Made by a program: the position numbers and the translations under genes
The notes under the pieces: model-generated
Told to the model about the DNA's origin: nothing
What the model saw: only the letters and a program-made list of their open reading frames with translations
The model's database searches: none
Assembly (NCBI RefSeq): GCF_000003815.2
Contig: NC_049979.1
Span: 27,080,470 to 27,144,469 of the forward strand
Reading direction: 5' to 3'
DNA: 64,000 bases
Origin: Branchiostoma floridae
Taxonomy: Eukaryota > Chordata > Leptocardii > Amphioxiformes > Branchiostomatidae
Shown here: positions 1 through 64,000 of the stretch, one piece after another
How positions within the stretch are numbered: the first letter of the stretch is position 1
Layout of the letters: the number at the start of each line of letters is the position of its first letter

Positions 1-1066
1 CGGTACAATAGTCGCAAATGTCACATTTGTAAGGTTTTTCGCCAGTGTGTGTGGCGATGTGCTTCTTTAAATCAGACATTCGTGAAGTGGCATAGCCACA
101 AGTGTCACACTTGTAGGACTTCTCGGCAGAGTGTTTGTCCATTACATGCCGCTTCAAATTTGACAAATATGCAGTACCGTGCCCACAAATGTCACATTTG
201 TAAGGTTTCTCGCCAGTATGTGTGGTAATTCGTGAAGTAGCATAACCGTAAACTTTACATTTGTAGGACCTCTCGTCTGAGTGTTTAGCCTTAATGTGAA
301 GCTTTAAATTTGACCTTTGTGCTGCACTGTACCCACAAATGTCACATTTGTAAGGTTTCTCACCAGCGTGTTGGCCCATGATGTGCCGTTTCAAATTTGA
401 CATATCTGCTGTACCATACCCACAAATGTCACATTTGTAAGGTTTCTCACCGGTGTGCTTAGCCATGTGGCGTTTCAAATTCGACAATTGCGCAGAAGAA
501 TAACTACAGGCGTCACATTTGTAAGGCTTTTCGACAGCATGCGTGGTCATGTGCTGTCTCAAATGATCCTTTGTTTTTGCAGAGTAATCACAAATCTCAC
601 AGCTGTATGGTCTCTCAATAGAATGGGTAGCTACGTGATTTTTCAGACATGTTTTGTCCACCGCAGCAAAATCACATGTTGGACATTTGTGCGGCCTGTA
701 GTTACTGTGTTTCGCCGCAATGTGGCGCTTCAGATGCGCCTTGTATGTGGTAGAATAGTTACAAAGATCGCAACGATGCGCATGTTGTCTCACACCACCA
801 GTGTGTTCGGTCCGGACACGTTCACGTTTGCATGCTGTCGAACGCTCACTGCGTCCACGTCCGTATGCTGCTTTCTCATCGGTGTGTATAGCAATAATGT
901 GCATTTTCAGGCGGCTCTTTTGTGATGCAGAATAGTCACAATGCTGGCACTGGTATGGTCTCTCACCGGTATGAGTCCTGATGTGATCTTTCAAGTGTGC
1001 CGCATTCCCCGTTCTATACTTACAGTGCGGACAAAAGTGTTTCTTCATCTCCCCTCTTTTTGACAT
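1..1066 (-). CDS. C2H2 zinc-finger protein, N-terminal part (3' end off window)
   Basis: Read on the minus strand from the ATG at 1066-1064, the frame is open to position 1, about 355 codons, and runs off the left edge. It holds about 12 C2H2 fingers of the form Y-K-C-D-I-C-G-Y...S-N-L-K-R-H, mostly joined by TGEKP-type linkers. Fingers 1-2 are followed by a basic spacer of about 35 residues without a finger, then fingers 3 to 12. The ninth finger (about 215-270) is damaged: its second zinc cysteine is Tyr (C-K-V-Y) and its middle is deleted in frame. Such arrays usually bind DNA in the nucleus; no KRAB, SCAN, BTB or other partner domain is visible. The ATG is the first Met after an in-frame TGA at 1141-1139. 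The sequence just upstream (about 1142-1060) is also open and protein-like in another frame behind a possible acceptor, so the true N-terminus is uncertain. The specific orthologue is not recognisable. Confidence 0.92.
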   Translation of the reverse strand, partial: MSKRGEMKKHFCPHCKYRTGNAAHLKDHIRTHTGERPYQCQHCDYSASQKSRLKMHIIAIHTDEKAAYGRGRSERSTACKRERVRTEHTGGVRQHAHRCDLCNYSTTYKAHLKRHIAAKHSNYRPHKCPTCDFAAVDKTCLKNHVATHSIERPYSCEICDYSAKTKDHLRQHMTTHAVEKPYKCDACSYSSAQLSNLKRHMAKHTGEKPYKCDICGYGTADMSNLKRHIMGQHAGEKPYKCDICGYSAAQRSNLKLHIKAKHSDERSYKCKVYGYATSRITTHTGEKPYKCDICGHGTAYLSNLKRHVMDKHSAEKSYKCDTCGYATSRMSDLKKHIATHTGEKPYKCDICDYCT

Positions 1067-1349
1067 GGTCCGATGTTCCACGGTCTGCGTCTGGACAGGA
1101 AGGTTTGTTGCCAGCCTCTTGACTCTTATCCTCGTCCGTCACCTAATTGTTAAACAACATTGTGACAAAGGAACAGCTAATTAAAGTGTTCGAGAGACAA
1201 TGGCTAGTAAGTGTGACTTATTGTCTACGCTGCGCTGTGGTATCAAACTTCTAAATGTCACTAATGATTACAACTATACTACAGTTCCTAAATATAAACA
1301 ACCAACATATTTAGTTTTATTCCTTTATTCCTAATAATATAATTAATAA
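1067..1349. other. 5' flank of the zinc-finger gene, mostly AT-rich non-coding
   Basis: On the minus strand a pyrimidine-rich tract ending in AG at about 1143-1144 could be a 3' splice acceptor, giving an exon that starts near 1142 and runs into the finger array. No TATA box or other promoter element stands out. Confidence 0.35.
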
Positions 1350-1870
1350 TATTTAGTATTATTCATTGAAAAGAGATGTTTGAACAAAACGCAGCCAACG
1401 TTTTGCAGAATTTCACCTGTGGTGAAACACGCAACGTGTGTTTGTACAACAATATGACACTCAGTAAACCCATGCAGACCCTACCCATGTCTTTCCTATA
1501 CATAAAGACACTTCCTTCATCATGCCTATTTTTTGGGCATAAATAAGGGGTGATGTTCACACCAAGAATACCAATTGTTCACAAAATATCAAAGAACGCA
1601 TCACAAGACGAGTTTTTAACATTGCCCCTCAAGTTGATTTGTAAGCTAACTTTTATCAGGTTATGTCAGACACATTGTATTCAGCCATAGGCTGACATTA
1701 CTTAATTTGATAAAAAGAGTACTTGTGAAGTTTAGTAAAATACTGAATGCTTTTTGGTGCAAGTGGGACTAGTGGGTACTTTATCGCATGATGTGAAGTA
1801 GTATGCATTTTTTAGTTCCTAAAATTAATATCAATCGGAATTAATACCCTCTTCTGGACTTTAGGACTCT
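1350..1870. mobile_element. Degenerate copy of the MITE found at 37199-37722
   Basis: Long stretches match the element at 37199-37722 in the same order, for example the block around 1451-1500 against 37320-37380 and the block around 1730-1850 against 37580-37690. The terminal inverted repeats seen in the other copy are not recognisable here, so the bounds are approximate and this copy is older. Confidence 0.75.
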
Positions 1871-2339
1871 TATAAAATGGTTAACCTCCATCGGGGTAAA
1901 GGTAAGTAATACTAGCCTGCGCGTTGTGGCCTATGAAGACTTGAAGAAGGCCATTTCTCGAAAAATGTTAGAAAATTTTTATATTGATGAGACAACGCAC
2001 AGATAACGCACGGTCTAGACTTTCCGATTTGTGAAAAATTAAGATTTCTGCTTCACTGTTTTAATAAGCCTCTGCGGACCCCTTATTTTAGAAAACAACA
2101 TGGTTGAAAGTGTCAATTCTTCCACTGTAAAGAAATGGTACGCTTAAAATTGGAATTTTTGGACACTTGGCAAAGCAGGCTACTGCATGGGGTAAGTCGT
2201 CATTTATGATACCTCGAATGTTCACGGACACCCTGAACTTGCATTATTTGTACCTTATCGCCAATGTAGATTTCTCTTGATGCCCTGTGCCCAACAGGCC
2301 TTCCCGTTCCAGCAAAACTGTGACGAAATAGTAGTAGTT
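1871..2339. other. Unassigned non-coding sequence
   Basis: AT-rich sequence with no open frame, splice-bounded exon or repeat that I can identify. Confidence 0.3.
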
Positions 2340-2460
2340 GTATTCTCCAAACAGAGGTTGAGTCGGAGATATACATGTAGTAGTAGTCGGGAAATTTACA
2401 GGCGTGCTCCTCTTCCCGACTACTATATCTCCGCGACTCAACCTCTGCTTGGAGAGTATA
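2340..2460. mobile_element. Fold-back MITE, TACTCTCCAAGCAGAGGTT family
   Basis: Two arms of about 52 bp are inverted complements around a short centre; the right arm ends in the family terminus. Related termini occur at 2613-2744, 21217-21397, 23017-23067, 23290-23311 and 41237-41442. The copy at 41237 has a clean 8-bp target duplication, so the family is probably hAT-like and non-autonomous. Confidence 0.8.
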
Positions 2461-2612
2461 GAAGTTGACCAGGAAAGTTAGTCTATGGGAGTGGTAACAT
2501 ATCCCTTCAAAACTGTACAGGAATATGCTACCGCATTGTGGCCAGTGGCCAAATTAAACTCCCCTGGCAAATATAAGCCAGCCTAGTTAGTCTGCTGCCT
2601 ACTAAAAGCCAG

Positions 2613-2744
2613 TTAGGTTAGGTTTTGACACAGCAAGGAAAAATGAAAAAATAGTAAGCCCGATAAAAACACCGTGATAAAAACGACTAAAAAACGTTTA
2701 AAAACAGCCGGAGCCTAACCTCTGCTTGGAGAGTAGCCATTTAG
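2613..2744. mobile_element. Half-copy of the same fold-back MITE family
   Basis: Contains the right half of the longer family members at 21217-21397 and 41237-41442: the CCCGATAAAAAC block, then CAGCCGGAGCCTAACCTCTG, ending in CTTGGAGAGTA. The left terminus is missing. A further solo end lies near 2774-2795. Confidence 0.7.
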
Positions 2745-3394
2745 GTCGTTGCCATCGCTACTAGCCCCCCAGACTTAAACATCTGCTTGGAGAAGAACTA
2801 AGTGGTTCAAACATACGTCACCGAGCAGTGACAGATGTCCATCCATGCATTTCAATCCCTTTTTATCACTCTTTTGTCTGCGTTCTTTTCAACAAGCTTG
2901 GATGGAACAATAGGCTTTGGGACAAGGAGTGCAGGGGACGAAATATTCATAGTCTGGGTTCCAGTCTACAACGGCTAGCTTTCCTTTGTAGGCTAGCTAA
3001 CCATTAGTGTGGAGAGAACAAAGGCTAATATTACGAGGCTATAGCTAGTATCCAGGCTTAGGCTTTGTTCTCTTTGCGTTCAAGTAGAAAGCAACGGATC
3101 AATTGCAGATTCGAATGGTAAAGCCAAAGTTTCCTTACAGTAAAAGGTGAAAACAATGAAAATCAGCTTTTGTGGTGATTCAGGTACAAAGATAAGTATC
3201 TAAATTGTGTTTCGCTGTAACTATTTCTATCATTTCGACCTCTCTTTCCGATATTTTCAGTTTTCTGACGAGAAGGCAAACACTCCATCTTTGAACATTA
3301 TCTTGAGGTTTATCTTTTGTATTGTGTAATTGCTTACGCCGATGGTGATTTGCTCTAATGTCACTGTAACGTAGCGACTGATTTTACCTACATC
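2745..3394. other. Non-coding; probable LINE 5' region and older repeat pieces
   Basis: About 2950-3060 holds a loose inverted pair (TAGTCTGGGTTCCAG and TATCCAGGCTT) like the fold-back ends at 59597 and 63201. The rest may be the 5' untranslated part of the LINE that follows, but I see no defined 5' end. Confidence 0.35.
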
Positions 3395-6300
3395 ATGTTA
3401 GTAATCCAGGGACTTTCCATCGTCATTAGGGGCACTGTCGTACTCGGCATCCCCAGGGCATTGTTTATGTTAGTGTTAGCCCTAGCGGTGCTCCCGCGCC
3501 CTGCTAATGTACCTAGATGGGAAAGGACTTATAGTAAAGTAAGTGCCGAAACGGGAAGCTGGATAACCCAGAGCACAAGTATCGTGAAAATCAACCCTGG
3601 TCTGTTTGGACTCACACGACTGGCTCCATCAACGTGCGGAAATGATAGACTTAGACGAACTTTGAACCTGCTTTCCTGCCTGGCCATACTCCTGTCTGGT
3701 GACGTGTCTCCCAACCCAGGACCCAGGGCCTCCAGATTCCCTTGTGGACTTTGCTTACAACGGGTAGGAAAAGGGATTTGTTGTGATTCATGTGATACGC
3801 GGTTTCACACAAACTGTGCCGAAACATTAGATGGTAATAACTTGACTGACAGTTGGCTGTGTCACAAATGCTCTGTTATCGGTAACTCGTCATTGGCCGA
3901 CAATAACTCACTTTCTGCCGATCACGAGGACTTACCATTTGCTATGACAGATGCACCAGTGAAGTCAAACTACAAAGGTCTCCTGTTTGCACACCAGAAT
4001 GTCAGAAGTTTAGTTAAGAAGAAAACGCAAGTCGAGGCCTTTCTGGACTGTAGTAAAACTGACATACTTGCTGTCTCTGAGACCATGCTGGATGATACTA
4101 TCACTGATGCTTTTGTTTCTATAGATTCTTACAATGTGCTTAGAAAAGATCGTGGATCCCGGCATGGAGGCGGTGTCGCTCTTTATATCTCAGACAAAAT
4201 CCCATTCAAAGCCCGTCCAGACTTGGATGGCCCAGGCCTTGAGGCCGTTTGGGCTGAACTCATGCCACCATCTCGTAAGCGAATCTTAATCTGCAGCATG
4301 TACCGTCCTCCATCCGATGATCATGACTTTTTTGAGAAGTTTGATGAATGCTTGAACAAAACTTAGTGATGAGGACAGGGAAGTTATGATAATGGGGGAT
4401 CTAAATTGTGACTGGTTATCCACTGTGGACACAGGTCCAATAGGCAAGTTAAGGTTTTCCTGTATGCTGTACCAATTGGACAATATCATATCCACACCTA
4501 CCAGAGTCACCGACACTTCCAGCACTTCAATAGATGTCATTTTAACGAATGATAAAGAACACCTACACAACCAAGGGACATATGAAGGGGGTTTCAGCGA
4601 TCATGCCATGATTTTTACTTACCATAGAAGTAAGAGTCCCAGATCGCAACCCACAGTTATGAGTAGAAGGACATATAAATCTTTTAATAATGAGAAATTC
4701 AGACACGACTTGGCACAGGTACCATGGCATGCCATTGATGACCTCCCAACTATTGACGAACAACTAGAAGCATGGGAGGAGTTAGTCACTAATGTTGCCA
4801 ATATCCATGCTCCCATTAAGAAAATGAAAATTAGAGGTGCACCTGCACCCTGGCTTACCAAGGACCTACGCCATCTCATCAACCTGAGAGACCACATGTT
4901 CCGACAAGCCAAACGTTCCGGTAGTGCCCACGACTTTGTTAACTACAAGGCAATGAAAAATAGAGTAAACTACCTCTGCCGGAAAGCTAAAAAAGACTAT
5001 GCTACACAGTCAATAATTGAAGGTTCCGAGGACGGTCAGACGGGGCTTTGGAAAGCCATTCGTAAACTTCTACCGGGGAAGACACCTAACACCGTCACTT
5101 GTTTGGAGCATGAGGGACAGAGTATTTCTGACAACCAAGGAATGGCGGAAACATTTAATGTTTTCTTCCACAAAGTAATAGAGGACCTGTACAGGTCACT
5201 CTTAGGGGTTGCCTCACCTTTCTCTCCTATTCAATTCGTCACCAAAGCAACCAGCACGTTCACATTTACACCAATAACAGTTGAATTTGTTACAGAACAA
5301 CTTTCAAATGTCAAGGTAAAGAAGGCTACAGGCCTGGACAACATTGACAATAATTTGCTCAAGGTCGGTGCGCAAATACTCGCACCCTCCCTCACCAAGC
5401 TTTTCAATAAATCTCTAAGCACGGGGGAATTTCCGAAGAAATGGAAAGAAGCTAAGATAATGCCCATCCACAAGAAAGGGGATAAGACCAACCCTAGTAA
5501 CTACCGTCCTGTGTCTATTCTACCTGGCATATCTAAGATATTAGAAAGAGCAGTACATAATCAATTATATGACTACCTGAACAAAAACAAACTTCTAACT
5601 CAATCCCAATCTGGTTTCAGAAAGTCCCACTCATGTGAGACCGCCCTACACTCAGTAGTGGAAGATTGGATTGACTCGATTGACAAAAAGCAGCAAACTG
5701 GTGTTATTTTTTGTGACTTGTCGAGGGCCTTCGACACGCTTGATCATGCCATTATGTTGCTTAAACTCAATGCTTATGGTGTAAATGAATTGTCTTGTAA
5801 ATGGTTCAGGTCTTACCTGACCGGCAGGTCTCACTGTACTTGCCTCAATTCAGCACTGTCCGAAATATCGCACGTGACTTGCGGCGTACCACAAGGATCC
5901 ATCCTTGGGCCGCTCCTGTTTATTTTGTACATCAATGATCTTCCCAACTGTATTCAGTCATGCAGGGTAGCAATGTATGCTGATGACACTATCATATACT
6001 TTGCACACCGTAGCCTGGAGACAATAAAGCAGGCAATTCAATGTGACTCTACTCTACTTGTGCAGTGGTTCACTGCCAATAAACTCTCCCTAAATCCAAC
6101 AAAATGCAAAGCTATGCTTGTCGGAACACAGAGGTCAAAAGCCGCATACAGTAATTTGCATCTCACATTAGCAGGGTCTAACCTTGATCAGGTACACACA
6201 TTTAAGTACTTAGGTGTAGTACTTGACAGTGCTCTACAGTGGAATGATCACATCAGTCATGTCACAAAGAAACTCTCCCAAGTTATTGGTATCATGAAGT

Positions 6301-6809
6301 GTCTCAAGCCTTTCATCAACAAACAGGCCTTACTGACAATATATTCATCACTTTTCCTTCCACACTTACAGTACTGTAGTACTGTCCGGGACCAAGGTAG
6401 CAAGGTTTACATGGACAAACTACAGAAACTCCAAAACAGGGCAGGTAGGGTTATCCTGGGCTGCGACTTGTACACACCCAGTGAAACCATTATGCATACA
6501 CTTGGATGGACCCCCGTGGTGGACATCCTTAAGAGGAATAAAGCGGTACTTGTTTTCAAGGCATTGAACGGAATGTCCCCTCCCCACATTTCAGGCCTAT
6601 TCACAGAGCTAAGGGGGGTTCATTCTCACAACACACGACTCAGAGCACAGGGTGGACTACAACTACCCAAAGCTCATCTTCAGTACAAAAAGAAATCCCT
6701 TTCATGTAGTGGTGCGGTATTATGGAACTCACTTCCAGCTAGAGTGAAAGCAGCAGCCTCTGTTGAGTCTTTTAAACACATGTATAAAAAGGAATGCCTT
6801 ACCACTTAA
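3395..6809 (+). pseudogene. LINE polyprotein: 2A-like motif, PHD finger, endonuclease, reverse transcriptase; frameshifted
   Basis: Two open frames, 3395-4366 (323 codons) and 4386-6809 (807 codons), form one polyprotein split by a one-base shift near 4361. The first has a hydrophobic N-terminal segment (about residues 18-35), a 2A-like motif ending N-P-G-P at about residue 110, and a C4HC3 PHD-type finger at about 115-160. The N-terminal half of the endonuclease follows (A-H-Q-N-V-R-S-L, V-S-E-T and H-G-G-G-V-A-L-Y blocks). The second frame resumes with the catalytic G-D-L-N-C-D-W block and the S-D-H block. It then carries the reverse-transcriptase motifs: N-Y-R-P-V-S-I-L, F-C-D-L-S-R-A-F-D, G-V-P-Q-G-S-I-L-G-P and the active-site Y-A-D-D. 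The shift falls inside the endonuclease, so this copy is probably dead unless it is an assembly error. The first Met is taken as start because it is the first in frame. Confidence 0.92.
3689..3724 (+). other. 2A-like ribosome-skipping motif in the LINE N-terminus
   Basis: The frame at 3395 encodes L-L-S-G-D-V-S-P-N-P-G-P here; the Gly-Pro pair is at 3719-3724. The 2A consensus is D-x-E-x-N-P-G-P, so this copy keeps the core but has Ser in place of Glu. In 2A peptides the ribosome releases the chain after Gly and resumes at Pro. A hydrophobic, signal-like segment lies upstream and the PHD finger starts just downstream. Activity with the Ser substitution is uncertain. Confidence 0.7.
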
Positions 6810-7069
6810 CAGTTTACTTTGTTTTGTTTATAAATCATTGATATGCAAATTCCATTCTACCTTATTTTACTTTACTTATCATCATGAGTTTGCTTGTATT
6901 GGCTGTATATATTTTCTTTGGTTTGTTGTATTATATTTTATGTTTGATGTATTTAAGTGTTTTTGAACCTTTGTTTTATGATGTAACGCAGGGCACATTG
7001 AAAACCGCCGTAGTGGCGATATGTCGTCCCTGGCTAAATAAATAAATGAAAAATGAAAAAAAATAAAAT

Positions 7070-7916
7070 AATAGGTGACATTACAGCACATGATGTAAAA
7101 TTGACGCAAAGCATGTAGACGCACCTTCAGTTTAGACTTGAAATGGTATTACAGCTACAAAATATGTTGTAACATGCAGTATCAAGGCGGTACAAGTCAG
7201 TGCGTTATCACAAAGAACTACATTATTAACAAAACCGTATCTTTAACCGTATTTTCATGCACATATATACGTGGTAGTTCAGATGTCTCCAATAACGGAA
7301 ATTATTTTGAAAGACCACTCAGGGGACCGGTAAATCTGGGTCAATATAATGTAGATAATTTTTAAAAATATTGGACAAGGACTTGCATTGGCTAAGGGGT
7401 CCATATGTAGAGATGGGCACTTATGGGGCCTGTTTAGCCCTTTGGATATTGTTTTTTGCCCCCATAAGTTCTGTTTTGTTTGAAGGTTGAGGTTTTGACT
7501 GTATCAAAGAGGACCTAGTCGACCCCCCCCTCACCTTCTCTGTCAGTCTTTTTCACCGTTATCAAAGAAAACAAAGTATTTTTCACGTACCTTAAGCTTA
7601 TGCACGATCCAGGAAGAAACTACGAGCATCTCTTCCCAACTTCCAACCTCTCTAGGACAGTTTCAGCAGCAAAGAAGAAGAGACATCCCAAGTCTACATG
7701 TACTCGTCCCGCTTTCACAGGGTCGCAGAACACAGTGTTCATCCGCGACCCCCATAACAAAGTATTAATCCGCGACCGCCGTCTATGACGCGCGTACATA
7801 AAGTAGTGCAGCCCAGAATTCTTGAAGACTGCGAAAGTTGTATGAAAATACTATCATAGTATAAACTGTGCTGTGTGGTGTAGGAATATGTCTGCTTTTA
7901 GACTGTAAGATTTTAA
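7070..7916. other. Unassigned non-coding sequence
   Basis: No convincing exon or recognised repeat. Short open frames at 7138-7365 and 7600-7788 have no family features and no plausible splice context. Confidence 0.3.
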
Positions 7917-8075
7917 NNNNNNNNNNNNNNNNNNNNNNNNNNNNNNNNNNNNNNNNNNNNNNNNNNNNNNNNNNNNNNNNNNNNNNNNNNNNNNNNNNNN
8001 NNNNNNNNNNNNNNNNNNNNNNNNNNNNNNNNNNNNNNNNNNNNNNNNNNNNNNNNNNNNNNNNNNNNNNNNNNN
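7917..8075. other. Assembly gap (159 N)
   Basis: Run of N. A length other than 100 suggests an estimated gap size. Confidence 0.99.
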
Positions 8076-8984
8076 GTCAAATATTGCATTTTTTAAAACT
8101 TTGCATTTCTACGTTTAGACAAAGAGGCTGAGCAGGGATCAATCTATGACCTATTTGATATTATTAGTAGCATTCCTTACATTCATTCCATAACTTATAT
8201 TCAACTGGGCCAGAAAAATTGCCTATACACATAAAAATGTATTTCATGAAGCTGTATTGACATATCAAAGTGTACAAAGAGGTCAGTGCTGTCTGCTATA
8301 GTCTGCAAAATTCTACAAACTAAACGATATAAGAGAACAAACGAAAATATCTAACTTACATGTACGTCGAAAAAGATTAGACATCCAGGTAATAAGATAT
8401 GCCAAAAAGCATTTATTCAAGCAACTGGATATGATTTTCCAAAATGATATCCAGTTGCTTGAGTAACTGCTCTTTGGCATAACTTACATGTATCTTCTTG
8501 TTTCTGCACAGTTCACAAACGCGAGGAATATGAAATAATATAATGATGCAAATATGCTAAAAGTTTGTTGTATAGGCCATTCACATTAAGGTGTTGTTCT
8601 GGAGAATATTTTAGTTTTGGGGCCCAAATTGTACGTGGACTAAAGCAATTCTCAAAAGAAGTAGAAATGTATTATATGAAGCTTCTTTTGCACACCAAAA
8701 AGTACAAAGGCTTCCGCATGGTCTACTACAAACTTCAGAATTCTACAAACTTAACTGTAGATATAAGGTAACACACGTAAATATCTAAAACGTGTAATAT
8801 CTAGATACAGTCAGCGTCTTTACTGATTAAAAGACATATTTTATATAATTGCATAGCATTAGAGAGTTGTCAAATCGAAAGATGCATATGGCATATACCT
8901 ATTATACTTAAAGAAAAAAGGTGAATAGCCTTAGATTTACAACATAAGGTATCATATCTGCATGTAGAGTTTTATATGACAAGA
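8076..8984. other. AT-rich non-coding sequence with one fold-back element
   Basis: Apart from the hairpin at 8400-8481, I see no gene. Two stretches, about 8230-8340 and 8650-8770, are loosely similar to each other (matching pieces around 'gtacaaag' and 'ttctacaaac'), so this may be an old local duplication. Confidence 0.4.
8400..8481. mobile_element. Short fold-back element with CAAGCAACTGGATAT arms
   Basis: Arms of about 35 bp, beginning TGCCAAAAAGCA and each containing CAAGCAACTGGATAT, are inverted around a loop of about 12 bases. The same arm sequence recurs at 24264-24297, where it is joined to a GGTCAGACGTTTCGG block that also occurs at 52859-52875. Confidence 0.75.
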
Positions 8985-9290
8985 GGGCAAAATTAAATCA
9001 AACATTGGCGAAGTCACATAGCCACACACACATAAATATGTGCGGTTTCTAACCGGTGTTTCTAGCCATTTGTTTCTTTAAATCAGACATTAATAAAGTA
9101 GCAGAACCTCAAACTTCACAATTGTAGGTTAAGGACTTCTCTCTCGAGTTTTTGCCCAAGTGCCATTTCAAATTTGACTTTTGTGCCGCACCAGGCTCAC
9201 AAATGTTACATTTCTATGTTTTCTTACTAGTGTGTTTAGCCATGCATGCTTTAAAATGAGACCTTCGCCCTGCACAGTACCCACAAATAG
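8985..9290 (-). pseudogene. Decayed C2H2 zinc-finger array fragment
   Basis: On the minus strand one frame reads I-C-G-Y-C-A-G-R-R-S-H-F-K..., then a stop. It continues K-C-N-I-C...Q-K-S-N-L-K-W-H, N-C-E-V, a stop, and L-M-S-D-L-K-K-Q. These are remnants of at least three fingers of the type at 1-1066, with three in-frame stops and a frame change near 9025. The best nucleotide match is to the part of the intact array around 20-330. It is a dead duplicate of all or part of that gene. Confidence 0.88.
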
Positions 9291-9394
9291 TCTCTACCAG
9301 ACTCCGGATCGCTGGAAAATCGTAGAAATGGAACAAATAGAGAGGAATACAACCGGCCAGGGAACAGCTCGCGATCCGTCAATCGCGGCTGTCG
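9286..9394. mobile_element. MITE end interrupted by an assembly gap
   Basis: Carries the terminal motif CCAGACTCC, then a CGTAGAAATG and AACAAATAGAG block, as in the fold-back element at 13965-14190. The sequence runs straight into the N gap, so the other arm is missing. Confidence 0.6.
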
Positions 9395-9494
9395 NNNNNN
9401 NNNNNNNNNNNNNNNNNNNNNNNNNNNNNNNNNNNNNNNNNNNNNNNNNNNNNNNNNNNNNNNNNNNNNNNNNNNNNNNNNNNNNNNNNNNNNN
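9395..9494. other. Assembly gap (100 N)
   Basis: Exactly 100 N, the usual placeholder for unknown length. It starts inside a fold-back element, which may be why assembly failed. Confidence 0.99.
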
Positions 9495-10619
9495 AATAGA
9501 AGAAAATTGATGATTGTTATTGACAGTTATGGTCTGTTTATAGCTATTATTTGTTGAGAACTATTTCAACCACATGCTGTTTTGCATATTAGAAATGCCA
9601 AATCATTGAAGGACTAAATTCATGCCAATATACAGCATGTGCATTAAATGGGCATCACACGCCATTTTGTTACAGAGGCCACATATTTTACCAGTGTGAC
9701 CACAAGGGAAAATTGGTGAAAAAGTGGAAAAGTAACTGAAACAATTTGTCTCCCACAGTCGTGGTCCAATGAGAAACTGTAGATGCATTTAATTTCGTGG
9801 GGATTTAATTTTGCGGTCGCTGAGTGAAAAAAAGGACTGTTCACAGTGGTTTTAAGTTTGCAGTAGCAGTTTGTAGTCTCTCTCCGGCATTGAAAAAATG
9901 TTTGCGGTGGTTTTAATTTTGCGGCGAATTGGCAATGCGAAAACCGCGAATATAAAACCACCGCGAAAATTTCTGCATTAACAGAACCAGCTTTGTAATA
10001 TTGTTGGCACACAAAGTGAGCTGGGCACGTGATAGCTTATGACAGAAAGTTGTATAAATTTTGATGTTGATAAATCCAACGAGATAATGTAAGAAAACTA
10101 TCACTGTGGAAGACTCGGAAATGTTGTCCATTTTTGGAAATAAAATCAAGTTGTAATAAATGACGAGGTAAGTTCTATAGATGCAGTTTTTATTTGCTTT
10201 TTTAGCTTGAAAGTTGTCTGTTTTCAATCATTTTATGTCATCGCAGAAGTTGTACATTATAGTTCAGCATTTCTTAAGAGTGTAGCATGTTTGTACAATG
10301 TATGATTGTCTAAAGCTGGTATCTCACTATCTCACTGTCCCCGGAACCACTATGACTCAGAGATTTGACAGAGCACTGTGTCTCAACGAATTTCAGTTGA
10401 ATCAGACAAAAAGCAAATCTTTTTCATCTTTGTGTGTTTAGTTGTCTCTTTAACTATACTTTTTGCATGGCATTCTCATCAAAATGTCATGAGTGACACA
10501 AATCCACAGCTTGAGTGAGATATCAGCTTTAGATAGAAACTTTAATGCCTACACCAGGGTTGTAGCCAGCCTGAAATCATTTTCAGTCCCCTCAATTTGG
10601 AATGGGATTCCATTGTGCG
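9495..10619. repeat. Non-coding; GCGGTGGTTTTAATTTTGCG repeat at about 9780-9985
   Basis: The 9780-9985 part contains several inverted and direct variants of GCGGTGGTTTTAATTTTGCG and its complement, typical of a short dispersed repeat with internal dyads. The remainder is AT-rich with no supported exon. Confidence 0.5.
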
Positions 10620-10784
10620 NNNNNNNNNNNNNNNNNNNNNNNNNNNNNNNNNNNNNNNNNNNNNNNNNNNNNNNNNNNNNNNNNNNNNNNNNNNNNNNNN
10701 NNNNNNNNNNNNNNNNNNNNNNNNNNNNNNNNNNNNNNNNNNNNNNNNNNNNNNNNNNNNNNNNNNNNNNNNNNNNNNNNNNNN
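10620..10784. other. Assembly gap (165 N)
   Basis: Run of N. Confidence 0.99.
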
Positions 10785-10973
10785 CACAAGGGTTTTTTAT
10801 ATTCTTACAAATCGATTTTTATCTGTCACAGAGGACGGAATACACCAAATCTTTTTCCGTCCTCAGCTGAAAAATTCCGTCTAAGGACGGGTGCTGGCTA
10901 TAATCCAAGCCTACACCTATATTATCAAAAAGGTTCAACTTAGTTCTTTCTTATATGATATCAAGTTACTTAC

Positions 10974-11035
10974 TCATCCCTGGAAGCTGATGATGACGCC
11001 CCACCTCCAGATTTTGTCTTCCTCTTTTCTATGAT
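10974..11035 (-). CDS. Possible isolated minus-strand exon, unknown gene
   Basis: On the minus strand an acceptor (TTTTGCAG ending at 11036) and a strong donor (GTAAGT at 10973-10968) bound 62 bp with a single open frame. It reads I-I-E-K-R-K-T-K-S-G-G-G-A, then a serine-rich stretch ending R-D-E. No domain is recognisable. It could be an upstream exon of the minus-strand zinc-finger gene at 1-1066, or of a gene whose other exons lie in gaps. The splice signals are good, but one short exon is weak evidence. Confidence 0.35.
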
Positions 11036-12367
11036 CTGCAAAACAAAACATGAATATCTGGGATCTGACAATGAACAGTTATTAATAAAGTATTAGCTCT
11101 CTGGTTGTGTACAACGAACTAGTCAACCAGTGATTTTTCAACTTCATGTAACTATGGTATTCATGGTTACACTTAATAGCCTTGTATTAGAAGGCGGAGC
11201 CCATCCCTCTCTGTTAACTGTCCTTTATACCTTAAGGCACCCATTTTACACCTGGGTGAAGTAAGAAAAGCTGACAGGTAAAGTGACTTTCTCAATCTCA
11301 AGGAAACGGTGTCAACAAGACAGAAATGCAAGGTATCGAACCTGTACTAGTAACCTCTTGATCTTGTGTCCGCTAGTCTGCTTAGCCAATCAGCCGTTCA
11401 CCGCCGGGAATAATGCATTTTGTATGTCTCAAGTCTCAAAGTCTCTAGTCATAATTACCCTAACCCTAACCCTTATCCCACTCCCAACCCCAACTATAAC
11501 CCTAACCCTTAACCTAAGCCAATCCTGACCATAATCACAACCCAACGCAGACGCAGTGTCTGGTCTGGAAATTATTGGCAAGACAATTATTCGATGCGAC
11601 ACTGGATCATGTCCTTGGTGCTGAATCGATAATACCTAACTATAGTAAATCAAGGGGTCGTGAGGAGACCTCCCCAATAACTGGCGACGACTAGCTCTGG
11701 TGCTATATGCGCTACCACAGACTAATTGATGGTTGTGCAATATCTCCAGAATGTTCTCTGTAATTAACAAGAATTACTCTGTCCATGCACTGGGACATAT
11801 CTCTGTCTGACGCTCATGTACAGAATGCTAGACAAGCGTGATGCTATGATTTGCATCTTGATTGTGACTGATAAAAAAATTACAGTTCAACTGTTCATGA
11901 AAAAGATTCGGGGGGGGGCGCTGTAGGCTGAACCACCATTTGGCATGAAAACCCACTAAACTTTTCATAACCAACAGTGAAAATAGTTGGACGTACCCAA
12001 TTTGTACGGTTTGTTCGTGGAATGTACCCGTCTACCGCAACTTCCAGGACGTGATGTTTGATAAAATGTAGCCACAACAACGGATCGTTAGTGCAGGCAA
12101 CCTGTGTCGCCCCCCGTCTTTGTTCAGTGTCATTTACTAAAACAGCTGAACATCCGTGCAACCATCCATTTTCTTACAACTGATTTCAAAGATTGGTTTA
12201 TTCAGAAACGCATACACTATATACAAAGCCTCGTAAGCAATATCACTTGACTGAATAATACCAAATGACGTAATCACCATTTAGAATTTGTCGAAAAAAC
12301 GTTATGGTTTAAAAGCCGTTCGTTTTATAAACTTAGTTTAAAACTCTACCTATATATATATATATAC
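11036..12367. other. Non-coding with a telomere-like patch
   Basis: No supported gene. A degenerate CCCTAA-type stretch is listed separately. A dinucleotide TA run at about 12350-12366 leads into the next gap. Confidence 0.4.
11455..11525. repeat. Degenerate interstitial CCCTAA (telomere-type) repeat
   Basis: About ten CCCTAA-like hexamers with substitutions and spacers. A larger array of the opposite phase (TTAGGG) lies at 53335-54050 in the Rh gene. Confidence 0.75.
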
Positions 12368-12467
12368 NNNNNNNNNNNNNNNNNNNNNNNNNNNNNNNNN
12401 NNNNNNNNNNNNNNNNNNNNNNNNNNNNNNNNNNNNNNNNNNNNNNNNNNNNNNNNNNNNNNNNNNN
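12368..12467. other. Assembly gap (100 N)
   Basis: Run of N following a TA dinucleotide tract. Confidence 0.99.
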
Positions 12468-13964
12468 AAACCACGATGTCTTGCTCAAACTTAAAATAGC
12501 CAGAGTAAAAAGTGCTTGGAGTATTATTCGACTTGGTTGAGACATGTGACAGTGTTAGACAGATGAGCGCACCAGAACATATATTATATCAGTATAAATC
12601 AGCAATTCGTCGCTACACTACTTAATGTGTGGCAGACAAGTCCGCACATGCCTACTGGTTACAGCTAACATGGCCTTCACACTGAAATCGAATTAGCAGG
12701 AATCAAGCAGAACCAGCCAAAATAAAGTATTTGCAAAATTCGTGCCACATTCGAGGACTTTACATCTGCTTTGAGATTAGCATTTGTCAGTATTCCAAGC
12801 GGAACTCCCTCCTAATGCGTAAAATGAAGGATAGGGTTAGTGAACTCTCCGTGCTTTCACAACACATTACGTTTATCAAACTGTGAATACCCCAAGGGGA
12901 ACTGTTCCTCTGACACAGCGACGGTGCAGCGCCAATTAGAGGGAAATGTGTGATTAGTAAACTGTGACCTTAACCCTTGACAAGTCTGGGGGAGGAAATT
13001 GTAATTCACGAACATGGTAGAGAAATGATGTTATCAAGCGTTCGAAGCATTAACAACGGTAAGCGAATGCACGTTTACGGCATAACGTGACAAAATATTC
13101 AAAATAGTTTCCTTTGCATGTAAATTCTATGGATGGCTTGATTTTTGCCTAATTTCGAAAAAAATCACACGAAATTTTGGTTCTCTCCGGTTATGATCAA
13201 CATGACGCGGAAGTACTACATGTGGTAGCATTTATTGTGTTTGTAAAAGTGACACTTGTGAGGTACCGAGACAGTATAGTTGAAATCAGAGAATAAATTG
13301 AAATAAAACTTGTTCGGTAGTTGTAGAAGTGACACTTATGTATGATTCGTGAGTATTGAGTGTAGTTGCCTACTCGACGTGCACTTCTTGAATACGGGAT
13401 TCTAGGATTTCTTGGTTGTGATGCTGTGTTTTGTCTCTTTTTGACTATGTGTTGAAAATTTAGGCATCTTGTTTGTTTGTTTTTTCTTTCCAATATTGTT
13501 TTGAGTCTGCATAGGATGTAATCCATTAAATTTATTTTCTGTGGCCTAAACCATTAAAAAAAGCTCTCTATGAGGAGCAGACGCTTTTGCCTCCAAGTTT
13601 TAACATAACTTAATACATATAAAAACTGCTAGACTTAACACCCATCTTCACAGAGAGTATAACATAAGCATACAAAATGCAGTTGAAACTGTCACTGTTA
13701 AAGTGGCAAACCATAGTTTTCAGCCTATGGGGAATTCTATATTAAGGGGCTAAAAGGTGTATGCTTCGACGCGGTAAGAGTTATAGTAGGGGTGAAAAAG
13801 TTTGAGTTTATAGGGTACAACCTCCAAAAGACTAGCTACAAACGGCTACTTTTCATGCAGATTGTGTTACCGCCGCAAGGGGGAGCTCTATCTCGAGACT
13901 TGTGTAAGATCCTAAAACACTTTCTGGAATTTACCGTACATTAGCTTTCCGTAGTCTCTACGTA
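12468..13964. other. Unassigned non-coding sequence
   Basis: No supported exon. About 12668-12750 matches, in inverse orientation, the end of the repeat at 59200-59300 (CTTCACACTGAAATCGAAT block). About 13505-13550 carries a GGATGTAATCCATTAAATTT block also seen near 16945 and, inverted, near 32090. Confidence 0.45.
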
Positions 13965-14190
13965 CACCAGACACCATGGGACGCTAGAAAAACCGTAGAA
14001 ATGAAAGAAATAGAGGAGTAAGCGCTGTTCCCTAGTCGGCTGTACTTCTCTGGCCGGCTTACCCCTCTATTTGTTCGCATTTCTACGGTTTTTCTAGCGA
14101 CCTATGGAGTCTGGTATGTAGCGCACTGTTCCCTAGCCGACCGTACCTCTCTGGCCGGCTTACTCCTCTATTTGTTCCATTTCTACGTTC
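13965..14190. mobile_element. Fold-back MITE with CGTAGAAATG arms, truncated by gap
   Basis: CGCTAGAAAAACCGTAGAAA at about 13983 is inverted at about 14080-14100. The block CTCTGGCCGGCTTAC...CTCTATTTGTT occurs twice (14050-14075 and 14151-14176). The element ends at the N gap. Related ends are at 9286-9394, with weaker similarity at 40605-40765. Confidence 0.75.
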
Positions 14191-14290
14191 NNNNNNNNNN
14201 NNNNNNNNNNNNNNNNNNNNNNNNNNNNNNNNNNNNNNNNNNNNNNNNNNNNNNNNNNNNNNNNNNNNNNNNNNNNNNNNNNNNNNNNNN
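14191..14290. other. Assembly gap (100 N)
   Basis: Run of N, about 100 bases upstream of the receptor exon; penultimate receptor exons could be collapsed here or further upstream. Confidence 0.99.
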
Positions 14291-14388
14291 AAAGATATCT
14301 AATAGACATCAAAACGTGAGATGCACCATTGATTATACAAATGAAACCTTCAATAACTTATTCGATATGAATTTTGTGCCATGCACAG

Positions 14389-15020
14389 GTAAATACTACA
14401 TCGTGACCATGACGTTGATGTCCCTATCGACTGCAATGACCATCTTCGTCATGAACGTGCACCACTGCGGCCCTGACCGCCGCCCCGTCCCGAGATGGAT
14501 CCGCCGCTTCTTCCTGGACACCATCGCACCGATCCTGGTCGGGGAAGCCGGCGGGCGGAAGGGCAGCGTGAGCCCGAGCGGCACCAGCGACACCCCGGTG
14601 GACATCACCGCCGAGGACACCGTCCAAACCGTCATGGAAGAATGCGAGCTCCGAAACCAGAAGGGGCACATGTCGAACGGGGTGGTCGCTCCTGCCATGG
14701 CACGCAATCTTCCCCGCCTCAGCTTTACCGGCTTCGACACCTGCAAGAGTTCTTTCCTCTCTGACGACGTCCTCCGATCAAGAAACCTGGCCACTGACCC
14801 AACTAATAATGCTTTCAACGTACTGCAGCACAAGTCCGAACTGTCCAATATTGCTAAGAATGTGGAGTGTGTGGCTAACTACGTACAGGGCCGAGCACAG
14901 GAGTGGGAAATACAGGGAGACTGGGCTAAGGTTGCCAAGGTGATAGATCGTATCTTCATGTGTATCTTTATCTTTGTGGGTGCCATCATCAGTATACTGA
15001 TACTCACTAAGGTTATTTAG
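14389..15020 (+). CDS. Nicotinic acetylcholine receptor subunit, alpha9/10-like, terminal exon
   Basis: An acceptor (CATGCACAG ending 14388) opens a 632-bp exon that ends at TAG 15018-15020 and encodes about 209 residues. It begins in the phase that completes a Gly codon and continues [10 protein letters not shown], the start of transmembrane segment M3. The conserved H-H-C-G-P...R-P-V-P-R-W follows, then an intracellular loop of about 120 residues rich in Ser, Thr, Asp and Glu, and M4 ([13 protein letters not shown]...). Nicotinic subunits form pentameric ligand-gated cation channels in the plasma membrane. The intron position just before K-Y-Y matches animal alpha7/9/10 genes, and the M3 and M4 sequences are closest to alpha9/10 as I know them. 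The ligand-binding domain, M1 and M2 were not found upstream, where the sequence is fold-back repeats and N, so this is either the end of a gene with long introns or a partial duplicate. Confidence 0.88.
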
Positions 15021-15635
15021 ATACCCCATATCCCAAAGTATGTAACTCAATGTTGCATTCGTGGTTACACCAAGCACACCTGGCTCCCATCAATTTATCT
15101 ACATAATGTAGTGTAGAATGGGTCTGCTAGCTGATCGCCCCTGTAAAAGACCGTTGTCGTTGTGGGAGGCCAGTTTGCGTTGGCCATCCAAGCTGCTTTG
15201 TAAGCGCCAACGATTTGTTGGCAAAATGCCAGACATCCATGTTACTACTAGTACTCTAGATGCAAAATTAACATCACAAGAGGGCATGTCATTGCATTGA
15301 TCGTATCGAACATCGAGGCATAGTTTATCCAAGGAGGTTAAAAACCTCTTTGGTTTATCAACGTTTCCCTGCTGCCTCCTTGCAGTATCTGTCTAAACTG
15401 CAATACAGGCTTATCAAAGTAGGAAGCACCAACTGCAGCCTCGTTTTGGTGCATGACCTGATGGATGACCTTGGGAAATTCAAAATGGCCGCCGCAATAT
15501 TGGCCAAAGGTCTATTATCTATTTGGGGCTCAAGTGCTTGGTACATGCTCTCAATGCGTCCACATCTTTTAAGCAGTGTGAGAAATTATGAACTCCAGAA
15601 GGGCAACGAATGCAAGTTTGATTAATATGGCCATT
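15021..15635. other. 3' flank of the receptor exon, unassigned
   Basis: Contains the receptor's 3' untranslated region of unknown extent and a small dyad at about 15328-15355 (CCAAGGAGGTT/AACCTC). No second gene is visible and no clear AATAAA signal follows the stop closely. Confidence 0.35.
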
Positions 15636-15735
15636 NNNNNNNNNNNNNNNNNNNNNNNNNNNNNNNNNNNNNNNNNNNNNNNNNNNNNNNNNNNNNNNNN
15701 NNNNNNNNNNNNNNNNNNNNNNNNNNNNNNNNNNN
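15636..15735. other. Assembly gap (100 N)
   Basis: Run of N. Confidence 0.99.
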
Positions 15736-17317
15736 CATTTGGGCAGAATGGACAAAACCTCTGGTCACGGGGAATTTTAGTATATCTTCCGGCTTCTATA
15801 TTTAGTTTGTGACTTTATATAAGTCATTTGATTCTGTTGAGATCTCCATCTATGGTAAGCAGTCGCTACTACGCTTCTTGCATAGTAAAAAGTAACAAAT
15901 TCATTGCTATTTACAGAATATCAGCACAGGCATTGTAGCCATGTTTAAAAGGTAATAAGACAGAATTAACAATCACTCAGATCCAGCATATCTGTCACTG
16001 GTCATACAGTTTAATGCTATCACAAATTTACTCTTTTCTTCACTAGAATCTTCACACAGAAAGGAGCTTCAGATAAGTATTGTTCTGATAAGGCAGGGGT
16101 ATTATGTGCTAAGGATTTGCTTGTAGTAGAGGGTCCAAAATCACCAGGAAAGTGCACACAATTCATCAAACTGTAAATTACATTCTATTGCATTGTTAAC
16201 TACCACCACTTATGCATAAAGCACACAGGATGCCGTCCAGGTTAGAAACATAATGAATAGTAGATATCTTACAATTATTGTTAGCTAATATCACACTAAA
16301 ACTATACAAGTGGATACCATCTTAGTAAACTACACTATTTCGGATTCTTTGCCACCACCAATTACGTATACGTATAAGGCGCACAGGGTGTTGTCCAGGT
16401 TAGAAACATAATGTACAGCAAACACAGTTACTTATTCTATGAAATAGTTCCGTTGTCATTTTAATGGAAGTATCATAGTCGGATATATATATATAAACGT
16501 ACATTTGATAGGGAATAGAAAAATATACACATTGAGACAATCTCGTGTCTCTTAACACCATTCTTGAATTCTCAACATTCAGCACCTTAGGCAATGGCAC
16601 GTAAATTATATGAATGACATTAGCGCTAGCGTTAATGTTTGCCTAGCCTGTTTTCGAAAAAAAAAAGAACTTTTGTTCCACTCGATCTGGCAATGCATAG
16701 AGGGTACTTGTAATAGTGTAATAACCTTGAATGTAGATTAATGTACGTGATACAATGTACTACAGGCTACCAAACAAGTGTCACTTTCAGTACTTCCTGA
16801 ATAATGGATTGAAGACGCTTTGTGAAACCATGTTTTATCACTTCAATCACAACGTTTATGGTCTCTTATTCCAGACTTTATGCTGAATCTTGCTTTTTTG
16901 GAGGGAGCATTTTGTTTCTATGCGCCCTCCCGCTCGAGTCTGTAGAGGATGTCATCCATAAAATTTACTTTCTGTGGCCAAGTAATATGGGGCAGAATGT
17001 TCTTGGCGCAGCTAATTTTGATCTCTTGCATCCAATATTGATATATATATATATATATATATATATCACAGTCTTACTTCTCCGTAATCAATTGCTTCTA
17101 CCACCTTCAATGATTAAGTGATATTGCTGTTTAAGGGGTCGACTGATGCTCAAAATGCTCAAAAAGTGGAAGTGCTATAAATCCTCTTGTTCGGTTTACA
17201 AAAGACGTGAAGAAGGCAAAATGTCACCTAAAACTATAATTTTACTGTCATTTATAGTATTTCCTTCATTAATTTTTGACAAAAAGTCCCCCCCCCCCCC
17301 TTATCAGAACACTCTTC
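15736..17317. other. Intergenic region with short repeats
   Basis: About 16200-16262 and 16350-16412 are direct imperfect copies (both hold CACACAGG...GTCCAGGTTAGAAACATAAT). A TA dinucleotide run lies at 17040-17066. A dispersed block around 16940-16980 (GGATGTCATCCATAAAATTT) recurs inverted near 32090. No gene is supported. Confidence 0.5.
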
Positions 17318-20300
17318 CTACATAGTCGGGCAATTATTTCCCGTGTGTCCTTTGTCAAAACACTTGTTGCAAATAGCGTCTTTCTCTCCATGTGCATAGA
17401 TACAGTCAGTGTTAGGGCAAAATGTAGTTTTGTCGGCCTGAAAGTAGTGACACAATTGTGTCTTGTATCGAGAGTCACGATTTTTGCGTCTTTGAAAGTG
17501 CTTCTTTTCGCTTTCACTGTGAGTGGAGAAGCAACGTAAGCCATGCTGACAACAAAATCTGAATCGACACTGTTCGGGAAACACAATCTTTTGTTTCTTA
17601 GTCCTTTTCAATTCTTCCGGAGAAAGTGTTTGCTTATACTCAAGGAAAGTGATGACATTCTTCTCTGGCTCTGGGACATTGCAATTTAGCTTTGTCTTTT
17701 TCTTGATTTTGTGGATGAACTTTGTGAAAATGCGGTCTGAGAACATCTCCTCGTCTCGGGGTGAAAACGTCACAACCAAATCCCCCTTCTGTCGAAACCA
17801 GTTATAGTCATACTGGAAAGGCCAGCGAAATCTTTGTTCCATGGCATCGACCCACGTATAGTTTACACAGCTCATTTCAGCCCCCCTTATTACCATAGCT
17901 TGCTTATTTAGTGTGGAAGGATGGCGTTGTTTCCAGTCAAACCTATACTCAGTGAATGTCATCGATTCAATGTGGTCATCAAGACTCTCAACCACAATCC
18001 TATCATTGGTCTTCGCCAGATCTTTGATATTAGAGGAAAGGGCACGTTCCCACATCCATACCTCTATATTCCAACTTGGATACTCCAACACTTTGTTAAT
18101 GAGTGGAAGAAAGTCTTTGTCGCCAGAAATCAGAACAATAGTCCCCCCTGCGTCTTTCCTTTGTGCGGCAAAGGAGATGGCATCAACCATTAGTTGAGCA
18201 TCAACAGCTTTCTCTTTACCTGTTATTTTACTTCGCTCCTTTAAGTCTACTTTCCAACCCTTTTCCTTCATCTTATCCCATAGGGAATCATTGGGAGGCG
18301 GTATAGAGCCATACATGTTTGCAATCTTTATAACACTAGACGTTTGGCGTTCCTTGCTTGACAAGACATCAAGGAAATTACCGTACTCAATTCTAAGACG
18401 TGGGTCTTCATCGCAAGCGAGATTCTTCTGCTTGACGGCTGCCCTTTTCCCCGCTATCCATATGTTGGAGTCATCTACAAAGACGTGAAGGCCCTCGTTC
18501 CCAGACTTGCATGGTGGGACAGGCGTGCCAAGTTCTCGATTACTCTATAAAAGCAACACAACATATTGTCAATCAATAACTAGAGTTCCATGAACCCATA
18601 CCTTCGCCAAATCATTTTACCTTCACAACTGGTGTATTGATTGTGTTTATCATAATTCATGCAAATAAGTTCCTCGTTGGCATAAATTGTATTAGTTGAT
18701 CCCCCATTATGCATAAATTATATTAGTTGATCCTCCACCCAAATAACAGACGTACACAATCTATGTATCTTCAGAAAGAAAGCTTTAACCGATTTTCTGA
18801 TAATGTATGCAAATGAGGTCCTTACTCAATCAATGTTCAATGAGGTCCACCTGTACTGTACATAACTTCCAAATGCCACAAGTAAGAAATTCCAGTCATT
18901 TACCACAGTGGCCCGGGGTTATAGCATTTTCTCATTAATTAGGCAAAATTATGTCCTTATTTGCATGATATTTATCTATCAGAATTCTTCTCTTTCTCAG
19001 TTATAAATATCACATGTTGCAATATAGTCCTATAATGGAATAGAGGTTTTTAAAATTTCCTCATTACTGATGCGAAATTAGATTTTGATTTGCATAAGTA
19101 CCATCAAATTATATCAAGCATACCAAAAATCACGTTTATGATTCGTTTATCTCTTCTTGACTTATTCGCCTTCAAGGTCTGAAACTAAACCGGCTCCTGC
19201 GGTTTACTAAAACCGCTCGGGGCCCAAACCTACACCACTTACTCTCTGCCCCAAGAGCTATCTACCACTCAAAAATCGCGACCACAGCATGTCCAGCCAG
19301 AAAACAAGATATCAAACCCGGAAGTTCCGCTGCAGTACCATAACAAGCTGCTACGGAGTCCAAAATCTAATAGTTTTCAGCTGTTGTCAAGATCTAACCA
19401 CGTATCAAATATCGATACAATCCATTTAAGCGTTCTCCAGATATGCTGATCTTCTACAAACACACAAACACACACACGTACATACATACAAACACTAACC
19501 CAAAATATAACCTTCTTGGGGAAAGCAACAAAGTCTGAAAGAGGGAAGTAAGAGCTAGAATCCCTGAATCACCTGAGTCAGCCTACAGATACCCACATAC
19601 AGAAAGTTGTACATATGCAATTACACTGCAAACATACATAAATGTTGACAAAAGGATAAACAACTGATCAGGATAGATTGATTCATTTTCCGTCTGCTAA
19701 ACGCATGCCATGCAATATCGAAGTCTACAGAAGGAAGAATAGTCAATTTTGCACCCCACCGACATTTCTTTCTAAAACTATTTAACTCTTTTCCCATCCC
19801 ACAGACATTTCTTATGTGTTTCGTTGACAACACTAGAAAGGCCACATTTATGCAGAAATGTACAATGTTTTCCCTCTAGCTTTGTTTCAATTGCAAGCTA
19901 CCGGCACCAGTAGGCTCGACCGCAAGCATAGACATACTTTCTGCATTAATATTGCTTATACCCCATATCTGCTCGTGACTTCATTAACATAATTTAGGTA
20001 ATTTGTTTTAATTTATTGAATTACTCTGATAATCAACATGTTTTGTGAACGGGCTTGGCGCACAATGAAATATATGTAATTGTTTTTGTCAAAATCACTT
20101 AAATCTCTTTTGTACAGTTTTGTGGGGGAAAATGACATTTGGCTATTTTAAGAACCACATTTTAAAGTATGCAAGCATAGAAAACTATCTGCATGAATAA
20201 TATGTATCCCTCACATCTGCTCGGAACTTTTCTGACTTTTTGGATGACGTAATTTTCAAATCCGAGTTTTGATTGGCTAAAGGAGGAACAAACATTCTGA

Positions 20301-21601
20301 GTTTTGATTGGCTCAAATTAGCAGGCCGGCAAAAACAATATGTTTTCACCTTCGGGAAAATATAATAATTCACAATGGCTATAGTGACCCAGGAATGTAT
20401 ACGGCGCCATGGACATGGCAAGGAAACACATAGACAAAGAAAGCCAACTCACCAACTCAATGAGTGATTCTGCCAAGGCCTTGCTGAATTTAAGCCTCGG
20501 TCCAGTCTTAGGGATCATTGTCTGAAGGTTAGTTTCATCAAGAAGTAGCAGAGCTTCTCCGTCTATTTCTTCGTCTGAAATGATATAAACGGCCGTCCCC
20601 AATATAATTTATTATGATAATCTACAGAACAACGTTGATTAAAAAATCTATGGAGTAGATGGTATAATGATAATTGTATTGGAAGAAGTAGACGAAATAT
20701 TCTCGTACCTTTGAATGTCTCTGCGACTTCGTCAGTACTGAGTTCGCGTATCAGTTCACAAACTTCATCAACTGACCACTTGGAAACAGGATGGACGTTG
20801 TCTCCCTCAGATTTCGGCTGAATGGGAACCTCCTGAAGACAGATTAAAATGGCGAAAACTCATGACAAACTAGAGTTTCATGACCTCATACATTCGCCAA
20901 ATGATATCAATCGCTTCGACTGAAGTATTTACCATTGATAATCATACACATAAGGTCCTCATTTGTCATTTCTCACTTTACACCCAACACTAGAATCAAC
21001 ACTATGGGGACTTTAATACTTTGTGCTCACATATCGAATATCAGTATACACACACAGCCTGACTAAATTGATATTATGATAATAGTAAGTACATTTGTAT
21101 TATTTTCATTCTCATGTCCTCATTTGCATTAATCATATTGCTTGATAATCATTATAAATGCACTCTCTGAACTTGGTCTCTTCTCTCATACCACAAGCGT
21201 GAATGTCTTCAAAACGTACTCTCCAAGCATAGGTTAGGCTCCGGCTGTTCTTTTACCTTTTTTGTCGTTTTTATTGGGCTTTCCATTTTGTATTGTATCT
21301 TGCCGTGATATAATACAATACAAAATAGAATTAGCCCGATATAAACGACTATGAAACGTCAAAAAACAGCTGGAGCCTAACCTCCACTTGTGGAGTATTT
21401 AAAACGTGCTCTTACGGTTTGAGCTTGTCCTCCCACTGCTCCCAGTTCCTCCTGCTGTGGTTCATCCTGTTGTGTAGGTGGGCTGGGCTGTTCAGGAGGT
21501 TTGGTCACCCTTTCCACATCGTCATCAAATGTTTTAAATCCTCCCTTCTTCTTTTTCTTCCCTTTCTTTTTTAGGAAAGCATCTAACTTGTCGTCTGACA
21601 T
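17318..21601 (-). CDS. SAM-NYN-CCCH-CCHC protein, putative endoribonuclease
   Basis: Four exons join in phase to 552 codons: 21601-21416, 20832-20709, 20574-20453 and 18544-17318. Exon 1 gives a Lys-rich N-terminus (M-S-D-D-K-L-D-A-F-L, then K-K-K runs). Exons 2-3 give a SAM domain (about residues 75-143, V-S-K-W-S-V-D-E-V through A-E-S-L-I-E-L), split mid-domain as is common. Exon 4 starts with an NYN (PIN-like) nuclease domain: V-F-V-D-D-S-N-I-W (Asp168/169), V-D-A-Q-L-M-V-D (Asp259/265) and S-G-D-K-D-F (Asp286/288). A CCCH-like finger near 470-490 and a second Cys/His cluster with C-x3-H near 510-530 follow, then a CCHC knuckle (C-x2-C-x4-H-x4-C) at the C-terminus. NYN proteins such as MARF1 and the ZC3H12 family cleave RNA; SAM domains mediate oligomerisation or RNA binding. 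An acceptor-like ACAG just before the ATG suggests a 5' untranslated exon. The gene lies head to head with MAEL, 4.2 kb apart. Function is inferred from domains only. Confidence 0.92.
21217..21397. mobile_element. Fold-back MITE, TACTCTCCAAGCAGAGGTT family
   Basis: Arms of about 80 bp with termini TACTCTCCAAGCATAGGTT and its complement (with changes) enclose a short centre. It lies in intron 1 of the SAM-NYN gene, ending 18 bp from the exon 1 donor. Flanking AAAACG-type sequence on both sides suggests a target duplication. Confidence 0.85.
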
Positions 21602-22239
21602 CCTCGGTGCTGTAAAATGTAACACTTGCTTGTTATCAATTTTTTTTTAAGAAATATTTTTGCAATGTATCAATCAGAGTCACCACAGTTATAGATGTTG
21701 TAGACATCGTTTGGCAGTAAGTGCTATTATTACAACATGCTATATTAAAGATGTCCCTACAACTCCAAAACTAGCCACAAGAGGGCGAAAACTTTTGTTT
21801 CTTCTTCACAACCATGAGAGCTATCAAATACTCACAAATTAACAAATTGTGACCTAAGCTTGTTCAGAACACGAGATATCAAGACTGGAAGTTCCGCTGG
21901 AGTACCAACGAGAACCGCTAGGGGGCCCCAAATCTAATAGTTTCTAGTGTTTGTCACACCCGACAAACATACCAAGTCTGAAATCAATGCATTCAGCCGT
22001 TCTTGAGTTAGTTTGGTTTGCCCAACCTAAGGAAGCTTGGCCTGGTGAAGGCAATTGTAAGACTGCTGTAGACTTTCTGATCCCGCTAAGTCAGAAATGC
22101 TTAATCAAGCCCATTTATTTCAAAGATTTCTTTATTTTCGTCCGCTTGGACTTCTATCCGTACACTAATTGCACTCAGTCGCTCACAACTGGACAAGGTG
22201 ACATGTTCCTTCACCTTGTGTTCCGATGATGGACCTCCG

Positions 22240-22480
22240 CCCCATTAATGAAAAAACAAGTAAACTGACATGCAACGTTACGAAGAAGCCTGTAGGTACT
22301 TCCGTCGGATGTGGTTTGCCTGCCCTTCACTACTAAGCTGAAGGCTAATTTCTGTGTGGCACCACCAAAAGCACACCGGCAAATGAGAGGGTGAAACCTC
22401 AGAATGCGTGACTCATTCCCTTTAACAATAGCCAGTTTCACATGGAGTGTCAAAGTTCATCTACGAAACAATAGAATCAC
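22240..22480. repeat. First copy of a 200-bp direct duplication
   Basis: Shares GATGTGGTTTGCCTGCCCTT, CCGCCAAAA-type and ACCTCAGAATGC blocks in the same order with 23530-23735. On the minus strand this copy has an open frame (22211-22453) but no recognised domain; the other copy has stops. It may be an old gene fragment or a transposon piece. Confidence 0.6.
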
Positions 22481-22916
22481 CTGCCTCCATTGTTCCCACC
22501 TTTGCACACGATTTAGACTTGGACTGACAGTCGAAAGGTTGGATGATTGGCATCGTAATACTTTTAGTCTAGTAACTAGAGTTTCGCGACCTCATATCCT
22601 CGCCGAACTTTTCGGGTATCATAAAAGTTTCAAGAAGGTCATACAAATAAGGTCATTATTTGCGTAAATCATATCATACTACTAAAACCCATGCATGTCC
22701 AGCACACGAGATATCGAATATCTTCTGCAGTGCCTTAGAAAGCCACTAGAGAGCATTATGGAACTTGGCCTAAGTAAACCATGTAACCATATATAGGAAC
22801 TCTAATTTACAAATACGAAAAGAATATGGCATTTGGGTGGACCATAAAACTATAAGTGACTCCATGTTGGCCCATGTCTGGACATGGTTTAAACCTTACT
22901 CTAAGCCAATACTGTT

Positions 22917-22947
22917 CATTGTTGTTGTTGTTGTTGTTGTTGTTGTA
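22917..22947. repeat. (TTG)n microsatellite
   Basis: About ten perfect TTG units. Confidence 0.95.
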
Positions 22948-23016
22948 AATTTACGTCATTCGTTTGTAACGCTTCTACTTTTTTAACGTCATTATCATTG
23001 TGGAGTGCAGACAAAT

Positions 23017-23067
23017 TACTCTCCAAGCAAAGTAACCGGATCAACCTCGAACTCTGCTTGGAGAGTA
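23017..23067. mobile_element. 51-bp mini fold-back, TACTCTCCAAGCA family
   Basis: TACTCTCCAAGCA and TGCTTGGAGAGTA flank about 25 bp. It is a minimal internally deleted member of the fold-back family; a solo end lies at 23290-23311. Confidence 0.75.
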
Positions 23068-23529
23068 TACGAAACTTACCAGTAACGAAATATCGTTGAA
23101 CCATATCGCCACCCGGAAGTCTTCTCTGGTCACAATTTACACAGTAACAAATGAAGTTTGATCAAGGTTTGACCTTGGTTTTATAAGGCAACAATTAGTT
23201 GTTAATGTGCATTGACCTTGTGACGTGCAGTAGATGTTGTTGGGGATGCGGACAGAAAACGGGGCATAATACAAAAAGGTCACAATCTTTAACCTCTGCT
23301 TGCAGAGTATCTGACACGTAAGGTTACATTAGCACTGGTGGCATAAAAACAGTCCGTCTATTGTGAATAACCACGCAGCGGAGGAGCGTGCAAAACTGTT
23401 TTCCTTATTTTACTCCGGTGGGACTTCTATCTGTATATTGTGGTCGTGAATATAGTGGAAAATTCGAATGTACTGTGAGAATTGTGAAAATAAGCCCCTC
23501 CACTCAATGACTAATTGAAAACAAATAAA

Positions 23530-23735
23530 CTTACATGATACGCTGCGTTGGATCCAGGAGGTTAAATCTCCTTCGATGTGGTTTACCTGCCCTTCACTTG
23601 AATTTCTGAGTGAGACCGCCAAAAACACACTGGCAGTTGAGAAAGTGACACATCAGAATGCCCTTAGGCATTCCAGGATCCCATAGCAACACGTGTCGAA
23701 GTTCATTCACAAAACAATGGGCTCACCTGCCTGAC
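23530..23735. repeat. Second copy of the 200-bp direct duplication
   Basis: Matches 22240-22480 at about 1.27 kb spacing, with substitutions and small indels. The minus-strand frame is broken by stops. Confidence 0.6.
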
Positions 23736-24263
23736 TGAAATCGATATCGCGCTCCTTGCGGCCCGCATCAGCAGTTACTCAGGCCGGTCTCTATCAGACT
23801 CGGACTACGCTGGCTGTTGTTGAGAGAATACTTGGCCAGGGGAGATTTGCTACCTACCTACCAGAGAGTTTGGCAGATGCTTACCTTTAATAGCGTGGAT
23901 TGACTCCCCTGGCCAATTTCCCGATTTTTTTTGGCTGAATACTAGTACGATTCGTGCCCCGTAGGAAGGCCTGGTGGAGGCTAGCTATGCAGTTACCCGG
24001 CAGTGGGTCAATAACCCCTGCAAGAGAGGTAGCGTAAACACAGACTACACTGGCCCTCTACTGTTCAAACTCATTTCCACCTCCTCTCACCCATGCGCAG
24101 ATCTAGAACTGTTTGCAAAACGGATACTTTCCCGAAGAATGGTCATGACGTACCAAGGAGGTTGACTACCCATACGCAAGTCAAGTGATGCCTCACTCCC
24201 AGATAAATACGTACCAGCGGGGAATTTCCACCATGAGCTGTATGGGGAAATTATTCTCTTGTA

Positions 24264-24345
24264 TGCCAAAAATAGTTACTCAAGCAACTGGATATGGTTT
24301 TGAAACGGTCAGACGTTTCGGAAAGAATCCACTTTCCTTCGTCAG
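24264..24345. repeat. Dispersed repeat with CAAGCAACTGGATAT and GGTCAGACGTTTCGG
   Basis: Joins the arm sequence seen at 8400-8481 to the block GGTCAGACGTTTCGG...CGTCAGTGAC. Close matches to the second block occur at 52859-52905. Confidence 0.65.
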
Positions 24346-24996
24346 TGACACTGAAGTGACCTGCAAGAAACAGGTCTTTTATACTCTAACTATGAATGAA
24401 GACAATTTCAGATGTCCAATAGGAAAGGTTGTAAGACAATTCAGACTGAAGACAATTTGGATTCCAAAGAAAACAAAGCTAAGCCAAAGTCAAGTTGAAG
24501 ACAATTTGGATATCAAAGGATATCAAGGCTAAGACACAGTTAATGCAAATGAGTCAATTAGCTCCTGTTGTTTTAGTTACAGGAGCTAAAAGGAGCTATT
24601 CTCTTGTATCTTGTAATGTATTTCCTGTCAATGGAATCGCCCTTATGAAGGGGTTATTATCTTTACTGAAACTGTAGTTCGTTGGCGCTACGGTTGAACG
24701 AATTTCAGTAAAACAATGATTTTTGTGTGTTTTCCCAATGCCTACTTAGCGGTAAAACCATATACATGTGCAACGTATGTAACGTTGGTATATCAACAGG
24801 GAGAGAAATCAAAATGCAATACCTTGTAATGTATTCATAGGTTAATTATGACATTATAATATAACGTTAGATGAAAAGTAAAAAAGAAACTACGCTGAAG
24901 ATGTACAGCATCATTCACTACTAAAGACGTTTGCGGACATCACTAAAAAGGAGATCACCGAAGGGGAAGCTAAACGATTTGGAACAGCTTTGAATG

Positions 24997-25036
24997 ACAA
25001 ACAAACAAACAAACAAACAAGCAATCAAACAAACAT
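24997..25036. repeat. (CAAA)n microsatellite
   Basis: About nine CAAA units with two interruptions. Confidence 0.9.
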
Positions 25037-25756
25037 AGTATTCGATGATTTTGAAAAGGTGTTTGAAGTATGCCAATTATCGGGGTTAACATTTTTGTCG
25101 TGATGACGCAGGCAGCTTTGTAGGTCCGTGACAACGTTATGACCTCTTTGTTTGTCACACTTTTCGACTGATGCTTACTCTCACAGATCATAGAGAAGGG
25201 CAATATCACTTTTTGAATGTTTCCATGTGAGTAGTAATGTAACGGATGTTTTGACTATTTTAGTGGCTAGAATGCCTCCGATCCATAAACTTAATCCCCC
25301 GCCATTTAATTACTTAATACGATTTTTTTCAATTACAAGGGGGGGGGGGGTACACGATGGTCCTTCCTCATCAGGTTAGTTTCTTTGCTTTCAAAAGTTT
25401 GACAAATCAGTATCAAAGTCATCAGGCGAAGAATGACCTCTGACCCCCATCTTTATCTAAGATGGGACCAGGGTGTATTGTCAAGTAACTATAAAACCTA
25501 TTGATAGTCATACGCTACCATTGTAAGGATATTTATGTCTTATTTTATAGATACTGTATCAAAACCATTCAAAAGATGACCATGAATGAAAACTATCTAT
25601 GACGTTGAATACAATATTAAAGTACATATTCATAGCATCCCCCCTGCTACCTGAATGGTATAATCCGTTCAAAAAGTTGAAGAAGACAAAGAGTGCACAC
25701 ACTGACAAAATCTTCTCGACCAAATTTCTTTCCTCTAGCCCAACAGTGAAGACAAA

Positions 25757-28700
25757 ATGCCCCCAAAGAAGAAGAACAAGCCACAGAGGAACGGTTTCTG
25801 GGTGTACATGCAAGAGATGATCCCGGAATACAAGCGGCAGGGATACCAGATGCCAAACGGCATGGCTGACGTTGTCAAACTCGCCCACCCATCTTGGAAG
25901 GTAAAAAGCTTGACAAACTTGTAAAACTTTTGAAAGGTGTCCGTTATATAGAAATTATTCTCATCAATTTGTTCATGTGATGTGGATTACGCTTGATAGG
26001 GCTGTGAATGATTTATTTTTAGTTGTTTTGGTTTTTGTTTGCTGATGCCAAGGAGCTGGTCTCGAATTTCTCAGAAAAATTTCCAGACCAGCAAAGATGG
26101 CGACCAGATGTCATTGTGTTTTTGAGGACGCCTTAGGGGCGTAGGCGGTTTCCATTTTTTTCATGGTAGGATACAATTGGCTGATTGTGTTGCCAAAGGA
26201 AAGATCCCAAAACAAAATAACTTTCTGTGTATTTTCATGGATGACAAGGCTGTATTTGAAGTTTGAGTGTTCAGTGTTCTTTTTCTTATTTCCAAGCAGA
26301 TGTGTGGAGATATGCAGACCATTAGAAAGGCTTACAACATGCCACAAAAGTAGTTGTAAAACATGTGCATTTTTGCTTAGATGGAAAGATAAGCTCAAAA
26401 GGCCTCAAATGAACAGGTTAGCTAAACTTTCACTGGTTATGGCAGCGAAGACAAACAATACGGTAGTTTTTTATTACAGTATTTACATGTTCATTGTACT
26501 TGGGAAGTTTGTCTGGCTCTTTATGACAAGCACAATGAACAGTGGACCTAAGCTGAACACCCTGTCTGAAGGACTGCAATCCTTTTCAGTAATGTACATG
26601 TCAGGTGAAAGACAAATCTGGGATTCGAAATCAAAATCTGTTGGTCCACAACCAGGATCAGTGAACTATGTATGCCATACATTTGCTCAAAGATTATGTT
26701 AAAAAGTTTGCTTCTGTGTTGCAGGCCATGCCAGAGATGGAGAAGCAGGAATATGAAAGGCAGGCCAAGGAACTCAAAAAGAGTGCCTCTGCTACAGCTG
26801 GTCGTCTGGACTGCAAGGGCAGACCTTTAGCTGTAAGTTGGGCATCTGCAATTTTGGGGTCTATAGAAAATGCTGTGCTCTCTACCAGGCCATTCCACCT
26901 GGCCAAACAAAAGTACCATCTTTTTGTTTCAAGTCTCACGATACATCCCTCACGACTTTAACGAAACATTTTTCTAGATTAATCCCAGGAAAAGTTGCAG
27001 AATTGGAAAATTTGTGAAAAATATTTTGGCAAACAAAGTTAGGGCCAAAGTTAGGATCCTATTCTCTAACTTGAAAGAAAGTGGAACTTTAGATTACAAG
27101 GAAAAGAAGTTCATGTTAGAGGAGATTAAGCAAAAGTCTTTATTGTGTTGTATGTTTGACACTCAGTGTTAGCTGGGACATTTTCTACATTTTCCTCTGT
27201 TAGAAAATGTGATCCCATCTATACCACTAGCCTTTTTTGTGCAAAAAAAAGTCTTGGACAATTCATAGGTCACTTGAGGACAATGGGGAAAACGTTAACG
27301 TTTGTGGCCTGGTAATGTTGCTAGTTTTTTCTCTGGCCTGCAGGACCGAGTAGACACCAAAGCCATCCTGGAGAAGAGACGTTTGGAGGAGAGGAGGAGG
27401 GTTGTTGCAGCCTGGCCTCCAGGAAGGGGTGAGCACCAGGCTTTTAGCCAGGCATGCGTCAAGAAGTCATCTGGACTCCCTTTTCTTAGAATAACAAGAA
27501 ATTTGATGCTCCCTATACTGGGGAAAAAATTGTCTGACAAGCATGAAATTCTGATTGACCAGGGATGCTACCAGGTCATCTGTGGTCATAGTCTTCTACT
27601 GTGACCTCTGGAACAGTATTTTTGCCTCTTGGGATACCTTAAAATGCACTTTTTTAAGTTAAAATCATCAAAAACTCGGCACCATGGAATTCGGATGCCC
27701 CCGGACCCCCCTACAATAGTCACTCACCAATAAGTTTGGACTCCCTATTATAAAATCCTAGCTAAAAGCCTGGTGAGCACTGACATGATTTTAGCCTTGA
27801 ATGTGATCCTAATTAAATGCAAAGGAATATCAGAATAAACTTCCTGGCACATTTGACCAATTATTGATGTCACATATTCCTAAGGTCACGTGGCAAAAAG
27901 ATCAAAGTGCCTGTAACTCTGGCGAATTTACATCCCGAAGTGATTAGTCATTTTTGATCCTGAACAAGTTGATCCATGAACACCTTAATGTTGGAAGAAA
28001 GTTTAACATTGTACAATTGGTAACCGTTACTATGATTACTATCAACACAGATAAGTGTCCATGATAACTCGAATGTCAGGAGAATACTGTAGTGCTGTGT
28101 ATTATAGGCAGGGCTCGAAATACCACATGCATATGCAAGTTTGTGCATGTGAGATTAGTGTGGTGCAAGTAAGTTAAGACCAAACTTGCACCCGTGCAAG
28201 TTACTTTTGTCCTCTAATACCTGACATTAGAAAAAGCTTACAAACACCAAGAATATTATCTGTCATTGAAAGGTAAAAGAAAATAACACTTGATAAAAAA
28301 GCCTAAGTTTGTCCATGGAGGTTAGACATCCAGGTAAACAATATTTCAAGACAATTCCATCTCTACAATGCTTAATTTGGTGTTGTCTTACCTTGATTTG
28401 CATTTAAGTCACATTTGCATACAAGTTAGTGACTTTGATATGTTCAACTGGTTTTTCCAGTTATATGTACATGTTGTACTTGTAATGAGTTGTTCTACCA
28501 CTTCATTCCAGCGATTAGTGATGGATGTCAATCGCGAGGCATGCAGAAGAAATCTATGGATCTTATCGAGTTGTAGACATTGGATTGATCTTTAATTAAG
28601 CCTAAATTCACCTTTTTTGAAACTGTACAGTTTAAAACTAAAGAAAAAATGCTATGGAAAAACAAATACTTAAAAGTATCCAAACATGTGGTCTTTATGT

Positions 28701-31700
28701 ATCCCCATTTACTCACATACATTTGCAAATTTTCAGAATAGGAGATAAAGAGTTAACAGTTCACTATTTTGGGTTGTGCAAGTAAGTTTCTTTTGGTGCA
28801 AGTTACCTTTTGCTCAACTTGCACTGGTGCAAGTTAACTGAAAAGTGTATTTCGAGCCCTGATAGGTGTTGTTAAAGAGAAGTTCTTGTTTCCTGTGTAT
28901 AGGTGTTGTCCATGAGAAGTTCTTGCTGCTGAGTATCCAGTCTCTGTGTGAGCTGCCTGATGACATGGGGTACATGCCGTGTGAGATCGGCGTGGTGGAG
29001 TATTCACTACAGGAGGGTATCACACGGGAGTTCCACAGGTTCATACAACCTGGTGAGGACAGCTTTCAACTCACTCTGCCCTTCTAAACTACTGTATATA
29101 TTCAACACTTTCAACACTGGAGGTATGACATTTTTTAAAGACAGTATGACATTGTATTGAACAGTATGATGTTGTATTGAGTAGCATGACATTGTATTGG
29201 GTAGCATGACATTCTTTTGGACAGCAAAATACAGCCATTGGCAAAATTTGAGGTGATTTGAGAACATTTTAGGTACAGCCACTTCAGCTGGAAAAAGTTC
29301 AGCAGGTACAATGTATTCTTAAAAACATTTCTGTTAGCAGTACTTCATGAACAACCCATCATAATCATGATTTATTGATAAATCCATTTGAACTGGGATT
29401 GTGTCTAGTGCATTTTGAATTTATTGAAGGATGTGAAGCGAAGTCATAAGTTGTCTACTTATCAATGTCGGCCCAGAAATCTTTCAGTATTCTTCTACAG
29501 CACTGTTTAGCGATATTTTTGTCTTTGTTCAGCGCAAATTTCAAGATGGTCTAAAATGAAAAGTATATGTGCGAGTGCTGTATTTTGGACCTGAACCGAA
29601 ACGTTTTTGCAAGTCCAGAACCGGTCTGGCGTACCGGCAAGCTTTATTTTTTGCTCATTTTTTATTGGCACGCCGTGCGACCATCATTTCAAAAATAGGC
29701 GCATCCTTAAAATTACGGTCGCAATGCGACCAAATCTAGTCGCAGTCACGATCCCTGGTCTACCTTCTCTTTTATACTTACAGTACCATCTTTTGAAAAT
29801 GGAACAAACTCCAATGTTTTGTTTCAAAGACTACCATACAGAACTTGAGAATAATGCTGTTTTCTCCACAGGAAAACCACCGCTGGGATATCGATACTTG
29901 TGCCAAAGCACCAGTGAGTACCTATTCTATGTCTCAAAGACTCATTCTGACGTTAGTATTGCTGCCAGTCATTTTTTTTTAGCGACGCTTCGGGGCGGAG
30001 CCATCATAATGTTCTGTTGTCAATAAAGATGCCATATGTATTTCTTAGCATAGTGGGACTATGTACAAGTACCACTAGTCCTGACTAGGAATCAGATACT
30101 AGGATATCCCCTTTCTTCCTGCCTAGGGCTGGGTATTGGTACAGCGTACCGGTACAAAACCGTTTTTTTCTTATTGGACCGGTCCAGAAAAACCGGACCT
30201 GAAAAAATTAGGTGGACCGGATGATGAACCAATTAGAAAATTAACAGATTGTTTTATCAGGCATTCACACGTTTTGGCGCTTGCAGGTACAAGAAAATAA
30301 CAAGAGTGAAGTAGAGTAGAGTTTATATTAATTTCTACCAAGTTTTACAGCCAATCGTACAGGTGCAGTTAGCGTTGAAGGATTTTAAAACGCCAGTGTT
30401 AGTCTAATACTCCACCAAACAGATTTCTTTGTAGTGAAATGGACCATTGGTATGAGTCATACTGCATCAGGTCCAGGTTCAGGTCCTGACCTGGACCTGA
30501 TCCTTTGGACCTGAACCGGACCTGGACCTGAATTTTCTGTACCGGTACCCAGCCCTATTCCTGCCCTAACAAACATGGCTGCCATCGGTTCTCCTGCCCT
30601 TTGTGTTCCAGGTGACAACACACATCAGATCCCCATCGAGGGGTTCGAGCTGGCGGAGGGAGACTACCACCGACTATGGACAGATCTCTGCAAGTTTACC
30701 AGCCCCAACGGCAGGGACTTTCCTCCGCTATACGTTCAAGTTAGTCACTTTTGACCTTGTTCAGATGAACTGTAGTTGTGAGAAAACAGGTTGTGTTTAT
30801 GTGTTTGTACAAGGGTTGTAATATGTCTGTGCTGTAATTTTCTTCAGCAAGGAAGGAACTAGCTTGGTTTGGCCTAAGGTAGAACTTGACTGTGTGAACA
30901 TATACTGTATGTAGAATATAACATGGTGTGTTTCGTAACACTAGAGTACCAGCTTAACCGTTTGTATGACCGGCTGAAGGCCGAAGGCTGGTCAAACTCA
31001 CAGGATTGTATCTTGTATCTTATTTACGTCATACCAACATGAGAAAACACATATTTGAATGTGAAACGCAACAGAATTTGAGAAAATTTTGGTGTCCTCG
31101 GCCAAAAAATTGTAGCAACACCAATTCCAACATCCATATCCGGAATTTATAGCACTAGGACGCACTCAAAGTGTATTCAGTTTGTTCTATGGATAGTCTG
31201 GATAGTGTCCAGAACGGCCATAATCATGTTATCATGGCCCAACTATGACATGAAACGGATTACAATAATGATATTGATGTATTACTTTTGTCCCTGCATA
31301 GGTGACACACACTTCCATGTGTGAGTGGTGCCTGGACTGGCTGTCAGAAATGGCAGGTAAGTGGAGCTTAATTGATAAAAGAAAAAGTACAGCGACTTTC
31401 GTACAGTCTACATTTTGAACTTGAGTCAAAATGAGTCCTTGAAGTGATTAGATTTTGGACCCCTTCACAGCTTGTTAAGGTACTGTAGGGAAACTTCTGG
31501 TTATGACATGCTATGGACATAATTTTTCAGTTATAGATACCTTGTAAAAGGAAGAGTAAGCAGTGTAGGCTTTGATTCCCAAGTGGCATCTTTTTTGATC
31601 CCCTAGTGGCATCATCAGCAGGAGCTGGTTTTGTTTCTGAGTTTGAAAGAGAATAACTCAAGAAGTAGTTGACGGATCATCATGATTTTTTAATATTTTG

Positions 31701-34700
31701 ACACTGATCACTTCAGACAATATTCTTTTGCTCCTTTGTTGTTTGGTATTCCATAGTGAAGTCCTGAACAGTTACCCTTGAGCACTGTACATAACAGTAA
31801 ATCTATGTAATTTCAGTTCATTAGAGGTAAGTGTTATTACTAGTATTAGTTTCAAGCTGAACTTTTTCCTGGCCTTGAAATACTGTAACCTCCTTTTGTG
31901 TTGTTGATTTCCCGAGTACAGGCGAGTACAACAGGTTCCACGTGTACGAGTTGGACAGTCTAGTGAAGGACTTGTACGAGCACGGCGAGGGCCACGCCCC
32001 CTCCCTCAGCATGATAGCATCCATCCTCAACACTTCAGTCTTTGACTATGAAGATGGGTCCAGGTGAGGATGTAAACATAATGTTTAGGCCACAAGAAGT
32101 AAATTCTATGGATGACATGCTCTACAGACTTCATGCAAATTTTATTTGATAGGTAGTGATGTACATGTAGTAGTAGTTGTAGTGGTAGTAGTAGTAAAAA
32201 TAGGAACCATGAATATTGTACATGTAGAAACCATGAATATTGTATCACAAATTGTGATGACAAATTAAACATGGTATCACAGCCAACAAGTCTTTTATTT
32301 CTGTATCCAAGAGGTGCGCCAAGTGACACTAGTTTGGTAGACTGGTATCACTAACCAAATTGACAACTACAGTCATTGCTACCATATTAGTACCACTTTT
32401 ACTATCCACCTTGTTTCATTTCTACAACTATGGTCATGTACAGTCATGGCTGGTAACTACACTGCATATTTTCCCATTTTGGTATCTTCTTGTCATTTTG
32501 ACCATTTTTGTACTAGAAAAACATGTTTTTTTCAAAATGAGGTGAAACGTTATGAGTGTGTTGATGTTATCCATAGAGGTTACTTGCTGTGGCAGTGCTT
32601 TCATGATTTAATCCTAAGTTGAACAAAACAATACAAAAGAATAGATTCTTCATTTTGTTCATGCACATCTTCTTTGACTATTGAATAGACTTTGGCATTG
32701 TACTACATTAGTCACATTAAATTAGTGTCCATTTTCTACAATTTAAAAAAAAAAAATATTTGCTTACTTTGCAGCTGCTTTGTACTTTTTTTTAAATGGC
32801 CAAAGATTGTTGCACATGCAGACTTCATCATGTAATGGAACCAAGATGGCCTTACATCTGCATGGGATGTGTACGTTGTAAAGCTTGTGTTGTTGCACCT
32901 GTACAGCTGTGAATACCACGCCAGCAAGGAGGTGAAGTACTGTGCTCTGGGAGCAGTCAAGAGATTCTGGTGAGATCTTCTTCTCAATTTTCTAATCAAA
33001 TCTAATACTTGTATCTCCAAGCTATTAAGATGTGATTGTGCAATTGTGTTAGAAAGCCTGAACAAATGAAGTCTGAAGTTTTATTTAAAATCAAAATTGC
33101 AAAGATGACAACTGCTATTCCAATAATAGATACCAAACTGTTAATTATTAATAAATAGAAACAGGATACTAAATTGCAATCATGGCAATACTAAATTGCA
33201 ATTGCAATTGCAATACATTGTCTTTTGTACATCTTAGGAAAAAAAGGCAATTATTAGTAATAAGATTATCAGTACAATTGATATGAAAAAAGTACAACTA
33301 CCATTCCATCAAAGAATTAAAAAACCTTGATTAAAAACAATGCAGGCTATGTGCAATAGAAATTTCTCTTTGCTATTTAATTGCTGAACACATATCTGAC
33401 TAGAATGCTTCTGTCGCTTTCAAACATAGGAAAATCTACAGTAAAATGTCTTCTACATTAACTAAACTACAGAGGTGGAAGATTCTTTACTCTAATAACA
33501 AAAATTTTTTAAAAAGTTTGCCCATGCATCTACAGACGCGTAGGATGGCGCCCATCTCCACTTCGAAGCCCTTGGGCCACACATGTGCAAGTCACTACAA
33601 CAGGGGGCTGGTCCACTGGTAGTGATGTGTGTTTAACTTCCATACTCTTCCTCATTAGTGCTGAGTGCTAAGCAGAGAAAGCAGCATGTACCATTTTTAG
33701 AGTCTTTGCTATGACTCGGCCGGGGATCGAACTCACGACCTATCGAATGCAAGGCGAACACTCTACCCACTCGGCCATTGCACCGGTAATAACATTTACT
33801 CTAATAATACTCTAATTTATAACAAAGAGTTATTTCTGTTGCTTGTTAGTTTCTCCATCAGTGACTCCATGGCCCAGGTGTATGACCTACAGCTGACAGC
33901 CCGTCACCTCCCGGAGAGACCAGAGAACCAGGGCCACTACACCATCCTGCCTTCTGATGCCTTCGCTCTGGACAGGAGGCCCATGTGGGTCTGTACAAGT
34001 CTTCTTTTCTTTGTTTCTCTGCAGTCAGACTGGCACTATTCTCTATGAACTATTCTCTATGAACTACCCATCACACCTAAGCTTTGCACAGCTTCATGTA
34101 GCTGCAAGCATTCTTAAAAGCACACAGTAGTGGTAATGTGGTCCACTCAGTGATGTTATGTAAATTTTGGAATGCTTCAATCCTGGTTTCATTACACATA
34201 ACTGTGGGAATGAAAGGCATGACTTTTTCCTTGTTCTTGTCTGATAGATGAATACTTAGAAGTTCCACCAGTTTATTAATAATTTTTTACATAGTCTGAA
34301 CATTCTTCTATAGTTTTTCATACCGATGGCTCTGCCACACTGGTTACGTGGTATGAGGGTATCTGTAGTTAGTTGAGATGGCCCATCCTCTCCCTGAAAG
34401 AGGACAGGGATGGGGTAGTTACTGTTCCTGTAGTTAGACAGTTCCATTCTAAGATTGTGCATGGTAAATGTGTTTATGTGTATGTGTTTTCCCTATAGGA
34501 CCCTCCATCTCGACAGAGAACCACATCCCAGCCCAGAGGAGCAGCCTATAACCCACCTCCCTCCTACAGCAGAGACCAGCGTAACGGTATAGCAGCTGCC
34601 TCACCCTCCGAAGGCAACTTCCCCGCAAGAGACATACGCGTACTCACACAGGTAGTGTTTCATTTTTTAACACACATCTAAAATATTATTTCTATATTTC

Positions 34701-37700
34701 CACCTAAATTTTCACCTCAAAATGTATATCAGGGTCCCTGATATGACAGGGAAAAGGTATATGCTGCATGAAATATGAAGTAATTTTGGAAAAGTTTATT
34801 GTACATGTATTGGCATAACGTCCGAATGGTACATTTCTACACAGAGATGATCACAAAGTAGTCTGCTTTTGCAGGGGGTCGCTAATCTGGTGGTGTGCAT
34901 AATGCTTTTTTGCATGCAAATATTTTCTAGCTTTCTTTTCTTTCAACATGCCTGGTAAAAAGTGCCTGAGGATGGAGGAAATGTACAGATTTCTTGGTGA
35001 TTTTACCATACTGGGACAGTTGCTATAAATACTTCAATCTATACATTTAATACAATGTTGTACCGTGGGACCGCGTAGCACAGTGGTATTGTGTTTGCCT
35101 CGTTAACGAGAGGTTGTGGAATCGAATCCGCCGTGCTGCCGATGTTGTGCCCCTGGGAAAGGCACTTTACTCACGAATTTCCTCACTTTACTCAAGTGAA
35201 AATGAGTCGTCCCTCGGATAGGACGTTAAATGGAGGTCCCGTGTCTGTGGAGAGCCACACCCCAGGCACGTTAAAGAACCCACCACATGTGCGATGGTGC
35301 GGTGTGAGCGGTTCAAAACCTACAGTACCTTGGCCGCACCTGGGGCAATTATTGTCGTATTGAGGTCACCTGAGTGGCGCCGAATGGCAGCTCGCTCCAG
35401 ACACTTGTGACAGTCGTATTGAGGTCACCTGAGTGGCGCCGAATGGCAGCTTGCGATTTAGCGCCTATTGTAAGCTCCTCGCAATTCAGCCCCTGGCTGC
35501 AAAGAGTGAGTAGTCGGCCCACCCAATAACAAAATGTCATACAACTTGTCATACAACCAGACTTGACCATGAAGTGTTTTTACTGACAGCTTTGACCTCC
35601 ACCCCTGCAGGCGACCCATTCAGCCAGCTCCTCGAATGTTCCTGAAACTCAAGCACTGCGGAAGCCAACCACTCCGGGTGAGTACCTGTACCTACTTCAG
35701 CTTTTCTTCCACAGGACTTACTGCCTTCAGTTTGTGTCCACTCCAACCAAGACAACAGGCAATGTCAAGGGTTGGTGTGAACTGAGCAAGGGTGGATGTC
35801 TAACTGTGAAGGCTACATACTTCTAAACTTTTGAAGGCTACATACAACAAATTTAGTACCATCTAGATTTAGATTTAGATTTAGCCCCGCCTATTGTAAG
35901 CTCCTTGCAATTCAGCCCCTGGCTGCAAAGAGTGAGTAGTCGGCCCACCCAATAACAATAGTACCATTTACTTTATCAATCTTCCCTGTACCTGGACCAC
36001 TTGCTGTGGTTGCAGTTCTTGCCTAGATAAGTGCATTTTGCACCTGTTTTGCCTCCCCTTCACCCTGTGATAAATCCAAATAAAGAAGTAAAGTGATGGA
36101 CTGCAGTATGGGATACATGACGGAGATTGAAATGTTATTGTGTTTTGTGTTTTGTTGATGTGAAACCACTACAAGTATATGGCCATGCGAAGGTGCTGTA
36201 TGGGTAAGGGGGTGAAGTTTGCCATCTCTGATCGCCATGTTTCTGTAGCTTTTGTTGCCCAACTGATTGGTGCAGTGTGGGTAAGGGGGTGAAGTCTGCC
36301 ATCTCTGACCGCCATGTTTCTGCAGGTTTTGTTGCCCAGCTCAGTGGTGCAGTAGTGGCAGGGTTGGGACGAGGCCGTGGTAGGGGGACTCTTGGACTGA
36401 CACCAGAACAGATGAGGACCCTGACAGCCTCTGGGAGACCCCAGCCTGGTAGGTTCAGCCATTTTGGATTTTTTTTGTCCTGAATGCCGAGGTGCCTTTG
36501 GTCATTGATCAAGATAGATAACTAGACTGTAGGAACACAGGTGGACAAAGTAGCAAGATTTTCAATTAAGATATTGATGTACTTTGTACCAGTTTCTCTG
36601 ACTGAGACCTGTAGTAATGCCTAGCCCCAAATATATGATATACAAATGTACTACTCAACAGGAACATGTTTAGGTCCAGGCCTGATCATGATCCTCTGGA
36701 CTGAATGTCCCATACTGGTGCCCACTAGTAGTGTAGATTGGTAATATTTCTGTACAGGTTTTGTTTGCTGTTTTTAAGTAGCTACGTGTAACACTAAAAG
36801 CTGTTGCCAGGCTATATGGCACATGAATTAAACATAGACTACAAGGTTGATGGTAGTAAGTGCTATCTCTGGTTCAGCATCCCAACAAGCCAGGGTACAC
36901 ATGCTGTAAAGCCTACGTCACATTTCAGGGGCCCCGCCAGGCAGCTTTTGGGAACGAAAAAGTATGATATAAAAGACACAAAACTACACAAGACGTAAAG
37001 AGAAAAGTCATGGGCATCCATGAAGATGGAGGTATTGCTTGTGTATATTTCTACGTAGACATTTCTATTTTTCATTTCCACAAACAGCCCGGCTGGGCCG
37101 CGGTTTGGAAATGTGACGTTAGCCTAAGTAGTAGGACTTTACCTGACTGGGAGTTACAGTGTGTTATGCTTTCAATATCTTTGTCAAAGCCTTCTTAAAG
37201 GGGCATTCCACTCCTGAAGGGAGTCTTGTTTTCCATTAAATGATGCATCAATGAATACATAATCAGCCAAATTTTGTGGAATTCACCTTGGGATGAATTG
37301 CGTGATGTGTTGTTATAAAACAATAATGACACTCACTAAACCCATGCAGACCCTACCCATGCATTTCCTATACGCATAGACACTTTGTTTATCGTACATA
37401 TTTTTGGAATAAATGAGGTACGCTAAGCACACCGAGAAGGCAAATTGCTCATAAGATAGCAAAGAATACAAGAACAAGACGAAATTTCTTAGCGAACCTG
37501 AAATTAGTTTGGTAACCTTACCTAAAAGTTTTGCATTGTATTCAGCCATAGGAATAATTCAATTAGAGGGTACTTGGGGAGTTTAGTAGAAGACTGAATG
37601 CTTTTGAGGCACGTGGAGCAACTGGGTATTTCATCGTATGATGTGAAGTATTATGCATTTATTACTTCCTAAAATTAATATCTATTGGAAAATAAAACTC

Positions 37701-37825
37701 CCGTGTGGAGTGGAATGCCCCTTTAATCTTAAACACCCTGTTTATGTACAGTTGGAGGTCTACAGCAGCAGATGGCTGGCCTGACTGTTCACACTCAACC
37801 AACCGGCCGGGAGAACTTGGACTGA
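25757..37825 (+). CDS. MAEL: Maelstrom (piRNA-pathway HMG/MAEL-domain protein), complete
   Basis: Fourteen exons join in phase to 490 codons: 25757-25900, 26725-26832, 27344-27428, 28903-29052, 29872-29913, 30612-30739, 31302-31356, 31922-32063, 32907-32969, 33850-33988, 34499-34651, 35611-35677, 36326-36448, 37752-37825. Exons 1-2 encode an HMG box (P-K-K-K-N...N-G-F-W-V-Y-M-Q-E). Exons 4-10 encode the Maelstrom domain, an RNase-H-like fold (P-C-E-I-G-V-V-E-Y-S-L-Q-E-G-I, E-F-H-R-F, C-E-W-C-L-D-W, C-E-Y-H-A-S-K-E-V-K-Y-C). The C-terminal tail is low complexity, with a G-R-G-R-G-R-G segment in exon 13. Maelstrom acts in germ-line transposon silencing with Piwi proteins. Human MAEL is 434 residues, so this one is somewhat longer in its tail. 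The exon 10 donor (GTCTGT) is weak but required by phase. Exons 3, 4 and 13 have duplicated splice junctions (see findings). A candidate AATAAA is at 38746-38751. Confidence 0.96.
27437..27772. mobile_element. hAT-like MITE inserted at the MAEL exon 3 donor
   Basis: A 336-bp element with termini CAGGCTTTTAGC and GCTAAAAGCCTG, flanked on both sides by the identical octamer GTGAGCAC (27429-27436 and 27773-27780). An 8-bp duplication and CAG-starting ends fit the hAT superfamily. The left octamer is the exon 3 splice donor itself. No transposase is encoded. Confidence 0.88.
28109..28861. mobile_element. hAT-like element with CAGGGCTCGAAATA ends
   Basis: Termini CAGGGCTCGAAATACCA and GTATTTCGAGCCCTG bound 753 bp in MAEL intron 3, ending 41 bp before exon 4. 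Repeats of 'gtgcaagttaact' type lie inside the right end. The flanks (ATTATAGG and ATAGGTGT) are not a clean 8-bp duplication. A solo end of the same family is near 63684. Confidence 0.8.
30124..30557 (-). mobile_element. hAT-like MITE, GGGTACCGGTAC family, copy 1
   Basis: Ends TAGGGCTGGGTATTGGTAC and GTACCGGTACCCAGCCCTA, flanked by identical octamers TTCCTGCC (30116-30123 and 30558-30565). Interior rich in GGTCC/GGACC motifs. Lies in MAEL intron 5, in the opposite orientation to the copies at 50178 and 62132. Confidence 0.9.
30941..31220 (+). repeat. Old, partial copy of the repeat at 37990-38411
   Basis: Shares the ATAACATGGTGTGTTTCGTA-like head, the CATGAGAAAACACAT block and the TTTGGTGTCCTCG block in order with 37990-38411. 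Located in MAEL intron 6. Confidence 0.65.
33530..33786 (-). mobile_element. tRNA-derived SINE
   Basis: On the minus strand the head reads GCCGAGTGGGTAGAG (A-box-like) then GAGTTCGATCCCCGG (B-box-like) at tRNA spacing. The body runs to about 33530. It is a SINE in MAEL intron 9, not a functional tRNA: no acceptor stem closes around the boxes. Confidence 0.75.
35060..35530 (+). mobile_element. tRNA-derived SINE with duplicated 3' segment
   Basis: A-box-like GTAGCACAGTGGT at about 35075 and B-box-like GTGGAATCGAATCC at about 35116 are followed by a long body. In the 3' part GTCGTATTGAGGTCACCTGA occurs twice (35352 and 35414). The last 65 bp are repeated once more at 35888-35958. Located in MAEL introns 11 and 12. 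Confidence 0.75.
35888..35958 (+). repeat. Extra copy of the SINE 3' end
   Basis: Matches 35461-35530 almost base for base (CTATTGTAAGCTCC...GTCGGCCCACCCAATAAC). It is either a truncated insertion or a duplication around exon 12. Confidence 0.75.
37199..37722. mobile_element. MITE with TTAA target duplication
   Basis: Terminal inverted repeats AGGGGCATTCCACTCC (37199-37214) and its complement (37707-37722) bound 524 bp, flanked on each side by TTAA (37195-37198, 37723-37726). A TTAA target fits piggyBac-type elements, though the end sequence alone does not prove it. Its degenerate sister is at 1350-1870. It ends 25 bp before MAEL exon 14. Confidence 0.9.
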
Positions 37826-39226
37826 ACCAGACTATGGGAACTGGGTATCCAGTCAAACATCTAACATCAAACACTCCAGCTTGACACCACGTTGCCTTCT
37901 TAGTTGTCCTTGTTTGGAATTCTTGTCGAGTAATGAAAAGAACAGAGCTACCGAGGTACAAAGATCCATTAATATACATTGTGAATGTATATATATATAT
38001 AGAATACAACACGGTGTATTCCGTATCACCCAAGGTACCAGCCCGACCGCGGGGCGGATCGCCCGAAGGCCAGAGGGTGATCCGACCCACGGGAGGGCTG
38101 GGACCAAGGGTGATGTGGAATACACAGTGTTGTATTTTATTTATGTCATACCCACCTGAGAAAACCCATGTTTTGATGCGAAATGTGCCAGAAGTTGAAA
38201 AAATTTGGTGCCCTCGAACAAAAATTGTTGCAACAGTAATGTTCCAACGTCTGAATCAGGTATTCAAACTTTCGATGGCGCCGCACTCGGCCCGCTCGAA
38301 ACAGTTCGATTTATTTGAATGGAGCCTGTGTGATACGCCTTTCGAACCTGTGCGATACGTAAGTTATGGCCCGGTCCGGAACACCCGTATCAAACGTTTT
38401 CGCGTCACAGGTATGACATAAGCTTACTTATCTAAAAAATAGCTGAGTTGATAAATATTTCTTTTCTTTACATGTAGGTCCAACTAAGTAAAACTGCGTA
38501 GTGTTGTTGAAGAGTTCTGATACTAGTAGAAGTACAAACTGATCATGTTTGTCAACCTGTTCTTTTGGTGAAGCAGATTAAGTAAAAATCATTTTCTCAA
38601 TTTCTTTGTGTTACGTCTTCATATTTGCAGGGTTTGAGTAGACAATGAGTGCATTGTCCTACTAAGTGTTCATTATACCACGTAGGTTCCACCTTGTTTT
38701 GGATCAAGCACCTTGTGCAATCATTATACTCAACAATCGTTTCAAAATAAATCGTTTCTGTTGCTTTATGTTGTAGTTGTCGGCTTTCTTAGCAGCTTTT
38801 CCATTTGGTGGCATAACAACGTTGTTGGGGCATTAGACATCAAAGAATAATTGCGCTTGTGTCTGCTTGGCCTTTATATCGGAGAAGAATGCAAATTGTT
38901 GGATTGTCAATTCCAAGATGCGGAAGTGGTAGAAACTCTCACGTTAAGCTTTCGCCAACCCCCCCTTCACAAACGAAACAGACCAACAAGACAAAGACAT
39001 GGATTTATAAGTTCATGTACATTTACTTTATCACTGATGAGTAAACCACACATGTACAACTACAAGATATATGTACTATACAAATTGAAGTTGAAATGGA
39101 AACATGACTGGTACATTAGGGAAACATTAAAAATTATTTCAAATAATTTACTAACAAAACTCGTGTAATTGTTGGTAATGTGATAAGTGTAGTCCAGGGA
39201 AAGCAACAACTCCTTGGAATAGTTTG
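37826..39226. other. Tail-to-tail gap between MAEL and ARRDC
   Basis: Holds the 3' untranslated regions of both converging genes and the dispersed repeat at 37990-38411. An AATAAA on the plus strand at 38746-38751 is the best MAEL polyadenylation candidate, giving about 920 bases of 3' UTR. Confidence 0.5.
37990..38411 (+). repeat. Dispersed 420-bp repeat with GC-rich hairpin head
   Basis: Begins with a TA run and AATACAACACGGTGTATTCC, then a dyad in which CCAAGGTACCAGCCC pairs with GGGCTGGGACC, then a body ending near GTTTTCGCGTCAC. A second copy lies inverted at 57876-58300 in Rh intron 9 and a third, older one at 30941-31220. Confidence 0.8.
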
Positions 39227-42200
39227 TTATATTCTGGATGGAGGAAGTGGTGCTTTCCGTCTCGGCGGCGAAGATGTAGTTGTTGTGCCAGGAGACATGC
39301 ACTCGTCGTATGAAGGTGGAGCTGTGGAGAAAGAAACAGATATTCATATGGACATAAAGACAGGAAATTTTGGAGACGTTAAATGCTAAGGAACTGAACA
39401 TGTTGTGGCATCAGTAGTATTCTTCTTGTAGGACACATACGATAATCTGTATGAAAATGTTAATCAAATGGTAGCCTTCTTTGCATAATTTAAGAAGTTA
39501 CAAAACTTTTAAAAGAAATTACAAAACTTTTTGCATGTTCCTACATCTTATATGAAGTTTCTTTTACTTAGCCTCCTTTGCAGTCTTTATACAGCAGTGC
39601 TGGCTTTTCTTTATCAGGATGGGGAGCGCTGATTCCTGATTTTCGACATGGGCTATGGCTGGGAGAGGGAGTTTCTGGGCAGTCTAAATGTAAAAGCCAG
39701 CACTGATAGGAGTCTGCAAAGGAGGCTAGTTAGATGGTAAAACAAACTTCATCTAAGATGTAGGAAAAGTAAAATGTTCTGTAATTTCTTCTTTCTTGTC
39801 TTCTAGATCAGATGTTACCGAAAGTGGACTCTATATGATTACAACGAGCAGCTACCTACACCTACTGTAAGTTGTATAGCCCCTGTCACACATGGCTGAC
39901 CATGGCCTCCCGACCTTCTCTACACCATGGTTAGCAGTTTATTTGGTTGGGAAAGAATTTTGAAAAATCTAAGGTAAGAAAGTCATATTCCTGCAGTGAT
40001 GTGCTAGAGACGGATTCCAGACCATTGCTTTAGGACATTTAAGTCGTCGGAAGGTCTTGAATGTGTGACAGAGGCCTAATCCACACCACCTTTTTAACAA
40101 CCTTGCCACCCTTTCATGGACAATCCTGCCCGCCACTCACGTTCCTCGGGAAGCAGTGCAGCGGCGCCCCCTGGCGAGTCCCACTGAGACGCACCCCGAC
40201 CCGACGTGCCGCTCCGGTCTGACGTCCAGCTGGTCGCCCCTGGGGTGGGGAAACTTGTGTTGGAGGACACAGAGGGTGTTCCCCGTGGGGTGGGGAAGCT
40301 CGTATTGGAAGATACCGAGGATGTTCCCCTTGGGGAGGGGAAGCTTGCATTGAAGGGGAGAGGGGACGGGATGTCCGATAAAATGTCAGGAAAACAGGCG
40401 ATTCTCAGTGGAAGGTAAACATCCAAGTCATATTTGGGGTCGGATGCCCTCGCTGAAACCTGGAGTAATAAAGATGTGATAAAAGATTTAGCAAATCCTT
40501 TTATACTTAACGGCATGATATGGTGAATATCAGGTAACGAGAAAATACGTGTAGCTCATTGAAACAGGCGCGGCCCAGAGAGGTAAGCGTTCTGCAAGAT
40601 AGCAATAGGGCTAGGGTTCAATAGAAATTGGACTAAAATTATTATAACTCATAACATGCCAGAGGAGTTGCCTGGTCACAAACCGTACTCCTGCGACAGC
40701 TAACACCTCTGGCATGTAATTTGTCTATATGTGTCCAATTTCTACTGTTTTACCAGCGACCGGGTAGAGGATAAGACTTCCATACGTACCTCATACGGAC
40801 TTGAATATGCACGCACGGTTGAACATGGCTTTATATGTTAAGTAAATTTCCCCACTTCAGATACTTGAAGTTTATATTCCTGCCGGCAGACGAAGCTACT
40901 TTGTTGATGTGAAACTCTTTTAAACGGAGCTGCGTGACCTCCCTACCTTGAGTTCGTATTCCACGGAGATAAGTTTGCTGTTCTTGAGAGTGACGGGCGC
41001 GTCTGCGGGGATGGCCAGCGGCTCGGTCCACTGCATGTTCTGTCTGCGGTCCACTCCGCGTCCCCGGCTACTCAGCACCACGTCCGTTACCAGCTTCTTC
41101 TGCTGCTTCCGACTCCCCTTCTTCTTCAGCTTCCCGCGGTAAATTATGTCCTGAAGAAATATCGAGCACAACAACATGGCATCATGCGATGGTTACTCTA
41201 GCCCTGCTCAAGAATGTTACGAGACAGAAAATGTTCTACTCTCCAAGCAGAGGTTAGGCTCCCGCTGTTTTTGACGTTTTTTTTAGTCGATTTTATTGGG
41301 CTTTCTATTTTGTAATGTTTCTTGAAGTCCGCCAGGTTTTGACACAGCAAGATACAATACAAAATAGAAAGCCCGATAAAAACGACTAAAAAAAGCGTTA
41401 AAAAAACAGCCAGAGCCTAACCTCTGCTTGGGCCGAGGAGTAAAATGTTCGTTATTCTAGTTATCATAAATCACAACTTTTAATTTCCTGCTGCCTGTGA
41501 GATGCAGAAAGCCTATGATTTCTAAGGAACAACGGATTTGCAAAATTGTGACAATCACATGTGAAACACACACGTTAACTGATACTTGCCTATGGATGGA
41601 CTGACATCATTAAGGCTCACGTGTCCTTGTGACATATGGAGCGGCTAGACCTACCGGGTGAAGCCTTGGTGTGTTTGAGTCAGACCTATACCCGAATGAG
41701 TATAGCCAGTTAATGCGGGTGAGTCAGATCTACCTGGGTTAGGCTTAGGTCTCACTGGAAAAGGGGGCCCTGTTCACGGACTGTTTGGGGGACTTTCAGG
41801 CTTGGCTCCGCGGCCGTGGAACACATTGCGGCTGCCTGGTGTGAGCAAGACCTACCCAAATGAGTGGAGCTTTACTGTGAGTGATTCCGACCTACACGTG
41901 TCAGTGTATCTTTAGTGTGAGTCCAACGGTCCAACGGTTGGACCTACCCAGTGTTGCCTTGGGGTGAATCAGACCTACCCAAATGAGTGGATAATTGGTG
42001 TGTGTGAGTCAGACCTACCCGTGTGAGTGTAGCATTTGTGTGTGTTATTAGTTATACCTAACCCGGTGAGTGTAGTCTCGAAGTGATTCTACAAACCTAC
42101 CCGGGTGAGTGTAGCCTTGGTATGAGGGATTAAGACCTACCCGTATGACTAGTGTAAGGAGAATAGTCTTGATGTGCGTAAGTCAGACCTATCCGGGTGA

Positions 42201-45087
42201 GTATATCCTTGGTGTGAGTGATTCAGACCTACCCGGGTGAGTGAAGCCTTGGTATGAGGGATTAAGACCTACCCGTATGAGTGTAAGGAGAATAGTCTTG
42301 ATGTGCGTAAGTCAGACCTATCCGGGTGAGTATATCCTTGGTGTGAGTGATTCAGACCTACCCGGGTGAGTGTAGCCTTGGTGTGCGTGTGTCAGACCTA
42401 CCCGTGTGAGTATACCCTTGGTGTGCGTGTGTCAGACCTACCCGTGTGAGTGTAGCCTTGGTGTGCGTGTGTCAGACCTACCCGTGTGAGTATACCCTTG
42501 GTGTGCGTGTGTCAGACCTACCCGTGTGAGTGTAGCCTTGGTATGTGTAATCCTACAGCCACACTGGTTCCGTATGTGCACGGTGAGCTGCACCTGGTCC
42601 CCCGGCCCGTACACCCCGCGGTCCGTCCGGGCCTCCAGCTCCACGGACCGGGACACCAGTCCGCAGTACCGCGCCGTGGTCTTGTCTTTGGAAGCCACCG
42701 ACGGCGTCTGGCATGCAGTGGGGTAGATAAATGTATGTTAGTAGAATGAATTCATTTGTATCCTTGTGTTGTTGATACATGTATAGTTTCATCAGCTAAA
42801 TGCTCACTATCCTACTTTTTGAAACATCTTTTGCTTCTTGTTACGTTTCATTACACGCTTAAGGACCTGATGGCAGCCCGCAGCCATAGGTAAAATCTGT
42901 GCCTGCATGCGACAAAACTCCCTTTAATTTCCCGCCTTTACGCCTTTGCCAATGTTGAACAACGAAAACCAACGCTCCCCACAAAAAATAAACGTCACTG
43001 ATCCAGATACGTCTACGAAGAAGGCTATATATTCTTATCTTGCTATACCCACCCGACATCCTCTGTCCGTGCTCGGGTCACAGATGTCCTGTATCATGAA
43101 CTGTGCCTGTGACACGTAGTTCGACTTGTTCCACGGTCTCTCGATCACCGCCTGTACCTTGTACTTTATGGTACCGAACTCCCCTTTGAACGTAGCGGGT
43201 ACGTCCGTTGGTAGGGTGCACTCAAACGGGAAGGAGTGCGCGCCTTTCTTTAGGGACGATCCCAACGGACCAAGCAGACTCTTGCTGAAGGCTGGAAGAG
43301 GAAGTACTGTATCATCACCAGTTACTAGATACCAACACACAAGCACCTGTTACCTCTATGAAATGAAGGTACTGCTTTTGGTCTGTGTGTTAGCGTATGG
43401 GGTTGTGTGCTGGTGAACGTTTGCGTGTTGGATTGTGTGGATTTAGCGTATATGTGTGGGTTTATTTGTGTTTCCTTATACTATTTGTGGTCAGCATGAC
43501 TTGATTTTTTTCGTATTGCAATTCTGACATGATGCTTTTGATAGTGATATAGTAGTTACCAACGTAAAGTTTCTAAGAAGAAACACTATGTGGCTTCATG
43601 TGTCCTTTCTGAAAGATTTGACATACGTATACGCGCGTACGGTTGACTTGCGTTTGTCGACTCAAGGAGTGTGATATCATGCGATATAACCTCCTTGGTC
43701 GACTGTTATATTGCCTTGCACGTGGGTGCTTTTAGTACGTACTGTATACGTATGGGCTATTACGACCAGCACTCCACGGCTAAGGCCGTTGACTAGGATG
43801 CTGTATTTTCGTATGTATGTGTTTTCGTAAGTATGTGATCGCATTTATATAAACCATATCTATTATATTAATTCGTCTTGTTCCTACCTCCTGCCGCAGT
43901 GTAAATCGTCCTGGTCTCCTCCAGGTAGACCTCAGATCCCGCCATTTTGGGCATGTCTGTCCAGGTCAGCTCGTCCCATTCCACAGACGCCTGGCCTTGG
44001 AAGATCACTCGGATAGCTGCAGACCCAAGGCAGTATTAGTTTACATGAGGGCTACATACACGTCACATAGGAACTACGTACACGGTACATGGGAACTAAC
44101 GTTACCTACAAGTAACATACAAACGGCGGAATTGATGCGGGTGCGGACGTCATCCATATAATAAAATCAACATGGCATTACACGTTACAAGAGAACTGCA
44201 TACACGTGACATATACATTACAAGAGAACCATATACACGTTACATGGAAACTTCATACACGTTATATGGGAGCTACATACAAGTTACATGAGAACTACAT
44301 ACACGTTATATGGGAACTACATACAAGTTATATGGGAACTACATACACGTTATATGGGAACTACATACAAGTTATATGGGAACTACATACAAGTTATATG
44401 GGAACTACATATACACGTCACATGAGAACTACATGTACACACACGACCTTACATGGGAACTACCGTATGATACGCGTCACATGGGAACTACATACACGTC
44501 ACATGAGAACTACATACACGCCACATGAGAACTACATACACGTTACATTGGAATTAATTTTTTACATACACGTTACATGGAAACTACATACTGGTTCACG
44601 TTGCATTGGAACTACATACACGTACCGTTCTGGCTTTATGGATATACGACAAAAAGTACAGTGACTTTCGTATGGTCAACTGTAAACTATAGCTACAAAA
44701 AGGGATACAGAATGAATTTTAAAATTCTACTGACACTATAGGACAATAAGAAAGTCTTACTGATATACTTGTCGCGATCTTTATGTATTAACAAATCTTG
44801 GCATGCTGTCAGATCTAAAGATATAGTCCAATCTATTTCTGGTGTCGAGTTTCTCGAAATCTGTAGTATTTAGACACAGGAGTGTGACAAACTTAAAACT
44901 ACAACGGACGTAAGCGAGACAGAAAAACGCACACCGGCGATGTCAACAATGCATGCTTGCCTTTGAGCTTCATACTCTGGTTCAGTTCCAACTTGACCGT
45001 CCCGCCAACAACTTCCCCCGGTTGATAAACTGGCGGCAGGCGGTCCATCTCCACCTCAAACGTCTGCATGTTTCCGATGGTCGTCAT
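39227..45087 (-). CDS. Alpha-arrestin (arrestin domain-containing protein), complete
   Basis: Seven exons join in phase to 432 codons: 45087-44961, 44016-43888, 43291-43053, 42707-42522, 41150-40947, 40459-40141, 39321-39227. Residues about 5-160 are the arrestin N domain (including I-K-Y-K-V-Q-A-V-I-E-R-P-W) and about 170-312 the arrestin C domain (S-V-E-L-E-A-R...Y-G-P-G-D, then V-E-Y-E-L-K). The family (ARRDC1-5, TXNIP) are cytosolic adaptors that recruit NEDD4-type ubiquitin ligases to membrane cargo through PPxY motifs. Exon 7 supplies P-P-P-S-Y-D-E and a basic, proline-rich end. Length matches human ARRDC3 (414). Intron 1 needs a GC-AG donor (AAAG then GCAAGC). Exon 6 uses GTGAGT at 40140; reading through instead would stop at 40094 without the PPxY. 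Exon 6 contains a threefold 15-residue repeat, and the exon 4 donor is amplified as a minisatellite. It converges on MAEL and diverges from the Rh gene. Confidence 0.94.
39515..39792. mobile_element. Fold-back MITE in ARRDC intron 6
   Basis: Arms of about 100 bp are inverted: GAAATTACAAAACTTTTTGC...TTAGCCTCCTTTGCAGTC on the left against GTCTGCAAAGGAGGCTA...GTAATTTC on the right. The AAGCCAGCACTG segment also pairs with its complement. The centre is about 80 bp. Confidence 0.85.
39807..39866 (+). CDS. Possible orphan plus-strand exon
   Basis: A strong acceptor (TTCTTGTCTTCTAG) and donor (GTAAGT) bound exactly 60 bp, open in two frames, one reading R-C-Y-R-K-W-T-L-Y-D-Y-N. It lies inside an intron of the minus-strand ARRDC gene, downstream of MAEL's stop. 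It could be a cryptic or alternative terminal exon. There is no family match. Confidence 0.25.
40219..40351 (-). repeat. Coding minisatellite: three 45-bp units in ARRDC exon 6
   Basis: Three in-frame units encode N-A/T-S-F-P-S/T-P-R-G-T-x-S-V-S-S at about residues 332-375 of the alpha-arrestin, in the linker between the arrestin C domain and the PPxY motif. Confidence 0.85.
40605..40765. mobile_element. Fold-back MITE in ARRDC intron 5
   Basis: CAATAGAAATTGG...ACATGCCAGAGG on the left is inverted as CCTCTGGCATGT...CCAATTTCTACTG on the right. Confidence 0.7.
41237..41442. mobile_element. Fold-back MITE, TACTCTCCAAGCAGAGGTT family, with target duplication
   Basis: A 206-bp element with long arms, flanked by identical octamers AAATGTTC (41229-41236 and 41443-41450). 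This fixes the family's ends as TACTC...GAGTA and its target duplication as 8 bp. Located in ARRDC intron 4. Confidence 0.92.
41640..42550 (-). repeat. Minisatellite made from the ARRDC exon 4 splice donor
   Basis: About 20 units of roughly 40 bp. On the minus strand each contains a version of AAGGCTACACTCACACGG followed by GTAGGTCTGA; the unit nearest the gene is the actual end of exon 4 and its donor (42522/42521). A higher-order period of about 125 bp is visible at 42115-42365. Units decay with distance from the exon. Confidence 0.9.
44036..44640 (-). repeat. 22-bp minisatellite in ARRDC intron 1
   Basis: About 25 units of the form GGGAACTACATACACGTTAT, 22 bp long with some insertions, begin about 20 bp from the exon 2 acceptor. 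Confidence 0.92.
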
Positions 45088-46665
45088 GTTGGTTTGAATA
45101 AGGTCACCAATGGTAAGACAAATATTTCACACACAACATTTGGGTGTGACATTACAGTTGGGGTGTGAGTCACATAGGTGTGCAGATTGAGTCACGTCTC
45201 TTTCAAGTCACAAGTTGAAATCGTAATTCTGTGACCGTCCTTTGTTTGTTGTTGATTTCTTGAACGATTTCTACAAAGCATATAAAAAACAAAAACAAAA
45301 TCAATTTCATACGTTGTCCTTACGTAATAGCTGTTGATAAAAGAAACCGGTTCCGTATGTATACGTACATATATCTATATGTCGCCTGTATTGAGAACAT
45401 GGTGGGTTACATAAATGGACATAAAACTGTACATAGGTGGAACGTAACAATATCACGTAATTGAGTAATATGAAATATCAAGAAAACCATGATGCCAACA
45501 TAGAGCTCGTTTCTTGACGAAACAAAACAACACATTAGGAAAATCGTGTCTGAGTTCAAAATAGTCGAAGTCGACACTCAATAAAAACAGAATGGATAAA
45601 AGCCCACCTGGATTTTGGTACTCGCGGAAGGATCCGAAATGCAGAGCCTTGTTACAGGGCCGAGTACCGTGTTCTTAGTTAACCCATCCAGACCGCAAGT
45701 TCAGCGGTCAACATATTTCTGGAACTGCCAACTTCTTCGCAAACAGACATATAAGAGACCGTCCTGTCAAAGACCACATAGCCGCTCAAACTGCAACGCA
45801 TTGTGCATCTAAATTCACAAGAAAATGTCTTCCTTGGTGGAATGTTTATTGTAAAAATAAATCCAAGTTCCAATGTCCATTGCAAAAATACTGACGACGC
45901 TGAGCTTTAGAGCCTAATTTGCTACCAATACTAATTTAGTTGATTCAGGAGAATCCGTGCTGTGCTAAGGGGGCTTGTGTAATCTACAGAAGTGACCTGA
46001 CGGGTTGGGACTGTTGACTCGGGGTGCCCTGCGGCATGCCTGCTGACGTCATCACAAACATCGCACCGCGGTGGAAGAAATAGCTGCAAATTTTGATACG
46101 TCACCATAAAGAGGAAGAAGCGGTATAGCCATCAGGGGTTAGTGGTTACCTTCGCCAAGAAGGTTATGTTCTCGGTAGCGTTTGTTCTGGACATGCTTTA
46201 GACCTGAGCTTTGAGGGGCAGAGAGTAAGTGTTGTAAGTTTGCGCCCCTGGTGACTGTGTTTGGAACTGCAGGCGGCGGTTTTGTTAAGAATTATTGTTT
46301 ATTGTTTATTGTTCATTGACTCCTTTAGTTGTTGACAATCACATATCATTGCAACAACTACTCTTCCAGGAGCAATACACATAATACTTGGACACATACA
46401 GTTTGTAACATACACAACATATAACATCAAACAAACGCATGTGCTTTATCAAAAATTATCAAGCCCCTTATGTGTCATTATTTATGTTTCGCATGTGTTT
46501 AACTAGCTTTCTTTGCCGTTCTTCGCACGTTTTTTTATGTCCCGGATGCTGGTCATAACATAAGCAGACAGACACAGACTCAACTCAATGTAACCTAAGG
46601 TTGGGGGTAAATTGATTTATATGGGAATATATTTAATATATAATTATTTAGAGCTTAATATTATG

Positions 46666-46748
46666 CATGTGGCATTTCTGAATCATTTTCAGTGTACATA
46701 ATGGTATATGTACCATTATACCATTAATATACCAGAAATGCCACATGT
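46666..46748. mobile_element. Small hairpin element
   Basis: CATGTGGCATTTCTG and CAGAAATGCCACATG flank an AT-rich core that is itself palindromic (ATGGTATA...TATACCAT). Confidence 0.7.
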
Positions 46749-46829
46749 AACATGTTAGTAGAGCTTTTACTAAAACGTACTTAAGGTTTTGCGAATTTGT
46801 CCCCATCTACCAAAACAAAAGATGGCAGA

Positions 46830-47110
46830 CTGTCTCGGACAGTGCCGTGTGGATGTGTCTGGAGGGCGAGGCGCGCTCTCAGTCTAGATGCTCTGCTCTA
46901 GTGGGGCGGCAGCTACGCTTTCTTTACACCCAGCAATCACACACGGGTTGGTGGCGGGAGGAGGTCAACTCTCGACCGAGCGCGAGGCCTCGGGAGAGTC
47001 GGTGGAACGTGGACGAGGTGCAGTGGGGGTCGACACCGAACGCTGGCCAGATCAGCCGAAACACTACCGGGGCGATCAATGGGTCAGGTGCGATGCCAAC
47101 CGGAAACAAC
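46830..47110 (+). other. GC-rich patch with unsupported open frames
   Basis: GC content is higher than the surroundings and two plus-strand frames are open for 90-140 codons, but neither shows a domain or splice context. It could be a promoter-proximal GC-rich region, an untranslated exon of the Rh gene or a decayed gene. Confidence 0.3.
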
Positions 47111-47746
47111 AGCTAACTGCACACATCCGATCCACACTCGACATACACACTGTATATATACAGCTGACGTTTTGCGCGCACTACCCTCGTGGTTCCGATA
47201 CGTACGTATCCGCTTCAAAATATGCCCGGATATGCTTTTCCCGTATACCCGGGTCACCGCTACAAATATGTCTATATCATTATCGAAATATTAGACGACA
47301 TCTAGTGTTGACAGATTGATGCTATCAGCTGTTTTTGACCAGTAAATACGGATTCTGAGGACCGGACTGTTGGAGTGCATAGCCAATGATTGCGCAAAGT
47401 TGCCTGGGAGTAAATTAGTGACGTTTACTACTCGGGCGGGCGATTTAAAGACATGGCTGTCTGACAACAGCTTCGGGGGGAATAATCTGGAGAAAAACAA
47501 TTCATACTATTCATCAGCATACTTGAAATCACTGCATGCATTCACAAGAGGGAGGGTTTTATGGACCATGTATACTCGGAAGCAAAGGCCTTTAAATGAT
47601 CCGAATAAAGTCAAGAATCAGTCCATTTGACAGGACAGGGGGGTAGGAATACTAGGGGATTGAATCACTATATGGCAACAAACAAAATAGAATTTCTGTT
47701 CTGCGAACCTTAAATTGGACAGCTAGAAATAGTGTACGGCGCTCTT

Positions 47747-47790
47747 CTGGCACACACACACACGCACGCACATAAATTTAAGCACACAGT

Positions 47791-47830
<40 letters not shown>

Positions 47831-48025
47831 AACAAATACACTTACATTCATGCACACATACACATGCATACACACATTTACACACACACACACACACTTA
47901 CACACATACATATACTCCTACCTTCACATACACACGCAATTACACGCGCATGTGCACAAAAAACATGCACACACCTGTATACAAACACGCACGCACATAA
48001 ACACACGCTGACAGGCGCACACATA
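47747..48025. repeat. (CA)n-rich microsatellite region
   Basis: Interrupted CA/TACA dinucleotide and tetranucleotide repeats over about 280 bp. Confidence 0.93.
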
Positions 48026-48849
48026 AGTGCGTTTACATCAGAATCCCGAAGAGAAATTTCTTCTTGTATTACATATATGCATAATCGATCAACGTTTAAT
48101 GCAGCACTGAATAGCCTTGTGAGTTCAATTGTACACAGCTTTAGGTTCCCAGAATCAATAATTGTGCTGAGTGCATGATTATATGTACATACGACGCTGG
48201 ACTTTGGTCCAAGTAAATTTATGTGACCTTTGTCAACCTGACAGCTGACTACTCAGGAGTACAAACTCTCGAGTCACGAAGGGGCGGTTTTCATACTCAT
48301 TTCATTACCGAGTCTTACAGCGTCGAACACCACAGTTCATGTCTAACGTTATGTTGAACATCCTCCGTTTCCTGTCCAATACGCTACACAGCGACATCTA
48401 GCGATTTCATATGGGATTGTTATGAACTTATTCATCGTTGAATGTTGGACACTGTCAATGTACTTTGTTCTCCCTTTCAAACGTGATTATTTTGAGCCAT
48501 GACCACACGGACTGACCAGCGGCCCGCAGTGCCCATGCATGGAGTCGTGTCTGAGCGCAGCACGCTGTGAGTATAGAGTATGCCCTGTTCTTGACACGAT
48601 GGCATGCGTGCATGTTTGTATACATAACGTTATATATAGCCTGGGTGCCATCCTAGCTGGTCTATACTGGGGACCCTATATTGTACAGTGTACACACTAC
48701 CCCTCCTCATGGGTCCCGGTGTTCTATCACATAGCGTTACTCGCTGCCACAGTGCATTTGCCATTCTCCGGGCTGGTGACATTTCTTTATCAATCTGAGT
48801 GACTAAACGCTGTTAAAATATGCTTGTGTATGCGTATGCGTTCGTGTGA

Positions 48850-48863
48850 GCGCGCGCGCGCGC

Positions 48864-48911
<48 letters not shown>
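48850..48911. repeat. (CG)n-(TG)n alternating tract
   Basis: About 28 bp of CG dinucleotides run directly into about 33 bp of TG dinucleotides. This is unbroken alternating purine-pyrimidine, the classic Z-DNA-forming composition, 460 bp upstream of the Rh start codon. Confidence 0.95.
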
Positions 48912-48912
<1 letters not shown>

Positions 48913-49373
48913 TTCACGGTGTTATGTGTAACGTTCCATGCGACGTTATGTTGACGTTATACATGTAACGTCATTTGTGTTTGTGTTTGTATATGAGCGT
49001 GTTTGTGTATGAACGTGTGTCTTTCTCGGTGTCTATTTGTATGTGTTTGAGCTTGTGCACATAAAAAGGGGCTCACGATAACGTTACAGCCTTCTCATGA
49101 CAAGTAGAACAGAACATAGAATGTGTCAGGAAAGCTCGAGTAGTAACGCGCTCTTTTCTTCTAATGTTCGATCGGCAACGGCCGAGTACAATGACAGAAA
49201 AAATCATTGAAAATTGAGTAACGCCAACATCCCACACAGAAGAGAGGGTTTCCTGTGCCGTTATGCCCGTATATTGAAGGATTGTAGGGTCAGGATCTAG
49301 ACACCTAAGCAAACTGACGGACAACGCGAACCGCGTGGTTTCCTTCGGTTCCTTCACCGATTTATTTACAGTC

Positions 49374-52300
49374 ATGACAAGCAACTACGCACCACTGTAA
49401 GTATGACTGTATGAGATGAGTTCTGAAATGACTGATCTTTTGGGGATAGCCGCTGGATACCATTCGATTACTGATTTTTTTCAGGGCAGAGTCGGCAGTA
49501 ATTGGGTGGAACCAAATGTTCAAAGCTCAAACTTTTCTACTTGTGTCTGCTTGTCAAGTGCCTAATGTTTTCGAATTTCTTGTGCGTGCGTGATAGTGTG
49601 TGAGGTTTTGTCTGTCTGTGTGTTTCTGTTTGTTCGTGTGTATGTAACGTTATGTATGCGTGTATGTGTCTGCATGTTTGTGTGTGTGTGTGTATTGTTA
49701 TTGAAGGTTCCTGTCCTATTCCCAAACGCAAACTAACAAGTTACATGAAAAGAACTGAGAATAAAACAATATTACAATGAATGTCAAGAAGACTACGGTA
49801 CCCTACCAAATATTCATATAGACCAAGTGTGTACCCAACGTTCAATTTTGTTTCTTGTCTGCAGCATAGGGAGAGACTCCCGGCCCGATAGGCGGGGAAG
49901 GCTGACGGCGTTCCTGCTGGCTTTCCAGGCGCTGTTCCTGGGTCTGTTCGCGGGGTTCGTGCGGTATGGCCCGCCTGCAGGACCGGGTATTGCCGCCGCC
50001 GGCCCGACTATCGACCACTACTACCCGAGTACGTACAAACGCCACAAAATCGTTCCAAACCTTAATTTGATAGCACAATTTGAGGTGAACAAATCTTATA
50101 ACATGCTCACGACAGAAATATTGATGATATAGAAAAAAGTGTCCAATGTATTCCGTGACTTTATATAGTACTATAGTTAGGGGTGGGTACCGGTACAGAA
50201 AATGCAGGTCCAGGTCCGGTTCAGGTCCAGACGTTCAGGTCCAGGTTCGGACCTGAACCTGGACCTGATTCAGTATGTGAAAACTTGTGAATGGACAATA
50301 CTCAAAACAATGGTCCATTTTGCTACAAAGAAATCTACTTTGTGTAGTATTCGATTTCCACTGTCGTTTTAAAATCCTACAAAGCTAACTGCCTCTGTAC
50401 AATTGACTGTAAAAGTTGGCAGAAATTACTATAGACTCTACTCTACTTCGCTGTTGTTATTTTCCTCGACCGGTAGGCATAAAAACGTCTGAATGCCTGT
50501 TCATATGATCTGTTCATTTTCCAATCGGTCCAAGATCCGGTGTACCGGATTTTTTCAGGTCCGGTTTTTCTGGACCAGTCCACTGAGTAAAAACCGGTTT
50601 TGTACCGGTACACCGTACCGATACCCAGCCCTAGTACTAAGTCATAGTGTCCAAGCAATCGGTTGAATATTGCTGTCAAACTTATGACCTCCGTACAAAC
50701 GGAGGCAATGTTTTCGGTTTGTTTGTCTGTCTTGGTGTGTCTGTGCACGTTTGTTCCCGTTGGCTCTGGTCCAAGTTTGTTCTCTGGCAGCGCTGAATAA
50801 AAAGACAAGAAATGCAACATCTTCGCGAAAATGCAGAATGTTTTCCCCGTAGCGTTTGTCAAGCTGCTCTGATTGGTTCCTGTTAGAAGAAGAAGAAAGA
50901 AGTTCACACAGTCAAAACAATTTCTTTTCCCAATCAGGAATATACATGAATTTCTTGTTGGATAAGTAGTGTTTGTTAAGGTTTGCTCCAGGAATGTAGA
51001 ATCTCTTTCTTTTTCAAATCAGGTTCGTAGGGCCTGATGTTAAAATCATGAAGATGAAGAGCGGCCCATAGCGATAACTGTAGCAGCATCTCTTCTCCCT
51101 AAGTCAGAAACATCAAGCTTAGGCAAGCTTGACTTCACTGACTCAATAGGCGAAGCAGGGTATACTAGGCTGCTCGGGAAATTCCCTGCCCCATTTTTGT
51201 CCGGAATGGTTTGATCCGCTCACACCGCCCCATCGCACATGTGGCGGGTTCTCTACTTTTCTTCTTCTCTCCACAGTGTTCCAAGACGTTCACGTGATGG
51301 TCTTTGTTGGTTTCGGTTTCCTGATGACGTTTCTGAAGATGTACGGTTACGGCAGTGTGGGGTTCAACATGCTGGTGGCTGCCTTCGTGCTGCAGTGGGC
51401 CATGCTCATGAGGGGATTCTTATATATGGAAGACAACACAATCAACTTAGATATCAGCAGGTATTGTATTGTGTGTTTGGGGGGCGTTGGGCGCAGAGAG
51501 TGGGAGAGAAACAGAAAGCGAGAAAGAATTTGTATCTCCTTTTATTTGTAGTATAAAAGTATAGGTCTGTATCTCTATGTATTTACCTTCTGTCATATGA
51601 TATTATATTGGTGTTCTTCATGTATAGGAGCTCAGCTGGAAGAATAGCCATGGAAATGTCAAAGCTAATTGTACATCAAAAATTTCAAAAAAAGTCAAAA
51701 TCACGAAGGAGAAGGCAAATGTCGCCGCTAGTACTGGCCACATTGCGTAACGTTAGATATAAAGGGAAAGTTCTTTTCAATTCATTCTCCGTCAACCTCC
51801 CGTCCTGACCATCCATTTAGCAATGTGTTACGTCCTGAATGCAACGATTGATACATAGTCTGAGACTGTCTGTAAAAAAAGGGCTTTATGAAGGACTATG
51901 ATACAACTTACAAAAGGTTCACGTACGATAGTCTTCTTTACCAATATGTACAAGTTACCGAATGTTGAAAATTGAAACTGCAAATATACTGTGTACTGTG
52001 TATCTTACAAACTGTCAAAGTTGTACACTGGTGCGTACAAAAGTGCCCTCCATACCTTGGGTCGCTATGTGATTAACGATAGTCGGCTGTGTGCACAAAC
52101 TGACAAAGGCAATGGAATACCTGGATGATCAGGACTGTTCTGTTATCCCTTGCTGTCCAGCCTGCTGACGGCTGACTTCTCGGCGGCGGCCGTGCTGATC
52201 TCGTACGGCGCGGTGCTGGGGAAGACGACTCCCGTGCAGCTGGTGGTCATGGCGTTTCTGGAGATCGCTTTCCTCACCGTGAACGAATGGATCGGGACCG

Positions 52301-55300
52301 TCCAGTTCAAGGTTTCAGTTTCAGTTTATTTATTTTACCAGCAGTAACACTCAGGTACATAACAACCTGTTTTTCAGGCAACGCTGGGTAAACAAAAATA
52401 CAATTTAAAACTTTGCAATATTTAAGGGGCCGGTCATATTATTCGTACGATAGACGTACGATCGTCGTACGATCGCAAAATGAGGGTATTCCTGGGATAT
52501 AGTCGTGCTGTGTTGTACGCAAAAAAAGGAAGCTGTCTTGAAAAGGCGATATTTGATCTTTGTCGGCGGTTCGTTCTGTCGTAGCCTGCTTGAAAATTCT
52601 ACGACACAAAATCGTACAACGGCCAACTAGGAATATGACTGCGCCGTAAGAGGCAACGACTTTTTGTTGGTCTACTAACTTGCTGATATATTGGCAATTG
52701 TTAAGCAAGATCTTCCGAAAACGTCGCTATCGGATTTAGTATGAACGATCTTACATGAGCATTTCTCTTTGAAGTCAAAGTTGTCCTGTAGGTGGGCGAT
52801 GAAGTTTTCGCTGTCTTGTCATTGCTTGTTGGCACGCGAAACCTTCCCTCTTAAACAGTCAGACGTTTCGGACAATATCCGCTGTTTTCGCCAGTGACTG
52901 CTGTCCGGTGGATGCTAACTGAAATGTCTGACCGTATCTGAACCGTATCATCAGCTAATTGAGTAACATTTCCATGTATATTGAACATGTTTTACCCGGA
53001 CCTTTTACCTTCATCGATGAAACCTTTCCCTTTTTTTAACTTCTCGCATTCCCTGACAGGCGCAGGACATCGGAGGCTCGATGTTCGTGCACGTGTTCGG
53101 GGCGTACTTCGGACTGACGGTGGCCCGCATGTTGTACAGGCCCGAGGTCTCAGACAGCGCCAAAGAAGGGGCCAACTACCATTCCGACCTCTTCAGTATG
53201 ATAGGTGAGTTAACTATCACTCCGACCTCTTCATTATGATAGGCGAGCGCACTTGTGATCACCTGTAACTTGACCAATACCGTCCTATGTCTGTTCCGTC
53301 TCGGTGCTAGTACTAGAGAAAATTTCCTGGCGGCAGGATTAGGGTTAGGAGTTAAGGGTTAGGGATATGGTCAAGGGTTAATTAGGGTTAGGGTTAGGAG
53401 TTAAGGGTTAGGGTTAGGGTCAAGGGTTAATTAGGGTTAAGTTTAGGGTTAGGGTAGGGCTAGGGTTATAGGGTAAGGGGCAAGGGTTAGGGTCAGGGAA
53501 TTAGGGTTAGGGTTAGGATCAGGGTTAGGGTGAGGGTGCAGATGTATGATTTCAGTCCTATCCTCCCTAGGTACGGTGGATGTACCATGTAGCCATGGCG
53601 GTAGAGTTAGGGTTAGGAGTTAGGGTTACTTTTAGGGTTAGGGTTAGGTAAAGGATTAGGGTTAGGGTTAGGGTTAGGGTTAGGGATAGGGTTCGGTTTG
53701 GGGTTAGTGCGAATGTATGACCCCTTCCTGTCCTCCCCCGGTACGGTGTTCCTATGGATGTACTGGCCGTCCTTTAACAGCGCACTGGTGGTAGAGTTAG
53801 GGTTAGGAGTTAGGGTTAGGGTTAGGGTTAGGTAAAGGTTTAGGATTAGGGTTAGGGATAGGGTTCGGTTTAGGGTTAGTGCGAATGTATGACCCCTTCC
53901 TGTCCTCCACAGGTACGGTGTTCCTGTGGATGTACTGGCCGTCCTTTAACAGCGCCCTGGCGGTAGAGTTAGGGTTAGGAGTTAGGGTTAGGGTTAGGTA
54001 AAGGTCTGAGGATTAGGGTTAGGGATAGGGTTCGGTTTGGGGTTAGTGCGAATGTATGACCCCTTCCTGTCCTCCACAGGTACGGTGTTCCTGTGGATGT
54101 ACTGGCCATCCTTTAACAGCGCCCTGGCGGTAGCAGACGGACGGTACAGGGCCGTAATCAACACGTACCTGTCTCTGGCCGCAAGCGCTGTGATCACCTT
54201 CGCCATATCCTCTGCAGTTGACAAGGACGGAAAAGTTAACATGGTAAGCTATAATCTTTTCTCGGATTCGTCGCATCTGGCACTTTGTCCATATTAAAAT
54301 TGACCAAGTGTACCAAAAAAGACTAAGCGCCAGATAAAAATCCCTAAAGGCTAGTACTTGGATACCAACCGAACAAAAAAGTCAAAGTGAAGATGACATT
54401 TTCATGTTATTGTGTTTAGCTTGTCTGCTTATATATGTAGGTATTTGTGCGTGTCTATATGTCTGTTTGTCTGTGGTTCTCAACATTGCCATGCACCCCC
54501 ATTGCTGTCTGTTGGACTGGGAATTTTACAATACTGTATGACCATGCGTAAGGAAAATGGTGAAGTCTATCTCCGTTGGCCTTCTTGAGCAAGTAAACTT
54601 CAAAATCCATTTTAAAATGTTAACCAGTCGGATCTGTTGACATGACTTTGTGGCTCCTGTGGTAGTATTTGGGTCCATCTCATGTCTCATACTCCACCAC
54701 CATCCCACCAGGTTCACGTACAGAACGCCACGCTGGCCGGCGGGGTTGCTGTCGGGACAACTGCAGACATGATGATTCAACCCTGGGGGGCGCTGCTGAT
54801 TGGCACCGCCGCCGGGACGCTTTCAACTATGGGATTTACGTACGTTCAGGTACGGTATCAATGTGTTTATGTCCTTGTTGTGACAAGTATACAATGAAGA
54901 CCTTTATTGTACATTTTCCCCCCTGTTACATGGGGGAAAATGTACAATAAAGGTCTTCATTCCTTCAAATATTGCAAAATGCACTAGCTTCCGAACAGCA
55001 ATGCTTTCAAGCCTTGCTGTATAAAAAAAGATTATTTGCTACAGACATACTTCATATCCGAAGAATTCGAAGATCTGCAAGGACATGGATTTGAGCCATG
55101 GGAAACACACACATACTAGAGACATAGGAAACATAGATATTACAAGAACATTTACCGACATTTATTTACTTAACGATGAAATCCCTTCATTCATGCCTCT
55201 TAGAGCTAGCTATTTGTAGGTCCTGAATCATATGACTATGACCAACATATACTATTGTAACTAGAAACCGATCAGATAAAATCCTTGGGTAAATCTAGAC

Positions 55301-58300
55301 GGTTACAGGTTGTTTCGCAACAATGTCAGTTCGCAACCGTCAGTTCGCAACAAGGCAAGTCTTTTCGCAACATGTACAAATTACAAGTCTTTTCGCAACA
55401 AGGTACAAGTCGTTTTGCAACATTTGAATGTTATTAATTTTGATAGCCTTATAGTATTAGAAATCGTATACGTATTCCTAACATAATTATACTCCTACCT
55501 GTGCACGTATGAAACTGTACCGCCCGGCGCATGAAAATCATCGGGCTGTCAGGTCCATGCGGCCCCATGTTCCTCTGCCGCCGGGGTTGTCTTTTGCACC
55601 CGGTAAAATTTTTACGCGAAAGGAGTATGATTATGTTAGGAATACGATTTCTAATACTATTAGGCTATCAAGATTAATAACATTCAAATGAAGCGAAACG
55701 ACTTGTACCTTGTTGCGAAAAGACTTGCCTTGTTGCGAACTGACGGTTGCGAACTGACATTGTTGCGAAACAACCTGTTACCATCTAGACATGTTATTAA
55801 GTGCAGTAGGGAAGGAAGCCTGTACTCATCAGTCTTGCCTTACTTGTGTTTCCTCCTCAGCCGTTCCTGGCTCGTCTGAAGTTCCATTACACGTGCGGTG
55901 TGAACAACCTAACAACGAATATAGGTTACCTAGCGGATAAAGGTTAACTGACGTTACTCATCATCAGTCTCACTGTACGTGTGTTTTCCTCCTCAGCCGT
56001 ACCTTGCTCGTCACAAGTTCCACGACACATGCGGTGTGAACAACCTACCAACGAATATATGTTACCTAGTGGATAAAGGTGAACTGGCGTTACTCATCAG
56101 TCTCACTGTGTGTTTTCCTCCTCAGCCGTTCCTGGCTCGTCTGAAGTTCCATGACACATGTACATGCGGTGTGAACAACCTACCAACGAATATAGGTTAC
56201 TTAGCGGATAAAGGTTACTTGGCGTTACTCATCAGTCTCACTGTAACTGTGTTTTCCTCCTCAGCCGTTCCTGGCTCGTCTGAAGTTCCACGACACGTGC
56301 GGATTGAACAACCTACTAACGAATATAAGTTACCTAGGCTAGCGGATAAAGGTTAACTGGCGTTACTCATCAGTCTCACTATGTGCTTTCCTCCTCAGCC
56401 GTTCCTGGCTCGTCACAAGTTGCACGACACGTGCGGTGTGAACAACCTACCAACGAATATAGGTTACCTAGGCTAGCGGATAAAGGTTAACTGGCGTTAC
56501 TCATCAGTCTCACTGTGTGTTTTCCTCCTCAGCCGTTCCTGGCTCGCCTGAAGTTCCACGACACATGCGGTGTGAGCAACCTACCAACGAATATAGGTTA
56601 CCTAGTGGATAAAGGTGAACTGACGTTACTCATAAGTCTCACTGTGTATTTTCCTCCTCAGCCGTTCCTGGCTCGTCTGAAGGCCCACGACACATGCGGT
56701 GTGAACAACCTTACAACGAATATAGGTTACCTAGCGGATAAAGGTGAACTGGCGTTACTCATCAGTCTGTTGTATGTGTGTTTTCCTCCTCAGCCGTTCC
56801 TAGCTCGTCACAAGCTCCACGACACGTGCGGAGTGAACAACCTGCACGGCATGCCGGGGCTGCTGGCCGGCGTGGCCGGAGCGGTGGCGTGCCGCCTGAA
56901 ACTGTGTGATCTCGGTGAAAGGTAAACTACGGTCACAACTGGAGAAAGGGGCCCCGTCGGGTAGTTACCGGGTTTTTTTTTTTCTTCTCTTCCCAGTGTC
57001 TCTCAACGGGAACCCGGGTTGATTTTAGCTGCGAGTTTGAAAAAAAATCAGTGGACCCCACCGTGCCCTAAAATAGCTATAGGAGACACGCCTGAAAGTG
57101 GAAAAAGTCCCGTTAACTACCCGCCGGGGCCCCCTTTTCACTGGTGACCGTAGCTGCTATTAAGGAAGCTATGCTGGGTTGTGGGCTGTGGGAAACAATG
57201 CAACCTGCATGATAGATGGCTCAAGTATTGGGCCAATCATTAACCCATTATAAAGGCTCCCAGCTATTGAACGTGCGCAACTTTGTTGAACCTTCTTTTT
57301 GCATAGTTGGGGCTGAAGGAGACATAGGTGGTGACACTTGTTAAAATCGACCATAAACGCTGTTTTCGCGGGGTAATGTACCTTTAGTGAGTGTAATAAG
57401 AGGGTCCACACACGTGCCCCTGGTTATTCTGTTAAAATCACAGAACCCACTATTAATCATTAAAGAAGTGGGACTTTTCATCAGCCACTGCCTCCAAAGA
57501 AGAAGTCAAACCACCCAGTAAAGAATGTAGAAGCATGTACATAGAAAGCCGACGTGTGTGTATATAGAATAGACACTTGTTACTTTTTACTGTCTGTATC
57601 ATTGCAATTAGCCTACGGGCATAGATTTGCAAATAAATAAATATTAAATATCATAACTTCAGGTCGGCTAGAGATCAGGCAGAATACCAGATGGCGGCGC
57701 TGTTTGTCACCCTTGGAGTCGCAGTGTTGGGCGGAGCCGTCACGGGCATCATCCTCCAACTGCCGGTCTGGGACAGGCTACAGGCCGAGGAGCTGTTCGA
57801 TGACAGAGTATATTGGGAGGTGCGTAGAGCGCTCCAACTTGTTTTGACACAGATAAATCATTTTATTTCATACCAGTGACGCGAAAACGTTCGATACGGG
57901 TGTTCCGGACCGGGCCATAACTTCCGTATCAGACCGGTTCGAAAGGCGTATCACACAGGCTCCATTCGAATAAATCGAACTGTTTCGAGCGGGCCGAGTG
58001 CGGCGCCATCGAATGTTTCAGACGACCTGATTCAGACGTTGGAACATTACTGTCGCAACATTTTTTGTTCGAGGGCACCAAATTTTTTCAACTTTTCACT
58101 TTCAACTTCGCATTTCGCATCAAAACATGGGTTTTCTCAGGTGGGTATGACATAAAATACAAGACGGTGTATTCCGCATCACCCTCGGTCTCAGCCCTCC
58201 CTCGGGTCGGATCACCCTCCGGCCTTCGGGTGATCCGACCCGCGGTCGGGCTGACACCTTGGGCGATACGGAATACACCGTGTTGTATTCTATATGTAAG

Positions 58301-59478
58301 ACCGACGCACTGGACAACAACCAGTACCTTAATTCTATCTAGTGTTGGAAATTCGATTTCGTGGTGCCACCAGGCATGCTGCCTATAACTTGGGACGACT
58401 CTGCTAAACCGGGTTGAGTTTTTTTTCTTCAAATTTTTGGGCGTGGCCTCTAATCAACCAGCGGCCAATGAGAGATTGGATTTCAAAGAAAACATTGAGG
58501 CGGTTCTCTGATTGGCTGACAGCTGGTTAGAGGTCACGCCTACCAAAGTGGAAACCTCGGCCCGGTCACATTTCCAAGCCGGGGCCCGGCCGGGCTGTTT
58601 ACGGAAACGAAAAACAGAAATTTAGACGTAGAAATATACACAAATAATCCCAACGACTATTCTCTTTACGTCTTGTGAAGTTTCAGTGGTGTCTTTTTTC
58701 CATACTTTTCGTTCTCGGAAGCTGCCTGGTCAGGCTTCACACGAGAGCACGAATGAGCCGGAATGCCGTCGGAATAAAAAGTCTTTTCTATTCGTGGCAA
58801 TTCTTTGTAATTCGCACTGTATTCTAAACATTCTTACTGCATTCCAGATATTCGTCCCCGTTCTTTTGGCTGACATGTCAAAAACTGTCGAGGTGCATTC
58901 GAAGTGGAGAAATATCGAATGGCATTCAAAGTGGCTTCTAAGTGTATTCTGCAGTCTGACCGCATTCTGTGGCATTCCAACATTATTCGAAACATTCTTA
59001 TCTCATTCGATGGAGAACCGAAACGGCAAGCCATCTCGAATCCTGCCAGAATGTGGCCGAAAGAGTATCTCGAATGCAATGAGAATATCTAGAATACACT
59101 ACGAATTCACAGGAATAGAAAAGGATTTTCCTTCGACGGCCGGCATTCTGGCTCATTCCTTCTCGTGTGAAGGGGATTTAAGGCCCATTTGGAATACCCA
59201 CTCGGAATGGCCCCGAATGTGGCACGAATTTTGCAAATACTTCATTCCGGCTGGTTCTGCTTGATTCCTGCTGATTCGATTTCAGTGTGAAGGCCCTATT
59301 AGTAGAGCCTCTACCTGCGTAAACCGCGAGTGAGCCTTTACGTAGGAGAATGGTGTTAAATTGCTTTTTTCCTCTCTTTCCCTCGCAGGTTCCAGATGAT
59401 GAATACGATGATTCCGAGCCCGAGCCCCGGGCCCAGTCCCACCCCCGGGCCCCGTCTGTCATTCAGGACGCAGAGTGA
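49374..59478 (+). CDS. Rh-family glycoprotein (ammonia/ammonium channel), complete
   Basis: Ten exons join in phase to 447 codons plus stop: 49374-49396, 49865-50028, 51277-51460, 52161-52311, 53060-53204, 54080-54243, 54712-54849, 56794-56921, 57663-57819, 59389-59478. The product matches the Rh/Amt fold of about 12 membrane segments. Landmarks are [45 protein letters not shown] and N-N-L-H-G-M-P-G. The pore twin histidines are present (His185 and His341), so it should conduct NH3/NH4+ across the plasma membrane; it is closest to the RhBG/RhCG type. No N-x-S/T site is seen in the first extracellular loop, where vertebrate RhCG is glycosylated. The tail is short and acidic ([13 protein letters not shown]). 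The first exon encodes only M-T-S-N-Y-A-P and part of Leu; its phase fits exactly. Decoy copies of the exon 6 and exon 8 acceptors precede the real ones. Confidence 0.96.
50178..50633 (+). mobile_element. hAT-like MITE, GGGTACCGGTAC family, copy 2
   Basis: Ends TAGGGGTGGGTACCGGTAC and GTACCGATACCCAGCCCTA; 456 bp in Rh intron 2. Flanks GTACTATAGT and GTACTAAGTC look like an 8-9-bp duplication with one indel. Confidence 0.85.
52424..52650. mobile_element. Probable MITE in Rh intron 4
   Basis: Imperfect inverted ends (GGGGCCGGTCATATT against AATATGACTGCGCCG) enclose CGTACGAT-type repeats. Ends are diverged and no target duplication is clear. Confidence 0.5.
53335..54079 (+). repeat. TTAGGG-type array with tandem copies of the exon 6 acceptor
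   Basis: A first block (53335-53545) is degenerate TTAGGG repeat. Then three units of about 170 bp each carry a TTAGGG patch, GCGAATGTATGACCCCTTCC, a splice acceptor region and the first 60 or so bases of exon 6 (starts at 53571, 53741 and 53913), before the real exon at 54080. Unit 1 is internally deleted, unit 2 has lost its AG, and unit 3 is intact. Confidence 0.92.
54893..54961. repeat. Perfect 30-bp inverted repeat
   Basis: Left arm 54893-54922 and right arm 54932-54961 are exact complements (starting AATGAAGACCTTTATTG) around a 9-base loop. It lies 43 bp after the Rh exon 7 donor. No decay at all suggests recent origin or selection. Confidence 0.95.
55301..55782. mobile_element. Fold-back transposon with TTCGCAAC-rich arms
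   Basis: Arms of about 190 bp start GGTTACAGGTTGTTTCGCAA and are inverted at the right end; each contains five or more TTCGCAAC motifs. Identical octamers ATCTAGAC flank it (55293-55300 and 55783-55790). The centre (about 55490-55610) is GC-rich. No transposase frame. Located in Rh intron 7. Confidence 0.92.
55850..56793 (+). repeat. Seven tandem decoy copies of the Rh exon 8 acceptor
   Basis: Units begin (exon-like part) at 55861, 55997, 56126, 56265, 56399, 56533 and 56662, and the real exon 8 starts at 56794, so spacing is 129-139 bp. Each unit has TTTTCCTCCTCAG, then about 50 bases nearly identical to the exon start ([17 protein letters not shown]), then a non-exonic piece ending in GATAAAGGT. 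Some units (second, sixth, seventh) carry AAAG-GTGAAC, a usable donor. Confidence 0.95.
57876..58300 (-). repeat. Inverted copy of the repeat at 37990-38411
   Basis: The complement of this segment follows 37990-38411 over its length, including the CGCGAAAACGTT end, the GAATAAATCGAACTG block and the hairpin head. It starts about 55 bp after the Rh exon 9 donor. Confidence 0.85.
58439..58541. mobile_element. Fold-back MITE in Rh intron 9
   Basis: GGGCGTGGCCTCTAATCAAC and its downstream CCAATGAGAG are inverted as CTCTGATTGG...GGTTAGAGGTCACGCC; arms about 37 bp. Confidence 0.85.
58730..59295. repeat. GAATG/CATTC-rich repeat element with inverted pieces
   Basis: Many GAATG and CATTC pentamers at irregular spacing. 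CTTCACACGAGAG...GAATGAGCC near 58734 is inverted near 59145-59172. The right end (59200-59300) matches, inverted, 12668-12750. The plus strand is open for 192 codons by composition only. Confidence 0.6.
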
Positions 59479-59596
59479 ACGACCGGGCAAAAACATCTTA
59501 ACTTAATTCCGTCCCTTGATATAACAAAGTAGTATCAAGAAGACTTCATTCAACTTGCAACTGTCGTCATTGAGAAACATAACTTGGCTACGTCAC

Positions 59597-59696
59597 TAGC
59601 CTGGTATCCAGCCGTATTACAGCTCTCGAGGCTATTCTGTATTTGCGGAGAGGACAGAAGAGATTGGGAACCATTGCACGGCTGGATACCAGGCTA
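59597..59696. mobile_element. 100-bp fold-back MITE in the Rh 3' UTR
   Basis: TAGCCTGGTATCCAGCCGT and ACGGCTGGATACCAGGCTA flank about 60 bp, between the Rh stop codon and its polyadenylation signal, so the mRNA should carry a 19-bp stem. Similar ends occur at 63201-63360. Confidence 0.88.
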
Positions 59697-59733
59697 CTGC
59701 GTCACTACTTTGTAAGTTGTTGTTTTTCTTCTT

Positions 59734-59739
59734 AATAAA
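59734..59739 (+). terminator. Rh gene polyadenylation signal
   Basis: AATAAA, 256 bases after the Rh stop codon and the first on that strand after it. Confidence 0.75.
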
Positions 59740-60221
59740 CTTCTGGTAATTTTACAAGCAAACAGATTAGTAGTCTATTTGTCATTGTAAGAGCCAAGTG
59801 TACAGCCAAACATTATGACTCGCTATAGTAGGGAATAGTGACTTGTAAGATATCTGTTTCCAGACTTGCAAGTAGCATAAACCTGGACTTGGTGGTGATA
59901 ACCTGTTCGCAGGCGCACCTAGCGTCAGTGTTTGGTAGTACAGTAACTCCACGTAATTACATACTTTTGCCGAGTTCCTTGCGCCATTCAGTCACGTATT
60001 TTCTTGCTGGCAATAGGCTTGATTACTTATCGGGACAAAAAAAAAGAAGATAATCTATTCGTTGCTCTAAATGTTTCGCACGTTGAAAACGGATTCGATG
60101 CAGAGTTTCTTGGATGTCTCCCAAAATGTATCGCCATTCGCAAGCTCATTCACCAATTTATCGACCTCCGAGGCGTCTGAATATCGACTGACACGTTTTT
60201 AATCACGTTTGGCGACTGCAG
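59740..60221. other. Non-coding flank after the Rh gene
   Basis: No supported gene or repeat until the exon candidate at 60222. Confidence 0.4.
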
Positions 60222-60370
60222 AAGAAGAAGAACGGGAGAGAACAGGGTCATCCTTCCTCCCAGGGGCGCGCAGTGATCTCCGACGGAATGTGATGGTCTC
60301 CCTGAGGGAGATGCTTCCGCACCGCGATGCCCTCTATCGGCAGAGGTCACGTCTGCAGCTCCGCGAGTGA
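60222..60370 (+). CDS. GC-rich orphan terminal-exon candidate
   Basis: Behind an acceptor (GGCGACTGCAG) an open frame runs 147 bases to TGA 60368-60370. It reads E-E-E-R-E-R-T-G-S-S-F-L-P-G and ends in a basic Leu/Arg-rich helix-like segment (M-V-S-L-R-E-M-L-P-H-R-D-A). GC content is far above the AT-rich surroundings and the opposite strand is also open. No family recognised. It may be the last exon of an unseen plus-strand gene, an alternative Rh end (phase does not match exon 9) or a gene relic. Confidence 0.3.
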
Positions 60371-60649
60371 TGTGTGTTGTCAGAGGGTCTGCATGGGGAA
60401 ATCCTGGCAACGCTTAATGGTCATTTCAGGAGGGTTGGCAACACCAAGGAGGATAGATTAAAAGACAATTCTTAACCCCCTTGGCAACACTTAACCGTAA
60501 AATTAGGCAGATTGGCAGCACTTAAAAATTATGGTTGACGGTAGATTGATTTGTAATTGCGAAGGGCTTTGAGAACCATTTTATTGGATTGTTCAATTGT
60601 ATTTATGGGGTATGTGACAAAACTTCTCCATGGCAATCTGGTGTTGAAT
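60371..60649. other. AT-rich sequence with GGCAACACTTAA-type short repeats
   Basis: Several loose copies of 'ggcaacac(c/tt)aa' within 60400-60520; otherwise nothing recognised. Confidence 0.35.
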
Positions 60650-61145
60650 ATAATAATTTGTCAATAACGCTTAACGATTAATTCGCAAGAACAAATAGCA
60701 TGCTATGTAGGATTAAAGGGACCAATCACGCTTTTTACGAATAATATACCAACAACGTTGAATTCGCAATGACAAATAACGTGCTACTTAGAATTAAAAG
60801 GACCAATGACGATTCATGAACAATTTACCAATAGCTTGACCAATCAACGATAGATTCACGATGACAAATAACGTGCTACTTAGGATTAAAAGGACCAATG
60901 ACGATTCATGAATAATTTACCAACGACTTGACCAATCAACGATGGGTTCACGGTTCAAGAATAATTTACAGCGTAACCAATTAACGTTGAATTCGCGATA
61001 ACAAATAACGTGATATGCAGGATTAAAGGACCAATCACGTTTCACGAATAATTCACAAACTAACGTTGAATTCGCGACAACAAATAACGAGCTACTTAGG
61101 ATTAAAGGAACCAATCACGTTTCACGAATAAGTTACCTACATCGT
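60650..61145 (+). repeat. Degenerate tandem array rich in CCAAT
   Basis: Five or so units of about 80-90 bp (one interval about 138) share ACAAATAACGTGCTACTTAG, GATTAAAGGACCAATCACG and ACGAATAATTTACCAA blocks. At least ten CCAAT pentamers face the same way. Confidence 0.85.
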
Positions 61146-61150
61146 TTAAC

Positions 61151-61162
61151 CGTTGCATTTGA
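61151..61162 (+). promoter_or_regulatory. Possible TATA box after the CCAAT array
   Basis: GATATATATAAAG lies just downstream of the last CCAAT-bearing unit. No coding exon is evident downstream, so a promoter role is conjecture. Confidence 0.25.
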
Positions 61163-62131
61163 TATATATAAAGTGGATCAGGTAGTCTTAACTGTGATTT
61201 GAATCAGCTCTCTACGCCTCACGGGGAAAATACATACAGACCCTCGCGACATGGGAAAAGCTTTCACTTGATTAAACCTACTTGTTAACGGCGCAAAGTC
61301 CAGGCGCTCGTTATTCTATACCTGATCCCGTCATATATTCCCGGTAGCCAGCGTGAATCGTTCATTCGATCCCACCGTGTCATTCCAGAAGCGAATGGGA
61401 ACAACTACAGCAGGGATGCTGGTGTTACCAAAATGAAAACAGAACTGCAATGGATGTCACTTAAAGAAAGATAGAAGGAAAATGTCTAATACCAGCTAAA
61501 ATAGAACAAGAAACAGTCATGCCTTCAAATACCAGAGTTACCAACCCAGGATTGATGTGTTAAAAACATCGTGCTTTCCCAGAACTGCCGTAGAGCGGAA
61601 TATGTTATCACCAAGCACAGTAGGGGCATCTTCTTTGGATAGTTAAAGAACACTTGCAGGTAGATGTGCAAAAGCTAGGTGTGATGGGTTCGGTGTAATA
61701 TAACCAGCTGCTGCCGCGCCGTGTGCCTGCGAAGCTGGTGTGTTACGCCGAAGGGCGGTTATACCGGCTATATAGATAGATACAGATACAGAATCGTTCA
61801 TTCCCGAAGCGAATAATGCCCCACCGGCGGCGTTATGTGGCATCAGAAAACGACCTTCAAAATCCCAGATATGTAATTTTCATCCAAGATTTTGGTCTTA
61901 AGAATTTCATCAGGAATCAGAAGAAATATCGATTGAATATTGATAAGATAATCATAGTATATTGCAAATTCTTGCCCGAGGGCTAATTGCAGGTAACACG
62001 AAAGAAAGGGGAAAATAGTGTAGAACAAAAATAGAATGTGTCTTCGTCTAGTCTAAAGGCTGACTCTGAATAAGTAAATTGTAACTTATTGGGTTTGACG
62101 TCTTTTTCTGAAACAGTGGAATGATTACTAG
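61163..62131. other. Non-coding; probable SINE/LINE 3' tail at about 61725-61790
   Basis: GTGTGTTACGCCGAAGGGCG followed by GTTATACCGGC and TAGATAGATACAGATACAG resembles the hairpin plus short-repeat tails of non-LTR elements. No gene is supported in the rest. Confidence 0.45.
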
Positions 62132-62495
62132 TAGGGGTGGGTACCGGTACAGAAAATTCAGGTCCAGGTCCGGTTCAAGTCCAGAAGATCAGGTCCATGT
62201 CCGGACCTGAACCTGATTCATTATCTTGTGAACGGACGATACTCAAGACAATGGTCCATTTTGCTACAAAGAAATCTGTATTGTGTAATATTCGACTTGG
62301 CGTTTTAAAAATCCTACAAGACTAACTACGTCTGTACGATTGACTGTACAAGTTGGTAAAAATTACAATAGAGTCTTAACTCTGCCTCGCTCTTGTTATT
62401 TCCTAGACCAGTAACCCCGAAAACGTCACAATTGAATGCCTGATCATATAATCAGTTCATTCTCCAATCGATCCAACATCCGGTACCCATCCCTA
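62132..62495 (+). mobile_element. hAT-like MITE, GGGTACCGGTAC family, copy 3
   Basis: A 364-bp element with ends TAGGGGTGGGTACCGGTAC and GGTACCCATCCCTA, flanked by identical octamers ATTACTAG (62124-62131 and 62496-62503). The right end lacks the extra GTACCGGTAC block present in the other copies. Confidence 0.92.
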
Positions 62496-62503
62496 ATTAC
62501 TAG

Positions 62504-63200
62504 CCTTGATTTAGATAATGGTGAGGATGAAATGGTGACAGACGCTTGTTCGTTAATGAGTGCAAGTGCCTAGTGTGTTTAACTGTACTGGTAGAGTATG
62601 GCTGTGTGCAACTACGAGCGTACAAGTACACAATTTGGCACAATGAACTTCAATTTTGTCCCAGTACAGTGTTAAACGAAGTTCAGTTTCATTTGGGGGG
62701 TCGACTGCATGCCATTATGCTGGTAAGGGACAATAAATTTTAGATCTAAAGTCCGAGTGATGAAAAGTATCATAGAAAAGCTGTCCAGTTATTCTCATTC
62801 CTGTTAATATGATGTGATATAAAATGTATGGTTATGTTTAGCTTCCATAACATATCGGCTCTCAGGGGCATTTATTTCTTATTTTTTTGGGAAGTTCATA
62901 ATACACTGAGCACTAATACACTAATAAGTACAAAAAGAAATGGCAAGTATATAAAGAAATGGCCAGCACAGGTGTGTTATGAGCAATAAAAACGAACGCA
63001 AAAAGGCCCAGAGAGCCTGTTATGGAGGCTGAATTATGTTATATAAAACCAATATAAACTGTGTATAATGCATAATATCTATAAGATCAAATAATGACGT
63101 TGAAACTATCAGTGTCCTTATACATTTCAGTTTTATTGTTAAACTGCATTTGTTGTATCACTTCAGTTGAAATCAAAAGAGACTGATTCCCTACTATTTC
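62504..63200. other. Unassigned AT-rich sequence
   Basis: No exon or recognised repeat. Confidence 0.35.
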
Positions 63201-63360
63201 TAGCCTGGGTACCATCCGGGTACGTAGTAGTTCGCTCCTATATTCACTTCTGGAACAGCAGAGAGGCGACTGTATATAGTGTATAATAAACGTCAAAGCG
63301 ACTGTATATAGTGTATAATAAACGCCGGAGCGAACTACTTTCCGGATGGTATCCAGGCTA
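63201..63360. mobile_element. Fold-back MITE with internal 27-bp tandem
   Basis: TAGCCTGGGTACCATCCGGG...AGTTCGCTCC is inverted as GGAGCGAACTA...CCGGATGGTATCCAGGCTA. Inside, GCGACTGTATATAGTGTATA is repeated in tandem. Flanks TACTATTTC and TACTTTTTC look like a diverged target duplication. Confidence 0.85.
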
Positions 63361-64000
63361 TACTTTTTCAGGACTCTAAACGAAAACACAACTTTAATTT
63401 ATCTTGGCCTCACCGGTGCCAACTCGTCTCATCTGTACAAAACCGCCGACACTGTGGCAGTAGACTTGACCTTCTGAAAATTGTTGGTTCATTGAAACGG
63501 TTTTCAGAAACGCCTTCCGAGCAAGAGCAGAATCCGGCAATTAGTTCAGGGTCATTAACCTGCTGATGATGACGTAATCAGGAGACATGATGGTTCAAAC
63601 CGCGGCAGACAAACAGAACGTTTTACGTGTTAACGCCTGTAATGTGATACTTGCACCGTGACTGTTGTATTGTCTGTCACACAGGGCTCGAAATACGGGA
63701 TGTAGGTGTAAATGAGGACTCCTTCGCAGCACTCTTGCAGTGGCGGCGTTTATTTTAGTTAGGCCATATTGATTTGATTATATGGATGACATCCTCCGGG
63801 AACTCCAAAACTGATGCGAGCGAGCGAATAAAAAAAAAGTTTGGCCAAAAAAAAAAAGTTGCCTTCAGTATGAAATCAAAGTGGCCAGGAAGGTTGAACA
63901 TAGGACTAAACACACATAGTATGGTATACCATGATCCTCTGGACCTGAATTTTCTGTACTGGTACCTCCCCCAACCAACAATAGATTTTTTTTCTTTCCA
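63361..64000. other. Window end: non-coding with transposon ends
   Basis: CACAGGGCTCGAAATACGG near 63681 is one end of the family at 28109-28861. GGACCTGAATTTTCTGTACT near 63942-63962 is a truncated end of the GGGTACCGGTAC hAT family. No gene seen. Confidence 0.5.

Follow-up and report, generated by a model that had tools for sequence, protein, structure and literature searches.

A dense cluster of mirages, tandem repeats that cross splice junctions, in three adjacent genes of Branchiostoma floridae

The window analysed in this study, a stretch of 64,000 nucleotides of the Branchiostoma floridae genome (NC_049979.1, positions 27,080,470 to 27,144,469), contains six tandem arrays whose unit lies across an exon-intron junction, all within about 28 kb and distributed over MAEL, ARRDC and Rh. 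The cluster is real, well formed and dense, and represents a recognized peculiarity of lancelet genes. Judged from their sequence, the six arrays appear to match the mirages already known in amphioxus from Adh3, the globins, troponin C and PGBD5: the repeat unit crosses the exon-intron boundary in every case, and the duplicated boundary can be the 5′ or the 3′ one, with four acceptors (A, B, F and G) and two donors (C and E). The explanation that we favor, with a probability of roughly 0.7, is that mirages are local tandem duplications that straddle splice junctions and are tolerated there, here within a stretch where tandem duplications of all kinds are unusually abundant. The original prediction was of five junction-spanning arrays, one donor and four acceptors. 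The arrays are real and its four acceptors stand, but there are six arrays and two donors; its identification of the arrays as mirages, acceptor-side ones included, agrees with the published amphioxus cases.

The junctions come from models of the three genes. Exon ends were set by alignment to RhCG and RhAG chains for Rh, by Pfam matches for MAEL and ARRDC, and by reading frame and splice dinucleotides. The spliced 10-exon Rh model matches RhCG (3hd6) with E=4.2e-128, and the alignment runs through the junctions of arrays E, F and G. The genes and arrays are as follows.

MAEL gene, 26725..37825, plus strand: exon 2 to the stop, PF13017; the first exon is near 25757, with one more exon between.
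ARRDC gene, 40947..45087, minus strand: first five coding exons, PF00339 and PF02752.
Rh gene, 49374..59478, plus strand: 10 coding exons, PF00909, aligned to RhCG (3hd6) and RhAG (7uzq).
Array A, 28866..28939, plus strand: MAEL acceptor, 37-bp unit x2; decoy at 28865/28866, predicted working junction at 28902/28903; delimited by reading.
Array B, 36192..36358, plus strand: MAEL acceptor, 77 bp x2.2; decoy at 36248/36249, predicted working junction at 36325/36326.
Array C, 41964..42542, minus strand: ARRDC donor, 40 bp x13.9 by the array finder, with a 129-bp higher-order unit; predicted working junction at 42521/42522.
Array E, 53174..53247, plus strand: Rh exon-5 donor, 38 bp x1.9; predicted working junction at 53204/53205.
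Array F, 53541..54133, plus strand: Rh exon-6 acceptor, present in four copies at intervals of 167-172 bp; predicted working junction at 54079/54080.
Array G, 55845..56843, plus strand: Rh exon-8 acceptor, with eight acceptors at intervals of 129-139 bp; predicted working junction at 56793/56794.

Homology and reading frame together indicate that the working junction is probably the exon-proximal terminal unit in each of the six arrays, as had been proposed. This terminal position is a matter of geometry, because the exon stays intact in the exon-proximal copy only. Array A falls under the threshold of the array finder even at a score of 36 and was found by reading the sequence. Its decoy acceptor is separated from its upstream sequence by a transposon-like element of 753 bp (28109-28861) that carries 15-bp inverted ends, is flanked by a 5-bp repeat and has at least 42 matches in the genome (40 scored of 450 candidates). 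When the element is skipped, the empty site can be aligned with the working junction and the homology extends further left. Array C repeats the minus-strand donor in units of about 40 bp, and motif copies extend past the finder limits to about 41654; the donor motif that was searched matches 14 copies, and by eye some copies between the matched ones lack it. The second copy of array E has GC where GT is expected. For array F the finder call was 53632-54133 (172 bp x3.0) and the left limit was set by reading; each of its four units holds degenerate TTAGGG-type repeats and the junction together, and the acceptor at 53740 is without its AG. The eight acceptors of array G have TTCCTCCTCAG in common, and downstream of each lie about 50 bp that resemble the exon; this sequence continues into the exon after the last acceptor only. 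A transposon origin of the G unit was considered and rejected, as its matches in the genome are confined to its own array; the same search, giving one array, found no second haplotype of array G in the assembly.

Such structures could arise as follows. A local tandem duplication, by what we infer to be slippage or unequal exchange, whose ends flank a splice junction would leave one complete junction at the exon-proximal end. The protein would be unharmed if splicing used this exon-proximal copy, the usage to which homology and frame point, while the spare copies would join the intron, where they could multiply and drift.

Whether arrays meet junctions more often than chance predicts was assessed over the spans of the three genes (27.1 kb with 50 modelled junctions) for arrays of period at least 20 and score at least 50, the unit of each array being placed at random within these spans in 20,000 simulations. 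Junctions are crossed by 5/12 window arrays against 1.23 expected (P=0.0034, a value that is optimistic because the window was picked for this pattern), and the other seven cross no modelled junction. Array C was entered with its 129-bp higher-order unit, which raises the expected number of crossings. Array A was excluded from this main test; with it added, 6/13 arrays cross junctions (P=0.00035), A having been found by inspecting junctions. Coverage in the window, by contrast, gives no excess at junctions, with 6/50 junctions inside arrays against 13.2% of intron bases. The placement test counts founding events and the coverage test counts copies as well, and we report both because their outcomes disagree.

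A sample from elsewhere in the same genome was assembled from family searches with PF00909, PF00063, PF00209 and PF00225, taking the surroundings of the exons found. It comprises 70 stretches, 219.4 kb and 258 junctions resolved by match ends, open frame and splice signals, a further 106 exon ends without an assignable splice site not being among the 258. It is a small sample, built around exons from four protein families (PF00118 and PF00171 are not in it), and its kinesin and SNF regions were hand-picked for close-set exons and are non-random. The window's own locus was left out, as were dispersed repeat copies (L002-L008) from the junction test; two regions, C2:31967200 and C7:213600, were left out of the sample test, having been chosen after tandem partial matches had been noticed. 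Five junction-crossing arrays were found outside the window.

C2:4706071: donor of an ammonium-transporter gene, 85 bp x2.9; in the sample.
C204:267065: acceptor of an SNF-family gene; in the sample.
C6:18691097-18691222: kinesin donor at C6:18691222, 66 bp x1.9; seen by eye and uncounted by the script.
C2:31967910: kinesin acceptor, three copies; outside the sample test, from tandem partial matches in the hit lists.
C7:214174 (S2): SNF-family donor; outside the sample test, from tandem partial matches in the hit lists.

Among the 18 arrays of the sample, two cross a junction (2/258 junctions) against 0.89 expected, which is not significant (P=0.21). Array coverage in the sample is 2/258 at the junction and 2/258 at 40 bp into the intron, 3/255, 4/249 and 5/236 at 80, 120 and 160 bp, and 4/223, 5/202 and 2/185 at 200, 300 and 400 bp, so that over this range the profile, built on small numbers, has no peak at the exon edge. 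The sample numbers are compatible with a two- to four-fold preference for junctions, being too small to exclude one. The 2-3 cases in 258 junctions (95% limits about 0.1-3.4%) give a first, small estimate of frequency, which suggests that mirages are common rather than curiosities. The five outside arrays are two acceptors and three donors; over all 11 arrays a bias toward acceptors was rejected, with 6 acceptors against 5 donors.

The original prediction that the set is unusually dense is borne out by comparison with this sample: 5/50 junctions are crossed in the window against 2/258 (Fisher P=0.0015, or P=0.0036 with the third, by-eye case added to the sample). Arrays of any kind are also denser, at 12 per 27.1 kb in the three genes against 18 per 219.4 kb in the sample (P=4e-5), and because the density is 5.4 times that of the sample we regard the three-gene region as rich in arrays as such. 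A duplication-rich region accounts more simply for the density of mirages than junction targeting does.

It had also been argued that there are too many cases for duplication to be blind to junctions, and that a mechanism acts at exon edges. The first argument keeps the window result (P=0.0034) but is weakened by the prior choice of the window and by the sample. As to the second, duplication might be drawn mechanistically to exon edges, for example by breaks or template switching that accompany transcription or splicing. This idea would explain the 5/12 window arrays against 1.23 expected, the lean of the sample in the same direction (2 against 0.89), the six cases in about 28 kb and the several published cases in few genes. 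Against it, the window was chosen for the pattern, the sample gives P=0.21 without a coverage peak at junctions, window junction coverage equals that of introns and there is no acceptor or donor bias, and we consider such a mechanism unlikely. Tolerance of duplications wherever splicing can ignore the copies, which had been offered as the other possibility, fits best, and together with a duplication-rich region it is enough to explain the window. It is favored by the sample (2/258 against 0.89 expected, no edge peak), by the 7/12 window arrays that lie off junctions, and by published mirages, for which RT-PCR suggests normal splicing and whose copy number varies (PMC3087553, PMC3902484). The window excess and the similar lean of the sample, with its third case by eye, count against it, as do the invariant 16-base core of array G and the exonic identity of S2 described below.

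The spare copies themselves bear on a further alternative, namely that they are retained because they are functional, serving as alternative splice sites or supplying additional exon sequence. Over the 11 arrays, decoy and working units differ at 144/1225 exonic sites (11.8%) and 143/1058 intronic sites (13.5%), figures that are rough since the C units were picked by donor motif and one G unit is shifted by a 6-base insertion. The nearest decoy lies at a multiple-of-three distance in 3/11 arrays (G, and S2 and K2 outside the window). Near-equal drift and this share of in-phase decoys are as expected for tolerated duplications, and constraint on decoys as a general rule was rejected on the near-equality of the two divergences. 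Of 25 decoys tested (17 in the window and 8 elsewhere), three are in frame and open: the Rh exon-8 acceptors at 56661 (an insertion of 132 nt, 44 residues) and 56532 (261 nt, 87 residues), and the SNF-family donor decoy of S2 at C7:214174 (168 nt, 56 codons). The two Rh decoys are the spare exon-8 acceptors nearest the working one. The exonic copy of S2 shows no difference in 80 bases, against a 20% difference in the 24 intronic bases compared; this exonic identity could come from recent conversion or from constraint. In array G, a core of 16 bases around the acceptor does not vary among the eight units (P=0.0385 without gap columns; P=0.055 for the seven decoys alone); an apparently strong core (P=0.0026) was weakened to these values by the removal of gap columns.

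A functional role for the spares would thus draw on the three open insertions, the G core, the S2 identity and a 57-residue in-frame PGBD5 insertion that is predicted but unconfirmed (PMC3902484). We nevertheless think it improbable, as 3/25 decoys give an open in-frame insertion, drift is about equal in exonic and intronic parts, the consensus dinucleotide is lost in one F acceptor and in the E donor copy, and RT-PCR suggests normal splicing of the mirages described in PMC3087553.

Lancelets are very heterozygous, and the arrays might be assembly errors, for example two divergent haplotypes placed end to end; the copy numbers that differ between two assemblies (PMC3902484) would agree with this. 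The eight G units, however, have varied lengths and differ by about 10%, which makes an origin from two haplotypes impossible for that array. Exonic divergence among the units of A and of E is 10-17%, a multi-copy transposon-like element lies within array A, and the PGBD5 arrays were confirmed by new sequencing (PMC3902484). Assembly error is therefore the least probable of the explanations weighed here, with very little chance of being right.

The frequency estimate also suggests that chance and tolerance may account for mirages. A more speculative generalization, which we hold to be unlikely, is that about one junction in 100 of this genome carries a crossing array, that duplication is two to four times likelier at junctions than in the intron interior, and that a few decoys, a minority including the in-frame acceptors of Rh exon 8, are developing toward new exon sequence. 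If true, the two- to four-fold preference would implicate a mutational process linked to the edges of exons. As originally suggested, such arrays may also give rise to intron sliding or to new exons. Because the splice sites of a mirage are nearly identical and lie some 37-172 bp from one another, mirages offer a natural experiment on how the spliceosome chooses among them. A search of the open-licence literature found no genome-wide survey of mirages.

The Adh3 mirages are said to be junction-crossing minisatellites with units of 10-72 bp, like the window arrays in crossing junctions, and somatic instability has reportedly been seen in them. PMC3087553 names Adh3 as the first case and describes mirages in the amphioxus globin genes BflGb6 and BflGb9, the BflGb6 array being acceptor-side with 6 and 3 units in two haplotypes; RT-PCR there suggests regular splicing despite the mirages. 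The globin arrays are of the same kind as ours, with junction-crossing units of 150-160 bp on the acceptor or donor side, spare AG/GT signals and 81-100% identity between units. The window differs in having six cases in three adjacent genes, with units of 37-172 bp, and in being known from the DNA of one haplotype alone. The same paper proposes intron gain from mirages, an idea that our frequency estimate makes countable genome-wide. In lancelet PGBD5, PMC3902484, which also cites the troponin C case, reports 60-bp and 108-bp arrays at splice sites, in 2 or 7 and 3 or 6 copies depending on the assembly. PGBD5 resembles the window in having donor and acceptor repeats with the working copy at the array edge; the difference in copy number between assemblies is demonstrated there, whereas the window arrays are read from one assembly. 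Intron gain by tandem genomic duplication, as described in PMC4974935, likewise has duplication as the raw material for splice sites, but a new intron is claimed there, whereas the working junctions of the window appear unchanged.

No assembly gap of the window was found near the arrays that cross splice junctions in MAEL, ARRDC and Rh. The features located were:

4356-6806: long open frame that encodes a reverse transcriptase domain (PF00078, E=1.7e-39)
7917-15735: six assembly gaps, runs of N of 100-165 bases each
17324-18544, minus strand: open frame with an NYN domain (PF01936, E=2.2e-13)
28109-28861: multi-copy transposon-like element, 753 bp, with 15-bp inverted ends
30123-30400: repeat of high copy number within an intron of MAEL
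40237-40356: tandem repeat of a 45-bp unit, a length divisible by three; both strands have an open frame
53335-54133: degenerate TTAGGG-type repeats in an Rh intron

The reverse transcriptase frame is by its look a LINE-type retrotransposon, and the repeat in the MAEL intron has an identity of at least 94% among the 40 scored of 3282 candidates. In ARRDC, the minus-strand frame of the 45-bp repeat could encode a putative serine- and proline-rich tail of the protein. Exon 1 of this gene ends in AAAG followed by GC (44957-44961), which makes the intron after it probably one of the GC-AG type.

The Rh intron repeats contain 34 exact copies of TTAGGG and are in part incorporated into the units of array F, the four-copy array at the exon-6 acceptor. 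At one of the MAEL acceptors, the insertion point of the 753-bp element is the decoy acceptor of array A, the two-copy array at that junction. The element is flanked on both sides by the 5-bp repeat ATAGG and presumably resembles hAT.
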